Assembly: GCA_947500445.1 (NCBI GenBank)
Contig: CANMSB010000001.1
Location: forward strand, 310,001-374,000
DNA from: an uncultured Flavobacteriaceae bacterium
Lineage (GTDB): Bacteria > Bacteroidota > Bacteroidia > Flavobacteriales > Flavobacteriaceae
Direction of reading: 5' to 3'
DNA: 64,000 bases
The translations under genes were made by a program, and so were the position numbers. Below, one piece after another: positions 1 through 64,000 of the stretch. The notes below the pieces were generated by a model. It did not search any database, had not been told where the DNA came from, and was given only the letters and a program-made list of their open reading frames with translations. Position 1 is the stretch's first letter. The number at the start of each line of letters is the position of its first letter.

Positions 1-92
1 AATTGCGGAAATATCTAAAACGGGACGATACTGTTGAAATACTTAACATCCACGGAGAAGGCTTTCGTTTGGTAATAAAAACGGAATCCTAA
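1..92 (+). CDS. response regulator, C-terminal end (partial)
   Basis: Only the last 30 codons are present; the gene starts before the window. The frame reads LRKYLKRDD, VEILNIHGEGFRLVI and stops at TAA 90-92. The 'I..IHGEGFRL' pattern is the beta-hairpin wing of the OmpR/PhoB winged-helix DNA-binding domain, so this is most likely the output domain of a two-component response regulator, with a histidine kinase probably nearby outside the window. It is followed 30 bases later by a strong terminator. The receiver domain is not visible, so a stand-alone winged-helix regulator cannot be excluded. Confidence 0.7.
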   Translation, partial: LRKYLKRDDTVEILNIHGEGFRLVIKTES

Positions 93-121
93 ACGGTTGT
101 ACGACCATTCCCAACGATACA

Positions 122-155
122 AAGCATCTATTTATGATAGATGCTTTTTTTTTCC
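122..155 (+). terminator. rho-independent terminator
   Basis: AAGCATCTA at 122-130 and TAGATGCTT at 138-146 form a perfect 9-bp stem with a 7-base loop, followed by a run of T. It lies 30 bases after the stop of the partial response regulator and ends that transcript. Confidence 0.85.
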
Positions 156-311
156 TTTTTTGCCAATATACCTTTATACCGCACCGGTTTAAGCGTCCAT
201 TTATTTTTTTTACAAGTGCTTAGCTACGGCCGTATAAGGCCCTAGCGGCCGACCAAATAAAAAAACATTTGGTTATCTGTAGGGCGTTTTAGGATAAATT
301 GCTGCGATATG
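156..311. other. intergenic gap downstream of gntK
   Basis: This lies between the upstream terminator and the end of the convergent gntK gene. It contains two small inverted repeats: CGGCCG copies flanking AAGGCCC near 226-251, and ACCAAAT/ATTTGGT at 253-259 and 268-274. Neither has a clear T tract for the gntK direction. No gene was seen. Confidence 0.5.
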
Positions 312-800
312 CTACATGGAGTGCACTACCTGTTCCACCATGGTAGCTACAGGTTGTGAAATAGATACGGTAATCGCATCCAAGGGAGGCTCCAAGGTGT
401 CAAATTGGGAGCGTAACAGGTCGGTGGGCATAAAATGGTCTTTTCGTGCTTTCATGCGCTTTTCTATGGTTTCGAACGAACCTTCTAAAAAAACAAAGGT
501 GCTATAGTGTTCCATCCCATCGGTCAGTAGTTTCCGATAGGTTTTTTTAAGTGCGGAACAAGCGATGACAGCGCCTTGCATTTTATGGTTCATCGCCAAT
601 TTGTTCAAAGCGATCAGCCAGCCATGTCGATCGGCATCGTCCAGGGGAATGCCTTTTGCCATTTTGGTGACGTTGGCCGAGGGATGGTAGTCATCGCCAT
701 CGAAAAACGGAATCTGAAGTTTTTCTGCCAACGCGCGTCCCACGGTAGATTTTCCAGAGCCCGATACGCCCATTACAAAAAGGATTTTGTTAACCTTCAT
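312..800 (-). CDS. gntK: gluconokinase
   Basis: This 162-residue P-loop kinase phosphorylates gluconate to 6-phosphogluconate in the cytoplasm. The Walker A motif GVSGSGKS is at residues 11-18 and the substrate-binding DGDDYHP at 34-40, followed by 'KMAKGIPLDDADRHGWL', the hallmark of the GntK family; the length is normal. The start overlaps the 3' end of miaA by 11 bases, so the two are probably cotranscribed and translationally coupled. No gluconate permease or 6-phosphogluconate dehydrogenase is next to it here. The pairing with miaA looks like operon sharing rather than shared function. Confidence 0.92.
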   Translation of the reverse strand: MKVNKILFVMGVSGSGKSTVGRALAEKLQIPFFDGDDYHPSANVTKMAKGIPLDDADRHGWLIALNKLAMNHKMQGAVIACSALKKTYRKLLTDGMEHYSTFVFLEGSFETIEKRMKARKDHFMPTDLLRSQFDTLEPPLDAITVSISQPVATMVEQVVHSM

Positions 801-1713
801 TGGAAATTTGTGTTAGTTTTTCTTCCAGCATTGCTATCATCGATTTCTTTTGATATTTATAATCGATCCAATGCACATCCGACCGTTTTCGGTACCAGGT
901 GAGCTGTCTTTTCGCAAAACGGCGGGTGTTTTTTTTAATTTCGGCAACTGCGGTCTCCAGGTCGATATTACCATCGAAATACTGGAATAGCTCTCGATAG
1001 CCAACGGTCTGAAGGGCATTTAGCTTCCGGTGGGGGTAAAGTCGTTCGGCCTCCTCCAAAAGTCCTTCTTGCATCATAAGGTCCACTCTTTTATTGATCC
1101 GTGCGTAAATGTCCGCTCGCGCCGCGGAAATCCCAAGGGTGACCGTCTTAAAGAAGCGTTCTTTTTTGGGGCGTTTCAAAAAGGAGGAGTAGGGGCGCCC
1201 ACTACCGATACATACCTCCAATGCGCGGATCAGCCGATGTGGATTTTCGGTATCCACATTTTTATAATAGGTAGGATCCAATTGTTTAAGCTGTTGTTGC
1301 AGATGTACGATTCCCTTCTGTTGAAAATCCAGATTGAGTTGTTGTCGAATGTCGGTGGCTATTTTTGGAAAATAATCGAGTCCCTTCACCACGGCATCCA
1401 CATATAGGCCACTGCCACCCACTAGGACGACCACCTCATGAGCATTAAAAAGGGAGTTCAACAACGTTAATGCGTCGGTTTCATATTCGCCTACCGAGTA
1501 CTCTTCAAAAATAGCTTTGTGCTGTATAAAATGATGGGGCGCCGCATTCAGTTCCAAAGGGCTCGGTACTGCCGTGCCGATGCGCATTTCTTTGTAAAAT
1601 TGACGGGAATCCGCGGATACGATTTCCGTTTTAAAATGTTGTGCCAAGGTTATTGCCAAGGTGGTCTTGCCGATAGCGGTGGGGCCTACTACTGCCAATA
1701 GGATTTTAGCCAT
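790..1713 (-). CDS. miaA: tRNA dimethylallyltransferase
   Basis: MiaA transfers a dimethylallyl group to N6 of A37 in tRNAs that read codons starting with U. The start is placed at MAKILL (1713), because this ATG overlaps the TAA of the ion-channel gene in a TAATG junction; an in-frame ATG 18 bases upstream (MWKQIV) would lengthen it from 307 to 313 residues. The P-loop GPTAIGKT is at residues 10-17, the 'SADSRQFYKEM' motif follows near 35, and 'VGGSGLYVDA' near 100 is typical. The lysine/arginine-rich C-terminus (KRQLTWYRKR) is the usual tRNA-binding end. It is coupled to gntK downstream. Confidence 0.95.
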   Translation of the reverse strand: MAKILLAVVGPTAIGKTTLAITLAQHFKTEIVSADSRQFYKEMRIGTAVPSPLELNAAPHHFIQHKAIFEEYSVGEYETDALTLLNSLFNAHEVVVLVGGSGLYVDAVVKGLDYFPKIATDIRQQLNLDFQQKGIVHLQQQLKQLDPTYYKNVDTENPHRLIRALEVCIGSGRPYSSFLKRPKKERFFKTVTLGISAARADIYARINKRVDLMMQEGLLEEAERLYPHRKLNALQTVGYRELFQYFDGNIDLETAVAEIKKNTRRFAKRQLTWYRKRSDVHWIDYKYQKKSMIAMLEEKLTQISNEG

Positions 1714-2546
1714 TACAATTTGCTTCCACAATTAAAACAATGGGTAGCGTCGTCGCGGTGATCTTCCACCGCGCAACTGGGGCAACTTTGAGTATTTAAA
1801 TGGATTTTGCCTTTTTCCGACAATCCCTGTTTGGTAAATTCCGAAGTGACGATGCCCGTCGGTACGGCGATGATGCCATACCCTAAGATCATGACCATTG
1901 TGGCGATAAATTGGCCTAGGGACGTTTGCGGTGCTATATCGCCATAACCAACGGTGGTCAGGGTAACAATGGCCCAATAAATGCTCCTGGGGATACTGGT
2001 GAAGCCCGAGGCATCGCTTTCTACCCAATACATGATCGTACCCATGATAACGGACAAAATAAGGACCGTATAAATAAATACGGCAATTTTGGCCCTGCTC
2101 GCCTTTAAGGCTTTTTTAAGTTGGGAGGCTTCCCCAAGAAACTTGACCAATTTTAGGATCCTAAAAATTCGCAAAAGGCGCAAGGCCCTTACCGCCAATA
2201 ACACCTGTGACCCCACGAAAAAATAAGAGATATACAGCGGAATTGTGGAAATAAAGTCGATTATGCCATAAAAACTGAGGATATACTTCCATGGTTTTTT
2301 TATGGCAACGATACGGGCAATGTATTCGATGGTAAAAAAAATGGTGACGATCCATTCAAAAATCAGCAGTTGCCTGTGGTATTTTATATCGAACGATTTT
2401 ACGCTCTCCAGCATTACCAAAACAACGCTTAGGATGATCAATGCAAATAACAATAGGTCAAAAGCTTTGCCCAAGGGCGTATCCGCTTCATAAATGATTT
2501 CATGAAGGCGACCTCTCCAATTTGCGTTCGGTTTGCGTTCTTTCAC
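1713..2546 (-). CDS. voltage-gated-type ion channel with C-terminal zinc ribbon
   Basis: This 277-residue inner-membrane protein has six predicted membrane segments. S4 (about 119-136) carries regularly spaced arginines (VRALRLLRIFRILKL), the pattern of a voltage sensor. The pore loop holds TTVGYGD near 197-203, the potassium selectivity signature. The last 23 residues hold two CxxC pairs (CPSC and CFNC), a small zinc-ribbon tail facing the cytoplasm. Translation appears to start at GTG (2546), overlapping the upstream nuclease stop by four bases (GTGA), and the gene ends by overlapping the miaA start. Potassium selectivity is inferred from the filter only. Confidence 0.9.
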   Translation of the reverse strand: MKERKPNANWRGRLHEIIYEADTPLGKAFDLLLFALIILSVVLVMLESVKSFDIKYHRQLLIFEWIVTIFFTIEYIARIVAIKKPWKYILSFYGIIDFISTIPLYISYFFVGSQVLLAVRALRLLRIFRILKLVKFLGEASQLKKALKASRAKIAVFIYTVLILSVIMGTIMYWVESDASGFTSIPRSIYWAIVTLTTVGYGDIAPQTSLGQFIATMVMILGYGIIAVPTGIVTSEFTKQGLSEKGKIHLNTQSCPSCAVEDHRDDATHCFNCGSKL

Positions 2547-3916
2547 TCGGCTGGTATCAGTTGAACCTGTTTTGGACTTCTCTTTTTACGCATGTACGAT
2601 TCGATAATGTGTTTGGTGTTGGCATCGGAGCGCATGGGCGTAATTAACGATTCTAAGATATGCAAATTATTTAGTTGATGGTTCAGACCATAAAAACCGA
2701 ACCCCATAAAGCTCCCGTTCTTTATCAAAATTGCGCTCCGTTCCCCAATTGCCCTACCTTTATCGACTAACGCCATGGTTTTTGATGCGAGGCGGTACGG
2801 CTCCAAGGCCGCTAAGGTTTTTGCATTGTAATACTCCGGGCTCTCATTTTCGATACAGGCACCATCGCAGTTGCCCTCACTATAGGCCGAACAGTGTTTT
2901 CTGGCATCGGACCTCCCTGTTAATTTTAAACACAGCCGATTCTTTTTTATCAGTGTGTCCAGAAAGTTTTCAGCCCCCAATCGGCTATTGAACGTCAACA
3001 GCGCCCGTGATTTGGGGGTTGTTTTTGCAATTTTGAGGACAAGGTATCCTTTGGCATCGGTTTCTTCGTAAATGCCATGGGAAAACAACAGTTTTGCCCT
3101 TGCCTGGGAAAAGGAGGGCTTGTGGCGTTTCAGTTCCTCATACTCCTTTAAAACGGAAATCAGCTCATTTCCGGTTTTTTCGAAACTTACCTTTTTGGTC
3201 TCTTTTTGTAATCTTCGAGAACGTCCACCATCATTAGTAAAATGTTGGTTTACCTTTTTTCTGATATTCGTGCTTTTGCCTAGGTAAATGATTTCACCAT
3301 CCTTGTTGTGCATGTAATATACCCCAGTTTCCGATGGTAGGTTTTCTACCATATCGAGCTGTCGCTGTGAGAGCTCCCCAGTCGTTTCGGTCCTTAATAC
3401 GCTTTTAATGATGGTTTTATCAACATCCTTTGCAAGTAAAAGTTTAAAGAGTTCTAGGGTCGCCAAGGCATCTCCGTTGGCACGGTGCCGGTCGCTGACC
3501 GCAATACCTAAAGATCGTACGAGTTTGCCCAGGCTGTGGGATTCGGCTTCCGGGATCAACTTTTTGGAAAGGTCAACGGTGCAAATTGTCTTGCGTTCGA
3601 ACTGGTACCCCAATCTTCTGAATTCGGTGCGTAGAATACGATAATCGAACTGGGCGTTATGGGCGACCAAGGTGGTGCCCTCCGTTATTTCTACGATGCG
3701 TTTTGCCACTTCGTGAAATTTTGGGGCCGTTCGCAACATTTTATTGTTGATTCCCGTAAGGTTTACAACAAACGGTTGTATGGGCTTCTCCGGGTTTACC
3801 AGACTGATAAATTGATCCACCGTCTCATGGCCGTCGAATTTATGGATGGCGATTTCCGTAATTCCCTCTTCGTTAAACTTTCCTCCCGTGGTTTCAATAT
3901 CAAGTATGGCGTACAT
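2543..3916 (-). CDS. DEDDh exonuclease fused to GIY-YIG nuclease domain
   Basis: This 457-residue protein has two nuclease modules. Residues 1-165 are a DnaQ-type 3'-5' exonuclease: DIETTG at 6-11, HNAQFD near 90, and HRANGDA near 145 supply the DEDDh residues. From about 195 a GIY-YIG domain like the N-terminal half of UvrC follows (GVYYMHNKDG, IYLGKSTNIRKKV). The C-terminal third contains cysteines (CSAYSEGNCDGAC) seen in the same family. This architecture is common in Bacteroidota and related to the epsilon/Cho-like proteins, suggesting DNA repair or processing of damaged 3' ends. The exact substrate is unknown. It overlaps the channel gene by four bases. Confidence 0.88.
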   Translation of the reverse strand: MYAILDIETTGGKFNEEGITEIAIHKFDGHETVDQFISLVNPEKPIQPFVVNLTGINNKMLRTAPKFHEVAKRIVEITEGTTLVAHNAQFDYRILRTEFRRLGYQFERKTICTVDLSKKLIPEAESHSLGKLVRSLGIAVSDRHRANGDALATLELFKLLLAKDVDKTIIKSVLRTETTGELSQRQLDMVENLPSETGVYYMHNKDGEIIYLGKSTNIRKKVNQHFTNDGGRSRRLQKETKKVSFEKTGNELISVLKEYEELKRHKPSFSQARAKLLFSHGIYEETDAKGYLVLKIAKTTPKSRALLTFNSRLGAENFLDTLIKKNRLCLKLTGRSDARKHCSAYSEGNCDGACIENESPEYYNAKTLAALEPYRLASKTMALVDKGRAIGERSAILIKNGSFMGFGFYGLNHQLNNLHILESLITPMRSDANTKHIIESYMRKKRSPKQVQLIPAE

Positions 3917-3939
3917 CTAAAAAGTATCCTGATTTTATA

Positions 3940-4596
3940 TTATGTGTTTCGAGTGCCAAAGATACTGCTTCCAATGCGCACCATGGTACTCCCTTCGGAA
4001 ATGGCCAATTTATAATCGCCACTCATGCCCATCGATACGATTTCCAAACCGTCCAGTACTGTTGCCGCCCGGTCGAAAAGCGTTTTTAGGTGCTTGAATT
4101 CCCTACGGACTTGGTCCTCATTGTCCGTAAAGGTCGCCATTCCCATAAGCCCTAGTATCCTGATGTTCGAAAGGGGGGGCAAGGCGTCGGAGGAAATCAA
4201 CTCGAGCAGTTCCGCTTCGTCCAGCCCAAATTTGGTGCTTTCCTCGGCAATATGCACCTGTAACAGACAATTGATGGTCCGCTCGTGTTTTGCGGCCTGT
4301 TTGTTAATTTCCTTTAGCAATCGCAAACTATCAACACCGTGGACAAGGCTAACGTAAGGGGCCATATACTTCACTTTATTGCGTTGTACATGGCCGATCA
4401 TGTGCCAGGCAATATCCTTTGGCAAGGCTTCGTGCTTCTGTGTCATTTCTTGGATCTTATTCTCGCCAAAAACCCGTTGGCCGGCGGCGTAGGCCTCTTG
4501 CAGATCGGAAACCGGTTTGGTTTTCGATACCGCCACCAGGGTTACGTTTTCCGGCAGTTCGGTTTTAATACGAAGCAAATTTTGTTGGATCGACAT
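3940..4596 (-). CDS. YggS/PLPBP family PLP-binding protein
   Basis: This 218-residue single-domain TIM-barrel protein binds pyridoxal phosphate and takes part in vitamin B6 and amino-acid homeostasis; no enzymatic reaction is established for the family. The PLP-lysine lies in AVSKTKP (K25), followed by FGENKIQE and WHMIGHVQRNK, and the phosphate-binding C-terminus SMGMSGDYKLAI with GSTMVRIGSSIFG. It lies between the exonuclease (23 bases away) and the DUF1015 gene (14 bases away) on the same strand, so probably one transcript. Confidence 0.93.
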   Translation of the reverse strand: MSIQQNLLRIKTELPENVTLVAVSKTKPVSDLQEAYAAGQRVFGENKIQEMTQKHEALPKDIAWHMIGHVQRNKVKYMAPYVSLVHGVDSLRLLKEINKQAAKHERTINCLLQVHIAEESTKFGLDEAELLELISSDALPPLSNIRILGLMGMATFTDNEDQVRREFKHLKTLFDRAATVLDGLEIVSMGMSGDYKLAISEGSTMVRIGSSIFGTRNT

Positions 4597-4610
4597 AGTT
4601 GGATAGCTTG

Positions 4611-5846
4611 TTATAGTTCGTAGATCGCAAGGCCACTGCGCAATTTCGGCTCGATGTAGGTGCTTTTTGGGGGCATTACCAACCCTGCGTCGGCAATGGC
4701 CTTTATTTCGGCCATGCGTACCGGTAGCATGCCAAAGCCAACGGTAAACCGTCCCTTGTCGATGGCATCCTTCATTTCTATGATGTTGTGTTTTCCATGC
4801 CCGTAAGCGATCCGTTTGTCCTTTCTGAGGTCGGTTATTCCCAAAATAGGTTCCAAAATGGTCTTGAACAATATTTGGGTGTCCAAATAGCTTAACGCGT
4901 CGGTGAATCGGTAAACCTTCTTTCGAAGGTATAGGGAATAGAAGGCACCATCGAGATACATGCTAAAGTGATGTTTTTTAGACGGCCTATACAGTACGTT
5001 CCCCTGATTTTCGATTCGGAAAAAAGCATCCAAACGAATCAAAAACGCTTCCTTCGACAGGCCGTTCAGTCCTTTCACCATGCGATTGAACTCATGTATC
5101 TGAATTTGGGAATCGGGTATCAGGTAACTCATAAAAAAATTATAGGGTTCCTTACCGGTATGGGAGGGATTCTCCTTTTTTGAGTTTTCGGCCAGCAGTG
5201 CGGAGGAGGCACTGCGGTGATGTCCATCTGCGATATAGAGCGCCGGTATTTTTTCAAAACCTTTCTGTAATTCGGTTACGGTCTTTTTTTCGGAGATTAC
5301 CCATAGTTTATGGGTCGTTTTATCCGTAGTGGTAAAATGGTATGCAACCAGTTTTTGTTTTTCCAGTTCAATGATCTTGGCAATAGCGGTAGTATCCTCA
5401 TAGGTCATCAGAACCGGTTCCGCATTAAACTTTACCGTTTTCAGATAATTGGCGAACAGGGCTTCCCGTCGCTGAAGCGTGTCCTCGTGTTTTTTGATGA
5501 CGTTGTCATTGTAATCCGCCACGGTGGTACTGCAAAACAGCCCACAGCAACTGAACGCACCGTTTTCCATTTGATACAGGTAAAAACTGTCCTTGGCGTC
5601 CTTTAAAAAAACATTGTCCTCCAAAAACTCCAAATAACGATTATGCACCAATTGAAATCGTTCCGGTCCCTTCACGTCCTTGTGGTATTTATAACCCGGA
5701 TTGATGATGTGCAAAAATGAAAATGGATTATAGGTCAATTGGGCGTTAAGCTCTTTTCTACTATAGCCTTGATAGGATTTGGAGACCACATGAACGACTT
5801 TGTCCGCGCAGGGTCTGATCGCTTTGAACGGTTTTACGGTGGCCAT
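4611..5846 (-). CDS. DUF1015 family protein
   Basis: This 411-residue cytoplasmic protein belongs to the DUF1015 family (also called SerA-linked or HTH-domain proteins in some databases). It starts MATVKPFKAIRPC, and the family motifs 'LYIADGHHRSASSALL' and 'FFMSYLIPDSQIQIHEFNRMVKG' are present in the middle. The biochemical role is not known; members often lie near serine or phosphoserine genes, which is not the case here. The length is normal. It is followed closely by the YggS gene and preceded by the 3-hydroxyacyl-CoA dehydrogenase gene at 62 bases. Confidence 0.88.
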   Translation of the reverse strand: MATVKPFKAIRPCADKVVHVVSKSYQGYSRKELNAQLTYNPFSFLHIINPGYKYHKDVKGPERFQLVHNRYLEFLEDNVFLKDAKDSFYLYQMENGAFSCCGLFCSTTVADYNDNVIKKHEDTLQRREALFANYLKTVKFNAEPVLMTYEDTTAIAKIIELEKQKLVAYHFTTTDKTTHKLWVISEKKTVTELQKGFEKIPALYIADGHHRSASSALLAENSKKENPSHTGKEPYNFFMSYLIPDSQIQIHEFNRMVKGLNGLSKEAFLIRLDAFFRIENQGNVLYRPSKKHHFSMYLDGAFYSLYLRKKVYRFTDALSYLDTQILFKTILEPILGITDLRKDKRIAYGHGKHNIIEMKDAIDKGRFTVGFGMLPVRMAEIKAIADAGLVMPPKSTYIEPKLRSGLAIYEL

Positions 5847-5908
5847 TTTTGATACGATTAATGTTGTTTAAGTGTCTACGGGGCTATTTCTGGTTCATTT
5901 ATCCCTTG

Positions 5909-6796
5909 CTATAGAAAGCTTTGGGATACCGTTTCGGCTTTCCGGCTTTGGGAGTAATCATAGAACCCCTCTCCAGATTTCACCCCTAATTTCCCGGCAT
6001 TCACCATATTCACCAAAAGCGGGCAGGGTGCGTATTTGGGGCGTTTAAAACCATCGTACAAAACGTTTAAAATGGAAAGGCAAACGTCCAAACCGATAAA
6101 ATCGGCCAGTTGCAACGGTCCCATCGGATGCGCCATACCAAGTTTCATAACAGTGTCGATTTCCGTTACGCCACCGACCCCGTTGTACAAGGTTTCAATG
6201 GCTTCGTTGATCATCGGCATTAAAATCCGATTGGCCACAAATCCGGGATAATCGTTTACTTCGGTCGGTGTTTTCCCCAGCTTTTTAGAAAGCTCCATAA
6301 CGGTGCCCGTCGTTGCATCGGAGGTATTGTAACCACGAATGATCTCTACCAGTTGCATAATGGGAACGGGATTCATAAAATGCATGCCGATAACCTTTTC
6401 TGCCCGCGATGTCACCGCGGCGATCTGGGTAATGGAAATGGAAGAAGTGTTCGTAGCCAAAATACAATCGGGATTGCACAGCTGGTCCAGTTGTTTGAAG
6501 ATTTCCAATTTTACGGCCAGGTTTTCCGAAGCGGCCTCTACGACCAGTTCCGTCTTAGCTACGCCTTGCTCCAAGGCGGTAAAGGTATGTATGTTCTTTA
6601 AGGTGTCGGATTTTATCGTTTCCGTAATTTTTTCCTTTTGTAACAAGCGGTCCAAATTTCTGGTGATCGTCCCCATTCCTTTATCCAAAGAAGCTTGGGA
6701 GATATCTATCAAACTAACGGAAAAACCATTTTGTGCAAATACATGGGCGATACCGTTCCCCATGGTGCCGGCACCTATTACGGCGATATTGTTCAT
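5909..6796 (-). CDS. 3-hydroxybutyryl-CoA dehydrogenase
   Basis: This 295-residue enzyme oxidises (S)-3-hydroxyacyl-CoA with NAD(P) in fatty-acid or short-chain acyl-CoA metabolism. The N-terminal Rossmann motif GAGTMGNG is at residues 8-15; the catalytic histidine is H139 in GMHFMNPVP, followed by the asparagine in VANRILMP near 189, and the C-terminal helical domain holds MGPLQLADFIGLD. It is stand-alone, without the enoyl-CoA hydratase half found in FadB. The next gene (Gfo/Idh) ends 10 bases upstream, suggesting cotranscription. Substrate chain length cannot be read from sequence alone. Confidence 0.93.
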   Translation of the reverse strand: MNNIAVIGAGTMGNGIAHVFAQNGFSVSLIDISQASLDKGMGTITRNLDRLLQKEKITETIKSDTLKNIHTFTALEQGVAKTELVVEAASENLAVKLEIFKQLDQLCNPDCILATNTSSISITQIAAVTSRAEKVIGMHFMNPVPIMQLVEIIRGYNTSDATTGTVMELSKKLGKTPTEVNDYPGFVANRILMPMINEAIETLYNGVGGVTEIDTVMKLGMAHPMGPLQLADFIGLDVCLSILNVLYDGFKRPKYAPCPLLVNMVNAGKLGVKSGEGFYDYSQSRKAETVSQSFL

Positions 6797-6805
6797 AAGT
6801 TCGTT

Positions 6806-7765
6806 TTAAAATGATTCGATAATGCGAAGTGCTACCCGTAGGGCATTGGTCCCTTGCTCAAGGGAAACGACCGGCTCCGTATCGGTTTCGATCGCTTTGA
6901 CAAAAGCCTCCAATTCGTCTTTAATGGCATTGTTGGGGTGTACTTCCGGATTTTCAAAATAGATCTGTTTTTTGACCCCTTCGGCGTTTTGTAATACCAT
7001 GTCAAAATCTCCCGGTCGTTCGGGTGCCGCTTTCATTTTGACCACCTCTACTTTCTTCTCCAAAAAATCGACCGAGATGTAGGCATCTTTTTGGAAGAAA
7101 CGCGATTTGCGCATGTTTTTCAAAGAGATACGACTTGCCGTCAAATTGGCAACACAACCGTTTTCAAAGGCAATTCTGGCATTGGCAATATCCGGTGAGC
7201 TGCTAATGACCGATACGCCACTGGCATTGATTTGTTTTACCTCCGAATCTACAACACTTAAAATGGCGTCGATATCATGGATCATCAGATCTAGCACCAC
7301 AGGTACATCCGTACCTCTTGGGTTGAATTCCGCCAAACGATGTGTTTCAATGAACATGGGGTCCTTAATGTTTTCCTTGACCGCCGTAAAAGCAGGATTA
7401 AAACGCTCTACATGTCCTACCTGTCCCTTTACCGAATATTCCCGGGCAAGCGCTATCAATTCTTCGGCCTCTTCCAAAGTATGGGTAATGGGCTTTTCTA
7501 TAAAAATGTGTTTCTTGTTCTCGATGGCTTTTTTGGCACATTCGAAATGCGAAAGGGTAGGTGTAACGATATCCACAATATCGACCGAAGCAATGAGGGT
7601 GTTTAAATTGTCGAAATAACGGTATCCGAACTCCTTGGCGACACGTTCTCCATTTACTGCATCGGCATCATAAAAACCGATAAGCTCATACGCCTCTGAT
7701 TCGTTGAGTAAACGCAAATGTATTTTACCTAAATGCCCCGCTCCGAGCACTCCAACCTTTAACAT
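6806..7765 (-). CDS. Gfo/Idh/MocA family oxidoreductase
   Basis: This 319-residue NAD(P)-dependent oxidoreductase has GAGHLG at residues 8-13 and the family's EKPI at 90-93 after 'HIFIEKP'. The C-terminal alpha/beta domain contains DLMIHDIDAIL, where the histidine and aspartate are typical active-site positions. Family members act on sugars or inositols, but some close relatives in Bacteroidota sit with fatty-acid genes, as here next to the 3-hydroxyacyl-CoA dehydrogenase. The substrate is unknown. It is the first gene of the minus-strand run, divergent from pcm across a 267-base gap. Confidence 0.85.
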   Translation of the reverse strand: MLKVGVLGAGHLGKIHLRLLNESEAYELIGFYDADAVNGERVAKEFGYRYFDNLNTLIASVDIVDIVTPTLSHFECAKKAIENKKHIFIEKPITHTLEEAEELIALAREYSVKGQVGHVERFNPAFTAVKENIKDPMFIETHRLAEFNPRGTDVPVVLDLMIHDIDAILSVVDSEVKQINASGVSVISSSPDIANARIAFENGCVANLTASRISLKNMRKSRFFQKDAYISVDFLEKKVEVVKMKAAPERPGDFDMVLQNAEGVKKQIYFENPEVHPNNAIKDELEAFVKAIETDTEPVVSLEQGTNALRVALRIIESF

Positions 7766-8024
7766 AGTCTGTTGTGTTTATGGATATACGGCAATCCTCG
7801 TTCCATGGCAACCTCTTGTCTCGAAAAAATACCATAAAAAGTATAGGGGCCGTACTGTTCAATGTTTGACAAAAATAAGCATACTTAAGCAGTTATTTTG
7901 GCTAAACCGTTAGCTTTTGACGGTCGCCATAGGATGTTTCTGCCGATAGAACCGTACCATGCACTAGGTAATGGGCAAGATCAGGTATTGCTCTCAAATG
8001 CTTCCTCGGAAGAAATAACTTCGT

Positions 8025-8032
8025 TACATTTG
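8025..8032 (+). promoter_or_regulatory. putative -7 box before pcm
   Basis: TACATTTG matches the Bacteroidota -7 consensus TAnnTTTG. No TTG is seen at the expected 19-21 bp upstream. It ends directly at the ATG at 8033, so a transcript from it would start within the annotated 5' end and favour one of the internal starts (TTG 8054 or ATG 8081). Confidence 0.35.
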
Positions 8033-8695
8033 ATGTTCCAAAACCGACCCTTTTTGAAAGATACTTTGAAGCATCGAGGCATGCGCAACAAGCTGGCAGA
8101 TGTACTGGAGGAGAAAGGAATAACCGACTCCAAAGTGCTCGGTGCCATACGTACCGTTCCCAGGCATCTGTTTATAGACAGTAGTTTTGAAGGACATGCG
8201 TATCAAAACAAGGCGTTCCCCATTGCTGCGGACCAGACCATTTCACATCCCTATACCGTAGCGTTCCAAACAAGCCTGCTACAGCTCGCGCCTAACCAGA
8301 AAGTACTGGAAATCGGTACGGGTAGCGGATACCAAACCGCCGTTTTATTGCATTTGAAGGTAAAGGTCTATTCCATTGAAAGACAGTTGGAACTGTTCAA
8401 AAAAACATCCCTGTTCTTCAAAAAAATGGGATATCGTCCCAAGAAACTGATTTTTGGTGACGGGTACAAGGGACTTCCCGAGGAAGCACCGTTTGATCGT
8501 ATTGTAGTAACGGCAGGCGCACCGGAAGTGCCGAAAGCACTTATGGCCCAACTTAAAGTAGGGGGTAGGTTGGTCATCCCGATCGGGACCGATGAACAGA
8601 TAATGACCCTGTTCGTACGGAAATCGGCAAAGCAATTTGAAAAGAAAACATTGGGTTCCTTTCGGTTCGTTCCGCTTTTGGAAAACAAAAATTGA
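8033..8695 (+). CDS. pcm: protein-L-isoaspartate O-methyltransferase
   Basis: The enzyme methylates abnormal L-isoaspartyl residues using S-adenosylmethionine, starting protein repair. VPRHLFIDSSF, ADQTISHPYTVAFQT and the SAM-binding VLEIGTGSGYQTAVLL are all present, with IVVTAGAPEVP and GGRLVIPIG near the end. The start is uncertain. The frame is open from 7898 (265 residues), but family homology begins near KDTLKHRGMRNKL. ATG 8033 gives 220 residues; a TTG at 8054 would give 213 and match the usual family start. The gene converges with smpB. Confidence 0.9.
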   Translation: MFQNRPFLKDTLKHRGMRNKLADVLEEKGITDSKVLGAIRTVPRHLFIDSSFEGHAYQNKAFPIAADQTISHPYTVAFQTSLLQLAPNQKVLEIGTGSGYQTAVLLHLKVKVYSIERQLELFKKTSLFFKKMGYRPKKLIFGDGYKGLPEEAPFDRIVVTAGAPEVPKALMAQLKVGGRLVIPIGTDEQIMTLFVRKSAKQFEKKTLGSFRFVPLLENKN

Positions 8696-8714
8696 GCCTA
8701 GCCTAAGGCACTGT

Positions 8715-9176
8715 TCAAGTGTTGAAACTTTTTTTGATCCGATCTAAATTCCGTTTGTTGTCACGGTCTTTTATACTTTCCCTTTTGTCGTATAGTTTTT
8801 TACCCTTTGCCAATGCAATGTTTATTTTGGCCAGACCACGGTCGTTTAAAAAAAGATTTAAAGGAATTATGGTCAATCCTGAAGTCTTCACTTCCTTGAA
8901 CAGTTTTTTAAGTTCCTTTTTATTGAGTAGCAATTTACGGGAAGCTTTTGGTTTATGGTTATAATGTGATCCATGGGAATATTCGTCCACTTGCATGTTG
9001 ATTACAAATAGTTCGCCCCGTTCGCTAAACTCGCAAAAACTTTCGGTAATCGATGCCTTTCCCAAACGAATGGACTTGATTTCCGTGCCAGAGAGTACAA
9101 TACCCGCGGTAAAGGTGTCCAGTAGTTCGTATTCGAACCTGGCGCGCTTGTTCTTTATGTTTATTTTATGCTGCAT
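8715..9176 (-). CDS. smpB: SsrA-binding protein
   Basis: SmpB (153 residues) binds tmRNA and is needed for trans-translation, rescuing stalled ribosomes. The family's N-terminus ([29 protein letters not shown]) and the [10 protein letters not shown]...RD segment with a basic C-terminal tail are complete. A TATTTTTG -7 box lies only six bases before the ATG, so the leader is very short or absent. No tmRNA gene is visible nearby in the window. Confidence 0.95.
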
Positions 9177-9182
9177 GAGTTA

Positions 9183-9190
9183 CAAAAATA
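9183..9190 (-). promoter_or_regulatory. -7 promoter box of smpB
   Basis: On the minus strand this reads TATTTTTG, a match to TAnnTTTG. The position 21 bp upstream reads TTC rather than TTG. The predicted transcription start is at or next to the smpB start codon at 9176. Confidence 0.5.
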
Positions 9191-9355
9191 CCCACAATTA
9201 TTGGAACAGTTGAACGAAACCAATTTCATTGTTCCGTTCACTTTTTAAAACGAACCAACTTTTAATTGTATGAATCGGACGAAATGGTGTAACCAATTTG
9301 TTTTCCCCATGTCTCTATTGCGGGATTACTTGCTAAAAACTTAAAAGGACAAAAA

Positions 9356-10066
9356 ATGAGAAAAAAAAGTATTGCGTTAGTGTTGGTTTTAACGACGTTT
9401 GTTTCTTAATACTGTTATGGTACGTGGTCGATAATCGCTGTGGACCATGAGACGGGCGAAATAGGTATTGCGGGCGCATCATGTACCTTTGATGTTTCTG
9501 GAATAGCATCTATCGTTCCGGGAAAAGGAGCCATCGTTGTTCAGGCGGGAAGCGATTATTTTGGGCGAATGGAAGGCGTAAGCTTAATGCGAGAAGGCAA
9601 AGGATTAACGGAAATACTTACCGCTATGAAAGATGAAAGGTTCCATCCTGAAAGACAACAATATGGTATCGTTTTACTGAACACGGATAATCGACCACTA
9701 GTATATTCAGGTACAGAAATTACAGATTGGAACGGTGAACAAGTAGGAGACGATTTTGCCGTTATGGGCAATATACTACCAGGGGGAAAAGTAGTGGCAG
9801 ATGCCTTTAGGGCATTTGATGAAAATAGGGATAAACCGTTAGCAGAAAGGCTTATGCTTGCACTAAAGGCGGGCGAAGAAGCCGGTGGTGATAAAAGGTG
9901 CGAAACACAATATGCGCGGTCCGCTTTTATAATGGTCTACCAACCTAAGGATGGAGCAATTTTAAAACTCGCGGTACAAGGAATGAAAAAGGGAGGCAAA
10001 CCTGCCGTAACGTTGCTGAATAAACAATTTGCGCTTTGGCGTAAAGAGGAAATCAAGAAAAAGTAA
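9356..10066 (+). pseudogene. DUF1028 family secreted protein, interrupted by in-frame stop
   Basis: From ATG 9356 the frame reads MRKKSIALVLVLTTFVS, a typical signal peptide, then TAA at 9407-9409, and continues in the same frame as YCYGTWSIIAVDHETGEIGIAGASCTFD and on to a normal stop at 10066. The part after the stop is a complete DUF1028 protein (an Ntn-hydrolase-like family of unknown function): the TWSI start of the mature protein, GKGAIVVQ, and LMLALKAGEEAGGDKRC are intact with no further damage. Only one substitution is needed to restore a 236-residue secreted protein. A GTG at 9440 could start a cytoplasmic version without signal peptide. Either a recent nonsense mutation or a sequencing error explains it. 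Confidence 0.75.
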
Positions 10067-10137
10067 CGTTCATAAAAATCCAATAAACATGCTTCTCCAT
10101 AATTAGGGAATTAGAAGTCGACTCATCGGTTGGAAGA

Positions 10138-10704
10138 TCAAAGCGATTCTTCCCGTTTTGGACAGTTGCAGTTGAAGACAATTTTTTGTGAGGTAGCAAC
10201 ACCGTTTACGATCTGTACGATAAAAAGACTGCCGTTGTCATATTCGTCCATTTGATAATATTTTTCCTCGCCCAACAACTTGTTCGCAAATTCTGGCGTA
10301 CTGTTGCTATGTCCGACGATAAGAACTCTTTTGTTCAGGTTATCTGTCTTAAACTGTTCAATATCAATTTCGTTGGGGTCGTAATATTGCGTGTCGATAT
10401 CGTTTTTGACCGCTGTAGGAGATGCGGTCATGGAGGTTCGATTGTAATCGGTGCTATACACGGCGTCCAGTTCCGCGTCCTGTAAAATTTCTGCCCAGTG
10501 CATGGCCCGGCCCAAACCGGCCTGTGTAAGTTCAGGGTCCACATTATCGGGGTCGGATTGGTCCTTTTCGGCATGCCGTATCAGATAAAAAGTACTTACA
10601 CCGCTCTCCACTGGGGTGTCTACGGTTTCTGCTTTCTTTTCTTCTTTACAGGAAAAGATGCTTAAAACCAGCACGGTAGCTACAAACAATCGTAAAAATT
10701 TCAT
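10138..10704 (-). CDS. histidine phosphatase family lipoprotein
   Basis: This 188-residue protein has a lipoprotein signal (SIFSCKEE, cysteine 19) and so is probably anchored in the outer membrane facing the periplasm. The phosphoglycerate-mutase-like core shows the nucleophile motif LIRHAEK (RHAE 43-46), DAVYSTDYNRT and the second histidine in VGHSNSTPEF. These are the catalytic pair and substrate-binding arginine of the superfamily. The substrate is unknown; phosphate release from small phosphorylated compounds is plausible. It is a single gene transcribed towards the broken DUF1028 gene. Confidence 0.85.
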   Translation of the reverse strand: MKFLRLFVATVLVLSIFSCKEEKKAETVDTPVESGVSTFYLIRHAEKDQSDPDNVDPELTQAGLGRAMHWAEILQDAELDAVYSTDYNRTSMTASPTAVKNDIDTQYYDPNEIDIEQFKTDNLNKRVLIVGHSNSTPEFANKLLGEEKYYQMDEYDNGSLFIVQIVNGVATSQKIVFNCNCPKREESL

Positions 10705-10818
10705 ATGCTTTTGGTTGTTCGTTCAATACATATCGAACACCTTATCGGTGCTATGCTTTCTAACCAACCTGGAAGGGCCGGGTAATTGTTGAAAACTTTT
10801 CTTTCTATTTAACTAAAA

Positions 10819-10826
10819 TAAGTTTG
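10819..10826 (+). promoter_or_regulatory. putative -7 box before the PorP/SprF-like gene
   Basis: TAAGTTTG matches TAnnTTTG, 41 bases before the ATG chosen for the downstream gene. No TTG was found at 19-21 bp upstream, so only the -7 half is supported. Confidence 0.35.
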
Positions 10827-10866
10827 AAATAGTATGTGAAACGTGCTGTTTTTTGTTTTTTTGTAT

Positions 10867-12516
10867 ATGACGCGATGCGGGCTTCTTTTGCTTTTTTTAC
10901 TGTGGGTATCGAAAGCGATTTCTCAAGAAGTTTCACTTCCCGTAGACTTGCGACAACATAACGTAGGTCCTTACAACGCCAGTCTGTTCCATCCCGGTTT
11001 TTCCCTTACCGCTACCAATGAACAATCCGTTGCGCTATGGAGCCGGTGGCAATGGCAGAACATTGACGCCGATCCTACAACGCTTTTTCTCAATTATAGC
11101 AGAAAACTTAAGCCCAATGCTGCGGCGTCGATTGGTTTTTTCCAACACAACACCGGCCTGTATGTCAACACCGGAGGAGTGTTGAACTATGCATACGCCT
11201 ATGAGTTCAATTCGAAAGTGCGTTTTGGGGCAGGCCTTAACCTGTTTGGTTTTCAGCAAGCGTTTGCCGATGAGCGTTTCGTTATCGATCCTTTGTTACA
11301 GTTACCGATCAGTGACAACGGTTCTGATTTTATCTTTCAAATAGCACCCGGTATTTTTCTACAATGGAGCGATTTGACCATTGGACTGACCTCAGAAAAC
11401 TTATTGGACTATAATTTTTCTACCCGTAAGCGAAATTCTGGCCCGTCCGACCGTATCTATACCGCTTCGGTATCGTATGATTTGTCATTCGGAAGTTCCG
11501 CTACCACAATGTTACGACCATTGTTTTACTACAAATCGGTTCCTGGTTTTGAAAATCAATTTGGTATCGGCGCACAGTTTTCCACAGAAAAATACTGGAC
11601 ACAGCTGGGGTATAACGATTTTTACGGATTTGCCTTTGGTGCCGGAGGGCGCTTTTTTAAAAAACTATCGCTGGGGGGCGTTGTAGAGACGGGCACCAGC
11701 TCGGCCTTACGAAATACGGGTACCACATTTGAGCTGGTCGCGATGTATCAATTTGGTGGACGGTCGGTAAGGAAGCCATCGGTTACGGACAAAACCGAGA
11801 CCGTTGCTCAAGAAAAAATAGTCCATAATAAAGAAAAACCAGAAAACGCCGAAATTGAAAAAACTTCTGAAAAAGCGATTACAAAAACAACTGAAATACA
11901 GTCTGTTGATGGTGACAAGGAAACTAAGTCATCAGTTTCCGAAATCGAGGTCGAAAGACCGGATACAATCCCGAAAGAATCCGATGGGCGTGCTTTTGAT
12001 GCAAAACAGCAACAGGAGAAAGAGGCATTACAGCAGCGTTCCATAGAAAAAGAACGACGTAAGAAGCGTGCAATAGAAGCGCAAAAGCGATTGGATTCCA
12101 TACAGCGAATTATAGAAAATACCCCACCGGTTTCAACGGATGAAACCGTAGCACCTCCACCACGTTCCTATGCCGAAAAAGGTGAAACCGAAGTGCCCAA
12201 ACCCGATACCAAGAAAGAAACGGTAGTACAGCAAGGAAATGAAAAATATGAGGAAGTGCTGTCGGAAGGGGAGTTGCTGCCCGGTTTCTATTTGATTACC
12301 AATGTTTTCGGTACCAAAACGTACTATACCGCCTTTATGAAAAAGCTGAAAGGAGCGGGGCTAGCGCCAAAATCGTTCGTGAGGTCCTCAAATAGATACA
12401 ACTACGTTTATTTGAAACGATTCGATACCATGTCGGAAGCCCGAGAGGCTAGGGATAGTCGTTTTTACGGGAAATATCAGGATAAAACCTGGATTTTTAG
12501 GGTAGTGGGGCGATAA
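10867..12516 (+). CDS. PorP/SprF-like outer-membrane protein with C-terminal SPOR-like domain
   Basis: The ATG at 10867 gives 549 residues with a signal peptide ending near SKAIS. Residues 20-300 resemble the PorP/SprF family of type IX secretion: 'RQHNVGPYNASLFHPGF', repeated amphipathic strands, and SIGFFQHNTG. PorP/SprF proteins are normally about 300 residues and end there. Here a charged K/E-rich linker of about 150 residues follows, then a final 80-residue domain (GFYLITNVFGTK, AFMKKLKGAGL, YVYLKRFDTMSEA) shaped like SPOR domains, which bind stripped peptidoglycan. A GTG 24 bases upstream is a less likely start. No other type IX genes are adjacent. Confidence 0.8.
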   Translation: MTRCGLLLLFLLWVSKAISQEVSLPVDLRQHNVGPYNASLFHPGFSLTATNEQSVALWSRWQWQNIDADPTTLFLNYSRKLKPNAAASIGFFQHNTGLYVNTGGVLNYAYAYEFNSKVRFGAGLNLFGFQQAFADERFVIDPLLQLPISDNGSDFIFQIAPGIFLQWSDLTIGLTSENLLDYNFSTRKRNSGPSDRIYTASVSYDLSFGSSATTMLRPLFYYKSVPGFENQFGIGAQFSTEKYWTQLGYNDFYGFAFGAGGRFFKKLSLGGVVETGTSSALRNTGTTFELVAMYQFGGRSVRKPSVTDKTETVAQEKIVHNKEKPENAEIEKTSEKAITKTTEIQSVDGDKETKSSVSEIEVERPDTIPKESDGRAFDAKQQQEKEALQQRSIEKERRKKRAIEAQKRLDSIQRIIENTPPVSTDETVAPPPRSYAEKGETEVPKPDTKKETVVQQGNEKYEEVLSEGELLPGFYLITNVFGTKTYYTAFMKKLKGAGLAPKSFVRSSNRYNYVYLKRFDTMSEAREARDSRFYGKYQDKTWIFRVVGR

Positions 12517-12621
12517 TACTGTTGCAATACCATCAATTATTGTTTTGCCAGGAACAGCCAAAAAATAATTCAATGGCTATACCTACCATCTCAAAATTAA
12601 AATGGAACGGGTATAAAACCG

Positions 12622-13218
12622 TTAATTTCTGAGTTCTTTCTTCACCAGTTGTTCCAAATAGGCAATGGTATTCAAAAGATATTTACGGTCTTTGGTTATG
12701 GTGGCCATAGAAACCGCTCCCTGTATCATGGTGAACAATTGTTTGGCAAATTGTAAGGGAGTCACGGGCAGTCGCAGTTCGTTGTTGTTGACCCCATTTT
12801 CCAAGGTCAGCGCAATTTTGCCCTCCAATGTCTTGATTACCTCCTTGCTGGCGGCACTTAACATTTTATTGTTATGGTCGGCATCTATACCTACATTGAT
12901 TACCGGGCATCCGCCCATCGGCACGGTAAACTCATCATAGTTTCGGTAAAAATCGGTCAATCTATAAATACGCTCCAAAGCGGTTCCGGTTCCGTTCAAT
13001 CGGTCGTCTACGGCCGACAACAGGCGTTTTGCGTTGTACTCAAAAGCAGCCAACGCTAAGGCTTCCTTATTTTCAAAATTCCCGTACAATGCTCCTTTGG
13101 TAAGCCCTGTAGCTTCCGTCAGATCGCTCATACTCGTACCGGCATACCCCTGTTTATTAAAAACGGGCGCTACGGTTTCGATAATAAAAGCGGTGGTTCT
13201 TTCGGCTTTGGTGGACAT
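12622..13218 (-). CDS. TetR/AcrR family transcriptional regulator
   Basis: This 198-residue one-component repressor has an N-terminal helix-turn-helix (FNKQGYAGTSMSDLTEATGLTKGALYGNFENKEAL), matching the family pattern exactly. The C-terminal domain (VPMGGCPVINVGIDADHNN) is of the TetR_C type found in regulators of small-molecule or redox responses; the conserved cysteine near 104 may be functional. The target genes are not evident: the neighbours are clpB (same strand, separated by a terminator) and the convergent PorP-like gene, so it may control genes elsewhere. Confidence 0.9.
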   Translation of the reverse strand: MSTKAERTTAFIIETVAPVFNKQGYAGTSMSDLTEATGLTKGALYGNFENKEALALAAFEYNAKRLLSAVDDRLNGTGTALERIYRLTDFYRNYDEFTVPMGGCPVINVGIDADHNNKMLSAASKEVIKTLEGKIALTLENGVNNNELRLPVTPLQFAKQLFTMIQGAVSMATITKDRKYLLNTIAYLEQLVKKELRN

Positions 13219-13278
13219 TTATGGCAGATTTTCCTACGAAGATAAAAAAATTATATACTGCATGGTATGTGGGACATG

Positions 13279-13310
13279 AAAAAAGAGCAGTACTCAAACT
13301 GCTCTTTTTT
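13279..13310 (-). terminator. rho-independent terminator after clpB
   Basis: AAAAGAGCAGT at 13281-13291 and ACTGCTCTTTT at 13298-13308 form an 11-bp stem with a 6-base loop, flanked by A and T runs, so it can act on both strands. It lies just downstream of the clpB stop on the minus strand and separates clpB from tetR. Confidence 0.85.
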
Positions 13311-13330
13311 ATGCCCATGTTCCGCAACCA

Positions 13331-15931
13331 TTATTCCACTAACGCAATCTGGTTTCTAAAGACCAAATTATCATCAAAGCAATCGATCAATACGATGCTT
13401 TCCGCGGTAATGGCACCTTTTAAGAGTTCCTTGGACAAGTTGTTCAGGACTTCCTTTTGTATGACCCGCTTTATCGGTCTGGCCCCATACTGTGGGTCGA
13501 ATCCTTTTTTTGCCAGGTATGCGATCGCCTCGTCGGTGGCATCAATGGTAATATGCTGTTTGTTCAAGGTCTTCTTTAATTTGTTCAGCTGTAACTTTAC
13601 TATCTTTGAGATATCCGATTCATCCAATGGGGTGAACATTATAATGTCGTCGATACGGTTTAAGAACTCCGGCCGTATGGTTTTTCGCAGCAGTCCCAAT
13701 ACTTCAATACGGGCCGCTTCCATAGCAGTGTCCCGGTCTTTGGTGCTTTCCAGCCTTTCTTGAATGAGTTGACTGCCCATATTACTGGTCATGATAATGA
13801 TAGTGTTCTTAAAGTCGGCCACTCTTCCTTTGTTATCGGTCAGCCTGCCTTCGTCCAAAACTTGTAATAGCACGTTAAAGGTATCCGGATGTGCTTTTTC
13901 AATTTCATCCAACAACACCACGGAATAGGGTTTGCGCCGAACCGCTTCAGTCAATTGACCGCCCTCTTCATAGCCCACATATCCCGGAGGTGCCCCCACG
14001 AGTCTGCTTACGGAATGCCGTTCTTGATATTCGCTCATATCAATTCTTGTTAGGGCATTCTCATCGTCGAACAGGTAGGCCGCCAATGTTTTGGCCAGTT
14101 CCGTTTTCCCCACTCCCGTGGTACCCAAAAACAGAAACGAGCCTATGGGGCGGTCAACGTCTTGCAGACCGGCCCTGCTGCGACGAATCGCATCGGAAAC
14201 CGCGATGATTCCCTCTTCTTGACCGACAACTCTCTTGTGCAGTTCCTCTTCCAATTGAAGGAGTTTTTCCCGTTCGCTCTGGAGCATCTTATTCACCGGG
14301 ATACCTGTCCATTTTGCCACGGTTTCCGCAATGTCCTCGTTGGTGACCTCTTCCTTGATCAGAACTCCTTTTGTTTGCTGGGCCGCGAGTTCTTTTTGGA
14401 GTTGTTCCAAGCGTTCTTGGGCCTCTTTTGTTTTCCCATAGCGTAGTTCGGCCACTTTTCCGTAATCGCCTTCGCGTTCCGCCCGTTCGGCCTCCAATTT
14501 ATAGTTTTCGATATCCTGTTTGGTTCGCTGCAGATTGTCCACAACCGTTTTTTCACTTTCCCACTGGGCAAAGATCTGTTTGCGGTTCTCTTTAAGGTTG
14601 GCCAGTTCAATATGGAGCAATTGGAGTTTGTTTTGGTCGTTTTCCCTTTTTATCGCCTCGATCTCAATTTCGAGCTGCATTATTTTACGGTCGAGAACGT
14701 CAAGCTCCTCGGGCTTGGAATTGATTTCCATACGCAGTTTCGACGCGGCCTCGTCCATAAGGTCAATGGCCTTGTCCGGTAAAAAGCGATTGGTAATATA
14801 ACGTTGCGAAAGTTCTACTGCGGCGATAACGGCCTCATCTTTGATTCGCACTTTGTGGTGTGCTTCATATTTTTCCTTGATACCACGTAGGATCGAAATG
14901 GCGCTTTCCGTATCCGGTTCGTCCACGACCACTTTTTGAAACCTCCGTTCCAATGCCTTGTCCTTTTCAAAGTACTTTTGATATTCATCCAAAGTAGTCG
15001 CCCCAATAGCCCGTAATTCCCCTCTTGCCAATGCCGGTTTCAGAATATTCGCGGCATCCATGGCCCCTTGGCCGCCGCCTGCTCCTACCAAAGTATGGAT
15101 CTCGTCGATGAACAATACAATGTTGCCATCGGATGACACTACTTCTTTGATTACCGCCTTTAAACGTTCCTCGAACTCGCCCTTGTACTTGGCCCCGGCA
15201 ATCAATGCGCCCATATCCAGTGAGTAGATGGTTTTGTCCTTTAAGTTTTCCGGGATATCACCTTGAACGATACGATGTGCCAACCCCTCGGCAATGGCAG
15301 TTTTTCCGACTCCGGGCTCTCCCACGAGCATGGGATTGTTTTTGGTTCTCCGGGAAAGGATCTGTAAAATACGACGTATTTCCTCGTCCCTTCCGATTAC
15401 GGGGTCCAACTTGCCGTTATCGGCCAGCTGATTGAGGTTTTTGGCATATTTATCAAGGGAATTATAGGTGTCCTCCGCATTTTGCGAATTCACCTTTCCG
15501 CCTTTTCGCAATTCCTCAATGGCTGCAAGGTATTCCTTTTCCGTAGCGCCCTGGTCTTTTAAGATACGGGCAACATTGCTTTTCGATTTAAAAATGGCCA
15601 ACGAAAGATGCTCGATGGCAACAAATTCGTCGTTCATGTTCTTGGCCAATATGCTCGCTTCCGTTATAGTTTGGGCAGCTTTGCTGGAAAACTGTAGATT
15701 TCCTCCCGTTACCTTTGAAAAACTGGACAGTTGCTTGTCCAACAATTGAATAAGCAACGGTATTTGGATATTCAACTTCTTTAAAATGAAGGGAATAACA
15801 TTCTCGTCCACTTGTAAAATGGCCTTAAAAAGATGTTCGTTCTCTATTTGTTGATGGCCCATTTCCTGCGCCAGCTGCTGGGACAGTTGAATTGCCTCCT
15901 GCGATTTTATGGTATAATTATTACTATTCAT
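13331..15931 (-). CDS. clpB: ATP-dependent chaperone ClpB
   Basis: ClpB (866 residues) is a hexameric AAA+ disaggregase that works with DnaK to solubilise aggregated proteins. The N-domain, the first AAA+ module (Walker A GEPGVGKT near 203, [14 protein letters not shown]), the coiled-coil M domain (about 400-525, rich in E/K/Q), and the second AAA+ module (GTTGVGKT near 600, [13 protein letters not shown]) are all present in the normal order. Length is normal. It is a single-gene unit with its own terminator. The 9-mer AATGACATC lies 98 bases upstream and is also found upstream of dnaK in this window. Confidence 0.97.
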
Positions 15932-16029
15932 CGTGTTATTTTTAGGTATTTCCTACTTTTGAAGAATAGGGGACAACAATCCTACCAAGCTGAACGAGCA
16001 GACAAAATGGCGGTTTTTGAAGGTATTTT

Positions 16030-16038
16030 GATGTCATT
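16030..16038 (-). promoter_or_regulatory. 9-mer shared between clpB and dnaK upstream regions
   Basis: The minus strand reads AATGACATC here, 98 bases before the clpB start. The same 9-mer occurs 86 bases before dnaK (53907-53915) in the same orientation relative to the gene. A chance match in two such regions is not negligible, so its role as a heat-shock element is only a suggestion. Confidence 0.25.
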
Positions 16039-16188
16039 TCGGCAGGACGTAAGTAACGGAAATAATCTCGACTTATCCATTGGTCTCACAAGGTGATAAA
16101 TCGATTCAAAGTTTAACAAGTTTGGCCTATTGGCCCTTTGGGAAATCGTTTAAAAACTCAAGACGAGTGCAATAAAGCAAACATAATT

Positions 16189-16584
16189 ATGGGAGTATTC
16201 AATAACCTTTTCGGAGGAAAAAAAGAGCAAGAAAAAGAGAAAAAGGAGGCAATCCCGTGGATTCCCCTTAACGATATAGCGCAACTGGCCGAAATCACCT
16301 CGCGATCAAATTCCAAGACCCAGGTCATTTTTAAACATTCGACCACCTGCGGTATCAGTAGAATGGTGCTGAATATGTTTACCGGTAATTACGGATTTAC
16401 CAAGGAACAGATCGACCTTTATTTCCTAGATCTTCATGCGCATAGGGCGGTATCCGATGAAACAGGGTATCATTTTCAGGTGATACACCAGTCCCCACAG
16501 TTGATTGTGGTACGCAATGGTACAGTGGTGCAACATGCGAGCCATGGTGCTATCGCGGAAGTATCGCTAGATCGGTTTATTTAA
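16189..16584 (+). CDS. ytxJ: bacillithiol system redox-active protein YtxJ
   Basis: This 131-residue thioredoxin-fold protein belongs to the YtxJ family, proposed to act with bacillithiol as a monothiol bacilliredoxin. FKHSTTCGISRMVL near residues 46-59 carries the single active-site cysteine, and QSPQLIVVRNG is the cis-proline region. The ATG at 16189 (MGVFNNLFGGKK) is chosen over an upstream in-frame start because homology begins there. Its presence suggests the organism makes bacillithiol, as other Flavobacteriia do. It is divergent from clpB, a fitting neighbour for stress response. Confidence 0.85.
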   Translation: MGVFNNLFGGKKEQEKEKKEAIPWIPLNDIAQLAEITSRSNSKTQVIFKHSTTCGISRMVLNMFTGNYGFTKEQIDLYFLDLHAHRAVSDETGYHFQVIHQSPQLIVVRNGTVVQHASHGAIAEVSLDRFI

Positions 16585-16696
16585 TAAATAACATCCTCCA
16601 ATAAATGCTCGTTCCTTCCTTTTTGAAAAGGTAGTGTAAAAACTAGGGACCGAACACGATCGTTATACACAGTAGAACGTATTTTCATTTGGACAT

Positions 16697-17881
16697 CTAA
16701 AACTGTTGGCGAACAAGTATCCGCTTCAAACGCTGCTTAAGATCTTCGCCCGCGTCGTACACCATTTGTTCGTTCGTAGGAAATGGAACCGCCGCCAATT
16801 TTAACAGCGCGACCAATTCATTGTCGAGAGCCCTACGGTCACCATCATAATTGGCGTACACATGTTCAAAGATAAATTCGCTCGACAAGGGATAAGAATT
16901 GATTTGTTGCTGTGTTTTTAAATCGGTAAAATCGACCATGCCCGATACTTGGGCCGACTTAAACTGGGTAAACTGATAAAAATCGCAACGTACCGTTTTA
17001 AAGGCATCTACTTTTATACGGTTTCCAAGACTGTCCCGAACGGCGTTTCCGCTTGCGTCACGAACATAGGTATATCCGTCCTTTATCTGTCTTTCTTTAA
17101 TGATCTGTTTTTCGTTGACCTGCTCGGGTGAAATTACGATGTTCCGTAGGGCTACTTGCATTTGGTAGTCATAGTCGATATCCTTAAGGTGGTTGGTATG
17201 GTACCGAATCCATTTGGCGTCCAGTCCGTAGGTATTAAAATCGAGCAACTCTTCTTGCAATCGGGCGGGAATAATTTGGTCCGAATCGTTTATCATGTCC
17301 ACTTTTACGTAATCCAGTCCCTTGGCATAAGCCTCCTGTATCCGTTTTGGTGTCTCTTCAAATCCGGGGTTGATTTCTTGTAGGTATTGAAAATCATCGT
17401 GCGCTTTCCTAAAATCCTGTTTGTTCGTACCGTTGGCCAATAAGCCCGAGGCATTGTCATAAAGGTATTCGGACAACGCATCTTTCGCGTCAAGAATTTC
17501 GTTTTCGTAATTGTTAAAGGAAAACTTGGCATCTCTTCTTTCTTCCTTAATATATAACGGTAGCAAAGGGCGCACCCGTTCTTGAATGCTACGCAGTTTC
17601 TCATAACCGGTATAGATGGCTTCGAAGTTTGCCGGATTTTCATCATTTTTTAAAAACCTGATCTTTTGGAGTTCGCGTTCCGTATTTTTTTGATAGGCTT
17701 CCTCAAGTAGCAGGACATAGGGTTGGTTCCCTTTTTTGGTCTTGTTCTCTACCAGGTTACGGATCGACTTGTCTATGGCACTGCCATAATCGCCGATGTT
17801 GATCGCTTCCTGGGTCTTTTTTACACCGCCACAAGAAAGCATTATCAAAAGGCTTATCGCTATAAGTAGTCCTTTTTTCAT
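16697..17881 (-). CDS. uncharacterised lipoprotein
   Basis: This 394-residue protein begins MKKGLLIAISLLIMLSCGG, a clear lipoprotein signal with the lipid cysteine near 17. It is hydrophilic and largely helical with regular charged helices (about 20-220), suggesting TPR-like repeats, then a beta-rich part with 'VRDASGNAVRDSLGNRIKVDA'. Homologues are, as far as I recognise, restricted to Bacteroidota. No function is known. It is likely in the periplasm or on the outer membrane. An upstream in-frame ATG at 17929 is rejected because the signal peptide starts at 17881. Confidence 0.75.
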   Translation of the reverse strand: MKKGLLIAISLLIMLSCGGVKKTQEAINIGDYGSAIDKSIRNLVENKTKKGNQPYVLLLEEAYQKNTERELQKIRFLKNDENPANFEAIYTGYEKLRSIQERVRPLLPLYIKEERRDAKFSFNNYENEILDAKDALSEYLYDNASGLLANGTNKQDFRKAHDDFQYLQEINPGFEETPKRIQEAYAKGLDYVKVDMINDSDQIIPARLQEELLDFNTYGLDAKWIRYHTNHLKDIDYDYQMQVALRNIVISPEQVNEKQIIKERQIKDGYTYVRDASGNAVRDSLGNRIKVDAFKTVRCDFYQFTQFKSAQVSGMVDFTDLKTQQQINSYPLSSEFIFEHVYANYDGDRRALDNELVALLKLAAVPFPTNEQMVYDAGEDLKQRLKRILVRQQF

Positions 17882-18004
17882 AATATGGTTTTTAAGGGTA
17901 TACGGACACCTTTTCAACAGCCGTGCCAAAATGGTGTGGTTCTAGAACGCAAAACGATGAAATATCTTGTTCCATTGTTATAAAACCATATCGAATTGAA
18001 GGAT

Positions 18005-19288
18005 TTACTCCGTTTGGAAAGGAGGCAACAGTTTGGTGCTTACTTCACCAAATCCGATTCGGACGCCATTTTTTTCGCAGAAGCCTTTCATGATTACGGT
18101 ATCGTTATCCGCTATAAAACTACGTTGGCTACCATCCTTCATGGTAACGGGTTTGGTTCCCTGCCAGGCGATTTCGAGCATGGAGCCATAGGAGTCGGGT
18201 GTTGGACCGGATATGGTGCCGCTCCCCAGCATATCGCCACTGTTTATTTTACAACCATTGACCGTGTGATGGGCGAGTTGCTGTGCCATGGTCCAATACA
18301 TGTATTTAAAGTTGGACTTTCCTACTACGGTAGGTTCCGTGTTTTCCGGGGCAATGGCGACCTCTAATTGAATATCAAAACTGTGGTCGCCCTTTTGTTG
18401 CAGATAGGGTAGGGGCTCCGGGTCCTGTTTTGGTCCGGCTACCCGAAACGGTTCGAGCGCATCCAAGGTTACGATCCATGGGGAAATGCTGGAGGCAAAG
18501 TTTTTGGCCAGAAACGGACCCAATGGCACATATTCCCATTTTTGAATGTCCCGGGCACTCCAATCGTTAAAAAGTACCATTCCAAAAATATAATCCTCGG
18601 CCTCCGCCACGGAAACAGGTTCGCCCAGTACATTGGCATCGGTGGTAATAAAGGCCATTTCCAACTCAAAATCGACCCTTTTTGATGGTCCGAAAACGGG
18701 TGCCTCCGCTCCTTTGGGAAGGGTCTGCCCATTCGGGCGGTGTATTGCGGTGCCGCTGGGTACAATAGTGGAACTCCTCCCGTGGTACCCTACGGGGATA
18801 TGGAGCCAATTCGGTAGCAAGGCGTTGTCCGGATCCCGGAACATGGTGCCAATATTGGTCGCGTGCTCCTTACTGGAATAGAAATCGGTATAATCACCTA
18901 TCTGTACCGGCAACTGCATCTCTATTTCGTTTACGGAAAAAAGCACGGTCGACCTATGGTCCATATTCGTTCGCAAAGTGTCGTTTTCCACATCAAAAAG
19001 CGTACTGATCCTATTGCGAACGAGCCGCCATGTTTTTTTTCCGTCGGATATAAAATCGTTCAGGCTATCCTGCAAAAAGATGTCATCGGTCAGCGGTATC
19101 CCTTCAAAATAACCCAGTTGTTGCAGAGCATTGAGGTCAATGGCGTAGTCGCCTATTCTGGTGCCTATCGTAATGATATCGTCACGGGTCAGAAATACTC
19201 CAAAAGGAATATTTTGAATCGGAAAATCGGAATTTTCAGGTACGGACAACCAACTTTTTTTTGAGGCATCGTTCGTCTTATGGGGCAT
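18005..19288 (-). CDS. fahA: fumarylacetoacetase
   Basis: This 427-residue hydrolase splits fumarylacetoacetate into fumarate and acetoacetate, the last step of tyrosine and homogentisate breakdown. The SH3-like N-terminal domain ends near 120; then VGYHGRSSTIVPSG, FELEMAFI and FNDWSARDIQKWEYVPLGPFLAKNF contain the catalytic histidine and metal-binding acidic residues. The homogentisate dioxygenase and other tyrosine genes are not next to it. It is divergent from glyA with a short shared upstream region. Confidence 0.96.
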   Translation of the reverse strand: MPHKTNDASKKSWLSVPENSDFPIQNIPFGVFLTRDDIITIGTRIGDYAIDLNALQQLGYFEGIPLTDDIFLQDSLNDFISDGKKTWRLVRNRISTLFDVENDTLRTNMDHRSTVLFSVNEIEMQLPVQIGDYTDFYSSKEHATNIGTMFRDPDNALLPNWLHIPVGYHGRSSTIVPSGTAIHRPNGQTLPKGAEAPVFGPSKRVDFELEMAFITTDANVLGEPVSVAEAEDYIFGMVLFNDWSARDIQKWEYVPLGPFLAKNFASSISPWIVTLDALEPFRVAGPKQDPEPLPYLQQKGDHSFDIQLEVAIAPENTEPTVVGKSNFKYMYWTMAQQLAHHTVNGCKINSGDMLGSGTISGPTPDSYGSMLEIAWQGTKPVTMKDGSQRSFIADNDTVIMKGFCEKNGVRIGFGEVSTKLLPPFQTE

Positions 19289-19365
19289 GGGAAAATTGTT
19301 AATTATTGTTTAATAAAATCTCTTTCAAATATATTCTTTTATGCCAATTAACCTCACTCGTTTCG

Positions 19366-19373
19366 TATTTTTG
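19366..19373 (+). promoter_or_regulatory. -7 promoter box of glyA
   Basis: TATTTTTG matches the TAnnTTTG consensus and lies 26 bases before the glyA ATG. The -33 TTG is not clear at the normal distance. Confidence 0.45.
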
Positions 19374-19399
19374 CCATTCATTTAACAGAAACACCGATT

Positions 19400-20674
19400 A
19401 TGCAACGCGACAATCAGATTTTTGACCTTATCACCGCAGAAGAGGCCCGACAGATACACGGAATAGAGCTCATTGCTTCTGAAAATTTTACCAGTCCCCA
19501 AGTAATGGAAGCCGCCGGTTCGGTACTTACCAATAAGTACGCGGAAGGGTATCCTGGAAAGCGGTATTATGGAGGATGTGAGATTGTCGATCAAGTTGAA
19601 CAGATCGCGATCGATCGTGCAAAAGAGCTTTTTGGTGCGGAGTATGCAAATGTTCAGCCGCATTCGGGATCTCAGGCCAATGCCTCGGTATATCATGCCT
19701 GTCTAAAGCCCGGTGATACCATTTTGGGTTTTGATCTGTCGCACGGTGGGCATTTGACACATGGTTCCCCGGTGAATTTTTCGGGTCGACTTTACAATCC
19801 GGTGTTTTATGGTGTTGAAAAGGAGACCGGTGTTTTGAACTATGATGTGATACAGGAAATTGCCGAACGTGAGCAACCCAAGATGATCATTGCCGGTGCC
19901 TCGGCCTACTCCCGAGACATCGACTTTGAACGTTTCCGGAAAATTGCCGATAGTGTAGGGGCCCTGTTGTTAGCTGATATTTCTCACCCATCGGGTTTGA
20001 TCGCCAAGGGGATATTGAACGATCCCGTGCCGCATTGCCATATTGTGACCACCACCACCCACAAAACCTTACGCGGACCTCGGGGCGGACTTATTTTAAT
20101 GGGTAAAGATTTTGATAACCCTTTTGGTATTACCCTAAAGAACGGAAAACTGCGTAAAATGTCGGCATTATTGAACCTTGCCGTTTTTCCCGGAAATCAA
20201 GGCGGACCGTTGGAACACATTATAGCGGCTAAGGCCATTGCCTTTGGAGAAGCACTTTCCGACGACTTTTTGCAGTACATGATCCAGGTGAAGAAAAATG
20301 CGGCCGCCATGGCCAAGGCGTTCGTTGAAAGGGACTATCATATTATTTCGGGAGGAACCGATAACCATATGATGCTGATCGATCTGCGAAACAAGGATAT
20401 TTCCGGAAAGGAAGCCGAAGCGGCATTGGTTAAAGCCGATATTACCGCAAACAAGAATATGGTCCCTTTTGATGACAAATCTCCATTTGTAACCTCTGGA
20501 ATTCGTTTTGGAACACCCGCCATAACCACTCGTGGCCTACTGGAGGAGGATATGGGAACGATAGTAGCCCTTATCGATCGTGTTCTCGCAAACATTGACA
20601 ACGATACGGAAATCGCATCCGTAAAAGCGGAAGTGAACACCTTAATGAAAAATCGTCCGTTGTTCAACGGATAA
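19400..20674 (+). CDS. glyA: serine hydroxymethyltransferase
   Basis: GlyA (424 residues) converts serine and tetrahydrofolate to glycine and methylenetetrahydrofolate, supplying one-carbon units. The PLP-binding lysine is in [15 protein letters not shown] near 220; '[15 protein letters not shown]', '[11 protein letters not shown]' and SGTRFGT-like '[14 protein letters not shown]' are typical. Length and motifs are normal. It is a single-gene unit between divergent fahA and convergent downstream genes. Confidence 0.97.
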
Positions 20675-20857
20675 TGATTCATTAAAAAATAGTCAACGCT
20701 TATTTACCGTTTAACTGAGATTACAAATACGGGATACCTGATACTAATTTTTAGACTCATTCCAAGTTTGTGCCATGATATAATGGCTGGAAACACCTGC
20801 GACCTATCAAGGGATTATGGCACACTTATCCCAGAATGGAATACGGGCAATTATCGG

Positions 20858-21541
20858 TTACTCATTGAGCATATTTAGTTCGCCCGAAGAAATCGACTTG
20901 TTCCGCAAGGTGTAGATAAGGCCATCGTCTTCCTGGGAATAAAAATAAAGTCCCCAGTAATTGAAATAATCCTTTCGTTGCATTTTCCCTTTGGCCGCTT
21001 TCGCGGGAATTCGATTATCGGCAACAAAGGATTGTTCACCTTCTTCAAAGATCGGGATGAAAATTTCAAAGGGTATTTCCCTATTCCTGTTGGTCAGGTA
21101 TATAAAATGTGATGACAGCTTTGTTAAAATGGCATCCAGTTGTTTTGGAATACTGCCTTCATAAATCTTGTTTACGATAACGGTACTATCCGTAAAAACA
21201 AAGGACAGTTCTTCCACATCGATATGAAATTCGTTCTTGCTTTTTAGACCGCTCATCAATTTGTAGAACAAGGAGTCGCTAAAAATATGACTCCGGCTCT
21301 TTTTCCACTGTCCCCATATCCCTTCGTCAAGATGAATGAGGCCCTCGATAAGGTTGTAATTACAGTTCAGTTCGATTACCAATTTGGCCGAACGCATGTC
21401 GGTCGCGCTGTTTCGAATAATTACTTCTGAAAAGAACAGTTTTTCCAATTCTTTTTTGAAAAACGATAGCCCATTAATATCACTATCCTTAAGTATAGCG
21501 ATAGGGGGTCTGTTTTTGAAGTTGTCTAGGTGTAAAGGCAT
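20858..21541 (-). CDS. hypothetical protein
   Basis: I do not recognise this protein of 227 residues (ATG 21541, MPLHLDNFKN; a GTG 24 bases upstream would add 8). It has no signal peptide or membrane segment and mixes alpha and beta segments, with several hydrophobic strands such as IHLDEGIWGQW and FEIFIPIF. It is the last gene of the minus-strand signalling block, downstream of the LuxR-type regulator but separated from it by two hairpins that probably end that transcript. Whether it belongs to the same system is unclear. Confidence 0.6.
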   Translation of the reverse strand: MPLHLDNFKNRPPIAILKDSDINGLSFFKKELEKLFFSEVIIRNSATDMRSAKLVIELNCNYNLIEGLIHLDEGIWGQWKKSRSHIFSDSLFYKLMSGLKSKNEFHIDVEELSFVFTDSTVIVNKIYEGSIPKQLDAILTKLSSHFIYLTNRNREIPFEIFIPIFEEGEQSFVADNRIPAKAAKGKMQRKDYFNYWGLYFYSQEDDGLIYTLRNKSISSGELNMLNE

Positions 21542-21607
21542 ACTACAATGGAGCTTAGGTTTCACTAGCGACCAAAGTTAGCCGTTAATTGGTTTGCCCG
21601 ATTATAG

Positions 21608-21633
21608 AAAAACCTTAGAAAAATTAGGTTTTT
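21608..21633 (-). terminator. terminator after the response regulator gene
   Basis: AAAAACCT (21608-21615) and AGGTTTTT (21626-21633) form an 8-bp stem with T-rich flanks, readable on both strands. A second perfect 9-bp hairpin, TTCATCTAA/TTAGATGAA (21651-21659 and 21665-21673), lies just before and overlaps the stop codon of the regulator. Confidence 0.65.
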
Positions 21634-21664
21634 AGGGGTATTGCGTGCATTTCATCTAATTTTT

Positions 21665-22336
21665 TTAGATGAACCCCCTAACCCTTGCCTCTTCGATCAA
21701 GGCGAGGTCATTTTTGTCCTGTACACCAAAGTTGTGTTTTAGGGCCCTCTTTCGGTTGTCGATGGTCGCTTGGGAAAGCGGAATCACCGAGGTCATGTCC
21801 TTTGTTTTTGTGCCAATGGACAATTGATAGAGAATGGCTTGGTCGTGTTCGTCCACGCGAAAGGTTTGTGCAATATTCTTTCGAACGGCCACCAATGCCA
21901 GATGGGTGTAATAGGGAGGTGCGCTGACCACGGTCTTTACCATATCGATCAAACTGAGCTCGTCGATTTCCGATTTTACCAAATAGCCGTCCGGATTTAC
22001 GGATTGACAAATACTGTTTATTCGAAAGCTATCGCTAAAGGACGACATGAACACCACCTTGCTCTCGGGAATGAGTTTACGGGCCAGTATGCCCAAATCT
22101 TGTCCTGTTCTAGGGTCTTTGGCTTCTGCCGGGAACAGTTGTATGTCCAATAATACAATATCATAACGATCGGTCCCCGCGGCCGCCTCAATTTTTTTCT
22201 CTCCTTCCAAATAGCCGTTCGCTACGTCTACACGAACCGTGTACTCCTCAAAAACAGCGTCTTCCAGAATATATTTATATCCCAAAGCTGTCATCTTATG
22301 GTCATCGACCGATAAAATTGTCACTACTCTATCCAT
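21665..22336 (-). CDS. LuxR-type response regulator
   Basis: This 223-residue regulator has a receiver domain (residues 1-130) with the acidic pair in VDDHK, the phospho-acceptor aspartate in DIVLLDIQLF and the conserved lysine in GYLVKSE. A 12-residue loop (AEAKDPRTGQDLG) after the phospho-site is unusual. The C-terminal helix-turn-helix (LSQATIDNRKRALKHNFGV) is of the LuxR/GerE type. It lies 233 bases after the histidine kinase on the same strand and is its likely partner. It ends at two hairpins. Confidence 0.85.
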   Translation of the reverse strand: MDRVVTILSVDDHKMTALGYKYILEDAVFEEYTVRVDVANGYLEGEKKIEAAAGTDRYDIVLLDIQLFPAEAKDPRTGQDLGILARKLIPESKVVFMSSFSDSFRINSICQSVNPDGYLVKSEIDELSLIDMVKTVVSAPPYYTHLALVAVRKNIAQTFRVDEHDQAILYQLSIGTKTKDMTSVIPLSQATIDNRKRALKHNFGVQDKNDLALIEEARVRGFI

Positions 22337-22441
22337 TACTCCTTATTATTTTTTATGATTCACCCCAGCGACTTACACTGGAGTCTTTTTCCAAATAAAA
22401 GATTTTTTCAGGGTTTATCCTATCATCACATCCCAGCGTTC

Positions 22442-22462
22442 AAGCTACTTAAAAAGTAGCTT
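22442..22462. repeat. perfect inverted repeat between kinase and regulator genes
   Basis: AAGCTACTT, AAA, AAGTAGCTT is a 9-bp palindrome with a 3-base centre, in the 233-base gap between the kinase end and the regulator start. It lacks a T tract, so it is not a standard terminator and could be an operator or a processing signal. Confidence 0.5.
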
Positions 22463-22569
22463 AATTAAGCCAAAATCCTACTTTTTTTGTTTAAAAGCAA
22501 GAGTAGAAAGTGATTTATTGTCTTTTTAAGTTTTGATGGTGGGTCGCATTCCGGATAAACGAGGGTCCT

Positions 22570-24621
22570 TTATATCTGATTTTGGACCAATTGTAGGGAC
22601 GCTATGGGAATCAAGAACGTAACGGTGGTGCCTTTACCGGGGGCACTTTCAATGTCAAACTCACCATTTATCTTGGCTATTCTCGAGGCAATGTTGCGCA
22701 TTCCTATTCCTTTTCTCCCTTTTTTGATTGTGAAGCCCTTACCGTCATCGATCAAACTTACCCGCAATAGCGTTTCCTTTTCCAAATGAAACACCAATTT
22801 AAGCTGATTGGCCGCTGCGTGCTTTACGCAGTTTTGAATGCTTTCCTGTACCATGCGATACAGGTTAACTTTTACGGCGCTTCCCAAATTGTCCCATTGT
22901 AGGGAGTCGTCATACTCAAAGGAATAATCGAGTTTGGCACTTTCCTTTACATTAGCTAAAAGATCCTCGATCGTTTTGATAAAGTTGTGTATTTTCTGGT
23001 AGGCCGCATGGCTAAGTTCGTGGGAAATGGCCCTTACTTCTTCTTGGATATCCTGTAGTTCTTTTATCGCCTCGGAACGTTGGTCGATTGCCTCAGGGGT
23101 CGTTCGTTTATTGAGCCCTAGCAATAACATTCGCACCCCTTGTAACCGTCCTTGGACACCGTCATGCAGTTCCTCTGAAATGCGTTTTTGGGCAATTTTT
23201 TTGCCTTCCTCCACTTTTTGGCTTTGATCGGAAAGGAGGTTGAATATTTTTTCGTTGTTTTCCTGCTGTTCTTTTTGGAAGCGCAGTTTTTGGTTTTTCG
23301 CGCGTTGATCAAAAAATAGGAATGCGGCCAACGCCAATAGAACAACCACCACGGCAATTCCGATCCATAACCTTTTTTGTTGCGCTAAAAGGCGGTTTTG
23401 TTCTATGGTTTCGTTGGTTTCAAAACGGATCCGCGCAAATTTGTTTCTGGTTTTTCGTTCTTCCTGTTGAAGGCTATCGTTCAGCGCAATATACTCCAAA
23501 GTATGCTGGACCCCATTTTCGGAATCTACCGCCCCCAATAGCAAAAGCGTTTCCAAAACCCGGTCGTTGTCATTGCCTTGTCTTGCCACCTTTTTAGCCG
23601 TGGTGCCATGACTTAGAGCACGTATGGTATCTTTTTGTTGAAGGTAGAACTCAGCTAAATGAAAATGGGAGCTTGCAATCCCCGTCAAATCATTGAGATC
23701 GGTTCTAATGCGAAGTGTTTCCATCAAATCATCTTCCACTCCTTCAGTCTCGCCTAGGAGGTATTTGGCTTGAACCAAGTTTATAAGAGCTAGACAATAG
23801 GCAAGAGGTGCTTCATTCTTAAGATTTTCATTTTCAGCTAACATTTTTTGAAACCATGCTTTGGTTTTTAGCAATTTGTTTTGGTCTGAAAAAATGACAC
23901 CTATATTATTTTGGACGGTTAGCTGTTTACTTTTAAAGGTTGGTAAATTCTTTCCATGCTCTAGCGCTTTGTTGAAATAATTGATAGCATTATCGTACTC
24001 TTTAAGTGATGTACTGATTAGCCCTAAGATGTTATAAGAGAGATAGAGCTGTCGATTCTTTTTCAAAGGCTTTAAAATTTCTATTGACCTAATAAGGTTA
24101 ATTTCGGCACCAGTATAATCCTTTATCATATTTTGGATATAACCCATGTTGTAGTACATGCGTCCGGAATGAAAATCATTTCCAATTCTTTCGTAAAGTT
24201 TTTGCGCTTTGGCATAATGATAATAGGAACTATCGGCTAAACCGGTATTCCGGAAAAAGGTGGCTAAATCCCAATGCGATTCGGCCAGACGGTTGCTATC
24301 TTTGAGTTGTATCCCTAGCTCTTTTGAAAGCTGATTTGTTTTTCTGAAATTTAAGGAATCTTTTAGCTTTAAATATGCCAATGAAAGTTGAGAAAAGTAC
24401 TTGCTTTGAAGCGTGTCTATGTCAAGGGCCTTAGCTTGGTTGAAGATTGTTTGCAATTGTTTCCGGTATTCCGTATCCGAAACATTGGGTTTTCTTTTGA
24501 CCTCCGACTCTATATCGTTGAAGGTAGTACCATTTTCCGTTTTACTTTTTTTACAGGCCGTAAACAACGATAAGGTACTCGTTAGAAGGAAGAAAACTAC
24601 GAATCGTTGGCTCAATGTCAT
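22570..24621 (-). CDS. lipoprotein-like TPR histidine kinase
   Basis: This 683-residue two-component sensor starts with a lipoprotein-type signal (LFTACKKS, cysteine near 23). Residues 50-400 are tetratricopeptide repeats (YNMGYIQNMIKDYTGAEINL and similar), likely in the periplasm. One membrane segment (LWIGIAVVVVLLALAAFLFF, about 422-441) leads to the cytoplasmic kinase. The dimerisation/phospho-histidine motif RISEELHDGVQGRLQG and the HATPase motifs DDGKGF and KGIGMRNI are of the NarL/DesK class, matching the LuxR-type regulator downstream. Lipid anchoring plus a membrane segment is unusual. What it senses is unknown. Confidence 0.88.
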   Translation of the reverse strand: MTLSQRFVVFFLLTSTLSLFTACKKSKTENGTTFNDIESEVKRKPNVSDTEYRKQLQTIFNQAKALDIDTLQSKYFSQLSLAYLKLKDSLNFRKTNQLSKELGIQLKDSNRLAESHWDLATFFRNTGLADSSYYHYAKAQKLYERIGNDFHSGRMYYNMGYIQNMIKDYTGAEINLIRSIEILKPLKKNRQLYLSYNILGLISTSLKEYDNAINYFNKALEHGKNLPTFKSKQLTVQNNIGVIFSDQNKLLKTKAWFQKMLAENENLKNEAPLAYCLALINLVQAKYLLGETEGVEDDLMETLRIRTDLNDLTGIASSHFHLAEFYLQQKDTIRALSHGTTAKKVARQGNDNDRVLETLLLLGAVDSENGVQHTLEYIALNDSLQQEERKTRNKFARIRFETNETIEQNRLLAQQKRLWIGIAVVVVLLALAAFLFFDQRAKNQKLRFQKEQQENNEKIFNLLSDQSQKVEEGKKIAQKRISEELHDGVQGRLQGVRMLLLGLNKRTTPEAIDQRSEAIKELQDIQEEVRAISHELSHAAYQKIHNFIKTIEDLLANVKESAKLDYSFEYDDSLQWDNLGSAVKVNLYRMVQESIQNCVKHAAANQLKLVFHLEKETLLRVSLIDDGKGFTIKKGRKGIGMRNIASRIAKINGEFDIESAPGKGTTVTFLIPIASLQLVQNQI

Positions 24622-24625
24622 CTAA

Positions 24626-24633
24626 CGAAGATA
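24626..24633 (-). promoter_or_regulatory. possible -7 box of the kinase gene
   Basis: The minus strand reads TATCTTCG, one base off the TAnnTTTG consensus, followed after four bases by the ATG of the kinase. If used, the mRNA would have almost no leader. It overlaps the terminator stem of the upstream gene. Confidence 0.3.
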
Positions 24634-24667
24634 AAAAAAAGCCCCAACATCTGTTGAGGCCTTTTTT
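24631..24667 (-). terminator. terminator after the small lipoprotein gene
   Basis: GCCCCAACA and TGTTGAGGC make a 9-bp stem (one mismatch), flanked by A and T runs. On the minus strand it is followed by a T tract, so it ends the transcript of the 52-residue lipoprotein just before the kinase start codon. Confidence 0.75.
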
Positions 24668-24676
24668 AAGATATTT

Positions 24677-24835
24677 CTAATTTCCCGATCCTCGGTCATC
24701 AGTTTCATCTGGATCACCATCGTTTGCTTGTACGTTTTCATAAAGTGCTTGGGTCTCATCGGTACTATCCTGTTCGCAAGAATAAAATCCTACACTGGTC
24801 AACAATACTGCGGCAATCAAAATCACTTTTTTCAT
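24677..24835 (-). CDS. 52-residue small lipoprotein
   Basis: The minus strand has an ATG at 24835 and reads MKKVILIAAVLLTSVGFYSCEQ, a good lipoprotein signal with the cysteine near 20, then a short, very acidic tail rich in D, E, N and G ending DDRGSGN and TAG. The mature peptide would have about 32 residues. It is missed by length cut-offs but has a proper signal, codon structure and its own terminator. It sits between the LytTR regulator gene (137 bases upstream) and the TPR kinase gene (55 bases downstream), which suggests a link with this sensing system. No known family was recognised. Confidence 0.7.
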   Translation of the reverse strand: MKKVILIAAVLLTSVGFYSCEQDSTDETQALYENVQANDGDPDETDDRGSGN

Positions 24836-24971
24836 AATAGTAGTTTTTAGTAGTTCGTTTTATTTTCAAGACTAAAGTAGAACAGAACCAGCTCGTAGGA
24901 GCACGATTAAAAGTGTGCGGGGTAAACTCATCATTTATAAGAGAATTCTTCTTAATTTTATTAGGATTGTA

Positions 24972-25706
24972 CTAATTTGAGGCGGAAATGCTGTTTTTTG
25001 AGAGGATTTTTTTGAGGCCATCCACGTTTTCTTTGTAGGTTTTTGAAAACGGGAGTTGCAATTTTTGCCCTTTTAAACTACATATTGCCTTTCCGTAATT
25101 GATTCGTGCAACATGTTTGGTATTGAGAATATAACTCTGGTGTACCCTAACGAAACTTTTTGGTAATTGTTGTTCAAAGCTCTTTAAGGTTTTGTACGTA
25201 TTTATTCTGGACCCGTCGGTCATTATAAAATCCGTGGCATTGTTGTCCGCCTGCAGGTAAAGGATATCGTTGGTATCCACATAATGATAGTCGCGGTAGG
25301 ACTGTAAACAAAGTGTATGGGGCGTTTTGTCCTCTTTTGGTGATCGCAATTTTAGTTTTAGCAGGGATTTGCGAATATCCAATTCGCTGTAGGGAAGCAA
25401 CCAATAATCGAAAAAATTACATTTTATGGCCTGGTATGCGTGATTCTTGGTTTTTGAGAGCCCGATGACCAGTGGCATATCCTTAACATATTGGTGCAGT
25501 TCCATGACCATTTGGAAACACTCTTCCGCAGATTTGTTCAAGTTAACGAAAACCAGATCGGGAAGCAGTTTAAGAATGTTGTTCAATCCTTCTCCACTAG
25601 TTTTACTAAGCCCCAAAAAATCAAAATCTTCGTGCTCATCCAAATAGTGCATAAGCTGCAGATTTGATGTAGCATCCGAATCGATAATGATATACTTGTA
25701 ATCCAT
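24972..25706 (-). CDS. LytTR regulator with degenerate receiver domain
   Basis: The start is placed at ATG 25706 (MDYKYIIIDSDA, 244 residues) rather than the TTG 12 bases upstream. The N-terminal 120 residues have the fold pattern of a receiver, but the usual phospho-acceptor position in LLPDLVFVNLNK is asparagine, the acidic pair is reduced (IIDSD), and the switch lysine is missing (YWLLPYS). The C-terminal LytTR DNA-binding domain (YHYVDTNDILYLQADNN, FVRVHQSYILNTKHV) is complete. It may therefore work without phosphorylation. It is the first gene of the signalling block. Confidence 0.85.
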   Translation of the reverse strand: MDYKYIIIDSDATSNLQLMHYLDEHEDFDFLGLSKTSGEGLNNILKLLPDLVFVNLNKSAEECFQMVMELHQYVKDMPLVIGLSKTKNHAYQAIKCNFFDYWLLPYSELDIRKSLLKLKLRSPKEDKTPHTLCLQSYRDYHYVDTNDILYLQADNNATDFIMTDGSRINTYKTLKSFEQQLPKSFVRVHQSYILNTKHVARINYGKAICSLKGQKLQLPFSKTYKENVDGLKKILSKNSISASN

Positions 25707-25818
25707 TTCTGGTGCCAATTATGATACTGCAAATTAGCGATAGTGGTCGAGAGTGGATTAGAGAATAACCTTAGAAAAACTATAGTTTTTTTTGCTAACC
25801 CCTTGAAAACAAGCTATT

Positions 25819-25838
25819 TTGACAGAAAAATCTGTCAA
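25819..25838. promoter_or_regulatory. perfect palindrome upstream of the LytTR gene
   Basis: TTGACAGA, AAAA, TCTGTCAA is an 8-bp inverted repeat 113 bases before the LytTR regulator start, in the 233-base gap between it and the beta-helix gene. It could be an operator for autoregulation; an AAAAACTATAGTTTTT palindrome is nearby (about 25775-25790). Confidence 0.4.
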
Positions 25839-25939
25839 TTTAACAAATTTTAACATTTGGGCGTTTAGCACTTTTTGGATTTTAACAAAAAAGGATTTAT
25901 AAAGCTGGTATTCTCGAAACGGGAGTTATTGATGCTTCC

Positions 25940-27529
25940 CTACGGAATTGGAACAAACTGGAAAGCGCCTAGGTCCGGAGCGGTGGTACGATCGATTCCC
26001 AAAATATCAAAAGGAACGATAAGGGCGGCACTGGTACTTCCTATGCCTATGATCGGGGCATTTTCCAATAATCGAAAATCATTTTGATCGGTACCCTTGT
26101 AAGGAATATTTTCATTCAGTAAAACGCTGTTGTATCGCGCGGTATTTTCAAAGTCATAGACCGGTAAGCCGGAAAGTTGGCCGGATATGTCATCGAATCG
26201 AATATAGGTATGGTCAAAAAGGAAATTGAAATCATTTTGTCCGTTATCTATCAAAGCAAGTTCCAAAAGACTGCTGCCATCAATAATACTGTTTTCAAAA
26301 GTGGCGTTCACCAAGTTCCCGGTAAACCGTTCTCCGGAGGCTAGCTCAATTTCATTATCGATCCGAAGGGCTTCGCCGCCCCGAAAGCCTCTGGACCAAT
26401 AGTTGGCAATTGTGGTATGGGTAAAGCGGTAATTTCCTCCTAAATTACAGTATACCGATATGTTCCCTGCGCTGCCGAATACCATATTTTCGGCAACAAT
26501 GGCGCTGTTCCTCGCCCAAAGGTTAACGCTGGATGCATTATACACCTTGGAGTTGCGCAGGGTCAGGGCAGGGGTGTCTCCCGTTGCACCGCTTTCCACC
26601 AGTAGGCCTACGGTCGCATTTTTAATGGTCAAATGGTCAATTTCGTTGTCCGTACTGCCATTGGCGATCCAAACCGTTCCCCATTGGCCCGGAGTATCGG
26701 CAAGTTCCGGTTCCAAACGATCTCCCTCGAAGATGACCTCATTTTCAAGCAACAAGGTATCCCTACTTATGGCACCGTTGACCTTTAAGGTAGCCCCATT
26801 CTGGACCCAAAGACCGGAGTTTTGATGAAAGTGTACCCGTGCACCCGCGTCTATTTCCAGGGTCTCATTTTCGGGTACTGCCGCATAACCGTAAATAACA
26901 TAGGGCTTTTCATTAGTGAAGTTCAGTTGGTCCGCCGCCAGTTCAACACCCTCGACCCGTAGTTGGTTGCCTTCCGCATCAAGCCCTAACAGAATGCTTT
27001 CCTTGGTACCGTCCGCATTGGTCCGGGGAAAAATAAAAACGGCATCTTGCACGAGTGTGACCAGGGATACCGTCTGCTCGTTTGGTCCGGTATCGAATAT
27101 AAGGTCATCGGTATACAAAAACGTAAGGGCATCGTTCTGGGAAATAGCAAAGGTCGTTTCTATAAAAATGAAAAGACTGTCCTTGGCAAGCAAGGGGATA
27201 TTTTGGAATTCTTTTCCGGCAGCACCGTCTACGTTGAGCCGGTATCCGCTTTCGGAACCTTGTGCCAATCGAATGTTAGGGATTTCAATATCATCATCCG
27301 ATCGATTATATACCTTTAGACTATAGGTACTGCTGCCGATGTTGTTGAACACGGTATCCAAAAATACGGTATCCGTTGAAAAGCCCAACCTTCCGTTACT
27401 CTGCACATATTCGAAATCTTTTCTACAGGAGCTCCAAAAACTGATCATCACCAGAAGCAACAACATTCCAATCCCCTGGAGAAAACTATGGGAACCGGAT
27501 CGTAAAAGGTAAAATATATTCTTTTTCAC
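25940..27529 (-). CDS. right-handed beta-helix lipoprotein
   Basis: This 529-residue protein starts at GTG 27529 (MKKNIFYLL) and has a lipoprotein signal ending WSSCRKD (cysteine near 35). After an Ig-like region (about 45-150), residues 210-460 show parallel beta-helix repeats: HFHQNSGLWVQNGATLKVNG, IDHLTIKNATVGLLVESG, LTLRNSKVYNASSVNLWA. The C-terminus ends with the DILGIDRTTAPDLGAFQ motif seen at the end of polysaccharide-associated beta-helix proteins. It is likely on the outer membrane; a carbohydrate role is possible but no catalytic site is evident. It follows the thioesterase gene at 7 bases. Confidence 0.8.
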   Translation of the reverse strand: MKKNIFYLLRSGSHSFLQGIGMLLLLVMISFWSSCRKDFEYVQSNGRLGFSTDTVFLDTVFNNIGSSTYSLKVYNRSDDDIEIPNIRLAQGSESGYRLNVDGAAGKEFQNIPLLAKDSLFIFIETTFAISQNDALTFLYTDDLIFDTGPNEQTVSLVTLVQDAVFIFPRTNADGTKESILLGLDAEGNQLRVEGVELAADQLNFTNEKPYVIYGYAAVPENETLEIDAGARVHFHQNSGLWVQNGATLKVNGAISRDTLLLENEVIFEGDRLEPELADTPGQWGTVWIANGSTDNEIDHLTIKNATVGLLVESGATGDTPALTLRNSKVYNASSVNLWARNSAIVAENMVFGSAGNISVYCNLGGNYRFTHTTIANYWSRGFRGGEALRIDNEIELASGERFTGNLVNATFENSIIDGSSLLELALIDNGQNDFNFLFDHTYIRFDDISGQLSGLPVYDFENTARYNSVLLNENIPYKGTDQNDFRLLENAPIIGIGSTSAALIVPFDILGIDRTTAPDLGAFQFVPIP

Positions 27530-27536
27530 TTACTGT

Positions 27537-27938
27537 TTATGTTTCTTGTTCATGAAATATGGACAAAATGGCCTTTGGTATTCGAATGGGCTTAAAATTG
27601 GTTGCTCCCAGCAAACACCATTGGCTTTTTGCACGCACCAAAAGCGTGCCCGTTCGAGTACAATAAAATTCGACGATCCGCATCGATTGCGCTCCTTTGC
27701 TTTCTGAAATATAGGTTTTTATCCGTAGCTCTTGGTCCTCCGTTGCGGCACCTTTATAGGAGATGTCGTGGTGGGTAACTACCCATACCATGTTTTTACG
27801 CATTTCGTCCCCGACCAGCAACTCCCAATGTGCTTTTGAAATATCCTGTATCCACTGTACGAACCGCACGTTATTTACGTGATTTAACTCGTCCAAGTCC
27901 TTTTTCGCGACTACAATTCTTTTTTCAAAAGTCGGCAT
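27537..27938 (-). CDS. acyl-CoA thioesterase, 4HBT hotdog family
   Basis: This 133-residue hotdog-fold protein has the pattern DLDELNHVNNVRFVQWIQDISKAHW near the N-terminus, where the aspartate/asparagine is the active site of YbgC/FadM-like 4-hydroxybenzoyl-CoA thioesterases, followed by VVTHHDISYKGAA. It probably hydrolyses an acyl-CoA; the substrate is unknown. It lies between the cyclotransferase gene (2 bases) and the beta-helix gene (7 bases), so the three are one operon. Confidence 0.85.
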   Translation of the reverse strand: MPTFEKRIVVAKKDLDELNHVNNVRFVQWIQDISKAHWELLVGDEMRKNMVWVVTHHDISYKGAATEDQELRIKTYISESKGAQSMRIVEFYCTRTGTLLVRAKSQWCLLGATNFKPIRIPKAILSIFHEQET

Positions 27939-27940
27939 CC

Positions 27941-29008
27941 TTATTTTTTAATGATGTTTACTTCGAACAACTTGTCCCAATCTTTTCCCGTGACAAAGAA
28001 TGTTTTTCTTTCGGGATGGTATGCTATTCCGTTCAACACATTTTCCGATTCGTTCCAAGTATCCGATTTGGTTACCTTTTTGTCCAATCCCCCAAAATTT
28101 ACGGCACCTTCTATAGCCCCGCTGGTCGGATCAATGATCATAATGCCCGGGCGCTGGTAAACGTTAGCGTATATTTTGCCGTTTACATACTCCAATTCAT
28201 TGGCCCTATTGAAAATGGACTTGTTGGTAACGATTTGTATAAAATCTTCCTCTACCAAGGTTTCCGGATTTAAAAACCAAATTTTTTCGGTACCGTCGCT
28301 TTTGATCAGGCGTTTCCCGTCATTGGCAAACCCCCATCCCTGTTTGCTTTCGCCATATTGAAAATTATCGAGTTTTTCCAGGGTGGTTAAATCGTATATG
28401 AATCCCTTGTTACTCTGCCAGGTAAGCATAAAAATTTTTTCGTTCAGTATGGTTATGCCCTCTCCAAAAACAGTACCGTCCATGGCGACTTTCTGAAGTA
28501 CTTCACCACTTTTGTAATCCACTTTTCGTAAAGAGGAGCGGTCTTTTTTACCCGTGCTCTCGTACAAGGTGTCGTTATGGAACTCCAGTCCTTGGGTATA
28601 GGCACGGTCATCATGCGGGTACTCCGCTACAATTTCGTAAGTATACACCTCTGGCGGCCTGGGTGCGAGTACCCGAATGTTTTTGGATACCGTTGCCTTG
28701 CCTTCATCATAGGTTATGGTAGCGTTTAGCGTTTTTTCGCCTAATTTTTTGATGGCCAAATAGATTTTCCCATCGCTTACCGGGAGTGTTTGCCCGTCTA
28801 TGGTATAAATGATGCTTTTAATTTCCTTGTTTTCGGTATTGCCGATAGCGACGGCCACACGATCGTTCTGTTTGAATGTTTTGCCCTCAAGTTTTAACTT
28901 GAAAAGTTCCGTCTTTTTTCGGTTCATATCCCCACACCCGGACAACAATACTATCGCCGGAACGATAAATAAAAAGGAGTGTTTTCTACAATGATTAAGT
29001 AGTTTCAT
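27941..29008 (-). CDS. glutaminyl-peptide cyclotransferase lipoprotein
   Basis: This 355-residue lipoprotein (signal ending LLSGCGD) has a C-terminal half of the bacterial and plant type of glutamine cyclotransferase, a five-bladed propeller: EVYTYEIVAEYPHDDRAYTQGLEFHNDTLYESTG, GKRLIKSDGTEKIWFLNP, ELEYVNGKIYANVYQ, LNGIAYHPERKTFFVTGK. It converts N-terminal glutamine to pyroglutamate on exported proteins. A shorter N-terminal domain (about 25-120, Ig-like) precedes it, as in other Bacteroidota members. It leads the three-gene operon with the thioesterase and beta-helix genes. Confidence 0.9.
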   Translation of the reverse strand: MKLLNHCRKHSFLFIVPAIVLLSGCGDMNRKKTELFKLKLEGKTFKQNDRVAVAIGNTENKEIKSIIYTIDGQTLPVSDGKIYLAIKKLGEKTLNATITYDEGKATVSKNIRVLAPRPPEVYTYEIVAEYPHDDRAYTQGLEFHNDTLYESTGKKDRSSLRKVDYKSGEVLQKVAMDGTVFGEGITILNEKIFMLTWQSNKGFIYDLTTLEKLDNFQYGESKQGWGFANDGKRLIKSDGTEKIWFLNPETLVEEDFIQIVTNKSIFNRANELEYVNGKIYANVYQRPGIMIIDPTSGAIEGAVNFGGLDKKVTKSDTWNESENVLNGIAYHPERKTFFVTGKDWDKLFEVNIIKK

Positions 29009-29129
29009 TACAACGTTTAAAAAATAAAATATTGATATTAACCAAGAATCGGGTCCTTGACTGTTACCGTTTTTCCAGAAAACGGTCGCGTCCTCAAAGA
29101 TACCAATACCCGTTAAACTTTTATATGCA
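29009..29129. other. intergenic region upstream of the glutaminyl cyclase gene
   Basis: This gap holds no gene. Its right edge joins the 161-bp inverted-repeat element. No promoter box could be assigned with confidence. Confidence 0.4.
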
Positions 29130-29290
29130 ATACCATTTCTGTTCTTAAATTACCCATTAAAAATTGTTCTTTTCCGTGTATGCTTCAAAATAAAAGCTAA
29201 CCATAGCTATTGCTATGCTTGGATTTTCTTTTTCGCCTACCCAAAAAACCCCTGGTTTTTATTTAAGTAATTTAAGAACAGAAATGGTAT
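29130..29290. repeat. 161-bp element with perfect 24-bp inverted arms
   Basis: The arms 29130-29153 and 29267-29290 are exact reverse complements (left arm starts ATACCATTTCTGTTC). The interior has a smaller hairpin, CATAGC-TATT-GCTATG near 29203-29218, and no open frame. The tips ATACCATTT match those of the other copies in the window, but the rest of the arm is different. It looks like a MITE or REP-type element lying between glutaminyl cyclase and ffs. Confidence 0.75.
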
Positions 29291-29422
29291 AACGTAACTC
29301 CTTTTGTTTTTTCGATATGGCACGAGCGCAGACCGGGGCTATTCGATTGGGTAGAATCATAAAATTGACATTTTGATTGAATATTCTAGGTGGAATATTT
29401 TAAAATAGCATTTAAAAGATCG

Positions 29423-29430
29423 TATATTTG
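29423..29430 (+). promoter_or_regulatory. -7 promoter box of ffs
   Basis: TATATTTG matches the TAnnTTTG consensus; the predicted transcription start six bases later coincides with the first base of the SRP RNA. Confidence 0.6.
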
Positions 29431-29435
29431 CACTT

Positions 29436-29530
29436 GGCAAGTCCTACACGACCAGCTCCTGTAGAATCCCCCAGGGCGGGAACGCAGCAAGGGTATATGG
29501 TTGTAGCGGTGCGATGTAGGTAGCTTGCCT
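29436..29530 (+). ncRNA. ffs: signal recognition particle RNA (4.5S/SRP small type)
   Basis: The RNA of about 95 bases starts GGCAAGTCCTACACGACCAG and ends in GTAGCTTGCC, which pairs with the start. It contains the conserved apical loop core GGGCGGGAACGCAGCAAGGG (20 bases), the SRP54 binding region. A T tract follows directly (29530-29536), serving as terminator together with the closing stem. With Ffh it forms the signal recognition particle that targets membrane proteins. It is preceded by a good -7 box at the expected position. Confidence 0.93.
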
Positions 29531-29577
29531 TTTTTTGTGCCCTAAAGTGAAATTTTGGGTAGCCCTCTTCGGTGCTT

Positions 29578-29604
29578 ATACCATTTTAACTTTGAAATGG
29601 TATT
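29578..29604. repeat. short palindromic repeat (ATACCATTT family)
   Basis: ATACCATTT and AAATGGTAT are perfect 9-bp arms with the loop TAACTTTG between them. The loop equals the -7 box consensus (TAnnTTTG, 29587-29594) in the plus direction, 37 bases upstream of the SDR gene, but no TTG was found at the -33 distance. A full match to this core is repeated at 35727, 44893 and 50339 (with small changes). Confidence 0.75.
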
Positions 29605-29630
29605 AGGTTTTATTCTTATTTTACAAACAT

Positions 29631-30437
29631 ATGAGCGACAAAGTTGTATTGATTACAGGTGGTTCGAGCGGAATCGGTAAAGCGATCGGTAGCTATCTCA
29701 AACAAAAGGGATACCGGGTATACGGTACTACCAGGAGTATTTCGGCCCATCCGGATTTTAATGATTTTCCCTTATTAGAGTTGGATGTGCGTGAGCCAAA
29801 AAGCATACAAACGGCCATACACCGTTTGTTGGAAAAGGAGGGGCGGGTTGACGTGTTGATCAATAATGCCGGCGTCGGGATTACCGGACCTTTAGAAGAA
29901 ACACCGGAAAATGCCATTATGAACGCTTTCGACATTAATTTTCACGGCCCATTGCGGATGACAAAAGCGGTACTGCCGCAAATGAGAAAACAAAAGAACG
30001 GTTTGATCATCAACATTACTTCCATCGCAGGGTATATGGGGTTGCCCTACCGCGGGATCTATTCCGCCTCCAAAGGTGCCCTCGAACTTGTTTCGGAAGC
30101 CTTACGTATGGAGGTGCGATCGTTCGGAATTACCGTTGCGAACTTGGCTCCCGGCGATTATGCCACCAATATCGCCGCCGGCCGTTTTCACACCGCCGCT
30201 TCAAAAGATTCGCCTTACACGGCCTACGCGGATACTTTGAACGCACTGAACGATGATGTCGACCAAGGTGGAGATCCGATAGAGGTTGCAAAATCGATCC
30301 TCAAGATTATTGCGCACCCTTCCCCAAAAATTCATTACAAGGTGGGAGCATTTTTACAGAAAACTTCGGTTTCCCTAAAGCGGTTGTTGCCCCAGAAAGT
30401 GTTCGAGAAAATGTTATTAAAACATTATAAGTTGTAA
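29631..30437 (+). CDS. SDR family oxidoreductase
   Basis: This 268-residue short-chain dehydrogenase has the cofactor motif TGGSSGIGKA (residues 9-18), NNAG near 82, and the catalytic serine and YxxxK in ITSIAGYMGLPYRGIYSASKGAL (Tyr, Lys). The C-terminal part (LKRLLPQKVFEKMLLKHYKL) resembles members acting on retinol-like or fatty substrates. The reaction is not determined. It is a stand-alone gene, possibly read from the repeat-borne -7 box upstream, and followed by the transaldolase-family gene 86 bases later. Confidence 0.9.
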   Translation: MSDKVVLITGGSSGIGKAIGSYLKQKGYRVYGTTRSISAHPDFNDFPLLELDVREPKSIQTAIHRLLEKEGRVDVLINNAGVGITGPLEETPENAIMNAFDINFHGPLRMTKAVLPQMRKQKNGLIINITSIAGYMGLPYRGIYSASKGALELVSEALRMEVRSFGITVANLAPGDYATNIAAGRFHTAASKDSPYTAYADTLNALNDDVDQGGDPIEVAKSILKIIAHPSPKIHYKVGAFLQKTSVSLKRLLPQKVFEKMLLKHYKL

Positions 30438-30523
30438 TTTTGCCAAATCTTTAGAACGATCGTCCGGTGGTTGTCGGATGCTATTTGAGGACAAAATCAA
30501 TATCAACATAAATTAGGAAGGAA

Positions 30524-31177
30524 ATGAAATTTTTTATAGACACGGCAAATTTAGATCAAATCCGCGAAGCCCAGGCATTGGGTGTTTTGGACGGTGTGAC
30601 CACAAACCCATCGTTAATGGCCAAAGAAGGTATTGGCGGACGTAACAACATCCTAAAACATTATGTTGATATCTGTAACATTGTAGAAGGTGATGTATCT
30701 GCGGAAGTAATCGCCACAGATTTTGAAGCCATGGTCAAGGAAGGGGAGGAGCTTGCCGAACTGCACGACCAGATCGTAGTGAAAGTGCCGATGATCAAAG
30801 ATGGTGTAAAGGCATTAAAATATTTCTCCGACAAGGGTATACGTACCAATTGTACCTTGGTTTTTTCTGCGGGTCAGGCGCTATTGGCGGCAAAGGCGGG
30901 AGCAACTTACGTTTCTCCGTTTATCGGGCGATTGGACGACATTTCTACGGATGGGCTCAACCTTATCGCGGAGATTAGAATGATTTATGACAATTATGCT
31001 TTTGCCACCGAAATATTGGCGGCCTCCGTACGGCATACCATGCATGTTATCGATTGTGCCAAGTTGGGCGCCGATGTCATGACAGGGCCACTGTCCGCAA
31101 TAGAAGGTCTGTTAAAGCACCCGTTGACCGACATTGGTCTTGAGAAGTTTTTGGCCGACTATAAAAAGGATAATTAA
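30524..31177 (+). CDS. fructose-6-phosphate aldolase / transaldolase
   Basis: This 217-residue TalC/FSA family enzyme forms a decameric TIM barrel. The Schiff-base lysine is in [14 protein letters not shown] (about residue 86), and [29 protein letters not shown] is the N-terminal family motif. The short length distinguishes it from long transaldolases; it acts either as transaldolase in the pentose phosphate pathway or as F6P aldolase. It is preceded by an AGGAAGG ribosome-binding site 8 bases before the ATG, an uncommon feature in this phylum. Confidence 0.9.
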
Positions 31178-31205
31178 AGGCGACGTTTTTCGCTCAAAAT
31201 AAAAC

Positions 31206-31232
31206 AAAAGACCGCCCGTAGCGGTCTTTTTT
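31206..31232 (+). terminator. terminator after the transaldolase-family gene
   Basis: AAAAGACCGC, CCGTA, GCGGTCTTTT forms a strong hairpin with A and T flanks, 28 bases after the stop codon. It may also serve the opposite direction, where a lipoprotein gene ends near 31332. Confidence 0.85.
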
Positions 31233-31331
31233 TATGCCGGTATTGCTATAAACGATTTTCTTTACTATTGTTTGTTACCGTAAGACTGTTTCGTTGTTCT
31301 TGACGCGTACGGATGTTGTTCGGTATGGGGT

Positions 31332-32714
31332 CTAAAATTCGGAATAGATGTTCGCAAAAGCATCGACAATTTTTGCGTCCTCGGTAATAACGCATTTATT
31401 GGGCGGATAAATAATCAATGATTTCGTAAGCTCTTCAAAATCATCGGCCCTAAACTGTAAGCTTTTATCTAGGCCCGATCGTTCTACCATGGCCTTCCAA
31501 GTTGGCTCATTGGTTTTCATATTGATTCCAACGTATCGTAAGCGAGGGTGTTCTTCGCTCAATTTTGTTATCCTGGCCTTAATATTGTTAAAATGTCTTT
31601 TTTCCGAACCGGACCAAAAATAAAAAACGGTTTTCCCCTTTTCGGAAATTTCACGAAGTGAAATGGTGTCACCATCCATGCTCGATACATAAAGCTCGGG
31701 TATGAACTTATTGGGTTGAATGTTTTCAATACCGTGGTACAGATTGTCAATTTCCTCCAGATGCTTATTGTTCTGTGACAGTTCGTGAAACTCCTCGATA
31801 AATTTTCGATTGTTTTCCTCCGTGTCGTGTACCTTCAAAAGATAATCGAAAGCAACATAACGGTAAAGGTTGTCCTTTAGCTCCTTAGCGGTGACCAAAC
31901 TGTCGATCATTCGCATTTTGTGCTGGTTAAAGTGCAGTTGGTCCCTCACAATAGCTTCGTTCACGGCACATTTTTCGGAACAATCCATATAGGCCCGGTT
32001 TTGAATGTGATGTTGCATGAAATTGTAATAGGGACGCAGGTACACCAGCTTTTCATCACCGTAATCAAGCGATTTGCGATAACTATAAAACCCTTTTGGC
32101 AAGCTTTCCATTACGCCCTGATGGGCCAACTGTTTATGTTTGAAAGGATACTTCTCCATAAACGTATTGTAGGTGTACGAAATGCTGGCCAATGCAATGG
32201 CTTCTTCTTCCCCGGATACTTCACCATCACTTTTCAAGTCCCCAAGCATGTCCATCTTCGACTTTTTAAGGGAATCGATTTTGAGTGAAAAGGCTCCCGC
32301 CTCCAGGGTATAATATGCGTTGATCAAAGGAGCTTCGGCTTCTTTGGCCAAAAACACTTCTAACAGAAAGCTGCTGATCTCGCTACCTTTCCCGGAAAAT
32401 GCCAAAGATTCGTCAAAATCAATGGTGTTCAATCGAATTGTAATGCTATCGCCGGGCTCCAAATAAATGTACTGCAGTTCGGGCGAATGGTTGAAGTGAT
32501 ATAGCCCCGTGGGCAACGAGTCAAAGTTGAAGGCAAAGCGGTTGGTGGCATCAAGTTGAGCAGAGTCGATGACCCGGTCTCCTTTTAGTAATACCACATG
32601 TTTACTGGTCGGATTGACGATTTCACCGGCAAAATGTACCTTCGAGGAATTCAACGCTCCTTCACCGCAACCCATTACTACTAAAACGAGGGGATATAGT
32701 AATTTTTTTATCAT
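31332..32714 (-). CDS. TlpA-like lipoprotein lacking the CxxC site
   Basis: This 460-residue protein starts at ATG 32714 with a lipoprotein signal (VVMGCGEG). Residues 30-120 look like the beta-sandwich domain often found before thioredoxin domains in Bacteroidota (FAGEIVNPTSKHVVLLKGD), followed by helices and a C-terminal thioredoxin-like domain with the expected ISLREISEKGKTVFYFWSGS and VGINMKTNE segments. The position of the WCxxC active site is WSGSEKRHF, with no cysteine. It is therefore unlikely to be a classic disulfide reductase. It is divergent from the ABC-F gene. Confidence 0.8.
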   Translation of the reverse strand: MIKKLLYPLVLVVMGCGEGALNSSKVHFAGEIVNPTSKHVVLLKGDRVIDSAQLDATNRFAFNFDSLPTGLYHFNHSPELQYIYLEPGDSITIRLNTIDFDESLAFSGKGSEISSFLLEVFLAKEAEAPLINAYYTLEAGAFSLKIDSLKKSKMDMLGDLKSDGEVSGEEEAIALASISYTYNTFMEKYPFKHKQLAHQGVMESLPKGFYSYRKSLDYGDEKLVYLRPYYNFMQHHIQNRAYMDCSEKCAVNEAIVRDQLHFNQHKMRMIDSLVTAKELKDNLYRYVAFDYLLKVHDTEENNRKFIEEFHELSQNNKHLEEIDNLYHGIENIQPNKFIPELYVSSMDGDTISLREISEKGKTVFYFWSGSEKRHFNNIKARITKLSEEHPRLRYVGINMKTNEPTWKAMVERSGLDKSLQFRADDFEELTKSLIIYPPNKCVITEDAKIVDAFANIYSEF

Positions 32715-32833
32715 AAAACTAGCGCTACGCAAGGTAAAAGTAAGCAAGGCATTGGGCCTTTGCTGTTAATAGGGCGTTAAATATTAGGGGTTTGGCCCTT
32801 GCTTTTCGTCAAGAGACATGCAATCAACGTTTA

Positions 32834-32865
32834 TTGGCCGACGGAACTTATTTTGCGTATTTTTG
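32834..32865 (+). promoter_or_regulatory. promoter of the ABC-F gene
   Basis: TTG at 32834-32836 and TATTTTTG at 32858-32865 are separated by 21 bp, a full match to the Bacteroidota vegetative promoter. The predicted start lies about 18 bases before the ATG at 32889. Confidence 0.7.
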
Positions 32866-32888
32866 CACGAAATTTTAAAACAGTAGTT

Positions 32889-34517
32889 ATGTTGTCGGTT
32901 TCCAATCTATCGGTCCAATTTGGTAAAAGAGTATTGTTCGATGAAGTGAACGTATCGTTTACGCAAGGCAATTGTTATGGGGTTATCGGTGCGAACGGCG
33001 CTGGCAAATCGACATTTTTGCGAATTTTGTCGGGTCAAATAGAGCCCACCTCCGGGCATGTGCATCTTGAACCGGGAAAAAGAATGTCCATTTTGGAACA
33101 GGACCACAACGCATATGATACGGCCACGGTTTTGGAGACCGTTGTTATGGGAAATACCCCTCTTTTTAAAATAAAGCAGGAAATCGATGCGCTGTATGCC
33201 GATTACACCGACGAAAATGCCGACAAAATAGGGGAACTACAAGTACAGTTCGAGGAAATGAACGGTTGGAACGCCGATAGTGATGCGGCGGCGCTACTGT
33301 CCAATTTGGGCATCAACGAAACCTTGCATTATACTACAATGGGCGAAATGGACTCCAAGTTAAAGGTTAGGGTACTCTTGGCACAGGCGTTGTTCGGAAA
33401 TCCGGATGTTTTGATCATGGACGAACCTACCAACGACCTGGATTACGATACCATAAGTTGGTTGGAGCATTTTATCGGTGGATACGAAAATACAGTTATC
33501 GTAGTGTCCCACGACCGTCACTTCCTAGATTCCGTATGTACCCACATCGGCGATATCGATTTTGGTAAACTCAATTTATATAGTGGTAACTATACGTTTT
33601 GGTACGAGAGCAGCCAGTTGGCAGCGCGGCAAAGAGCACAACAGAATAAAAAGGCCGAGGAAAAGGCAAAGGAACTACAGGAGTTTATCATGCGTTTTAG
33701 CGCTAACGTCGCAAAAAGCAAACAGGCTACGAGCCGAAAAAAAATGCTTTCCAAATTAAAGGTCGAGGACATCAAACCGTCCAGTCGAAGATACCCCGCC
33801 ATTATTTTTGATCGGGAGCGTGAGGCAGGCGATCAAATACTGAACATTAATGATCTTTCCGCTTCTTCCGAGGATGGTGAGGTATTGTTCAAAGGGTTAA
33901 ACCTGAATTTGGCAAAAGGGGACAAGGTTGCGGTTATTTCAAAGGATTCGCGGGCTACTACCGCATTTTACGAAATTGTAAACGGAAGGAAACGCGCGGA
34001 TAACGGTGATTTGCAATGGGGCATCACTACTTCACAATCCTACCTTCCCGCGGACAATTCCTCATATTTTAACCAAGCGGTAAGTTTGGTCGACTGGTTA
34101 CGCCAATGGGCAAAAACCGAAGAAGAGCGCGAGGAGGTATACCTAAGGGGATTTTTGGGTAAAATGTTGTTCAGCGGAGAGGAAGCCCTTAAAAAATGTA
34201 CCGTGCTGTCCGGTGGTGAAAAAGTAAGGTGTATGCTCAGTAGAATGATGATGTTGCGTGCCAATGTATTAATGTTGGACGAGCCTACGAATCACTTGGA
34301 CCTGGAAAGCATTACCGCTTTTAATAATTCATTGAAGAATTTCAAGGGAACGGTATTGTTTACTACCCATGATCACGAATTTGCGCAAACCGTAGCCGAT
34401 CGTATCATTGAACTGACCCCAAAAGGCAATATTGATCGTCATTTGACGTTCGATGAATACATGTCCGATAAGGGCATTAAGGAATTGCGAGCTAAAATGT
34501 ACGCGGTTCCGGTATAG
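32889..34517 (+). CDS. ABC-F family ATPase
   Basis: This 542-residue protein has two ABC domains joined by a linker of about 80 residues rich in K, Q and E, and no membrane segments, as in ribosome-associated ABC-F proteins. Domain 1 has Walker A GANGAGKST (near 36) and Walker B VLIMDEPTNDLD, but its signature is TMGEMDSKLKVR instead of LSGG. Domain 2 has the signature LSGGEKVR and MLDEPTNHLD, but its Walker A is SKDSRATTAF without GKS/T. Thus one composite ATP site is intact and the other degenerate. The role is in translation or ribosome rescue, by family. The start at 32889 fits the promoter. Confidence 0.9.
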   Translation: MLSVSNLSVQFGKRVLFDEVNVSFTQGNCYGVIGANGAGKSTFLRILSGQIEPTSGHVHLEPGKRMSILEQDHNAYDTATVLETVVMGNTPLFKIKQEIDALYADYTDENADKIGELQVQFEEMNGWNADSDAAALLSNLGINETLHYTTMGEMDSKLKVRVLLAQALFGNPDVLIMDEPTNDLDYDTISWLEHFIGGYENTVIVVSHDRHFLDSVCTHIGDIDFGKLNLYSGNYTFWYESSQLAARQRAQQNKKAEEKAKELQEFIMRFSANVAKSKQATSRKKMLSKLKVEDIKPSSRRYPAIIFDREREAGDQILNINDLSASSEDGEVLFKGLNLNLAKGDKVAVISKDSRATTAFYEIVNGRKRADNGDLQWGITTSQSYLPADNSSYFNQAVSLVDWLRQWAKTEEEREEVYLRGFLGKMLFSGEEALKKCTVLSGGEKVRCMLSRMMMLRANVLMLDEPTNHLDLESITAFNNSLKNFKGTVLFTTHDHEFAQTVADRIIELTPKGNIDRHLTFDEYMSDKGIKELRAKMYAVPV

Positions 34518-34545
34518 TACCAGTAAAAACCCAAATACTTACATT

Positions 34546-35682
34546 ATGCGTACCTACACTTTTTGCGGCCTCTTTTTGGCGGTATTTGCCCTTGTTTCCT
34601 GTAGTAGTTCTGAAAATGGTTTGGATACCCCGGGCGATGGACCCACAGTGGGAGCAGCGGTCGATTACACCTTATTGATGGACAGTGGAAATACGATTAC
34701 CAGTAAATCGTTGAACGCCAATGGTGAGGTAATTACCATGAATCCCACAGCTGCCCCATTTGGAACAACGGACCAACCAGATTTTACCTATAGGGACGGA
34801 AACGTAATTTCCTTTTACAATACTACAGGACCCTGTGGTGGTGCTTACACCAAATACGATTTTAGTACCGATGCGGCACAGGACGCCACCATTTTTGAAG
34901 ATTTGGGAGATTGTGGTCTCACGGCACTTGGTATCGCACATAGCGATGATGCCGTGTATATCGGCTATGGAGTAGTGGAGAACGACACGGAAACCAACTA
35001 TTTTATCCGGGCCATACCTACAGGCGATCAAGGTGGTGACCCTGTCGATATTCCCATGGTCCAGAAACCGGAACATTTGGTATTCGCCAATAATCGTTTG
35101 TTTGTATTGACATCCGATTTGGTAACGGTAAATGAAAACAAGCTTTATGTTATGGATGCGGCGACCAATACCTTTATCATTGAAATGAATTTGGGCACCG
35201 ATGCGCGGCGGTTGATCAAAGATGCCAATAATGATGTAATCGTTTCCTATGATACCTTACATACCATAATGAACAGTCAAACGCTTTCTCAAGAAACCGT
35301 AAGGTACCGGGAGGACTTGCCTACGGAGTTCGCCGCTTCCGATTTTCACACTTTTGACAGTTCTGGCAGCCTTTACTACATTATGCCCCCGGGTGATAAT
35401 GCCGCTTATTCCTTTTTACCGGCAATCTATAATTTCAGTTCCAATTTGATCGTCCTGTACGACTTTGAGCAGTTTCTCTCTGATCAAAAACGAAATTTGG
35501 AATACGAAATAGAAACGGCCACCGCCGTTACTTATGATGAAGGAAACAACTTTTTGGTAATCGGGTACAAAAAAATAGGTTCGCAAAAAGGTGGCATACT
35601 GCGTGTATTTATCGGAGAACAGCCGGCCGTAATCGATAATCTGGATGTCGATGGCATTCCATACGCCATACTGGAAAAATAG
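34546..35682 (+). CDS. uncharacterised lipoprotein
   Basis: This protein (378 residues from ATG 34546) has the lipoprotein signal FALVSCSSSENG. The rest is beta-rich with several short repeats like IHTIMNSQTL and IVLYDFEQFL, likely a propeller or sandwich domain on the outer membrane. No enzyme motif was recognised. It begins 29 bases after the ABC-F gene on the same strand, so they may be one transcript. An upstream in-frame ATG at 34453 lies inside the ABC-F gene and is rejected. Confidence 0.75.
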   Translation: MRTYTFCGLFLAVFALVSCSSSENGLDTPGDGPTVGAAVDYTLLMDSGNTITSKSLNANGEVITMNPTAAPFGTTDQPDFTYRDGNVISFYNTTGPCGGAYTKYDFSTDAAQDATIFEDLGDCGLTALGIAHSDDAVYIGYGVVENDTETNYFIRAIPTGDQGGDPVDIPMVQKPEHLVFANNRLFVLTSDLVTVNENKLYVMDAATNTFIIEMNLGTDARRLIKDANNDVIVSYDTLHTIMNSQTLSQETVRYREDLPTEFAASDFHTFDSSGSLYYIMPPGDNAAYSFLPAIYNFSSNLIVLYDFEQFLSDQKRNLEYEIETATAVTYDEGNNFLVIGYKKIGSQKGGILRVFIGEQPAVIDNLDVDGIPYAILEK

Positions 35683-36008
35683 TACCAGAGCAAGCATAGC
35701 AATAACAATAGCTTCGTCTGCACAAGTAATACCATTTTAACTTTGAAATAGCGTTAATGAATCATTTCTTTTCAACTGTTCTTGGTTAAAAAGGCTGTTA
35801 CTAGTCAAGCTGGGGACAGGAATTTTAACTTGAATACCTAAAAAACAATTGCATTGTCGTACTTGCTATTTCAAAGTTAAAATGGTATTAAATAGTTTCA
35901 TAAAACGAATTTGGAAAATGCACCGGCATACAAACAACTTCAATTCTCCAACATCGGTACCATAAAAGTATTATCTTGTAGGTCTTCGCTTAAAAACCAG
36001 CCAAGCCC
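35683..36008. other. intergenic region with a long inverted-repeat element
   Basis: These 326 bases hold no gene. Almost half is the repeat element at 35727-35891. The rest up to the permease start contains no clear promoter box. Confidence 0.5.
35727..35891. repeat. 165-bp element with 26-bp inverted arms (ATACCATTT family)
   Basis: The arms 35727-35752 and 35866-35891 are perfect reverse complements, starting TAATACCATTTTAACTTTGA. TAACTTTG occurs in the left arm on the plus strand (35738-35745) and in the right arm on the minus strand (35873-35880), both pointing inward. The 113-bp interior is not similar to that of the copy at 29130. No open frame fits. It looks like a paired form of the short repeat at 29578. 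Confidence 0.8.
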
Positions 36009-37727
36009 ATGCGTGCCGACAATGATTTTGACCAGTTTAAGGATCTTGACGAAGAACAATTACCAGTAGCCAAACACAAATTACACGATTGGACGCATTT
36101 TGCCGGACTCTACGCTGCCGAGCATGTTGCGGCAACAGAGTTTGTTATTGGGGCGACCTTTGTCGCACTCGGTGCCAAAACGATGGATATCCTTCTCGGG
36201 CTTCTAATCGGTAATATTCTAGCCGTACTGAGTTGGCGGTTTATTACCTCTCCCATTGCCGTTGATACGCGATTGAGCCTTTACACCTATCTGAATAAGA
36301 TTGCGGGCGATTCGATGACCAAGTTGTACAATTGGGCCAATGTCATCATCTTTTCGGTAATTTCGGCTGCTATGATTACCGTATCGGCCACTGCCGTACG
36401 TTTTGCCTTTGATATTCCTGCGCAACTCAATTGGTATCCCACCAACGTCTGGTTTGTTTTGATCGTTTTGATGGTGGGCATTGTTATGGTTTTCATCGCG
36501 CTCTATGGTTTTAATGCCGTTTCAGAATTTTCGGGCATCTGTGCGCCTTGGCTTTTTGTGATGTTTACCAGTGGCGCTATGGTGCTCCTTCCCGCTTTGT
36601 CATTAGATGTTTTGGATAAAACGTTACCTGCGGGATGGGCCGACATTATAACTCTGGGGGATCAGAGTATTTGGACAGGAATCAACAGTGATGGACAACC
36701 TGGAATCGGACTGGTCGAAGTCATCGGCTTTGCTTGGGCGGCAAATACCATAACCCATTTCGGATTGATCGATATGGCACTTTTGCGTTTTGCCAAAAAG
36801 AAAAGCTACGGTTATGCCACCAGTACCGGCATGATGTTCGGGCATTATGTCGCATGGATCGCTGCCGGAATCATGGGAGCCGGTGCTGCTGTAATTTTAG
36901 GAAAATCTATCGTAGAACTCGACCCAGGTGATGTGGCCTATTATGCCCTCGGATGGTCCGGTTTTGCTATTGTTATTGTTGCGGGGTGGACGACCGCTAT
37001 TACCAATTTGTATAGGGCAGGTTTGGCCGCACAAGCGATTTTCTTCAACCATTCTCGAAAGAAAACGACCATCGTAGTGGGTATGGTCACCATTGTTGTA
37101 GCCTGTTTTCCCTTTGTTTTTTCACAAATATTACCGCTACTCACCTATGCAGGACTGCTGGTCGTTCCCGTGGGGGCGATTGTATTTGCGGAACATCAAA
37201 TTTTCCCACGAATTGGCTACACCCGCTATTGGTCTTCGTACCGTAAGCTTAGCTTTAGTATGCCTGCCGTGGCGTCATGGGGCTTGGGCTTGGTTTTCGG
37301 TTTTGGCTTAAATGCGCTTGATGTGATGTCTTTCTTTTATCTCTTTATCCCTACTTGGTTTTTTACCATCGCGGTGTATACGCTGCTCGCATCTAAATAC
37401 GGAGCAAAAGAGAACTTTGCAAAGGAGGTCAAGGAAGAAGAAGTTCGTAATGAAGCCATTGAACGCTTTCACGTAGAGCAAGCAAAAAATGAAGCTGTTG
37501 TTGCCAAGGATGTTTCAATGTTCTCGAAGGGATTAAAATTCGTTGCTATTTCGGCTTTGATCGCTACCTTGGTTTTGGCCGGTAATGTTTTATTCGGAAG
37601 TGCTACGGAAACAGATTATATCGAAAATAGAGAACTCTTTTATACCTGCGCATTCGGTTGTACCAGCATTTATTTCGTGTTAGCTTATTGGGCGCTGAAA
37701 CGCGGGAAAACCAATACAGCAGATTAG
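36009..37727 (+). CDS. NCS1-like permease
   Basis: This 572-residue integral membrane protein has about 12 predicted membrane segments (for example ILLGLLIGNILAVLSWRFI, VWFVLIVLMVGIVMVFIALYG) and resembles purine-cytosine permease (NCS1) transporters. After the core there is a hydrophilic helix (KEVKEEEVRNEAIERFHVEQAKN) and then two further segments (FVAISALIATLVLAGNVLFG, CTSIYFVLAYWAL). It is followed one base later by a mannitol-type dehydrogenase, so the pair may import and oxidise a polyol. The substrate is not known and NCS1 proteins usually carry nucleobases or hydantoins. Confidence 0.75.
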   Translation: MRADNDFDQFKDLDEEQLPVAKHKLHDWTHFAGLYAAEHVAATEFVIGATFVALGAKTMDILLGLLIGNILAVLSWRFITSPIAVDTRLSLYTYLNKIAGDSMTKLYNWANVIIFSVISAAMITVSATAVRFAFDIPAQLNWYPTNVWFVLIVLMVGIVMVFIALYGFNAVSEFSGICAPWLFVMFTSGAMVLLPALSLDVLDKTLPAGWADIITLGDQSIWTGINSDGQPGIGLVEVIGFAWAANTITHFGLIDMALLRFAKKKSYGYATSTGMMFGHYVAWIAAGIMGAGAAVILGKSIVELDPGDVAYYALGWSGFAIVIVAGWTTAITNLYRAGLAAQAIFFNHSRKKTTIVVGMVTIVVACFPFVFSQILPLLTYAGLLVVPVGAIVFAEHQIFPRIGYTRYWSSYRKLSFSMPAVASWGLGLVFGFGLNALDVMSFFYLFIPTWFFTIAVYTLLASKYGAKENFAKEVKEEEVRNEAIERFHVEQAKNEAVVAKDVSMFSKGLKFVAISALIATLVLAGNVLFGSATETDYIENRELFYTCAFGCTSIYFVLAYWALKRGKTNTAD

Positions 37728-37728
37728 C

Positions 37729-39213
37729 GTGGAAAACCCGATACAACTCAATCAAACGAATTTAACAGCAATAGGAAATCATATACCCGTGCCTATGTAT
37801 TCACGTTCCGCGAATAAAACGGGAATCGTACATATCGGGGTCGGCGGCTTTCATAGGGCCCACCTTGCCTACTATCTACACCTTTTAAAAAAAGGCGGCG
37901 GTGCCCCAGCGTGGAATATCTGCGGAATCGGATTACGCGAAGCGGATTCCAAACTCCGTGACATTTTTAAAATCCAAGACCACCTCTATACCTTGATGGT
38001 CAAACACCCAAACGGAAAAATCAATGCCGAAGTCATCGGGGCCATAGTTGATTTCAAAATGGGAATCGAGGACCCCGAACCCGTTATCGCTAGCATGGCA
38101 GATGCGGATACTAGGATCGTATCGCTGACGATAACCGAGGGAGGGTATAATTTTAATCCTAATACGGGGGACTTCAATTTTGATAACCCCGACATTCAAC
38201 ACGAACTACAGCATCCACTGGAACCTAAAACCGTATATGGGTTTTTAACCACGGCCCTAAAAAGGCGGCGCGATGCGGGTTTGCCCGCTTTTACCATTTT
38301 GTCCTGTGACAATATCGAGCATAATGGAGACATGGCAAGAAAGATGCTACTTGCCTTTGTCCAAAAGCAAGATCCTGACCTGGCGGAATGGATAGCACAA
38401 CAAGTGGCGTTCCCCAATAGTATGGTAGATCGCATTACGCCGGTGACAACCCCAACGGATATCGAAACCTTAGCACTAACTTATGGCATACAAGATGCCT
38501 GGCCCGTTACCTGCGAACCTTTTATACAATGGGTCGTAGAAGATAAATTTTCGAATGGGCGACCGGCCTTTGAAAAAGTAGGCGTACAATTCGTACCCGA
38601 TGTGGAGCCTTATGAGAAAATGAAACTGCGACTTCTCAATGCCGGGCATTCGGTCTTGGGGCTTTTGGGGGCGCTATACGGCCACACCACCATCAATGCT
38701 TGTATGGAAGACGAAACCTTCACCACTTATTTGCGCGGCTTTTTGGATGCAGAAGCTACTCCAGTTTTGGGAAATATCGAAGGCATTGATTTGGAGGACT
38801 ATAAAGACGGTTTGCTAGAGCGTTTTGCCAACCCAAATATCAAAGACAGCGTCAGCCGTATTTGTTCGGAAAGCTCGGCCAAGTTGCCTAAATTTTTGAT
38901 TACTACACTACAGGAGAATTTAGCTACTGGCGGAAACATACAATGCGCCACCTTGGTCATCGCTGCTTGGTGCTATTATAGTGATAAGGGAATCGATAAG
39001 GATGGGAAGCCAATTGAAATTATCGATGCTATGGGTGCCGAACTTCATGAAGCGGCCAAACGAACAGAAACTGACAGCCTGTCTTTTATAAAACAAGAAT
39101 CCCTGTTTGGTAACCTTGCTAAAAATCAAAGATTTACAAGGTTATACCATGATAGAATCCAAAAGATTTACAAGGATGCCAATATCAAAAGGTATATGCT
39201 TGAGCTGCTTTAA
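37729..39213 (+). CDS. mannitol dehydrogenase family protein
   Basis: This 494-residue protein belongs to the polyol-specific long-chain dehydrogenases. GIVHIGVGGFHRAHLAYYL near residue 27 is the NAD-binding motif. MKLRLLNAGHSVLGLLG near 300 supplies the catalytic lysine, asparagine and histidine of mannitol 2-dehydrogenase. It uses a GTG start at 37729, one base after the permease stop, so the two are coupled. It probably oxidises D-mannitol to fructose, fitting for an alga-associated marine bacterium; mannonate or arabinitol dehydrogenase activity remains possible. Confidence 0.88.
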   Translation: MENPIQLNQTNLTAIGNHIPVPMYSRSANKTGIVHIGVGGFHRAHLAYYLHLLKKGGGAPAWNICGIGLREADSKLRDIFKIQDHLYTLMVKHPNGKINAEVIGAIVDFKMGIEDPEPVIASMADADTRIVSLTITEGGYNFNPNTGDFNFDNPDIQHELQHPLEPKTVYGFLTTALKRRRDAGLPAFTILSCDNIEHNGDMARKMLLAFVQKQDPDLAEWIAQQVAFPNSMVDRITPVTTPTDIETLALTYGIQDAWPVTCEPFIQWVVEDKFSNGRPAFEKVGVQFVPDVEPYEKMKLRLLNAGHSVLGLLGALYGHTTINACMEDETFTTYLRGFLDAEATPVLGNIEGIDLEDYKDGLLERFANPNIKDSVSRICSESSAKLPKFLITTLQENLATGGNIQCATLVIAAWCYYSDKGIDKDGKPIEIIDAMGAELHEAAKRTETDSLSFIKQESLFGNLAKNQRFTRLYHDRIQKIYKDANIKRYMLELL

Positions 39214-39633
39214 AAGCTACATTTTTGGACAGCTTCGTAAAACCTACCTTTTTCGATACAAATCATAATTGCCCTATACGGCCGGTCCGAGGTTTTGGTC
39301 CATGTCCAATCCAGACCTTCCGTAAGGATCCACATGGGCATTCACCAATGGGCATATACCATTTTAGTTTTTTGGATTGAAGCAATCCCGATGCGGTACA
39401 TGATTCTTCGCTCTTTTGAGGCCTATTTTGAGGAGGATAGCCGGGATACGGAAGGAAAAAAGTCGGAAGAAGCGTGAAAAAGCATCATCTTTTAGCCTCC
39501 CAAGGGTTCGGGAGAAAAAGTTTAAACCACTTCACAGTATAACACGGTCCCGGTATCTTAATAGGGAGGATAGATACTTGCGGCTAGCTTAGGTACTTTA
39601 AGAAAACGTTGTGCCCTTTAAATAATGTCGGTG
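39214..39633. other. intergenic region between convergent genes
   Basis: These 420 bases hold no convincing gene. A half-copy of the repeat tip (ATACCATTTTAGTTTT, 39356-39371) is present without a matching second arm. A 60-codon frame at 39295-39477 has no supporting signal. No strong terminator was seen. Confidence 0.5.
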
Positions 39634-40353
39634 CTAGACATTAAAGTATTTACTGTTCCAAATAGCGGGGTTAAAGTTCTTCCCTAAAGCAAATCCATAG
39701 AAAATAACGACGGAAGCGATACTCTTGAACATGAAAAAATAAATGATCCAAAATTCGCTCGATGTAGCTGTTTTCGAAAACAGACCTGAAGGAACCAAAG
39801 AAGTACAGACATAACTGATCAACATTACCAGTACGGTAAGGTTTACAATGCCCTTAAACGGCCACACCAACAATTTTCTTAACGGGTGTAGGTCATTGCC
39901 CCATTTGTGTATCAGGTAAAAGTAATCGTTTCCAATAGGTGCGAACAATAAAGGGTCGTCCTTATCCTCTAATTTAAAAAGTTTTGAAGGGGCTACAATT
40001 TTAAATCCTGTCAATTCTATTTCATGGGCTTTCTCCAACTGTTTGATCTTGGATATGGCTTCCTGCGGTATTTCCCCCTTAAAATATTTGGAGTTCAAAA
40101 AGCGCAACCGATAATCGATACAGATTTTTTTGATTTGGTCGATATGATAAATACGATCGGTTTCCAATAAATCAAAATCGAATGCATTGGTCACCAGTGC
40201 TTTTCCTCCTGAAATATTTTTTTCGATACGATCATTTTCCTGTGCATCTTTTTGAAGAATCCGATGCACTTCCGCTAGTATGGTATCGGTATTTGAAGTT
40301 GTAGAACGAACTTTTTCGAGCTTTTGCTCGATGTTGGTTTTTTGTAATCTCAT
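39634..40353 (-). CDS. hypothetical membrane protein
   Basis: I do not recognise this 239-residue protein. The N-terminal 60 residues form a probable coiled coil (MRLQKTNIEQKLEKVRSTT, EVHRILQKDAQEND). The middle is soluble (DRIYHIDQIKKICIDYRLRF). Two membrane segments follow near the C-terminus (FKGIVNLTVLVMLISYVC and WIIYFFMFKSIASVVIFYG). It may be a Bacteroidota-specific membrane-bound protein. Its neighbours give no clue. Confidence 0.65.
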   Translation of the reverse strand: MRLQKTNIEQKLEKVRSTTSNTDTILAEVHRILQKDAQENDRIEKNISGGKALVTNAFDFDLLETDRIYHIDQIKKICIDYRLRFLNSKYFKGEIPQEAISKIKQLEKAHEIELTGFKIVAPSKLFKLEDKDDPLLFAPIGNDYFYLIHKWGNDLHPLRKLLVWPFKGIVNLTVLVMLISYVCTSLVPSGLFSKTATSSEFWIIYFFMFKSIASVVIFYGFALGKNFNPAIWNSKYFNV

Positions 40354-40401
40354 TTCTTTTTCTTTAGCATTGTAAAGTTAACAAATAGTCACCGCATTTG
40401 A

Positions 40402-40473
40402 AATACCATGTTGAACTTACATGTTAAGATAAGGTTAATTTCTTTGAATGGCACTTTCTTTTAACATGGTATT
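40402..40473. repeat. 72-bp element with 11-bp inverted ends (ATACCAT tips)
   Basis: AATACCATGTT at 40402-40412 and AACATGGTATT at 40463-40473 are perfect reverse complements. It shares the AATACCAT tip with the other copies but not the TTTTAACTTTG core. It lies between two divergent genes. Confidence 0.55.
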
Positions 40474-40541
40474 CCGGCAAACCAGTGTATCTTACCGACG
40501 AAATCGGCGTTTTATCTGTTTCCGTTCCCAAATATTATCAA

Positions 40542-41093
40542 ATGATGTCCTACTTTTACCAGTTATGTTGTGCGTGCCTATTTCTTTTCCTCAATCTTTG
40601 TTGTGCACAAAATTCCAATGAAAAACCCATAATGGATCCTAGTGAATCCATTGTTACCAACACTCAAAATTCGGACCATCATCAAGTATTGTTAACGGCC
40701 ATGCGTGCTGCTGATCTAGAGGACATTTTGTCCGGAAAGGGTCCGTTCACAGTTTTCGCCCCTTCGGATTCGGCCTTTGAAAAGCTTTCCCAAGAACAAA
40801 TGGAAACACTTTTAAAGCCCGAAAACAAAAATGATTTACAAGCGTTACTTCGATATCATATCATTGCTGGGAACCTTTCGGCATCCTATATTTTAAAAGC
40901 AATGTGCCGTGGTAAGGGAACAGCCAGTTTTACTACGGTACAAGGCGATAAGCTTATCGCCACCATGGACGGTATCGATATTGTACTGACCGATAGCAAT
41001 GGGAACTCCGCGAGGATTACGACTGCGGACGAGAACCAATGCAACGGGGTCATCCATGAAATCGATAGTGTTTTCCTACCAGCAAAGATATAA
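40542..41093 (+). CDS. fasciclin domain protein
   Basis: From ATG 40542 this is a 183-residue protein with a signal peptide (LFLFLNLCCAQNS; a lipobox-like Cys-Cys is visible). The fasciclin (FAS1) domain covers residues 45-183, with H1 motif GPFTVFAPSDSAFEKL, the YH motif LLRYHIIAGNLSAS and the H2-like NGVIHEIDSVFLP. FAS1 proteins are secreted and involved in adhesion. An upstream in-frame start at 40485 is rejected because the signal peptide begins at 40542. It converges with pheT. Confidence 0.88.
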   Translation: MMSYFYQLCCACLFLFLNLCCAQNSNEKPIMDPSESIVTNTQNSDHHQVLLTAMRAADLEDILSGKGPFTVFAPSDSAFEKLSQEQMETLLKPENKNDLQALLRYHIIAGNLSASYILKAMCRGKGTASFTTVQGDKLIATMDGIDIVLTDSNGNSARITTADENQCNGVIHEIDSVFLPAKI

Positions 41094-41100
41094 AGGTTTG

Positions 41101-43530
41101 TCAACGAAGTTCGGCCTGTAGTTCTTTTTCAAACCGCGTCTGTAGTTTCTTCATAATTTTATCGATCTGCTTGTCCGTCAAGGTTTTTTGTTCGTCCTGT
41201 AAGGTAAAGCTCAAGGCATAGGATTTTTTTCCCTTCGGCAACTTATCTCCCATGTACACGTCAAAAAGACTGACATCCTTCAACAGTTTTTTTTCGGTTT
41301 GCAGCGCTAGTTGATATAGATCGTTAAAAGCAACGGAATCGTCCAATAAAAGGGCAAAGTCACGTTTTACGGCGGGATATTTTGGAATTTCTTGATAAAC
41401 AATGGCTTTCGCCCCGGCCAATTTGAGTACCTCGTCCCAATCGATATCGGCAAATATCGTCTCTTGGGCGATGCCAAATTTATCGAGGACCGATTTTTGA
41501 ACCAGACCTATTTCGGCCAAGTTTCGCTTGTTCGAGGTCAAGGTTATGCCCTCGGAATAAAGAGGCTGATCCACTGGTATAGGCCGTATGTCATTGATTC
41601 CCAATCGCTGCAATACATTTTCGATCATACCGCGTACATAGAAGAAATCCGATTTTTGGGTTGCACCGGTCCAGCTGTCCCGTTCTCGATTTCCTGTAGC
41701 CAACAGCACCAGATGTTTGCGTTCCGCTCTCCTTTCTGCAGTAAATTGGTGATAGGTCTGTCCAAACTCGAACAGCCTAAGGTGCTGTCTTTTTCTATTG
41801 ATATTATGGGAAACCGCTTCCAAGGCACCGAACAACATCGACTGTCGCATTACCGATAGGTCGTTGCTCAAGGGGTTCAGCATTGTTATCGCTTGTGCCT
41901 TCGCCGCTTCTGATATATGTTCGTGGTATTTTGTACTGGTGAGACTGTTGGTCATGATTTCGTAAAAACCGGAAGCGGCCAATAGTTCACCAATTATCCG
42001 TTGCAGCTTGTAATCTTCCAATTTGGAAGTAGGGGCAATGGAGGCGTTCAATTTTTCGGTAAAGGCAATATTGTTATAGCCATAAATGCGCAAAATCTCC
42101 TCTATCACATCAACTTCGCGCTGCACATCTACCCTATAGGAGGGAATGGAGAGTCCAAGCCCTGTTTCGGTCACATTTTTTACCTGTATTTCCAAGGAAG
42201 CCAAAATGGATTTTATGGTGTCTTTTGGAATCTCCTGGCCAATCAGGCTATGCACTTTTTTGAACGTTAGAAATACTTGATGGTCATCCGCTCTTTTAGG
42301 ATATAGATCGATAATATCGGACGAAATGGTGCCGCCGGCAATTTCCGTAATTAAAAGTGAGGCACGCTTGAGGGCGTATTCCACCTGTTCGATATCGATA
42401 CCCCGTTCAAAACGGAAAGAGGCATCCGTATTGAGGCCATGGCGTTTTGCCGTCTTTCGAATGGAAACCGGATCAAAATAGGCACTCTCCAGAAAAATCG
42501 AAGTGGTCCCCTCGGTAACTCCTGTATTGATACCTCCGAAAACACCGGCGATACACATTGGTTTTTCACCATCGCAAATCATAAGGTCGTCCTCGTGGAG
42601 TTCCCTCTGTTCCCCGTCCAAAGTCATGAATTTTGTTCCCGCCTTCACGGTCTTCACAACAATCTTTTTATCGAAGATGCGGTCGGCATCAAAGGCGTGT
42701 AGCGGTTGTCCCAGTTCGTGCAGCACGTAATTGGTGACATCAACGACATTGTTTTTGGGCGTTAGGCCAATGGCCCTTAAGCGATGCTGTAACCAATCCG
42801 GTGAAGCTTTCACCGTTAGGTTACTTATAGAAAGGCCACAGTACCGCGGTGCCAGCGCACTATCCGCTACTTGCACCTCAATTCTTAGGGATCGATCGTC
42901 CACATTGAACTGGCTTACCGATGGTGTGATCAGCTCTATTTGCAGGTCCTGTTGTTTTAGGCCGGCCCTTAGGTCCCTAGCAACACCGAAATGGCTCATT
43001 GCATCCGCCCTGTTTGGGGTAAGGCCAATTTCAAATACCTCGTCCTGAACGATCTCAAAAATGGTGGAACAAGGGGTGCCAGGTACCAACGAAGGGTCCA
43101 GGACCATAATGCCATCATGACCCTTGCCCAAGCCCAATTCATCTTCGGCACAGATCATTCCGTAACTCTCTTCGCCTCTTATTTTCCCCTTGCGAATGGT
43201 CCATGGCTTGCCATCGGCGTCATAAAGTTCCGTACCCACAGTGGCTACCGGCACTTTCTGTCCTTCTGCTACATTGGGCGCACCGCAGACAATTTGTAGG
43301 GGCATTGCCTCACCAATATCGACGGTCGTGAGTTTGAGCCGATCGGCATTAGGGTGTTTTTTACATGTCAACACATGTCCTACAACTACGCCTTTCAAGC
43401 TGCCCTTTACCGATTCAAAGGCAGTTATCCCCTCTACTTCCAGACCAATATCCGTTAGCAGTTCTCCCGTTTTTTGGGATTCCCAGTCCAGGTTTAAAAA
43501 TTGTTTGAGCCAGTTGTAAGAGATGTTCAT
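41101..43530 (-). CDS. pheT: phenylalanine--tRNA ligase beta subunit
   Basis: PheT (809 residues) is the large subunit of the tetrameric phenylalanyl-tRNA synthetase. The EMAP-II-like tRNA-binding domain (about 40-150, VGHVLTCKKHPNADRLKLTTVD), B3/B4 editing domain (GVFGGINTGVTEGTTSIFLESAYFDP), B5 domain (YRVDVQREVDVIEEILRIYGYNNI) and the C-terminal ferredoxin-fold anticodon-binding domain (LFDVYMGDKLPKGKKSYALSFTL) occur in the normal order. The pheS gene is not adjacent, which is common in this phylum. Confidence 0.97.
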   Translation of the reverse strand: MNISYNWLKQFLNLDWESQKTGELLTDIGLEVEGITAFESVKGSLKGVVVGHVLTCKKHPNADRLKLTTVDIGEAMPLQIVCGAPNVAEGQKVPVATVGTELYDADGKPWTIRKGKIRGEESYGMICAEDELGLGKGHDGIMVLDPSLVPGTPCSTIFEIVQDEVFEIGLTPNRADAMSHFGVARDLRAGLKQQDLQIELITPSVSQFNVDDRSLRIEVQVADSALAPRYCGLSISNLTVKASPDWLQHRLRAIGLTPKNNVVDVTNYVLHELGQPLHAFDADRIFDKKIVVKTVKAGTKFMTLDGEQRELHEDDLMICDGEKPMCIAGVFGGINTGVTEGTTSIFLESAYFDPVSIRKTAKRHGLNTDASFRFERGIDIEQVEYALKRASLLITEIAGGTISSDIIDLYPKRADDHQVFLTFKKVHSLIGQEIPKDTIKSILASLEIQVKNVTETGLGLSIPSYRVDVQREVDVIEEILRIYGYNNIAFTEKLNASIAPTSKLEDYKLQRIIGELLAASGFYEIMTNSLTSTKYHEHISEAAKAQAITMLNPLSNDLSVMRQSMLFGALEAVSHNINRKRQHLRLFEFGQTYHQFTAERRAERKHLVLLATGNRERDSWTGATQKSDFFYVRGMIENVLQRLGINDIRPIPVDQPLYSEGITLTSNKRNLAEIGLVQKSVLDKFGIAQETIFADIDWDEVLKLAGAKAIVYQEIPKYPAVKRDFALLLDDSVAFNDLYQLALQTEKKLLKDVSLFDVYMGDKLPKGKKSYALSFTLQDEQKTLTDKQIDKIMKKLQTRFEKELQAELR

Positions 43531-43590
43531 CGGTCGGTTTTAAAAAGCGTAAAGATAAAACAATGCCCCTAGACATTCAATAGCGATTCT

Positions 43591-43622
43591 TTGGAATTGA
43601 TTTATTTTTTAGCGTAGGTTTG
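43591..43622 (+). promoter_or_regulatory. promoter of the TlpA-like gene
   Basis: TTG at 43591-43593 and TAGGTTTG at 43615-43622 are separated by exactly 21 bp, a full match to the -33/-7 promoter type. The predicted start is about 35 bases before the ATG at 43662. Confidence 0.65.
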
Positions 43623-43661
43623 CCATCAATAATCGCCCCGATAGGGTTTAAGCTTAAAGAC

Positions 43662-44885
43662 ATGAAAAATCTCTTCGTTTTTGTGGTGGCATTTATACTG
43701 CTTTCGGGATGTGAACGCCAAAAGACTGCCGTACCAAAAGATGGGATTTGGCGCGCAGCTTTAAAGATTACGGACGGGCAGACGCTTCCTTTCAATTTTG
43801 CATGGACCACATCGGAAAATGGGGGGTATGCGTTGCAAATTTTCAACGGTACGGAAACCATTATTGTCGACGAAATTGAGATTACCAACGATTCCATTTT
43901 GATTAGGGCCCCTGTTTTTGAGGGGTATTTGGCAGGTACGTTTACCGAAACGGCAATGCAAGGGGCTTTTATCAAAGAAAGTTTGGACCGTGTGGTACCT
44001 TTTACCGCCGTATATGGCGAACCTACCCGTTTTAATGAGACCAAAGCCCATAACACGAATGTTTCCGGGATATGGGAAACCGTATTTAGCGGAGGTACGG
44101 AAGATGAATATTTGGGAAAGGGTATTTTTTCCCAGAAGGGAAATCAGGTAACCGGTACGTTCAGAACAACTACCGGCGATTACCGTTATTTGGAAGGGAT
44201 GGTTAACGGCGATTCCCTAAAACTATCGGCATTCGACGGTGCACACGCCTTTTTATTTGCGGCCCGGGCCACGGATAGTACCTTGGAAGGAACCTTTTTT
44301 TCGGGAAATCATTTTCAAGAGCCTTTTTTGGCAAGGCGTAACCCACAGTTTGAACTTCCCAATGCCGATTCGCTTACCTTTTTGAAACCGGGTTATGATC
44401 GGTTCCACTTTGCCTTTCCGGATGCCAACGGTACAATAGTAAGCTTGGATGACGACCGTTTTAAAGGTAAGGTGGTATTGGTACAAATTATGGGTACTTG
44501 GTGCCCTAATTGTTTGGACGAAACCAAATTTTATGTTGACTATTTAAAACGGAACCAAGAAGAGAATCTAGAAATAGTTGGGTTGGCGTTCGAATATGCC
44601 AAGACCGAGACCGGCGCTTTTAAAAGTATTGAAAGGTTAAAGGAGCGTATTGGAGTGGAGTATCCCATTGTTTTAGCACAATATGATACTTCCGACAAGC
44701 AAAAAGCTCAGGAAAAGCTGCCTATGCTGAACCATGTACTATCCTATCCAACTACGATATTCATCGACAAAAAAGGGGAAGTCCGAAAAATACATACCGG
44801 TTTTAACGGTCCTGCAACCGGAGAAAAATATCTTGAATTTAAAAGTACTTTTGAAGCTTTTGTTCAAAATCTTTTGAACGAATAA
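43662..44885 (+). CDS. TlpA family thioredoxin-like lipoprotein
   Basis: This 407-residue protein (ATG 43662) has a lipoprotein signal (LLSGCERQ). After an N-terminal beta domain, the C-terminal half (about 270-400) is a redoxin domain with the active site MGTWCPNCLDE and the cis-proline region NHVLSYPTTIFIDKKGE, so it is likely a periplasmic disulfide or peroxide-type reductase. It differs from the TlpA-like protein at 31332, which has no CxxC. An upstream in-frame start (43620) is rejected because the promoter places the transcription start after it. Confidence 0.88.
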   Translation: MKNLFVFVVAFILLSGCERQKTAVPKDGIWRAALKITDGQTLPFNFAWTTSENGGYALQIFNGTETIIVDEIEITNDSILIRAPVFEGYLAGTFTETAMQGAFIKESLDRVVPFTAVYGEPTRFNETKAHNTNVSGIWETVFSGGTEDEYLGKGIFSQKGNQVTGTFRTTTGDYRYLEGMVNGDSLKLSAFDGAHAFLFAARATDSTLEGTFFSGNHFQEPFLARRNPQFELPNADSLTFLKPGYDRFHFAFPDANGTIVSLDDDRFKGKVVLVQIMGTWCPNCLDETKFYVDYLKRNQEENLEIVGLAFEYAKTETGAFKSIERLKERIGVEYPIVLAQYDTSDKQKAQEKLPMLNHVLSYPTTIFIDKKGEVRKIHTGFNGPATGEKYLEFKSTFEAFVQNLLNE

Positions 44886-44892
44886 AGGTATT

Positions 44893-44919
44893 ACACCATT
44901 TTAACTTTGAAATGGTATT
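44893..44919. repeat. short palindromic repeat at the leuB stop codon
   Basis: ACACCATTT, TAACTTTG, AAATGGTAT with a following T is a near-perfect copy of the 29578 repeat (one changed base in an arm). It lies between the convergent TlpA-like gene and leuB, and the final TT of the copy (44918-44919) forms part of the leuB stop codon (TTA, 44918-44920). It may act as a bidirectional hairpin terminator. Confidence 0.75.
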
Positions 44920-46036
44920 AAATAATGGTGGATTTTCCCAAGCCGATGTTTTCGTCGTTCATATTCATATCGTCATCAATATCGGTGATATGGTCGGCGA
45001 TAAAGTCGCCCACATAGTTCGTTCCATATTTGCTGCTACCGAGAATATCGGGTGTTACAATTTTCTTTTTGAACGATTTTCGTACGGAAGCGATGACCGC
45101 CCGTGATTCTTCCTTCAAGCCAAAATGGGACAACAGTAGGGACGCACTGAAAATAGAAGCAACCGGATTGGCCTTGTTCAGTCCTTTTGCCTGGGGGTAA
45201 GACCCATGTACCGGTTCGAACATACAATGGTACTCTCCAATGGAAGCCGATGGAAGCAGTCCTTGCGACCCAATGATGACACTGCCCTGATCGGACAGTA
45301 CATCGCCGAACATGTTACTGGTCAAAATGATATCGAATGCCGTTGGATTTAACAAGAGTTGCACCGCCGCATTATCTATATACAGGCATTCCAAGGTTAC
45401 CTCCGGATAACTTTCCGATATCGTCATGACCACTTTTCGCCATAGGCGCGAGGTTTCAAGAACGTTCGCCTTGTCGACCAAAGTTACTTTCTTTCGTCTT
45501 TTTTTAGCGGCTTTAAATGCTTTGTGGGCAATTCTACTGATTTCCTTTTCGGAATACGAACATTGATCGGTGGCTAGCGTACCGTTGTTTTCCAGTTTTT
45601 TTTCGCCATAGTAAATACCTCCCGAGAGTTCCCTGTAAATCTCAAAATCGGTACCGGCCACCATTTTTTTGCTCAATGGGGAGTTTTTGATAATTTCAGG
45701 AAACATCATTACGGGCCTGACGTTCGCAAAAAGGCCAAGTTCTTTTCGGAGCTGTAATAGCCCTTGTTCAGGGCGAATACTCAACGAAGGGGAATTGTCA
45801 TACTCCGGAGTACCGATAGTGCCAAAGAGCGAGGCATCGGAATCGGCACACACTTCCAAGGTTTTTTTGGGTAGTGGAGTACCGTACTTATCAATGGCAA
45901 TGGCGCCAATGGGCACTTTTTCGAAGGTAAAATTATGATTGAAGGTCTCCGCGACCGCCTGTAGGCACTTCACCGACTCGGCCAGTACTTCCGGCCCAAT
46001 TCCGTCACCACCCAAAAGTGCTATTTTCAATTGCAT
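44918..46036 (-). CDS. leuB: 3-isopropylmalate dehydrogenase
   Basis: LeuB (372 residues) catalyses the NAD-dependent oxidative decarboxylation of 3-isopropylmalate in leucine synthesis. GGDGIGPEV at the N-terminus, RELSGGIYYGEK, LVDKANVLETSRLWRKVV and ILTSNMFGDVLSDQGSVIIGSQGLLPSASIGE with FEPVHGSYPQAKG are the conserved segments for substrate, metal and NAD binding. It starts immediately after the leuA stop (TAA-ATG junction). Its stop codon lies in the repeat at 44893-44919. Confidence 0.96.
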   Translation of the reverse strand: MQLKIALLGGDGIGPEVLAESVKCLQAVAETFNHNFTFEKVPIGAIAIDKYGTPLPKKTLEVCADSDASLFGTIGTPEYDNSPSLSIRPEQGLLQLRKELGLFANVRPVMMFPEIIKNSPLSKKMVAGTDFEIYRELSGGIYYGEKKLENNGTLATDQCSYSEKEISRIAHKAFKAAKKRRKKVTLVDKANVLETSRLWRKVVMTISESYPEVTLECLYIDNAAVQLLLNPTAFDIILTSNMFGDVLSDQGSVIIGSQGLLPSASIGEYHCMFEPVHGSYPQAKGLNKANPVASIFSASLLLSHFGLKEESRAVIASVRKSFKKKIVTPDILGSSKYGTNYVGDFIADHITDIDDDMNMNDENIGLGKSTII

Positions 46037-47209
46037 TTACAAAACACTTTCAATGTTCAGGTCCGTCGCCGTTATGATGTCATGGATATCGGTATCCAAA
46101 ATTTCCTTTTTGTTGTCGGCAAACTTTAAAAATTCTTGATAGACTTCATCAAGTTGGAGCTTCGTAAGTTCGTATCCTACCAATTTTGCGCGATAGGCCA
46201 AAGCCGCCCTTCCGCTTCTTGCGGTCAGTACTATGGACGATTCGTTAACGCCTACATCGGCAGGGTCGATAATTTCGTAGGTTTCCCTGTTTTTGATGAC
46301 CCCGTCCTGGTGGATTCCCGAACTATGTGCAAAGGCATTTGCACCAACGATGGCCTTATTGGGCTGTACTATCATTCCCATTTTTTGTGAGACCATCTGG
46401 CTTGTATCATAGAGCAGCTTGCTGTTGATATCGGTATCAAGCCCTAAGGTAGGGTGCTGCCTTAAGATCATCACTACTTCCTCCAAAGAGGTATTTCCGG
46501 CCCGTTCCCCGATTCCGTTAATGGTGCACTCAATTTGTCGGGCCCCGTTGGCCACACCGGCAATGGAATTTGCGGTAGCAAGTCCCAGGTCGTTATGGCA
46601 GTGGCAGGATAGCGTGGCTTTATGGATACCGGTAACGTTTTCCTTTAAGTATTTTATTTTCAATCCGTATTCTTCGGGAAGGCAATAACCGGTGGTGTCG
46701 GGGATATTCAACACTGTTGCACCCGCTTTTACCACGGCCTCGCACACTTTTGCCAAAAATACATTGTCCGTTCGTCCGGCATCTTCCGCATAAAACTCCA
46801 CATCTTCCACAAAGGTTTTGGCATAACTGACCGCAGCTACGGCCCGCTCGATAATTTTATCCCTTGTGCTGTTGAACTTGTACTGAATATGTGAATCGGA
46901 AGTACCTATACCCGTATGTATTCTTGCCCTTTTTGCAGGCTTCAGGGCATCGGCGGCAACCGTTATATCATTTTGGACGGCCCTTGTCAGTCCGCAGACC
47001 GTTGCATTTTTCACCAATTTTGCAATTTCGTGGACCGAATTGAAATCACCGGGACTTGAAATGGGGAATCCCGCCTCGATGATATCAACGCCCAACTCAT
47101 CCAATCGTTCGGCGATCACCAATTTCTGTTCGGCGTCTAACTTGCATCCGGGGACCTGCTCGCCGTCCCGTAAGGTGGTGTCAAAAATATCTACCTTATC
47201 TTTACTCAT
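46037..47209 (-). CDS. leuA: 2-isopropylmalate synthase, short form
   Basis: LeuA (390 residues) condenses 2-oxoisovalerate with acetyl-CoA, the first step of leucine synthesis. The HMGL-like barrel is complete: [55 protein letters not shown] and [15 protein letters not shown]. The C-terminal leucine-feedback domain of the usual ~510-residue enzyme is missing, as in many Bacteroidota. A -7-like box TATATTCG lies near 47237-47244 on this strand, with a short leader and no leader peptide. LeuC and LeuD are not in the window. Confidence 0.93.
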
Positions 47210-47355
47210 TATATTTGTGTAGTTTAGGTACCCTCTACGAATATAGCGCGACGGGTTGGACCCACCGAAATTACGAAAAAATAGTTACAACGTTAAATTG
47301 GTTTGGTCGCAATTTAATAATTTGAATTTCAAGTTTTTAACTGTTATTTATTACG

Positions 47356-48900
47356 ATGACAACTGTACATAAAGATGCCCTTTTCGTGTTGGTAAAGTCC
47401 TTGTCCAAGTCTGAGAAGCGGCAATTTAAACTATACGTCGGCAGGCTGGGGGTAAATACCGATGCTAAATTTTTAGCGCTTTTTAATTTGCTCGATAAAA
47501 TTAAGAAGTACGACGAAAAAAGTATTTTGGACAGTGGGATCGTAAAAAAAACCCAGCTCTCCAATTTAAAGGCACACCTTTACAAGCAAATCCTGGTCAG
47601 TCTTCGGCTCAATCCCGGGAATCAGAATATTCGTGTCCAGATTCGCGAGCAACTGGATTTTGCGACCATATTGTACCAAAAAGGACTGTACAAACAGAGT
47701 TTAAAGTTGTTGGACAAGGCGAAGGCCATTGCAATCGAAAATGAAGAGAAAAACATTGCCTATGAAATTGTAGAGCTGGAGAAAATTATTGAAACCCAAT
47801 ACATTACCCGAAGTATCCCGGACAGGGCAAACGAGCTTGCCGTACAGGCCAAGAACCTTTCTGCCATGAACGTGATGACAAGTAAGTTGTCCAACTTGTC
47901 CTTGCAGCTGTATGGTATCATGCTAAAGATCGGTTATGTCCAAAGTGACGCCGATTTTAAAAGGATAAAGCATTACTTTGAGGAACACTTGCCAAAATAT
48001 GATCTAAAAGAACTCGGTTTTCGGGAGAAATTATGGTTGTACAAGGCGCACCTCTGGTACAGTTTTTTAATTCAGGATTTTGTGTCGTCGTATAAGTACG
48101 CCAGCAAATGGGTGGACCTTTTTTATGAGCAAAAGGAACAAATATTTCTAAATCCCGTCTTTTTTCTAAAGGGCAACCATTACCTTTTAGAATCGTTGTT
48201 CTATGTAAAATACAGTTCGCAGTTCCGACAAACATTGGAAAAATTAGAATCCGTTGTAGCCGGAAAGGACTTTCCCAAAAATGATAATATTACATCATTG
48301 GCCTTTCTATATCTCAATGCCAACAAATTGAATTTACACTTTCTGGAGGGCACCTTCCACAAAGGCCTTTATTTGGTGAAGATTGTCGAATTTGGAATAA
48401 ACAAGCATAAAGATCGCATTGATGCGCATCATATTATGGTGCTGTATTATAAAATTGCATGCCTGTATTTTGGGGATGGCGATCATAAGAATTGTATTGT
48501 CTATCTGAACAAGATCATCAACAACCGGAACTTAAAAATGCGGGAAGATCTGATGTGTTTTGCCCGCGTATTGAGCTTGTTTGCGCATTACGAAGCAGGA
48601 ATGGACTATCATTTGGAGGTACAATTGAAGAGTACCTACAAATTTTTATTAAAAATGAACGATCTGCATGAGGTCCAAAAAGAAATGATCAAGTTTTTAC
48701 GGAATCTTGGAAATATTTATCCGCACGAGTTGCAGGATGCCTTTCAAGAACTGCATGCCCGATTGAAGCTCTACGAAAACGATCCTTATGAAAAAAGGGC
48801 CTTTTTGTATCTGGATATCATTTCATGGCTCGAAAGTCATCTCGAAAACAAACCGGTGGCACAGATCATCAGGGAAAAGGCAATGGCCTATACACGTTGA
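47356..48900 (+). CDS. hypothetical helical-repeat protein
   Basis: This 514-residue protein has no signal peptide and no known domain. It is predicted to be almost fully alpha-helical with repeated pairs of helices such as QKGLYKQSLKLLDKAKAIAIE, suggesting TPR/HAT-like repeats and a scaffold role. It is conserved-looking among Bacteroidota by the general pattern, but I cannot name a family. The EamA gene begins 3 bases after its stop. Confidence 0.7.
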   Translation: MTTVHKDALFVLVKSLSKSEKRQFKLYVGRLGVNTDAKFLALFNLLDKIKKYDEKSILDSGIVKKTQLSNLKAHLYKQILVSLRLNPGNQNIRVQIREQLDFATILYQKGLYKQSLKLLDKAKAIAIENEEKNIAYEIVELEKIIETQYITRSIPDRANELAVQAKNLSAMNVMTSKLSNLSLQLYGIMLKIGYVQSDADFKRIKHYFEEHLPKYDLKELGFREKLWLYKAHLWYSFLIQDFVSSYKYASKWVDLFYEQKEQIFLNPVFFLKGNHYLLESLFYVKYSSQFRQTLEKLESVVAGKDFPKNDNITSLAFLYLNANKLNLHFLEGTFHKGLYLVKIVEFGINKHKDRIDAHHIMVLYYKIACLYFGDGDHKNCIVYLNKIINNRNLKMREDLMCFARVLSLFAHYEAGMDYHLEVQLKSTYKFLLKMNDLHEVQKEMIKFLRNLGNIYPHELQDAFQELHARLKLYENDPYEKRAFLYLDIISWLESHLENKPVAQIIREKAMAYTR

Positions 48901-48903
48901 CCT

Positions 48904-49767
48904 TTGAAGGTATTTACGCCCCATACCCGAAATTTTATCGAGCTCGGTCTGGTCATGCTATTAATGGGTACCTCCGGGCCTTTCGGAAAGTATATTACCC
49001 TTCCGGCACCACTGACCATAGCCATCCGTTCCATTCTGGCACTGGTATTTTTATATGCTTATTGCAGGTTCAAGGGCATTTCGTTTCGCCTTAGAAAAGC
49101 GGATATGGCTCCCATTTTCCTTTCCGGGCTGTTAATGGGCGTTCATTGGATCACCTATTTTGAGGCCTTGCAACTCTCCAATGTAGCCATTGGTATGCTG
49201 GCCTTATTTACCTATCCGGTGTTCACGGCCTTTTTGGAACCGGTTTTTTTAAAAACCCGTTTTCAAAAAATACATTTGTTCTTGGGGGCTTTGGTATTGA
49301 GCGGTGTTTATCTGTTGGCACCCGATATCGATTTTGGGAATTCGCATACCGTGGCGATAGCGTTCGGACTTTTTTCAGCGGTATGCTACGCTTTAAGGAA
49401 TTTGATCGTTAAAACTAAAGTCGGTAACTACCAGGGGTCGGTTTTAATGAGTTATCAGCTGTTATTGGTTTCGGTTTTATTGATTCCCACTTTTTTTATT
49501 TACGACCTAACCGAGGTGCCAGGGCAATGGACAGGGTTATTGGGAGTTGCCTTGGTGACTACGGCCTTGGGCCATACGCTATTGATCAATACATTTAAAC
49601 ACTTCTCGGTGACCACGATAAGTATCATTAGCAGTGTACAACCCATATACGGGATAGTAATCGGAGCTTTGTTCCTTTCCGAAATACCATCTTGGCCCAC
49701 GATTATCGGAGGTGTGTTGATTTTGGCATCCGTAGTCATCGAAAGTGTTCGCGCGTATCGCCGTTAA
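48904..49767 (+). CDS. EamA family transporter
   Basis: This 287-residue protein has ten predicted membrane segments in two EamA/DMT repeats (GTSGPFGKYITLPAPLTIAIR and MGVHWITYFEALQLSNVAI; FGLFSAVCYALRNLIV and TTALGHTLLINTFKHFSVTTISII). Members export or import metabolites such as amino acids. The start is TTG 48904, three bases after the upstream stop; no ATG near it fits. The substrate is unknown. Confidence 0.85.
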   Translation: MKVFTPHTRNFIELGLVMLLMGTSGPFGKYITLPAPLTIAIRSILALVFLYAYCRFKGISFRLRKADMAPIFLSGLLMGVHWITYFEALQLSNVAIGMLALFTYPVFTAFLEPVFLKTRFQKIHLFLGALVLSGVYLLAPDIDFGNSHTVAIAFGLFSAVCYALRNLIVKTKVGNYQGSVLMSYQLLLVSVLLIPTFFIYDLTEVPGQWTGLLGVALVTTALGHTLLINTFKHFSVTTISIISSVQPIYGIVIGALFLSEIPSWPTIIGGVLILASVVIESVRAYRR

Positions 49768-49784
49768 GTTGGAAGCGGTGTCGG

Positions 49785-50315
49785 TTATTGTTCCGGTGTT
49801 TTCGGGGAGGTATCCATATTCAGTTCCTGTACCAATCCTTGTCCCAACTTTTGAAATTCGTTCCGTTTTGCCATCGCCCGTACTTTTTCCGGGTCGAACC
49901 TTCCATTAAAATAGAGGAAAGAGCCTTTGGTAGCATTGTTATTATAAATCAATATTTCACGAACGGTATTGCCTTTTTCCCGAACTGATACCACGTTTCT
50001 TTTTAAGGCATCGTTTTTACGATACACTTCTATAAAATTGTTCCCTGTGATCGTATTCATCTGTTGGTTGAGAAAAGAAGTGCGTTCTGCGGTAGCACTG
50101 GGAAACTGCATGTAACGCAAATCCTTTGTAGTACCTATCATTTGTTCCATTTCGGGAGAAATAGTGCTTAAAAGACTAAGCATAAAACGGGGTACACGTA
50201 CTGCGGTTACCTGATCGTCGTTTTTATGCGCATTGTAAAACCGATCAATGGAATTGTAACTTCCGCAGGAGGCGAATACGGACAGGGCAAGTATTACCAG
50301 GTTTTTTCGAATCAT
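49785..50315 (-). CDS. DUF4252 family lipoprotein
   Basis: This 176-residue lipoprotein (MIRKNLVILALSVFASCGS) belongs to DUF4252, a Bacteroidota family of unknown function. The core (RFMLSLLSTISPEME, TKDLRYMQFPSATAERTSFLNQQMN) is conserved. The start is placed at ATG 50315 rather than TTG 50321. A TAACTTTG box, which is part of a palindromic repeat, lies 33 bases upstream (50348-50355) with TTG at 19-bp spacing, giving a near-ideal promoter. Confidence 0.85.
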   Translation of the reverse strand: MIRKNLVILALSVFASCGSYNSIDRFYNAHKNDDQVTAVRVPRFMLSLLSTISPEMEQMIGTTKDLRYMQFPSATAERTSFLNQQMNTITGNNFIEVYRKNDALKRNVVSVREKGNTVREILIYNNNATKGSFLYFNGRFDPEKVRAMAKRNEFQKLGQGLVQELNMDTSPKTPEQ

Positions 50316-50338
50316 AAACAACTTGTTGTTAAGGGCTT

Positions 50339-50365
50339 ATATCATTTCAAAGTTAAAATGGCATT
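50339..50365. repeat. short palindromic repeat forming a promoter for the DUF4252 gene
   Basis: ATATCATTT, CAAAGTTA, AAATGGCAT is the repeat with two changed arm bases. On the minus strand the loop is TAACTTTG (50348-50355), and a TTTG lies 19 bp upstream (50375-50378), a full match to the -33/-7 consensus for the downstream DUF4252 gene. Confidence 0.7.
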
Positions 50366-50378
50366 AAATGTAATCAAA

Positions 50379-51077
50379 TTATACACACGCATCCCAAATG
50401 GGATCTTTGGGAGGGGCGGCCTGAATGGAAATGGGCTCTTTTTTGACCGGATGTATAAAGGAAAGGCTTCTGGCATGCAAGTGAATGCTGCCGTCCTTAT
50501 TACTGCGGGGAAATCCATATTTGAGGTCTCCCTTTATAGGGCAGCCTATGGCGGATAGCTGTACCCGAATTTGATGGTGCCTACCGGTCTTTAAGGCTAC
50601 TTCCAGTAAAAAATGGGTATCCAATGTACTGCGGAGCATATAGGAGAGTATGGCCTTTTTACTTTCGGGAACTTCTTTGGGGTACGCGTACGATTTGTTC
50701 TGTTTCGTATTTCGTTTCAGCCAATGCGTTAGCGTAGCTTCGTGTTTTTCCGGTGCTTGGCGTACAACGGCCCAATAGGTTTTTTCCGCGGCCTTTTCGG
50801 CAAATAGTTTGTTTAAACGGGGGAGGGCTTTTGAAGTTTTTGCAAAAACCACAATGCCCGTAGTGGGGCGGTCCAAGCGGTGGGCAACGCCCAAATACAC
50901 ATTTCCAGGTTTGTTGTATTTCCGTTTTAAGTAGCCTTTGGTAACCTCGCTCAAAGGGGTATCGCCGGTTTTGTCGCCCTGTACGATATCGCCCGCTCGT
51001 TTGTTTATGGCAATCAGATGGTTGTCCTCGTAGAGTACTTGCAAGTTCGAAATTGTAGACCGCAGTTTAGATGCCAT
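50379..51077 (-). CDS. RluA family pseudouridine synthase
   Basis: This 232-residue enzyme isomerises uridine to pseudouridine in RNA. The catalytic aspartate is in HRLDRPTTGIVVFAKTSKALP and the fold motifs 'LLEVALKTGRHHQIRVQLSAIGCPI' and 'GDLKYGF' are present. An S4 domain is absent. ATG 51077 overlaps the lspA stop by one base. The position (rRNA or tRNA) cannot be told. Confidence 0.9.
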   Translation of the reverse strand: MASKLRSTISNLQVLYEDNHLIAINKRAGDIVQGDKTGDTPLSEVTKGYLKRKYNKPGNVYLGVAHRLDRPTTGIVVFAKTSKALPRLNKLFAEKAAEKTYWAVVRQAPEKHEATLTHWLKRNTKQNKSYAYPKEVPESKKAILSYMLRSTLDTHFLLEVALKTGRHHQIRVQLSAIGCPIKGDLKYGFPRSNKDGSIHLHARSLSFIHPVKKEPISIQAAPPKDPIWDACV

Positions 51078-51574
51078 CAAACCACAATTTTTTTACCGCT
51101 CAGGGAAAGGGCCAATAACAATAGCACCCCAAGGGTAACGGACACGTCGGCCATATTAAAAATACCGGTTTTTAAAAACCCCAAACGTATCTGAAAAAAA
51201 TCGGTTACCGAGCCATAGGCAATACGGTCGATCAGGTTTCCGATGCCGCCACCGATCACAAAAGAAAAGGCGGTACCGTCCCAAAGGGTTAAGGTTTTTT
51301 TTAACAAAACTCGGAACAATAGCACGAAAAGTATTAGCACGGGAATCAGTTGCAACACGATTATTTTTACCCAAGGCGAAAAATCATCCCCAAAACCGAG
51401 CATTGCACCAGTGTTCTCCACATTTGTCAATATAAAATGATCGGGCACAATTTCAATATACTCCCCAAAGTCGACCTTTTTGCGTACCACATCTTTGGAA
51501 ACTTGATCACAACCTATGTTCAATAGCACCAACAAAACGATACCGATCTGCTTCAACCTTCGGCCCTTTTTCAT
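51077..51574 (-). CDS. lspA: lipoprotein signal peptidase
   Basis: Signal peptidase II (165 residues from ATG 51574) is a membrane protease that removes signal peptides of lipoproteins, consistent with the many lipoproteins here. Four membrane segments are visible. The catalytic aspartates lie in GGGIGNLIDRIAYGSVTDFF and FNMADVSVTLGVLLL, and NVENTGAMLGFG is the conserved N-terminal site. A GTG at 51604 that would overlap panB is less likely. Confidence 0.95.
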   Translation of the reverse strand: MKKGRRLKQIGIVLLVLLNIGCDQVSKDVVRKKVDFGEYIEIVPDHFILTNVENTGAMLGFGDDFSPWVKIIVLQLIPVLILFVLLFRVLLKKTLTLWDGTAFSFVIGGGIGNLIDRIAYGSVTDFFQIRLGFLKTGIFNMADVSVTLGVLLLLALSLSGKKIVV

Positions 51575-51584
51575 AGCGCTTTTT

Positions 51585-52403
51585 TTAATATTGTTCGTCG
51601 TCACTAGGGAAACTTTTTGTTTTAACGTCCGTCACATATTGGGAGATGGCATTTCCCATATCCTCGTATAAATTCATATACCGCCTTAAAAACCGCGGAT
51701 TGAACTCATGTGTCATACCCAGCAGATCGTGAATGACCAGTACTTGGCCGTCTGCATGTTTACCTCCGCCGATACCGATGGTAGGTATCGAAAGTTTTTC
51801 ACTGACTTTTTGCGTAAGCGAGGCCGGTATTTTTTCCAAAACGATACCAAAACATCCTATTTTCTCCAACAACTTGGCGTCTGATATCAATTTTTCAGCT
51901 TCGCTTTCCTCCTTGGCCCGAACGGTGTATGTACCGAACTTATAAATTGACTGCGGTGTAAGCCCCAAGTGACCCATTACGGGAATGCCCGCATTTAGGA
52001 TACGTTTTACCGATTCCTTTATTTCCTCACCGCCCTCAAGCTTAACGGCATGTGCACCGCTTTCCTTCATGATCCGTATGGCCGAACGCAAGGCCTCCTT
52101 GGGATCACTTTGATAACTTCCAAAGGGAATATCGACAACGACCAAAGCACGTTCTACCGCTCGAATGACCGAAGTGGCGTGATAGATCATCTGATCCAAG
52201 GTAATGGGTAAGGTGGTTTCGTGCCCCGCCATAACGTTACTGGCCGAATCACCGACCAGAATGATGTCTACTTTGGCGGAATCCACGATTTTTGCCATCG
52301 AATAATCATAAGCGGTAAGCATGGAGATTTTCTCCCCATTCTTCTTCATTTCTACCAATGATTTTACGGTGACCCGTTTGTACTCTTTTTTTGCAGTGGA
52401 CAT
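51585..52403 (-). CDS. panB: 3-methyl-2-oxobutanoate hydroxymethyltransferase
   Basis: PanB (272 residues) transfers a hydroxymethyl group from methylenetetrahydrofolate to 2-oxoisovalerate, the first step of pantothenate synthesis. [55 protein letters not shown] and [17 protein letters not shown] are family motifs including the magnesium-binding aspartate and glutamate. It precedes lspA by 10 bases. The panC gene is not present here. Confidence 0.96.
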
Positions 52404-52724
52404 TAGTATTTGTTTTTGTGCGGATAAAAGTACACAATGGACACGTCTTTCGTTTCCTTTTGGCCCTGATTTTCGTAATTCCTCTTTTTTTTGATGTTGC
52501 TAAAGAGGAGTTGACACAATTTCTTTTTCGACTGGTCAAACAAGATGGACAATGGAAATTCGGGTATGGAAATGGTGCGAGGGGCAAATAGGACTATGGA
52601 AATTTTCCTGTTTCGATTGGGGAGGGTTAGTTTCGGAAAAAAGCGTAAAACAAAAGTGTCGTTTAACCCAAAACGTTCGGATGTAACGGATAAGTTCTAT
52701 TTTAGCGTAACAAATATATGTTCC
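52404..52724. other. intergenic region between panB and the DUF1080 gene
   Basis: These 321 bases hold no supported gene; an in-frame extension of the downstream gene back to 52545 lacks a signal peptide and is probably not translated. An inverted repeat TCCTCTTT/AAAGAGGA (52480-52487 and 52502-52509) could be regulatory. Confidence 0.4.
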
Positions 52725-53666
52725 ATGGTTTTTAAGTTAAGGGTAATACGGGTATTGCTGGTGTGTTTTTTCAGTTTGGTTTCCTCGGTGACGATGTCGC
52801 AAGAATCAGAAGCTTTGGAGGGACGCTGGAATTTAACCATTCAAAAGGATGGGGAAGAACTGCCTTCCTGGTTGGAAATTACCCACTCAGGGAACCATAC
52901 CCTTGTAGGTAGGTTTGTGTACGCTTTTGGGAGCGCACGACCGATTTCGGAGATATCCTATGAAAAGACGACATTTCGATTTGAGATACCACCACAATGG
53001 GAACCGGGCGGATCCAACATGATCTTTGAAGGGGACTTGGTCGGGGATGCGCTGAACGGTACTATGGTGTATACCGATGGAAAGCGCTATGATTGGACAG
53101 CGGTAAAGGCGCCTAAACTAAAGTACCGCGCAGCTCCGAACTGGGGGGGCACGGTCGCTCTTTTTGATGGCGAAAGCTTGAACGGATGGCATGCCGAAGG
53201 TGAGAACCAATGGATTGTTGAAGAGGGGATTTTAAAAAGCCCTGCGTCCGGTTCCAACCTTGTTTCCGACCGGAAGTTTAGCGATTTTAAATTGAAAGCG
53301 GAATTCCGATATCCGGAAGACAGCAATAGCGGACTTTATCTGCGTGGTAGATATGAAGTACAGATCGCCGACAATTATGGTAAGGAAGCGTCCAGTGTTT
53401 ACTTTGGAGGAGTTTATGGGTTTTTAACGCCGAACGAAATGGTCGCGAAAAAGGCGGGAGAATGGCAGACCTTTGAGATTACCCTTATCGGTCGCCGGGT
53501 TACCGTAATCGCAAATGGGACCACCATTATCAACGACCAAAATATCCCAGGGATGACCGGTGGGGCCTTGGATAACAAAGAAGCGCAACCGGGCCCGATA
53601 TTCATACAAGGAGACCATGGACCCATCGATTTTCGTAAAATAGAGATTACACCTATTGTAGAATAG
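52725..53666 (+). CDS. DUF1080 (3-keto-disaccharide hydrolase) domain protein
   Basis: From ATG 52725 the protein has 313 residues with a signal peptide ending TMSQE. The N-terminal domain (about 30-130, WNLTIQKDGEELPSWLEI) is a lipocalin-like sandwich. Residues 145-313 form a DUF1080/3-keto-disaccharide hydrolase domain (FDGESLNGWHAEGENQWIVEEGILKSP, LKAEFRYPEDSNSGLYLRGRYEVQI, FIQGDHGPIDFRKIEI). It is probably secreted and acts on a carbohydrate, but the substrate is not clear. Confidence 0.85.
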   Translation: MVFKLRVIRVLLVCFFSLVSSVTMSQESEALEGRWNLTIQKDGEELPSWLEITHSGNHTLVGRFVYAFGSARPISEISYEKTTFRFEIPPQWEPGGSNMIFEGDLVGDALNGTMVYTDGKRYDWTAVKAPKLKYRAAPNWGGTVALFDGESLNGWHAEGENQWIVEEGILKSPASGSNLVSDRKFSDFKLKAEFRYPEDSNSGLYLRGRYEVQIADNYGKEASSVYFGGVYGFLTPNEMVAKKAGEWQTFEITLIGRRVTVIANGTTIINDQNIPGMTGGALDNKEAQPGPIFIQGDHGPIDFRKIEITPIVE

Positions 53667-54001
53667 GGGCCTCATGGCGAGCTGGCATATCATATAAAAT
53701 TGTATTTTCTTCATCGCACAACCTCTTGGTTTGGTTGCGACCAAATAGGGTTGCTATGAACCATGAACCTTTCACAGCTGCCCTCGCCAAGCTCAACTTC
53801 TCATACTTAGCATAAGAAAGAAACCGGTTGCGACATTCTTCTTCGTTAGGTAGTAGCGTCGTTATGGCCCGATACTCTTTTAAAAATCACCCTAAAGATA
53901 ACCGGGAATGACATCCTGTCAGTTTTCATGTCTTGGCATATTGTTTGTCATTTAACGAGTGAATCGCAAAAAAAGAGGCGCTAACATTTAAAATAAATAA
54001 C
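53667..54001. other. intergenic region upstream of dnaK
   Basis: This holds no gene. A weak hairpin, CAACCTCTTGGT and ACCAAATAGGGTTG, lies at 53719-53753 and may end the upstream gene. The 9-mer AATGACATC is at 53907-53915, 86 bases upstream of the dnaK ATG. No TAnnTTTG box fits closely; TTGGCATATTGTTTG (53932-53946) is near-consensus. Confidence 0.45.
53907..53915 (+). promoter_or_regulatory. 9-mer shared with clpB upstream region
   Basis: AATGACATC lies 86 bases before the dnaK ATG; the same 9-mer is 98 bases before clpB in the same relative orientation. Support is only this match. Confidence 0.25.
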
Positions 54002-55915
54002 ATGAGTAAAATAATAGGTATAGATTTGGGAACCACCAACTCCTGCGTTTCGGTAATGGAAGGAAACGAACCTGTGGTGATTCCAAATGCAGAAGGAAAG
54101 CGGACCACTCCATCGGTTATCGCTTTTGTTGAAGGAGGAGAAATCAAAGTTGGTGACCCGGCCAAAAGACAGGCGGTGACCAACCCTAGCAAAACGATAT
54201 ATTCCATTAAACGATTTATGGGGAATAAGTACTCCGAATCCGATAAGGAAGCAAAAAGGGTACCCTACAATGTGGTAAAAGGCGACAACGATACGCCCAG
54301 AGTAGATATTGATGGACGTTTGTATACCCCTCAAGAATTATCGGCGATGATTCTTCAAAAAATGAAGAAGACCGCTGAGGATTACCTGGGACAAGATGTG
54401 ACAAGGGCCGTAATTACGGTTCCTGCCTATTTTAACGATGCCCAACGGCAGGCGACTAAAGAGGCGGGCGAAATTGCGGGACTTACGGTAGAACGGATTA
54501 TAAACGAGCCTACTGCGGCATCTTTGGCGTACGGACTCGATAAAAAGACCGTAGACCAAAAAATAGTAGTATTCGATTTTGGTGGTGGTACGCACGATGT
54601 ATCCATTTTGGAATTGGGAGATGGAGTTTTTGAAGTACTGTCTACCGATGGGGATACGCATTTAGGTGGTGACGACGTGGACCAAAAGATTATCGATTGG
54701 TTGGCCGAGGAATTTAAAAATGATGAAAGTATCGACCTGAGGGACGATGCCATGGCGCTGCAACGGTTGCGGGAAGCTGCTGAAAAAGCAAAGATCGAAC
54801 TGTCTTCCTCTGCACAGACCGAAATAAACCTTCCTTATGTTACCGCTACCGCTACAGGACCTAAGCACTTGGTGCGTACCCTTACCAAAGCAAAATTCGA
54901 ACAATTGATCGAAGATTTGGTGAAGCGTACCATCGAGCCATGTCAGACCGCCTTAAAAGCGGCAGGACTTTCCAAAAGCGATATCGACGAAATCATTTTG
55001 GTAGGGGGCTCTACAAGGATACCTGCAGTGCAAGAGGCCGTTGAAAAGTTTTTCGGTAAAAAACCTTCAAAAGGGGTAAACCCGGACGAAGTGGTCGCCG
55101 TAGGTGCAGCCATTCAGGGAGGGGTACTTACCGGTGATGTAAAGGACGTATTGTTATTGGATGTGACACCGCTATCCTTGGGTATTGAAACCATGGGCAA
55201 CGTTTTTACAAAGTTGATCGAGGCCAACACCACTATCCCGACCAAAAAGTCGCAAGTGTTTTCCACCGCGGCGGACAATCAGCCATCGGTAGAAATACAT
55301 GTATTACAGGGTGAGCGGGCAATGGCCGCCGACAATAAGACCATAGGGCGTTTTCACTTGGACGGTATTCCACCGGCACAGCGTGGTACACCTCAAATTG
55401 AAGTTACTTTCGATATCGATGCCAACGGAATTATTAAAGTTTCGGCAACCGATAAGGCGACCAATAAGTCACAAGATATCCGTATCGAGGCTTCCTCTGG
55501 TTTGACCGAAGAGGAAATCCAAAAAATGAAAGCGGAGGCGGAAGCCAATGCCGAAGCGGATAAGAACGCAAAGGAAACTGCCGATAAGTTGAACGAGGCC
55601 GATGGAATGATCTTCCAGACCGAAAAGCAGTTAAAGGAGTTTGGCGATAAGCTTTCCGATGATAAAAAGCAACCGATAGAAGCTGCTTTGGAAGAACTCA
55701 AAAAAGCTTACGAAACCAAAGACTTGGCCGTGATTACCCCTGCTTTGGATAAAATTAACGAAGCCTGGAAAGTAGCTTCCGAAGAAATGTACAAGGCACA
55801 GGCCGAGGCACAACAGGCCGGAGGAGCTGCTCCAGAAGCCGACGCAGCTGCGGGTACATCCGAGGAAGCAGAAGGCGATAACGTTGAAGACGTTGATTTT
55901 GAAGAGGTAAAGTAA
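54002..55915 (+). CDS. dnaK: chaperone protein DnaK
   Basis: DnaK (637 residues) is the Hsp70 chaperone that binds unfolded proteins with ATP cycling and works with Clp[17 protein letters not shown] opens the actin-like ATPase domain, [19 protein letters not shown] and [13 protein letters not shown] are the phosphate-binding motifs, and the substrate-binding domain and helical lid end with an acidic tail EDVDFEEVK. Length and layout are normal. dnaJ and grpE are not adjacent. A terminator follows. Confidence 0.98.
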
Positions 55916-55941
55916 CGTGAACATAGTGTTTTCTTCATATA

Positions 55942-55972
55942 AAAAAAGGGACGGTGCAAACCGTCCCTTTTA
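55942..55972 (+). terminator. terminator after dnaK
   Basis: AAAAGGGACGGT, GCAA, ACCGTCCCTTTT forms a 12-bp stem with T tract, about 30 bases after the dnaK stop. Confidence 0.88.
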
Positions 55973-56023
55973 TCTTTGGTACTAATTTTGTTCTGGTTAA
56001 TGGAATAAAAGTAATTTTACGGT

Positions 56024-56953
56024 ATGATAAGAAATTACATTTCAACCTTGTTATTGTGCTCCACCTTTGTCACGGTAACACTTCGATCGCAAGAAATTAA
56101 ACTATTTACCACGGCCGATTTCGATTTGAAAGGAGCGGTCAAAAAGAGCTTGGTCAGTACCGACTACGGTAAGGAAGAGTATAAATTTGATGCCAAGGGG
56201 CGCTTGACCAAATCCGTGACCCGCTATAACGAAGCCGACTACACCATAACGTACTATACCTATGGAAATGGACGGCTTACGGAAAAACGCTTTGAGAACT
56301 ATAGGGGCGGTAACTTTGACAAGGCAACCAGTATCGCCAATTTATACACCTTTGATTCGCTACAAACACTTAAGATTACGGAGAAGATCATTTCATATGA
56401 TCAGGATTTTTTAGATCAATACCAATACTGGCACGACGACAGTGGACGGCTCACCAAGATCGTTCGAACAAACGAAGAGGGAATTGACGAAACAACCGTC
56501 AGCTACACCAAATATAGAAACGAAAGTACCGTCAGTTACCGTTTAAACGGAGTACTTCAAAAATCCATCCGTACCTCAACACGCAAAAACAAGCTCGGAG
56601 GTCGGGAACGCATTGTACTCACCAAAAAATTTCTGAACGGAGACCCCCACAAGGCACAAGAAACTACTTTCAACGAAAAAGAGCAAGTATTCTTAAAAAC
56701 GGATTTTATTTTTGATACCGATGCAGGACAGTTTACACCCGAAAGGACTACCAACTATCGTTACGATGCCGATGGATGTTTGTCGGGGGAAACCGTAAAA
56801 ACTGGCGAAAATGAGGAAGTACGGGAATATGTATATCAATTTGATGATGCCGACCCTAAAAATTGGGTAAAACAAATTGTCACACCTGAAAATAGCTATA
56901 CCACACGGGCGATCGATTATTATCCCATAGCGGAAACATCGGAAGAAAAATAG
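56024..56953 (+). CDS. secreted protein with YD/RHS-like repeats
   Basis: This 309-residue protein has an N-terminal signal-like region (STLLLCSTFVTVTLRSQE) and many short repeats of the pattern YxYDxxGRLTxxxR: YKFDAKGRLTKSVTRYNE, YYTYGNGRLTEKRFENY, YWHDDSGRLTKIVRTNE, YRYDADGCLSGETVK. Such repeats form beta-stranded shells in RHS/YD proteins, but there is no toxin domain here. Function unknown; probably exported. The 3' end is 80 bases before the end of the convergent hydrolase operon. Confidence 0.7.
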   Translation: MIRNYISTLLLCSTFVTVTLRSQEIKLFTTADFDLKGAVKKSLVSTDYGKEEYKFDAKGRLTKSVTRYNEADYTITYYTYGNGRLTEKRFENYRGGNFDKATSIANLYTFDSLQTLKITEKIISYDQDFLDQYQYWHDDSGRLTKIVRTNEEGIDETTVSYTKYRNESTVSYRLNGVLQKSIRTSTRKNKLGGRERIVLTKKFLNGDPHKAQETTFNEKEQVFLKTDFIFDTDAGQFTPERTTNYRYDADGCLSGETVKTGENEEVREYVYQFDDADPKNWVKQIVTPENSYTTRAIDYYPIAETSEEK

Positions 56954-57033
56954 GCTAAAAAATACAGAAGTTGGATTGTTACCACTGAAAGGGCGACATA
57001 TCGGCATAGACACGGAAATACCGGATACCTACG

Positions 57034-57678
57034 TCAAAACAGTTGACGAATCACGCTTTTTTTGACCTCATGTACCCCGTCAAAAACTAGTGCTTTGGCC
57101 TTTCCCAAAAACAATCGTTCGATTTGTACAGTGGCTTCCGTCCTTCTTTCTTCGGTCAAATAAGGGTCCTTGTTCCCGACAACGGTGATGATTTCGGTCT
57201 TGTTTTCCATTAAAAATGAAAAACTGGACGGTTGAAGTTCTTTTGGTATCCCGCCAGCGTAAAGTATCAGTTTATCACATTTTATTTTTCGATGTGCCAC
57301 CCATCGCGTTGCAATGGAAACGCCCTGGGAATATCCAAAAACAATTAATTTTTTGGTAGATGGAATGTTCTCTTTTTCCAAAACAGCATCCAAATAGGCG
57401 TAGAGGTTGCCGGTTTCCAGTACGGTTTCCTCTTTGGTGAGCCAACTGGCGCCAACATGGCGATAGGTATTGTCGAGATAATATTTGGACGGAGCCTGCG
57501 GAGCGATAACATAATGTTCGTCCGTAGGGAGTTCATCAAAGTATTTTAAAAAATACCGGCTAAGATAACCGATACCATGTAGCACGATCCAAACATATTC
57601 CGTGTCGTCGGTCAATTCGTTCAGGGTGGAGTAGGTGTTGACCGTATTATATTGTACTTGATTTTTTTTGGGCTTCAT
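57034..57678 (-). CDS. alpha/beta hydrolase (phospholipase/carboxylesterase type)
   Basis: This 214-residue protein has the serine-hydrolase motif FGYSQGVSIATR (nucleophile serine near 115) and LHGIGYLSRYFLKYFDELP, similar to the YpfH/phospholipase-carboxylesterase family; the final histidine lies in VHEVKKSV. It starts 5 bases after the transglutaminase-like gene, so it is the last gene of the five-gene operon. The substrate is unknown. Confidence 0.82.
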   Translation of the reverse strand: MKPKKNQVQYNTVNTYSTLNELTDDTEYVWIVLHGIGYLSRYFLKYFDELPTDEHYVIAPQAPSKYYLDNTYRHVGASWLTKEETVLETGNLYAYLDAVLEKENIPSTKKLIVFGYSQGVSIATRWVAHRKIKCDKLILYAGGIPKELQPSSFSFLMENKTEIITVVGNKDPYLTEERRTEATVQIERLFLGKAKALVFDGVHEVKKSVIRQLF

Positions 57679-57683
57679 CAGGG

Positions 57684-58322
57684 CTATGCAAGGTTAAGAA
57701 CAAGATTTTCAGGAATGGCGATATGTGGATAATGGGATTTAAAACTACTGAGCATTTTGGCGTACGGAAGGTCGTCAAAACAACCATATTCCTCCAAATA
57801 CTCCATAAAAACGTCACCATCGGCGGTGAACTGTTGAAAAACGGCATCCTTTATTCCATCGAACTCCAACACCGGAACTCCTAATTTATGGCATAGCGCA
57901 CTGTTGAAAGCGGAGGTAAGTTTGAACCAACGATTGTTTAAAAAAACTTCGGTACAACCATGGAATACCAGCACATCCGTATTTAATATCTTTATGATCT
58001 TATCCATTGCAATATGATTTTTCACATTACCAAAATGCAGTCGGGCCGGAATGTTCACCGCTCTTAACAGGGCACACAAAAGAATCGCTTTTTCTATACA
58101 ATACGCCCGCTTTCGATTTAGAAGGTTGCTTGCCCGGAGCGTTTGTGGACGTAGGTCCAAATGGTAGGGGTCATAGGGGTAATGATCCCGCACATGATTG
58201 AACAGGGCGATACACTTTTTAGTATCGGAAACTTGGCCGGAAACGATGTCGTTCGCACGGTCCTGAAGTTCCGTTTGATCATGGTCTATAAAATAGGTCG
58301 TTCTTAGGTACGCGTCGTTCAT
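57684..58322 (-). CDS. transglutaminase-like protein
   Basis: This 212-residue protein has a papain-like transglutaminase core: the cysteine in RKRAYCIEKAILLCALLRAVNIPARL and the histidine in LVFHGCTEVFLNNRWFKLTSAFN. The usual catalytic aspartate after the histidine motif is not obvious. Such proteins can be proteases or amidases rather than cross-linkers. It overlaps the upstream hydrolase gene by four bases (ATGA). Confidence 0.82.
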   Translation of the reverse strand: MNDAYLRTTYFIDHDQTELQDRANDIVSGQVSDTKKCIALFNHVRDHYPYDPYHLDLRPQTLRASNLLNRKRAYCIEKAILLCALLRAVNIPARLHFGNVKNHIAMDKIIKILNTDVLVFHGCTEVFLNNRWFKLTSAFNSALCHKLGVPVLEFDGIKDAVFQQFTADGDVFMEYLEEYGCFDDLPYAKMLSSFKSHYPHIAIPENLVLNLA

Positions 58323-59176
58323 GATTTTTCAAGATTGAACCAGTTTGTAACAATGGGCCAAAGCTGCTCTTGATGCCGTTGTCTAAAAAAATCGTTGTGG
58401 CCAATTTTAGAAAGTCCAAAGGTTTTTGGGACTAAATGCATCCGTTCTACCTTGGCGTTCCTATAAACCTCATTGGCGAGTACGTCGACCGATTTTTTTG
58501 GGGCGAAGGTATCATCATCAATACTGAGCATTAACATAGGCCCTTCAATTTTAGGATAGTAATTTTCTCCGTACCGTTTCGCCAAGTCCAGCATGGAGCG
58601 TTTTCGCAGTAGCATGATACCCCAATCACGGGCCACTTGTTTTGGTAAAGCTTCGCCAAGCCCGAACCAAGGACTGGGGAAGTAGCCCATCACCATGGTC
58701 AATACGGGCATTAAAAAACCGAAACCGACCAAAATAACCAGTTGCATTTTTCCAGGAAAGTTCCGGAAGTATCCAAACTGGGAGGCCACGGTCAAAAAAC
58801 GATCGTAGTGCAAATATGCATCCCCAAGGCCTAAACTATTGCCACCAAAACTATGGCCGATATGCAACATGTTGTTTTCTGGACATGCGTTCTTTGCATG
58901 TTCGGTAACCGCCTTAAAATCTTGCTGTGCCCATTCCTTGTAGGAAGCTTCCAGTTTGGCAATTGCCCCTTTTTTGGAAAAGGCGATACCGCGATAATCG
59001 AAGGTATACACTCGGCAACCTTGCTCCGAGAGCCATTTGGCAAATTTGAAGAAAAAACGTTGGGGCAACCCTACGCCGCCCGAGATGACAACAGTATTGC
59101 CAGAGGCATTTTTAGCTTTGAACATATGTGCGGTGATGGGGAACCCATCGGAGGTAATAACGGTTTCTTTATTCAT
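58319..59176 (-). CDS. alpha/beta hydrolase
   Basis: This 285-residue protein carries GHSFGGNSLG (nucleophile serine near 109) and the oxyanion loop region VISGGVGLPQRFF, with a C-terminal aspartate in MLSIDDDTFAPKKS and histidine in KIGHNDFF. It lacks a signal peptide. It overlaps its neighbours on both sides by four bases (ATGA), showing tight translational coupling. The substrate is unknown, possibly a lipid ester or an acyl thioester. Confidence 0.85.
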   Translation of the reverse strand: MNKETVITSDGFPITAHMFKAKNASGNTVVISGGVGLPQRFFFKFAKWLSEQGCRVYTFDYRGIAFSKKGAIAKLEASYKEWAQQDFKAVTEHAKNACPENNMLHIGHSFGGNSLGLGDAYLHYDRFLTVASQFGYFRNFPGKMQLVILVGFGFLMPVLTMVMGYFPSPWFGLGEALPKQVARDWGIMLLRKRSMLDLAKRYGENYYPKIEGPMLMLSIDDDTFAPKKSVDVLANEVYRNAKVERMHLVPKTFGLSKIGHNDFFRQRHQEQLWPIVTNWFNLEKS

Positions 59177-59985
59177 TTTTTAACGGTTTGCGTATCAAAA
59201 AAATCCAATAAGAGCTTGAAATAAGCTTCACGGTGTTCGGATTTTGGTATTTGGGCGTGTTTGGCCCCTTTAAAAATGACCAATTCACTGGGAACGGAAG
59301 CGGCATCCTTAAATTTTGGGCCGGCATCGTTACGGATAACGGCATCATTTTCAAGATAGATCAAAAGCAATTTTTTAAGCCCTTTCGCTTCCTTGATCCG
59401 GTCGATCATTTTGATCCGTTTCCGATACTTGGGCATAAAAAAGTAAATACAGCGCAGCGCGTAGTAGGCGATAGGGTAGTGGATCCAAAAATCTTCAAGG
59501 GTGTTGGCGGCACTCTCTATTATAGCAAAATCGAATACCTGTTCTTCTGCAAATGCAATGGTCGCAAACTGTCCGCCCATAGAAATACCGTGGTATCCGA
59601 TCGGCAGATCGGGATATCTTTTTTTTGCTTCTTTCCCTGCAGCGATAACATCTTCAAAATAATCGAAGTTTCCCACGGGACTTTCCCCAAAACCGTTCAG
59701 GTCGAACAACAGTACATGATATCCATGATTGCGGAGCACATCCGTATATCCATTTTTTAAAAAGTAGCCTTTGGCCTCTTTTCCCATAGGATGTCCCATT
59801 ACGATAATTCCCTTCAAAACCGTCGTACGGCTTTCCGCGAAAAGCCCTTTCACAGATACGCCGGAACGGCTTGAAAACGAAATGGACTCCCATTCCTGAA
59901 GCTGTTTCTCCGACAAAGGGTTGCGCCAAGTGACCATATACTTCGCAAAAAAAGGTTTCTTTAAAAGGGTGTAAATAATTTGCAT
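59173..59985 (-). CDS. alpha/beta hydrolase
   Basis: This 270-residue protein has GYHGISMGGQFA (nucleophile serine near 146) after VMGHPMGKEAKGYFL, and the histidine in FKGAKHAQIPKSEHR. It has a hydrophobic N-terminus (MQIIYTLLKKPFFAKYMV) that may bind membranes. It starts immediately after the TetR stop codon, and its stop overlaps the next hydrolase gene. It differs clearly from its neighbour in sequence, so it is not a recent duplicate. Confidence 0.85.
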   Translation of the reverse strand: MQIIYTLLKKPFFAKYMVTWRNPLSEKQLQEWESISFSSRSGVSVKGLFAESRTTVLKGIIVMGHPMGKEAKGYFLKNGYTDVLRNHGYHVLLFDLNGFGESPVGNFDYFEDVIAAGKEAKKRYPDLPIGYHGISMGGQFATIAFAEEQVFDFAIIESAANTLEDFWIHYPIAYYALRCIYFFMPKYRKRIKMIDRIKEAKGLKKLLLIYLENDAVIRNDAGPKFKDAASVPSELVIFKGAKHAQIPKSEHREAYFKLLLDFFDTQTVKK

Positions 59986-60546
59986 TCAGGGTAAGATAAT
60001 GTTGGACATACGCGTAATGGCATTTTGAAGATACTTGGGATTCCGATATACCCGCATCAAAAGAATGCCCCCTTCAATGTCCTGAACGATTTGTTCGGCC
60101 AAATAGCGTGACTTTTCTTTAGAATGGCTGTCCTGTAAAAGTCGCTCCAGGCCGGTAATAAAGTTTTGAAAAAAGGAACGGATCTCCTCAAAATACTTGG
60201 GGTTCGAATGGGCCGATTCCAATGCGGTGTTGGCCATAACGCAACCTCCGTCATTGTCGAGAAACAGTTTATGGATCAGCAGGCGGATACCGGATAGTTT
60301 TTGCCCGATGTCCAATTCTGGATTGTCGACCACCTTGTTCATGTTATAGGTCATGTAACTGTTGACCATGGCAAGAACTTCCTGTATCAGCGCCTCTTTG
60401 TTCTCAAAATAATAATAGAAGTGGGACTTTTGAATATTGCATTGCTTTGCAAGGTCGCTCATGCTACTGTTCGCAATACCTTTTTGCCGTATCGTTTCGA
60501 TAACGCTTTGCAATACTTGTTCTTTAGAGGTTTTTATTGTCGGCAT
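59986..60546 (-). CDS. TetR/AcrR family transcriptional regulator
   Basis: This 186-residue repressor has the helix-turn-helix IRQKGIANSSMSDLAKQCNIQKSHFYYYFENKEALI and a C-terminal ligand domain with CVMANTALESAHSN, the pattern of TetR_C_6-like proteins that respond to small organic molecules. It heads the five-gene operon with the hydrolase genes and its stop is followed directly by the next ATG. A palindrome GAACGTTC lies between its -7 box and start codon, so it probably represses its own operon. Confidence 0.9.
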   Translation of the reverse strand: MPTIKTSKEQVLQSVIETIRQKGIANSSMSDLAKQCNIQKSHFYYYFENKEALIQEVLAMVNSYMTYNMNKVVDNPELDIGQKLSGIRLLIHKLFLDNDGGCVMANTALESAHSNPKYFEEIRSFFQNFITGLERLLQDSHSKEKSRYLAEQIVQDIEGGILLMRVYRNPKYLQNAITRMSNIILP

Positions 60547-60552
60547 TTTACT

Positions 60553-60560
60553 GAACGTTC
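60553..60560. promoter_or_regulatory. putative TetR operator
   Basis: GAACGTTC is a perfect 8-bp palindrome within CTGAACGTTCGTT, sitting 7 bases before the TetR start codon and downstream of the -7 box, near the expected transcription start. This is the typical place for an autoregulatory TetR operator. Confidence 0.5.
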
Positions 60561-60572
60561 GTTAAAATAAAA

Positions 60573-60604
60573 CAAATATAGGTTTTTTTATGACTTTGAA
60601 CCAA
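60573..60604 (-). promoter_or_regulatory. promoter of the TetR-hydrolase operon
   Basis: On the minus strand TTG (60604-60602) and TATATTTG (60580-60573) are separated by 21 bp, a full match to the vegetative promoter. The start of transcription falls inside or just before the palindromic operator. Confidence 0.7.
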
Positions 60605-60867
60605 CTAAGGTTCCTGTTCATTCCGTTACATAAAAAATAAGGATTATCAGCGAAGTTGTCGTCTTCCTGTAAATCCTAGCTTTCTATTGGTCTTAAGAGG
60701 TGCTTGGCAACTGCCTTGTGCATTTTCCAATACCCATAAGGTATTTTGCCTATTCTAGGGATTATCACAGCGTCGATTTGCAGCAATTCTATCGGTAAAT
60801 AAGAAAATTACGGACAAAAGAGGAACCGAAGACGCGTTCATTGTCTAATTTTGTAAAAAACCAAGGA
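60605..60867. other. region between the TetR promoter and the thioesterase gene
   Basis: No gene is seen. TAATTTTG at 60846-60853 is a -7 box match for the men-type genes to the right, 15 bases before the ATG at 60868, without a clear -33 TTG. It also supports 60868 rather than 60841 as start. Confidence 0.45.
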
Positions 60868-61290
60868 ATGGAAGATGTAAAACAGAAAATACTGAAGGTA
60901 TGCAACGAGGCAACCAAAAACACCTTGATGGAAACGCTTCAGATAGAGTATATCGATGTCGGCGAGAACTATTTGGTTGGTAAAATGCCGGTAAATTCAA
61001 AAGTACATCAACCCGATGGTGTTTTGCACGGAGGAGCCTCCGTAGCTCTAGCCGAAAGTATCGGAAGTACGGCCTCTTATATTTTCTTGGACGGACAGAA
61101 TTTTTTTGTTCGGGGTATCGAAATTGCGGCCAATCACGTAAAAAGCATCCGATCGGGCGAGGTATTTGCCCGTGCGACAATCGTACACAAAGGGCGCACC
61201 ACTCAATTATGGGATATCAAAATAACGGACTCCGAAAATAATTTGATTTCGTCCTGTAAGCTGACCACCATGTCCCTTCCAAAAAAATAG
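60868..61290 (+). CDS. PaaI-type hotdog thioesterase
   Basis: This 140-residue hotdog-fold enzyme has VHQPDGVLHGGASVALAESIGS, where the H-G-G and nearby glutamate form the active site of PaaI/YbgC/MenI thioesterases. It lies one base before the isochorismate synthase gene and upstream of menD, so it is probably the 1,4-dihydroxy-2-naphthoyl-CoA thioesterase (MenI-like) of menaquinone synthesis; the function is inferred from context. Confidence 0.8.
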   Translation: MEDVKQKILKVCNEATKNTLMETLQIEYIDVGENYLVGKMPVNSKVHQPDGVLHGGASVALAESIGSTASYIFLDGQNFFVRGIEIAANHVKSIRSGEVFARATIVHKGRTTQLWDIKITDSENNLISSCKLTTMSLPKK

Positions 61291-61291
61291 T

Positions 61292-62407
61292 ATGCTCTTG
61301 GATGTCATAGGTGCAGTTATCGCCCAAATGGATGGAAATCTTCCTTTTGTCGCTTTTAGAAAGCCGGGCAAACGGACCGTTAAGGTATTTTTGCAGGAAA
61401 ATGATGCACTCCATCATGTGAATGACTTTACCGAGACCGGATTTGTTTTTGCACCTTTTGACGAGCAGGAACCCTCACTTTTGTTAAAGGGCGATAGGAT
61501 ACTCTCGGGTATTTTTGGCGAAGTACAAAACCTTCATGGCGATGAAACCGGTTCCTTTGTCCAAACCGATGAAAATCGTAAAGCCCATATAAAATTGGTC
61601 AACAAGGGCGTTCAACGAATCGGGGATTCGGAACTTGAAAAGGTGGTACTCTCCCGACGTTTACGGGTGCCGAATACAAAAACGGCGATACAGCTTTTCC
61701 GAACCTTGTTGCACACCTATACTGAAGCGTATTGTTATCTGTGGTTTCATCCCGAAGTCGGCTGTTGGTTGGGTGCGACACCAGAAATTCTTATTCGTAC
61801 GGAAAACAAACGGTTCACCACCATGTCACTTGCTGGAACGCTTCCTTTCGTAGCGGGTACGCTACCAAAATGGGGGGATAAGGAAAAAAAGGAGCAGCGT
61901 TTGGTCACCGAATACATCAAAAATGTCCTAAAGGATAAGGCCAAGGCTTTACGTGTTTCCCCAGCGGCCAATTTTAGGGCGGGAACGCTATGGCATTTGC
62001 GTACCAAAATTGAAGGCCAGATGCAGACCGACCTGAAAAGTTTCATCACCGCGCTTCATCCGACACCCGCGGTCTGCGGTTTGCCCGTTTCAGGGGCAAA
62101 GACCTTCATTTTGGACAATGAGGATTATCCACGCAGCTTTTATACCGGATTTTTGGGCGAATTGAACATCAAGGAAAAACTGTCCCGGCCCGCTGTTGCA
62201 AAGCGAAGAAATACCGAATTAAAAGCGTATGATGGAATACGCTCCCGTACGGAGCTGTTCGTAAACCTTCGATGTATGCAGTGGCATGACGATCATATGT
62301 ATATATATGTGGGAGGAGGCATAACCGCAGCCTCCGATGCGGAAAAGGAGTGGGAGGAAACCGTGCATAAAAGCAAGACCATGCTCAGGGTGCTTTTGGG
62401 CAAATAG
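61292..62407 (+). CDS. menF: isochorismate synthase
   Basis: This 371-residue chorismate-using enzyme has the C-terminal conserved core (TMSLAGTLPFVAG, HPTPAVCGLPVSGA, YTGFLGELN, FVNLRCMQW, YVGGGITAASDAEKEWEE) with glutamates binding magnesium and the catalytic lysine in SELEKVVLSRRL. With menD following, MenF is the likely identity, converting chorismate to isochorismate. It starts one base after the thioesterase stop. An anthranilate or salicylate role cannot be excluded but is less likely here. Confidence 0.9.
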   Translation: MLLDVIGAVIAQMDGNLPFVAFRKPGKRTVKVFLQENDALHHVNDFTETGFVFAPFDEQEPSLLLKGDRILSGIFGEVQNLHGDETGSFVQTDENRKAHIKLVNKGVQRIGDSELEKVVLSRRLRVPNTKTAIQLFRTLLHTYTEAYCYLWFHPEVGCWLGATPEILIRTENKRFTTMSLAGTLPFVAGTLPKWGDKEKKEQRLVTEYIKNVLKDKAKALRVSPAANFRAGTLWHLRTKIEGQMQTDLKSFITALHPTPAVCGLPVSGAKTFILDNEDYPRSFYTGFLGELNIKEKLSRPAVAKRRNTELKAYDGIRSRTELFVNLRCMQWHDDHMYIYVGGGITAASDAEKEWEETVHKSKTMLRVLLGK

Positions 62408-62421
62408 TTTTATGTTTTGCA

Positions 62422-62453
62422 TTGGGTAGCAAGCGTATTGCTTTGTATTTTTG
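62422..62453 (+). promoter_or_regulatory. promoter inside the men operon, before menD
   Basis: TTG at 62422-62424 and TATTTTTG at 62446-62453 are 21 bp apart. The ATG of menD at 62459 is only six bases later, so the mRNA could be leaderless. Confidence 0.6.
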
Positions 62454-62458
62454 TGACA

Positions 62459-64000
62459 ATGATATATCCCAGTATTCCTTCGGCCCAGACCATTGTCCAA
62501 CATTGTAAGGAAAGGGGCATCAAAAATATCGTAATCTCTCCAGGTTCCCGCAATGCCCCGCTAACCATTGGGTTCTCCGAAAATCCTTTTTTTAGCTGTT
62601 TTAGTATCGTCGATGAACGATGTGCCGCGTTTTTTGCGTTGGGTATCGCACAGCAGACCAGAGAACCGGTCGTCATTTGTTGTACCTCGGGAAGTGCCCT
62701 ACTGAACTACTATCCGGCAATAGCGGAGGCGTTTTACAGTCAAATTCCCTTAGTGGTCATTTCTGCCGACAGACCTCCCTATAAAATAGATGTCGGTGAT
62801 GGACAGACCATACGACAGGATGATGTTTTCCTAAGACACATCGGATATTCCACACATTTGAAACAAGATGTGATCCATGCCACCGATCGGTTAAGGACTT
62901 ATGTTCCGGATTGGTTGGAAGGGGATGCTATCGATGTGCTGCAAACAACGGTCCAGCGCAAAAACGACCAAGCGCTGAACAATGCGCTGCATGTTGCCAT
63001 GTCGTCCCAACTTCCGGTACATATCAACGTTCCCTTTGAAGAGCCGTTATACGATAAAGTACAAACGCCTTCCGTTGTGGTAGACGGTCATCCCATACCG
63101 GATGCCGCACCTCGCATAGCAAAGGATAAACTTCGCGAATATGCCGAGCGATGGAACGCTACCGACCGAAAGTTGATATTGGTCGGGGTCAACTACCCGG
63201 ATACAATTTCGCAAGAGTGTTTAGATACTTGGGCGAACGATCCATCGATACTGGTACTTACCGAAACGACTTCGAACCTTCATCATCCTAATTTCTTCCC
63301 AAGTATCGATAGCTTACTGGCGCCTTTGGAAAAAATCGACGACACCGAAGAATGGTTTTCGCGTTTACGCCCAAAAATACTGCTCACCTTTGGCGGCTTG
63401 ATCGTTTCCAAAAAAATAAAGGCCTTTTTACGCGGACACCGCCCCGAGGAGCATTGGCATATCGACCCTATAAAAGCGTACGACACCTTTTTTAGTCTTT
63501 CCCAGCATTTTAAAATTACCCCGAATCTGTTTTTCGACACATTCTTGAAGTACACAAAACCGGTCCAAAGCGATTATTTTCCGTTTTGGAATTCGATTCG
63601 AAAAGGCTTCGAAATGCGACGGGACAGTTACTTAAAACAAATCCACTTTAGCGACATGCTCGCTTTTGGACATATTTTAAAAGCCATTCCCGAGGGATAT
63701 CAGTTGCAATTGGCCAACAGTTCCACCGTGCGTTATGCGCAGTTGTTCGCATTGAACCCTTCGATAACCGTTTTTTGTAATAGGGGAACCAGTGGTATCG
63801 ACGGCAGCACCTCTACGGCCATAGGCGCGGCCTTATATCATAGTTCACCGACCGTATTCCTTACCGGGGACCTCAGTTTCTTTTATGACAGTAACGGACT
63901 TTGGAACGAGTACATTCGTGATGACTTCAGAATAGTGCTGTTCAACAACAGTGGGGGCGGTATTTTTAGAATTCTCCCCGGAAAGGAGCAAAGCGAAAAT
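62459..64000 (+). CDS. menD: 2-succinyl-5-enolpyruvyl-6-hydroxy-3-cyclohexene-1-carboxylate synthase (partial)
   Basis: The frame starts at ATG 62459 (MIYPSIPSAQTIV) and runs to the window end, giving 514 codons of a protein usually about 550-590 long. MenD joins 2-oxoglutarate and isochorismate with thiamine diphosphate. SPGSRNAPLTIGF near 27, IVDERCAAFFALGIAQ with the catalytic glutamate, SADRPPYKIDVGDGQTIRQ, and near the right end NRGTSGIDGSTSTA, LTGDLSFFYDSNG and FNNSGGGIF (thiamine diphosphate binding) are all present. It follows menF at 51 bases. Confidence 0.95.
   Translation, partial: MIYPSIPSAQTIVQHCKERGIKNIVISPGSRNAPLTIGFSENPFFSCFSIVDERCAAFFALGIAQQTREPVVICCTSGSALLNYYPAIAEAFYSQIPLVVISADRPPYKIDVGDGQTIRQDDVFLRHIGYSTHLKQDVIHATDRLRTYVPDWLEGDAIDVLQTTVQRKNDQALNNALHVAMSSQLPVHINVPFEEPLYDKVQTPSVVVDGHPIPDAAPRIAKDKLREYAERWNATDRKLILVGVNYPDTISQECLDTWANDPSILVLTETTSNLHHPNFFPSIDSLLAPLEKIDDTEEWFSRLRPKILLTFGGLIVSKKIKAFLRGHRPEEHWHIDPIKAYDTFFSLSQHFKITPNLFFDTFLKYTKPVQSDYFPFWNSIRKGFEMRRDSYLKQIHFSDMLAFGHILKAIPEGYQLQLANSSTVRYAQLFALNPSITVFCNRGTSGIDGSTSTAIGAALYHSSPTVFLTGDLSFFYDSNGLWNEYIRDDFRIVLFNNSGGGIFRILPGKEQSEN

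Follow-up and report, generated by a model that had tools for sequence, protein, structure and literature searches.

Short and long forms of a probably mobile family of intergenic palindromes in a Flavobacteriaceae bacterium

Introduction

Several described systems resemble the two palindromic elements, a short one (S) and a long one (L), that are the subject of this study. Bacterial MITEs include ERIC, Correia/NEMIS and RUP. MITECca01 of Cardinium is a further bacterial MITE (PMC9769881). Bacterial MITEs are, like S and L, short and gene-less, with inverted ends, many intergenic copies and flanking target repeats. S and L differ from them in that no parent insertion sequence was found in the contigs of at least 3 kb of their own genome, and in having a minimal form of 26 bp, covarying inner arms and an interior that is conserved, at a nearly fixed length, in many genera.

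REP sequences and REPINs, with their RAYT transposase (PMC3116915, PMC3733652, PMC6006769), provide a second comparison. These sources describe, as we do for S and L, short and doublet palindromic forms in intergenic DNA at high copy number, for which a trans-acting enzyme is proposed. In contrast, S and L lack the GTAG/CGTC tag, have direct TTA/TAA triplets, and are not found adjacent to the five Y1 genes of their own genome.

The triplets TTA and TAA are the target of Tourist MITEs, PIF/Harbinger and IS5-group elements. PIF/Harbinger makes a 3-bp duplication (PMC2213677). A duplication of this size is common to these elements and to S and L, whereas S and L have no recognized homologue of their transposase or end sequence. 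The small dispersed repeats (SDR) of Nostoc are mobile repeats of about 21–27 bp; they resemble S in being described as small and mobile, and we know of no large partner form for them. They are named in PMC3116915. Among the matches listed in the open-access literature, with few subscription journals, no title or abstract start described an S/L element.

Short and long elements in the window

The window, the whole stretch of 64 kb that was analyzed, holds 58 matches to ATACCATTT at up to one mismatch, compared to 28.9 expected, and none of 100 shuffles reached this number. S is a 26-bp palindrome, ATACCATTT-N8-AAATGGTAT, and L measures about 160–186 bp. Both begin with ATACCATTT-N8-AAAT, have paired ends and have no coding capacity (Table 1).

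The first-pass annotation proposed at least six palindromes of one family in intergenic DNA and listed six, three of them compact hairpins with a TAACTTTG loop and three longer, with unrelated interiors. Five of the six are S or L, including all three compact hairpins and two of the longer palindromes. The sixth, at 40402, was rejected as a member: it is colinear and gapless in a same-genus species, and contains neither the end motif nor TTA/TAA repeats. The description of the interiors as unrelated did not hold either, as both L copies can be aligned from end to end with copies found in other genera. Model R1, which was built including these two copies, scores them at 153 and 117 bits.

Table 1. 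Palindromic features of the window, with the inverted repeats detected at each place.
Feature	Position	Strand	Ends, flanks and comparison	Inverted repeat
L, subfamily A, 161 bp	29130..29290	+	ends ATACCATTT-CTGTTCTT-AAAT	29130-29290; 24-nt arms, 100% identity
S, 26 bp, exact	29578..29603	+	TTA/TTA flanks; missing at matching G001 place	29575-29606; 15-nt arms, 87% identity
L, subfamily B, 160 bp	35729..35888	+	ends ATACCATTT-TAACTTTG-AAAT; TAA on one side and TTA on the other, hence no direct repeat	35727-35890; 26-nt arms, 100% identity
S, 1 mismatch	44893..44918	+	TTA/TTA flanks; clean gap in G001	
S, 2 mismatches, opposite orientation	50339..50364	-	TTA/TTA flanks; absent from G001, where the alignment is shorter by 27 bp	
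Non-member inverted repeat in conserved intergenic DNA	40402..40473	.	ATACCATGT tips	40402-40473; 14-nt arms, 93% identity
Doubtful L remnant, weak match	12458..12608	+	nhmmer E 4.6e-4 (right half); R1 E 0.21	

Copy number and distribution

Both S and L have multiplied in their own species, and their copies are not rare in the genome. The 26-mer with the TAACTTTG loop has 154 matches at up to three mismatches, and some of these are termini of long elements; the reversed control gave none. S-type palindromes with a free loop occupy 125 places at up to two mismatches (control, 1), and L subfamilies A and B at least 40 places each. Nine other species of the genus contain one S copy altogether, and the three S copies of the window are all absent from the matching places in the same-genus species G001. 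Since L is also present in another species of the genus (G008, one match), the interpretation as a burst depends on S. These counts, together with the direct flanking triplets described below, support the earlier suggestion of a mobile or amplified family.

Direct reading of 833 kb gave 67 tip pairs that satisfied the filter, and 49 of these are 26–27, 160–163 or 184–186 bp long; three scrambles of the tips yielded 2, 1 and 0 pairs. The placed copies are mostly intergenic (45/49) and their positions roughly track intergenic space, with S being somewhat frequent in gaps between convergent genes (10/26). One subfamily A copy is nested within an A-like element and is flanked by TAA on both sides.

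The L model matches 81 of 299 Flavobacteriaceae genomes, belonging to 70 of the 236 genera sampled, mostly over 160–164 bp. Dispersed palindromes in intergenic DNA can be assigned in this way to a single element and its relatives across these genera. S is also found in Methylococcales symbionts and in one Saprospiraceae genome. A search of plasmid and phage collections with one L copy (L383) gave no match at E 0.01. Two Flavobacteriales MAGs contain a related core with quite different tips (ATCCCTAAC/GTTAGGGAT). A many-copy repeat of genome G333 starting with ATACCATTTTCTATCGA was set aside, the one copy read having the flank tacg and no partner end.

Flanking triplets and proposed mobility

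Identical flanks, either TTA/TTA or TAA/TAA, are present at 15 of 51 S copies and 26 of 52 L copies of the own genome (shuffled means of 9.5 and 15.3), and at 43 of 99 S copies of other organisms (22.4). Most S copies, and half of the L copies, have no identical pair. Opposed triplets are found at 3/51 S and 2/52 L copies of the own genome, compared to shuffled means of 8.5 and 14.4; S of other organisms shows no such depletion (27/99; mean 23.6). Among the L copies from the family search, 16 of 29 have direct TTA or TAA and none of the 29 has opposed triplets.

We consider it probable that S and L represent a short and a long version of the same non-autonomous, MITE-like family of mobile palindromes, moved in trans by a transposase. 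Such an enzyme would recognize the tips, and perhaps read the genome-specific N8 along with them. It would make a 3-base staggered cut at a TWA target, into which it would insert the element, with the triplet being doubled at repair. If a single trans-acting enzyme does move both S and L, the family would offer a parallel to REPIN/RAYT with different chemistry.

Search for a mobilizing enzyme

No transposase gene with S/L ends was found in the own-genome contigs of at least 3 kb or in the fetched loci. At transposon-sized distances, within the 833 kb and the fetched loci, the pairs that are alike are adjacent S or L copies, and inspection by eye of the ORFs in three stretches between or beside ends recognized no transposase. 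The 26 PF01609 loci, taken from the own genome and from those of a Methylococcales symbiont and of one MAG of the Flavobacteriales, have no flanking pair; their best end pair more than 400 bp apart has 6/21 mismatches. In the better assembled genomes G143 and G044, the best partner lies at 162–163 or 210–211 bp for 13 of 19 ends, and none of the best three partners of each of the 19 ends is located more than 400 bp away at up to 5/21 mismatches.

This spacing bears on the alternative that the elements are ordinary MITEs of an extant insertion sequence, the full-length copies of which have collapsed in small contigs. The target triplets and inverted ends fit such an origin, as does a search of the own genome (G000) confined to contigs of at least 3 kb. 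However, most of the ends examined in G143 and G044 pair at short distances, with no long pair among the best three, and the L interior is conserved at a fixed length over many genera, which is unusual for MITEs. We regard this alternative as rather unlikely.

It is quite unlikely, in our estimation, that the elements are REP/REPIN-like, that is, folded single-stranded DNA moved in trans by a Y1 (RAYT-type) transposase. Short intergenic palindromes at high copy number, the retention of paired arms and the lack of any autonomous copy seen would agree with this mode of transfer, as would wobble-type mismatches that are uneven between the strands, as expected of a folded single strand. In contrast, the foot of the palindromes in S and L has no GTAG or CGTC tag and is flanked by TTA/TAA, and the direct triplets are at odds with Y1 transposition of the IS200/IS605 type, which proceeds without target duplication. 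The first-pass annotation had suggested looking for a REP-type transposase gene; the own genome has five Y1 matches, and in none of the five 3-kb loci does an alike tip pair flank the gene (best pair, 8/21 mismatches).

Tips, N8 and hairpin covariation

The tips are 92% identical, whereas the 8 bp inside them are only 44% identical. The N8 of L varies at both ends, yet stays paired. Covariation extends along the whole L hairpin (31/42 pairs) and supports the proposal that the arms keep complementing each other. Alignment A2 consists of 29 loci found with R1 and 8 of the 15 rows of alignment A1, the other seven being omitted as their genomes were already represented; the 29 are from 30 family-search loci, L396 (1,908 bases) being too short. 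As these 29 rows were found via R1, the end and apical helices are biased toward the R1 structure. The helices at columns 32–35/130–133, 50–56/108–114 and 60–62/103–105 are absent from R1. Conserved tips, a fast-changing complementary 8 bp and covarying inner arms together constitute a natural experiment on the persistence of palindromes. Single-strand folding, cruciform formation and arm-to-arm correction are candidate routes by which the inner arms may remain complementary.

Covariation over the whole hairpin could also reflect a conserved RNA structure or terminator that was spread by duplication. The numbers of mismatches observed and shuffled are 56 and 84 for A-C, 20 and 55 for G-T, and 72 and 247 for the others. 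Depletion of G-T was considered as proof that the hairpin is DNA and not RNA and was rejected, since A-C, which is G-T on the other strand, is relatively tolerated; the RNA alternative is retained as very unlikely. G-U-type pairs would account for 56 of 1475 cells on the opposite strand, and the frequency of S at convergent genes is also in keeping with RNA. On the modeled strand, however, wobble is rare (20/1475 cells, with one constant G-T pair excluded), and the direct triplets, the lack of S at orthologous places and positions that roughly follow intergenic space all argue against RNA. Moreover, small SRP RNA was the sole Rfam match in the window at gathering score. A weak match of Xist_exon1 over L at 29172-29232 (E 0.029, 20.5 of 50 bits) was judged to be due to chance. 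A mechanism like that of integron attC sites, in which a recombinase inserts a hairpin of single-stranded DNA, is highly improbable given the excess of direct triplets, although the paired arms, the imperfect triplets and the related core with different tips in the two MAGs are compatible with it.

Relationship of S to L

We return to the preferred reading of S and L as two sizes of one family moved in trans. The S loop is the N8 of an L subfamily in each of the four genomes compared (subfamily B in the own genome, and G044, G143 and G146). Subfamily A has at least 40 copies, but the S matches listed include none that bears the loop of this subfamily. S probably originated when L lost the segment that lies between the left-end AAAT and the right-tip AAATGGTAT, and may then have been moved independently. 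The absence of L, as detected by R1, from 11 S-holding loci of two Methylococcales symbionts does not fit S being a mere derivative of L.

As a tentative possibility, the family might constitute a self-standing class, in which a palindrome of nearly constant length (∼162 bp), which has no autonomous copy and has stayed foldable across dozens of genera, and a self-moving 26-bp form share a genome-specific 8-bp address and a dedicated trans-acting enzyme. If this were true, S would rank with the smallest DNAs capable of moving independently. S copies may serve as markers of recent divergence. The S pattern also matched six stretches in viral contigs.

Short and long palindromes in the window

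The inverted repeats marked at first pass are present in the window, as an inverted-repeat search confirmed, and the end motif ATACCATTT occurs there 58 times with at most one mismatch, compared to 28.9 expected. The first-pass annotation assigned at least six intergenic spots to one palindrome family, naming six. Three are short palindromes (S), which consist of the 26-bp sequence ATACCATTT-TAACTTTG-AAATGGTAT, and two are long palindromes (L), one from each of two subfamilies, A and B. The sixth, at 40402–40473, was rejected as ordinary sequence: the colinear DNA of G001, another species of the genus, runs through it without a gap. A small SRP RNA gene (RF04183; 29428–29534, + strand) separates the L at 29130 from the S at 29578.

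Positions of S and L in the window, and of a different repeat of about 210 bp in the source genome
Feature	Location	Remarks
L, subfamily A	window 29130–29290	long palindrome, 161 bp
S	window 29578	0 mismatches to 26-mer
L, subfamily B	window 35729–35888	long palindrome, 160 bp
S	window 44893	1 mismatch to 26-mer
S	window 50339	2 mismatches to 26-mer
~210-bp repeat	C6, about 156043–156253	
~210-bp repeat	C37, about 4786–4994	ATT both sides

Most long copies read start with ATACCATTT-N8-AAAT or a near variant, N8 being the 8 bp just inside the tip. Variant tips (ATACCAATT, ATACCAGTT, ATACGATTT and AAACTATTT) were seen, several of them altered jointly at both ends. The N8 segments of one copy are largely complementary to each other and vary from genome to genome; among 36 distinct aligned copies, the tip has a mean pairwise identity of 92%, N8 one of 44% and the interior one of 68%. 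Comparison of four genomes showed the S loop to be identical to the N8 of an L in the same genome: TAACTTTG in the source genome (subfamily B), CTGCATTG in G044, CAACATTG in G143 and CTTATTTG in G146. Subfamily A is the exception, as none of the S-type places listed in the source genome carries its loop.

Amplification and placement

The source genome was searched whole (5.18 Mb, 177 contigs). S with the window loop and up to 3 mismatches gave 154 matches, partly ends of long copies (reversed control, 0), and S with a free 8-nt loop and up to 2 mismatches was found at 125 places (control, 1), which supports the amplification suspected at first pass. Subfamilies A and B each occupy at least 40 distinct places, both lower bounds because scoring covered 40 candidates out of 125 and out of 202, respectively. 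Direct reading of 833 kb yielded 67 tip pairs that passed the filter, including 28 of 26–27 bp, 14 of 160–163 bp and 7 of 184–186 bp; three scrambled tips gave 2, 1 and 0 pairs in total. Six tip pairs of 39 bp fall within long copies or remnants of these.

Relative to predicted ORFs, 45 of the 49 placed copies are intergenic; 3 overlap an ORF and 1 sits at an edge. S lies between convergent genes in 10 of 26 cases, and such regions make up about a fifth of intergenic bases. Two A copies of the source genome (L104, L113) are interrupted by an unlike repeat, which carries no gene, is about 210 bp long, has the ends GAACTCATTTAGAC and belongs to another MITE-like family.

Complementarity of the arms

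The arms do keep complementing each other, as first proposed: in an alignment of 37 long copies (36 distinct), 91.5% of cells are paired, compared to 40–52% when one arm is slid by 1–3 columns, and both sides have changed in 31 of 42 pairs. The covariation score is 0.317 (0.095 shuffled; 0 of 500 shuffles as high), and 0.313 (0.100 shuffled) without the end helix. The slide control outweighs the shuffle test, since related sequences can beat shuffles without structure.

With one constant G-T pair left out, 1327 of 1475 cells are Watson-Crick (shuffled, 1089), 20 are G-T (55), 56 are A-C (84) and 72 are other mismatches (247). As A-C on the modelled strand is G-T on the opposite strand, wobble is tolerated more on the latter. 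This unevenness hints that a single strand folds, whether of DNA or of RNA. Complementarity could also persist if one arm served to correct the other during replication.

Flanking triplets and empty sites

With element bounds set at TACC...GGTA, identical flanking triplets were found at 15 of 51 S (shuffled pairings, 9.5) and 26 of 52 L (15.3) of the source genome. In other organisms the count for S is 43 of 99 (22.4), in a set that takes in scattered single matches, some surely due to chance. Opposed triplets are rare in the source genome (S, 3 of 51, shuffled 8.5; L, 2 of 52, shuffled 14.4) and not rare for S in other organisms (27 of 99, shuffled 23.6). The window L at 35729 has such an opposed pair, TAA and TTA; an A copy nested in an A-like element (C17:84015–84337, source genome) has TAA on both sides.

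The gene order of G001 matches that of the window over most of the stretch. Presence/absence variation, named at first pass as a check between strains, is seen between species of the genus: the three window S are absent at the matching places in G001. The gap is clean at 44893 and spread across diverged sequence at 29578 and 50339; at the last, the aligned block in G001 is shorter by 27 bp, equal to element and triplet combined. One window L adjoins genes missing from G001 and the other lies in non-aligning sequence.

Possible origin of movement

A putative transposase acting in trans would move both S and L, and S may form when an L loses the part of its interior that separates the left AAAT from the right AAATGGTAT. 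No gene bounded by S/L ends was found in the 833 kb of the source genome, at Y1 and PF01609 loci, or at the ends in G143 and G044. Alike ends 300–5000 bp apart in the 833 kb were neighbouring short or long copies. As for the REP-type (Y1) transposase that the first pass proposed to look for, the five Y1 loci of the source genome have no alike pair of flanking ends; nor do 26 PF01609 loci. Among the 19 ends examined in G143 and G044, the best partner lies at 162–163 or 210–211 bp for 13; another end has its second-best partner at 162 bp, and the remaining five pair only weakly or at 33–75 or 151 bp. An insertion sequence with S/L ends may possibly reside in source-genome contigs below 3 kb, outside the stretches read. 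IS5-group and PIF/Harbinger transposases typically duplicate a 3-bp TWA target, which may offer a lead to the source of S/L movement.

S/L is MITE-like in how it works and reminiscent of REPINs. Two defining features of REP/RAYT systems are lacking: the tag, which was tested for, and, in the source genome, a transposase gene flanked by copies. Full-text searches of an open-access library listed no paper on the element.

Distribution

L is not confined to the source species. A model of L (R1), built from 15 long copies, matched at E ≤0.001 in 81 of 299 family genomes, the source genome among them, and in 70 of 236 genera, with nine candidates scored per genome. The matches listed are mostly 160–164 bp long, with a few of 155–181 bp. 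Of 30 survey loci, 29 entered the reading of ends and triplets; these copies are 161–163 bp long, with direct TTA or TAA at 16 and opposed triplets at none. Forms of 184–186 bp, with extra sequence at the apex, occur in the source genome and G146, and forms of 210–211 bp in G143. Apices read (L062, L315/L320) carry about 24 bp extra, partly self-complementary, with letters that differ between two genera. Within the genus, R1 gave one match in G008 and none in G003, and S (up to 2 mismatches) has one copy in total across nine other species. G333 has ATACCATTTTCTATCGAAAAT in many copies (L308, for example); the single copy read shows neither a TTA/TAA flank nor a partner end, and this repeat is probably unrelated to S/L.

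Outside the family, the matches listed include repeated occurrences of S-type palindromes that are exact but have other loops, in a Methylococcales sponge symbiont, a Saprospiraceae MAG and two Flavobacteriales MAGs, with scattered single matches elsewhere. End-motif matches number 69 (control, 1) and 22 (control, 0) in the Methylococcales symbionts G403 and G405, 69 (control, 0) in the Saprospiraceae MAG G406, and 34 (control, 0) in the Flavobacteriales MAG G404. R1 found no L in 11 loci of two Methylococcales symbionts. In G406 (JALZVN), N8 is unlike at the two sides in L357 and L369, where pair lengths are 244 and 186 bp; these ends perhaps represent another long subfamily. An L-related core (nhmmer E down to 1e-15) occurs in the Flavobacteriales MAGs JALTUD and JALWSJ (L181, L166, L186, L151, L142, L132 and others), with tips quite unlike those of L (ATCCCTAAC/GTTAGGGAT); L166 comprises two adjacent copies.
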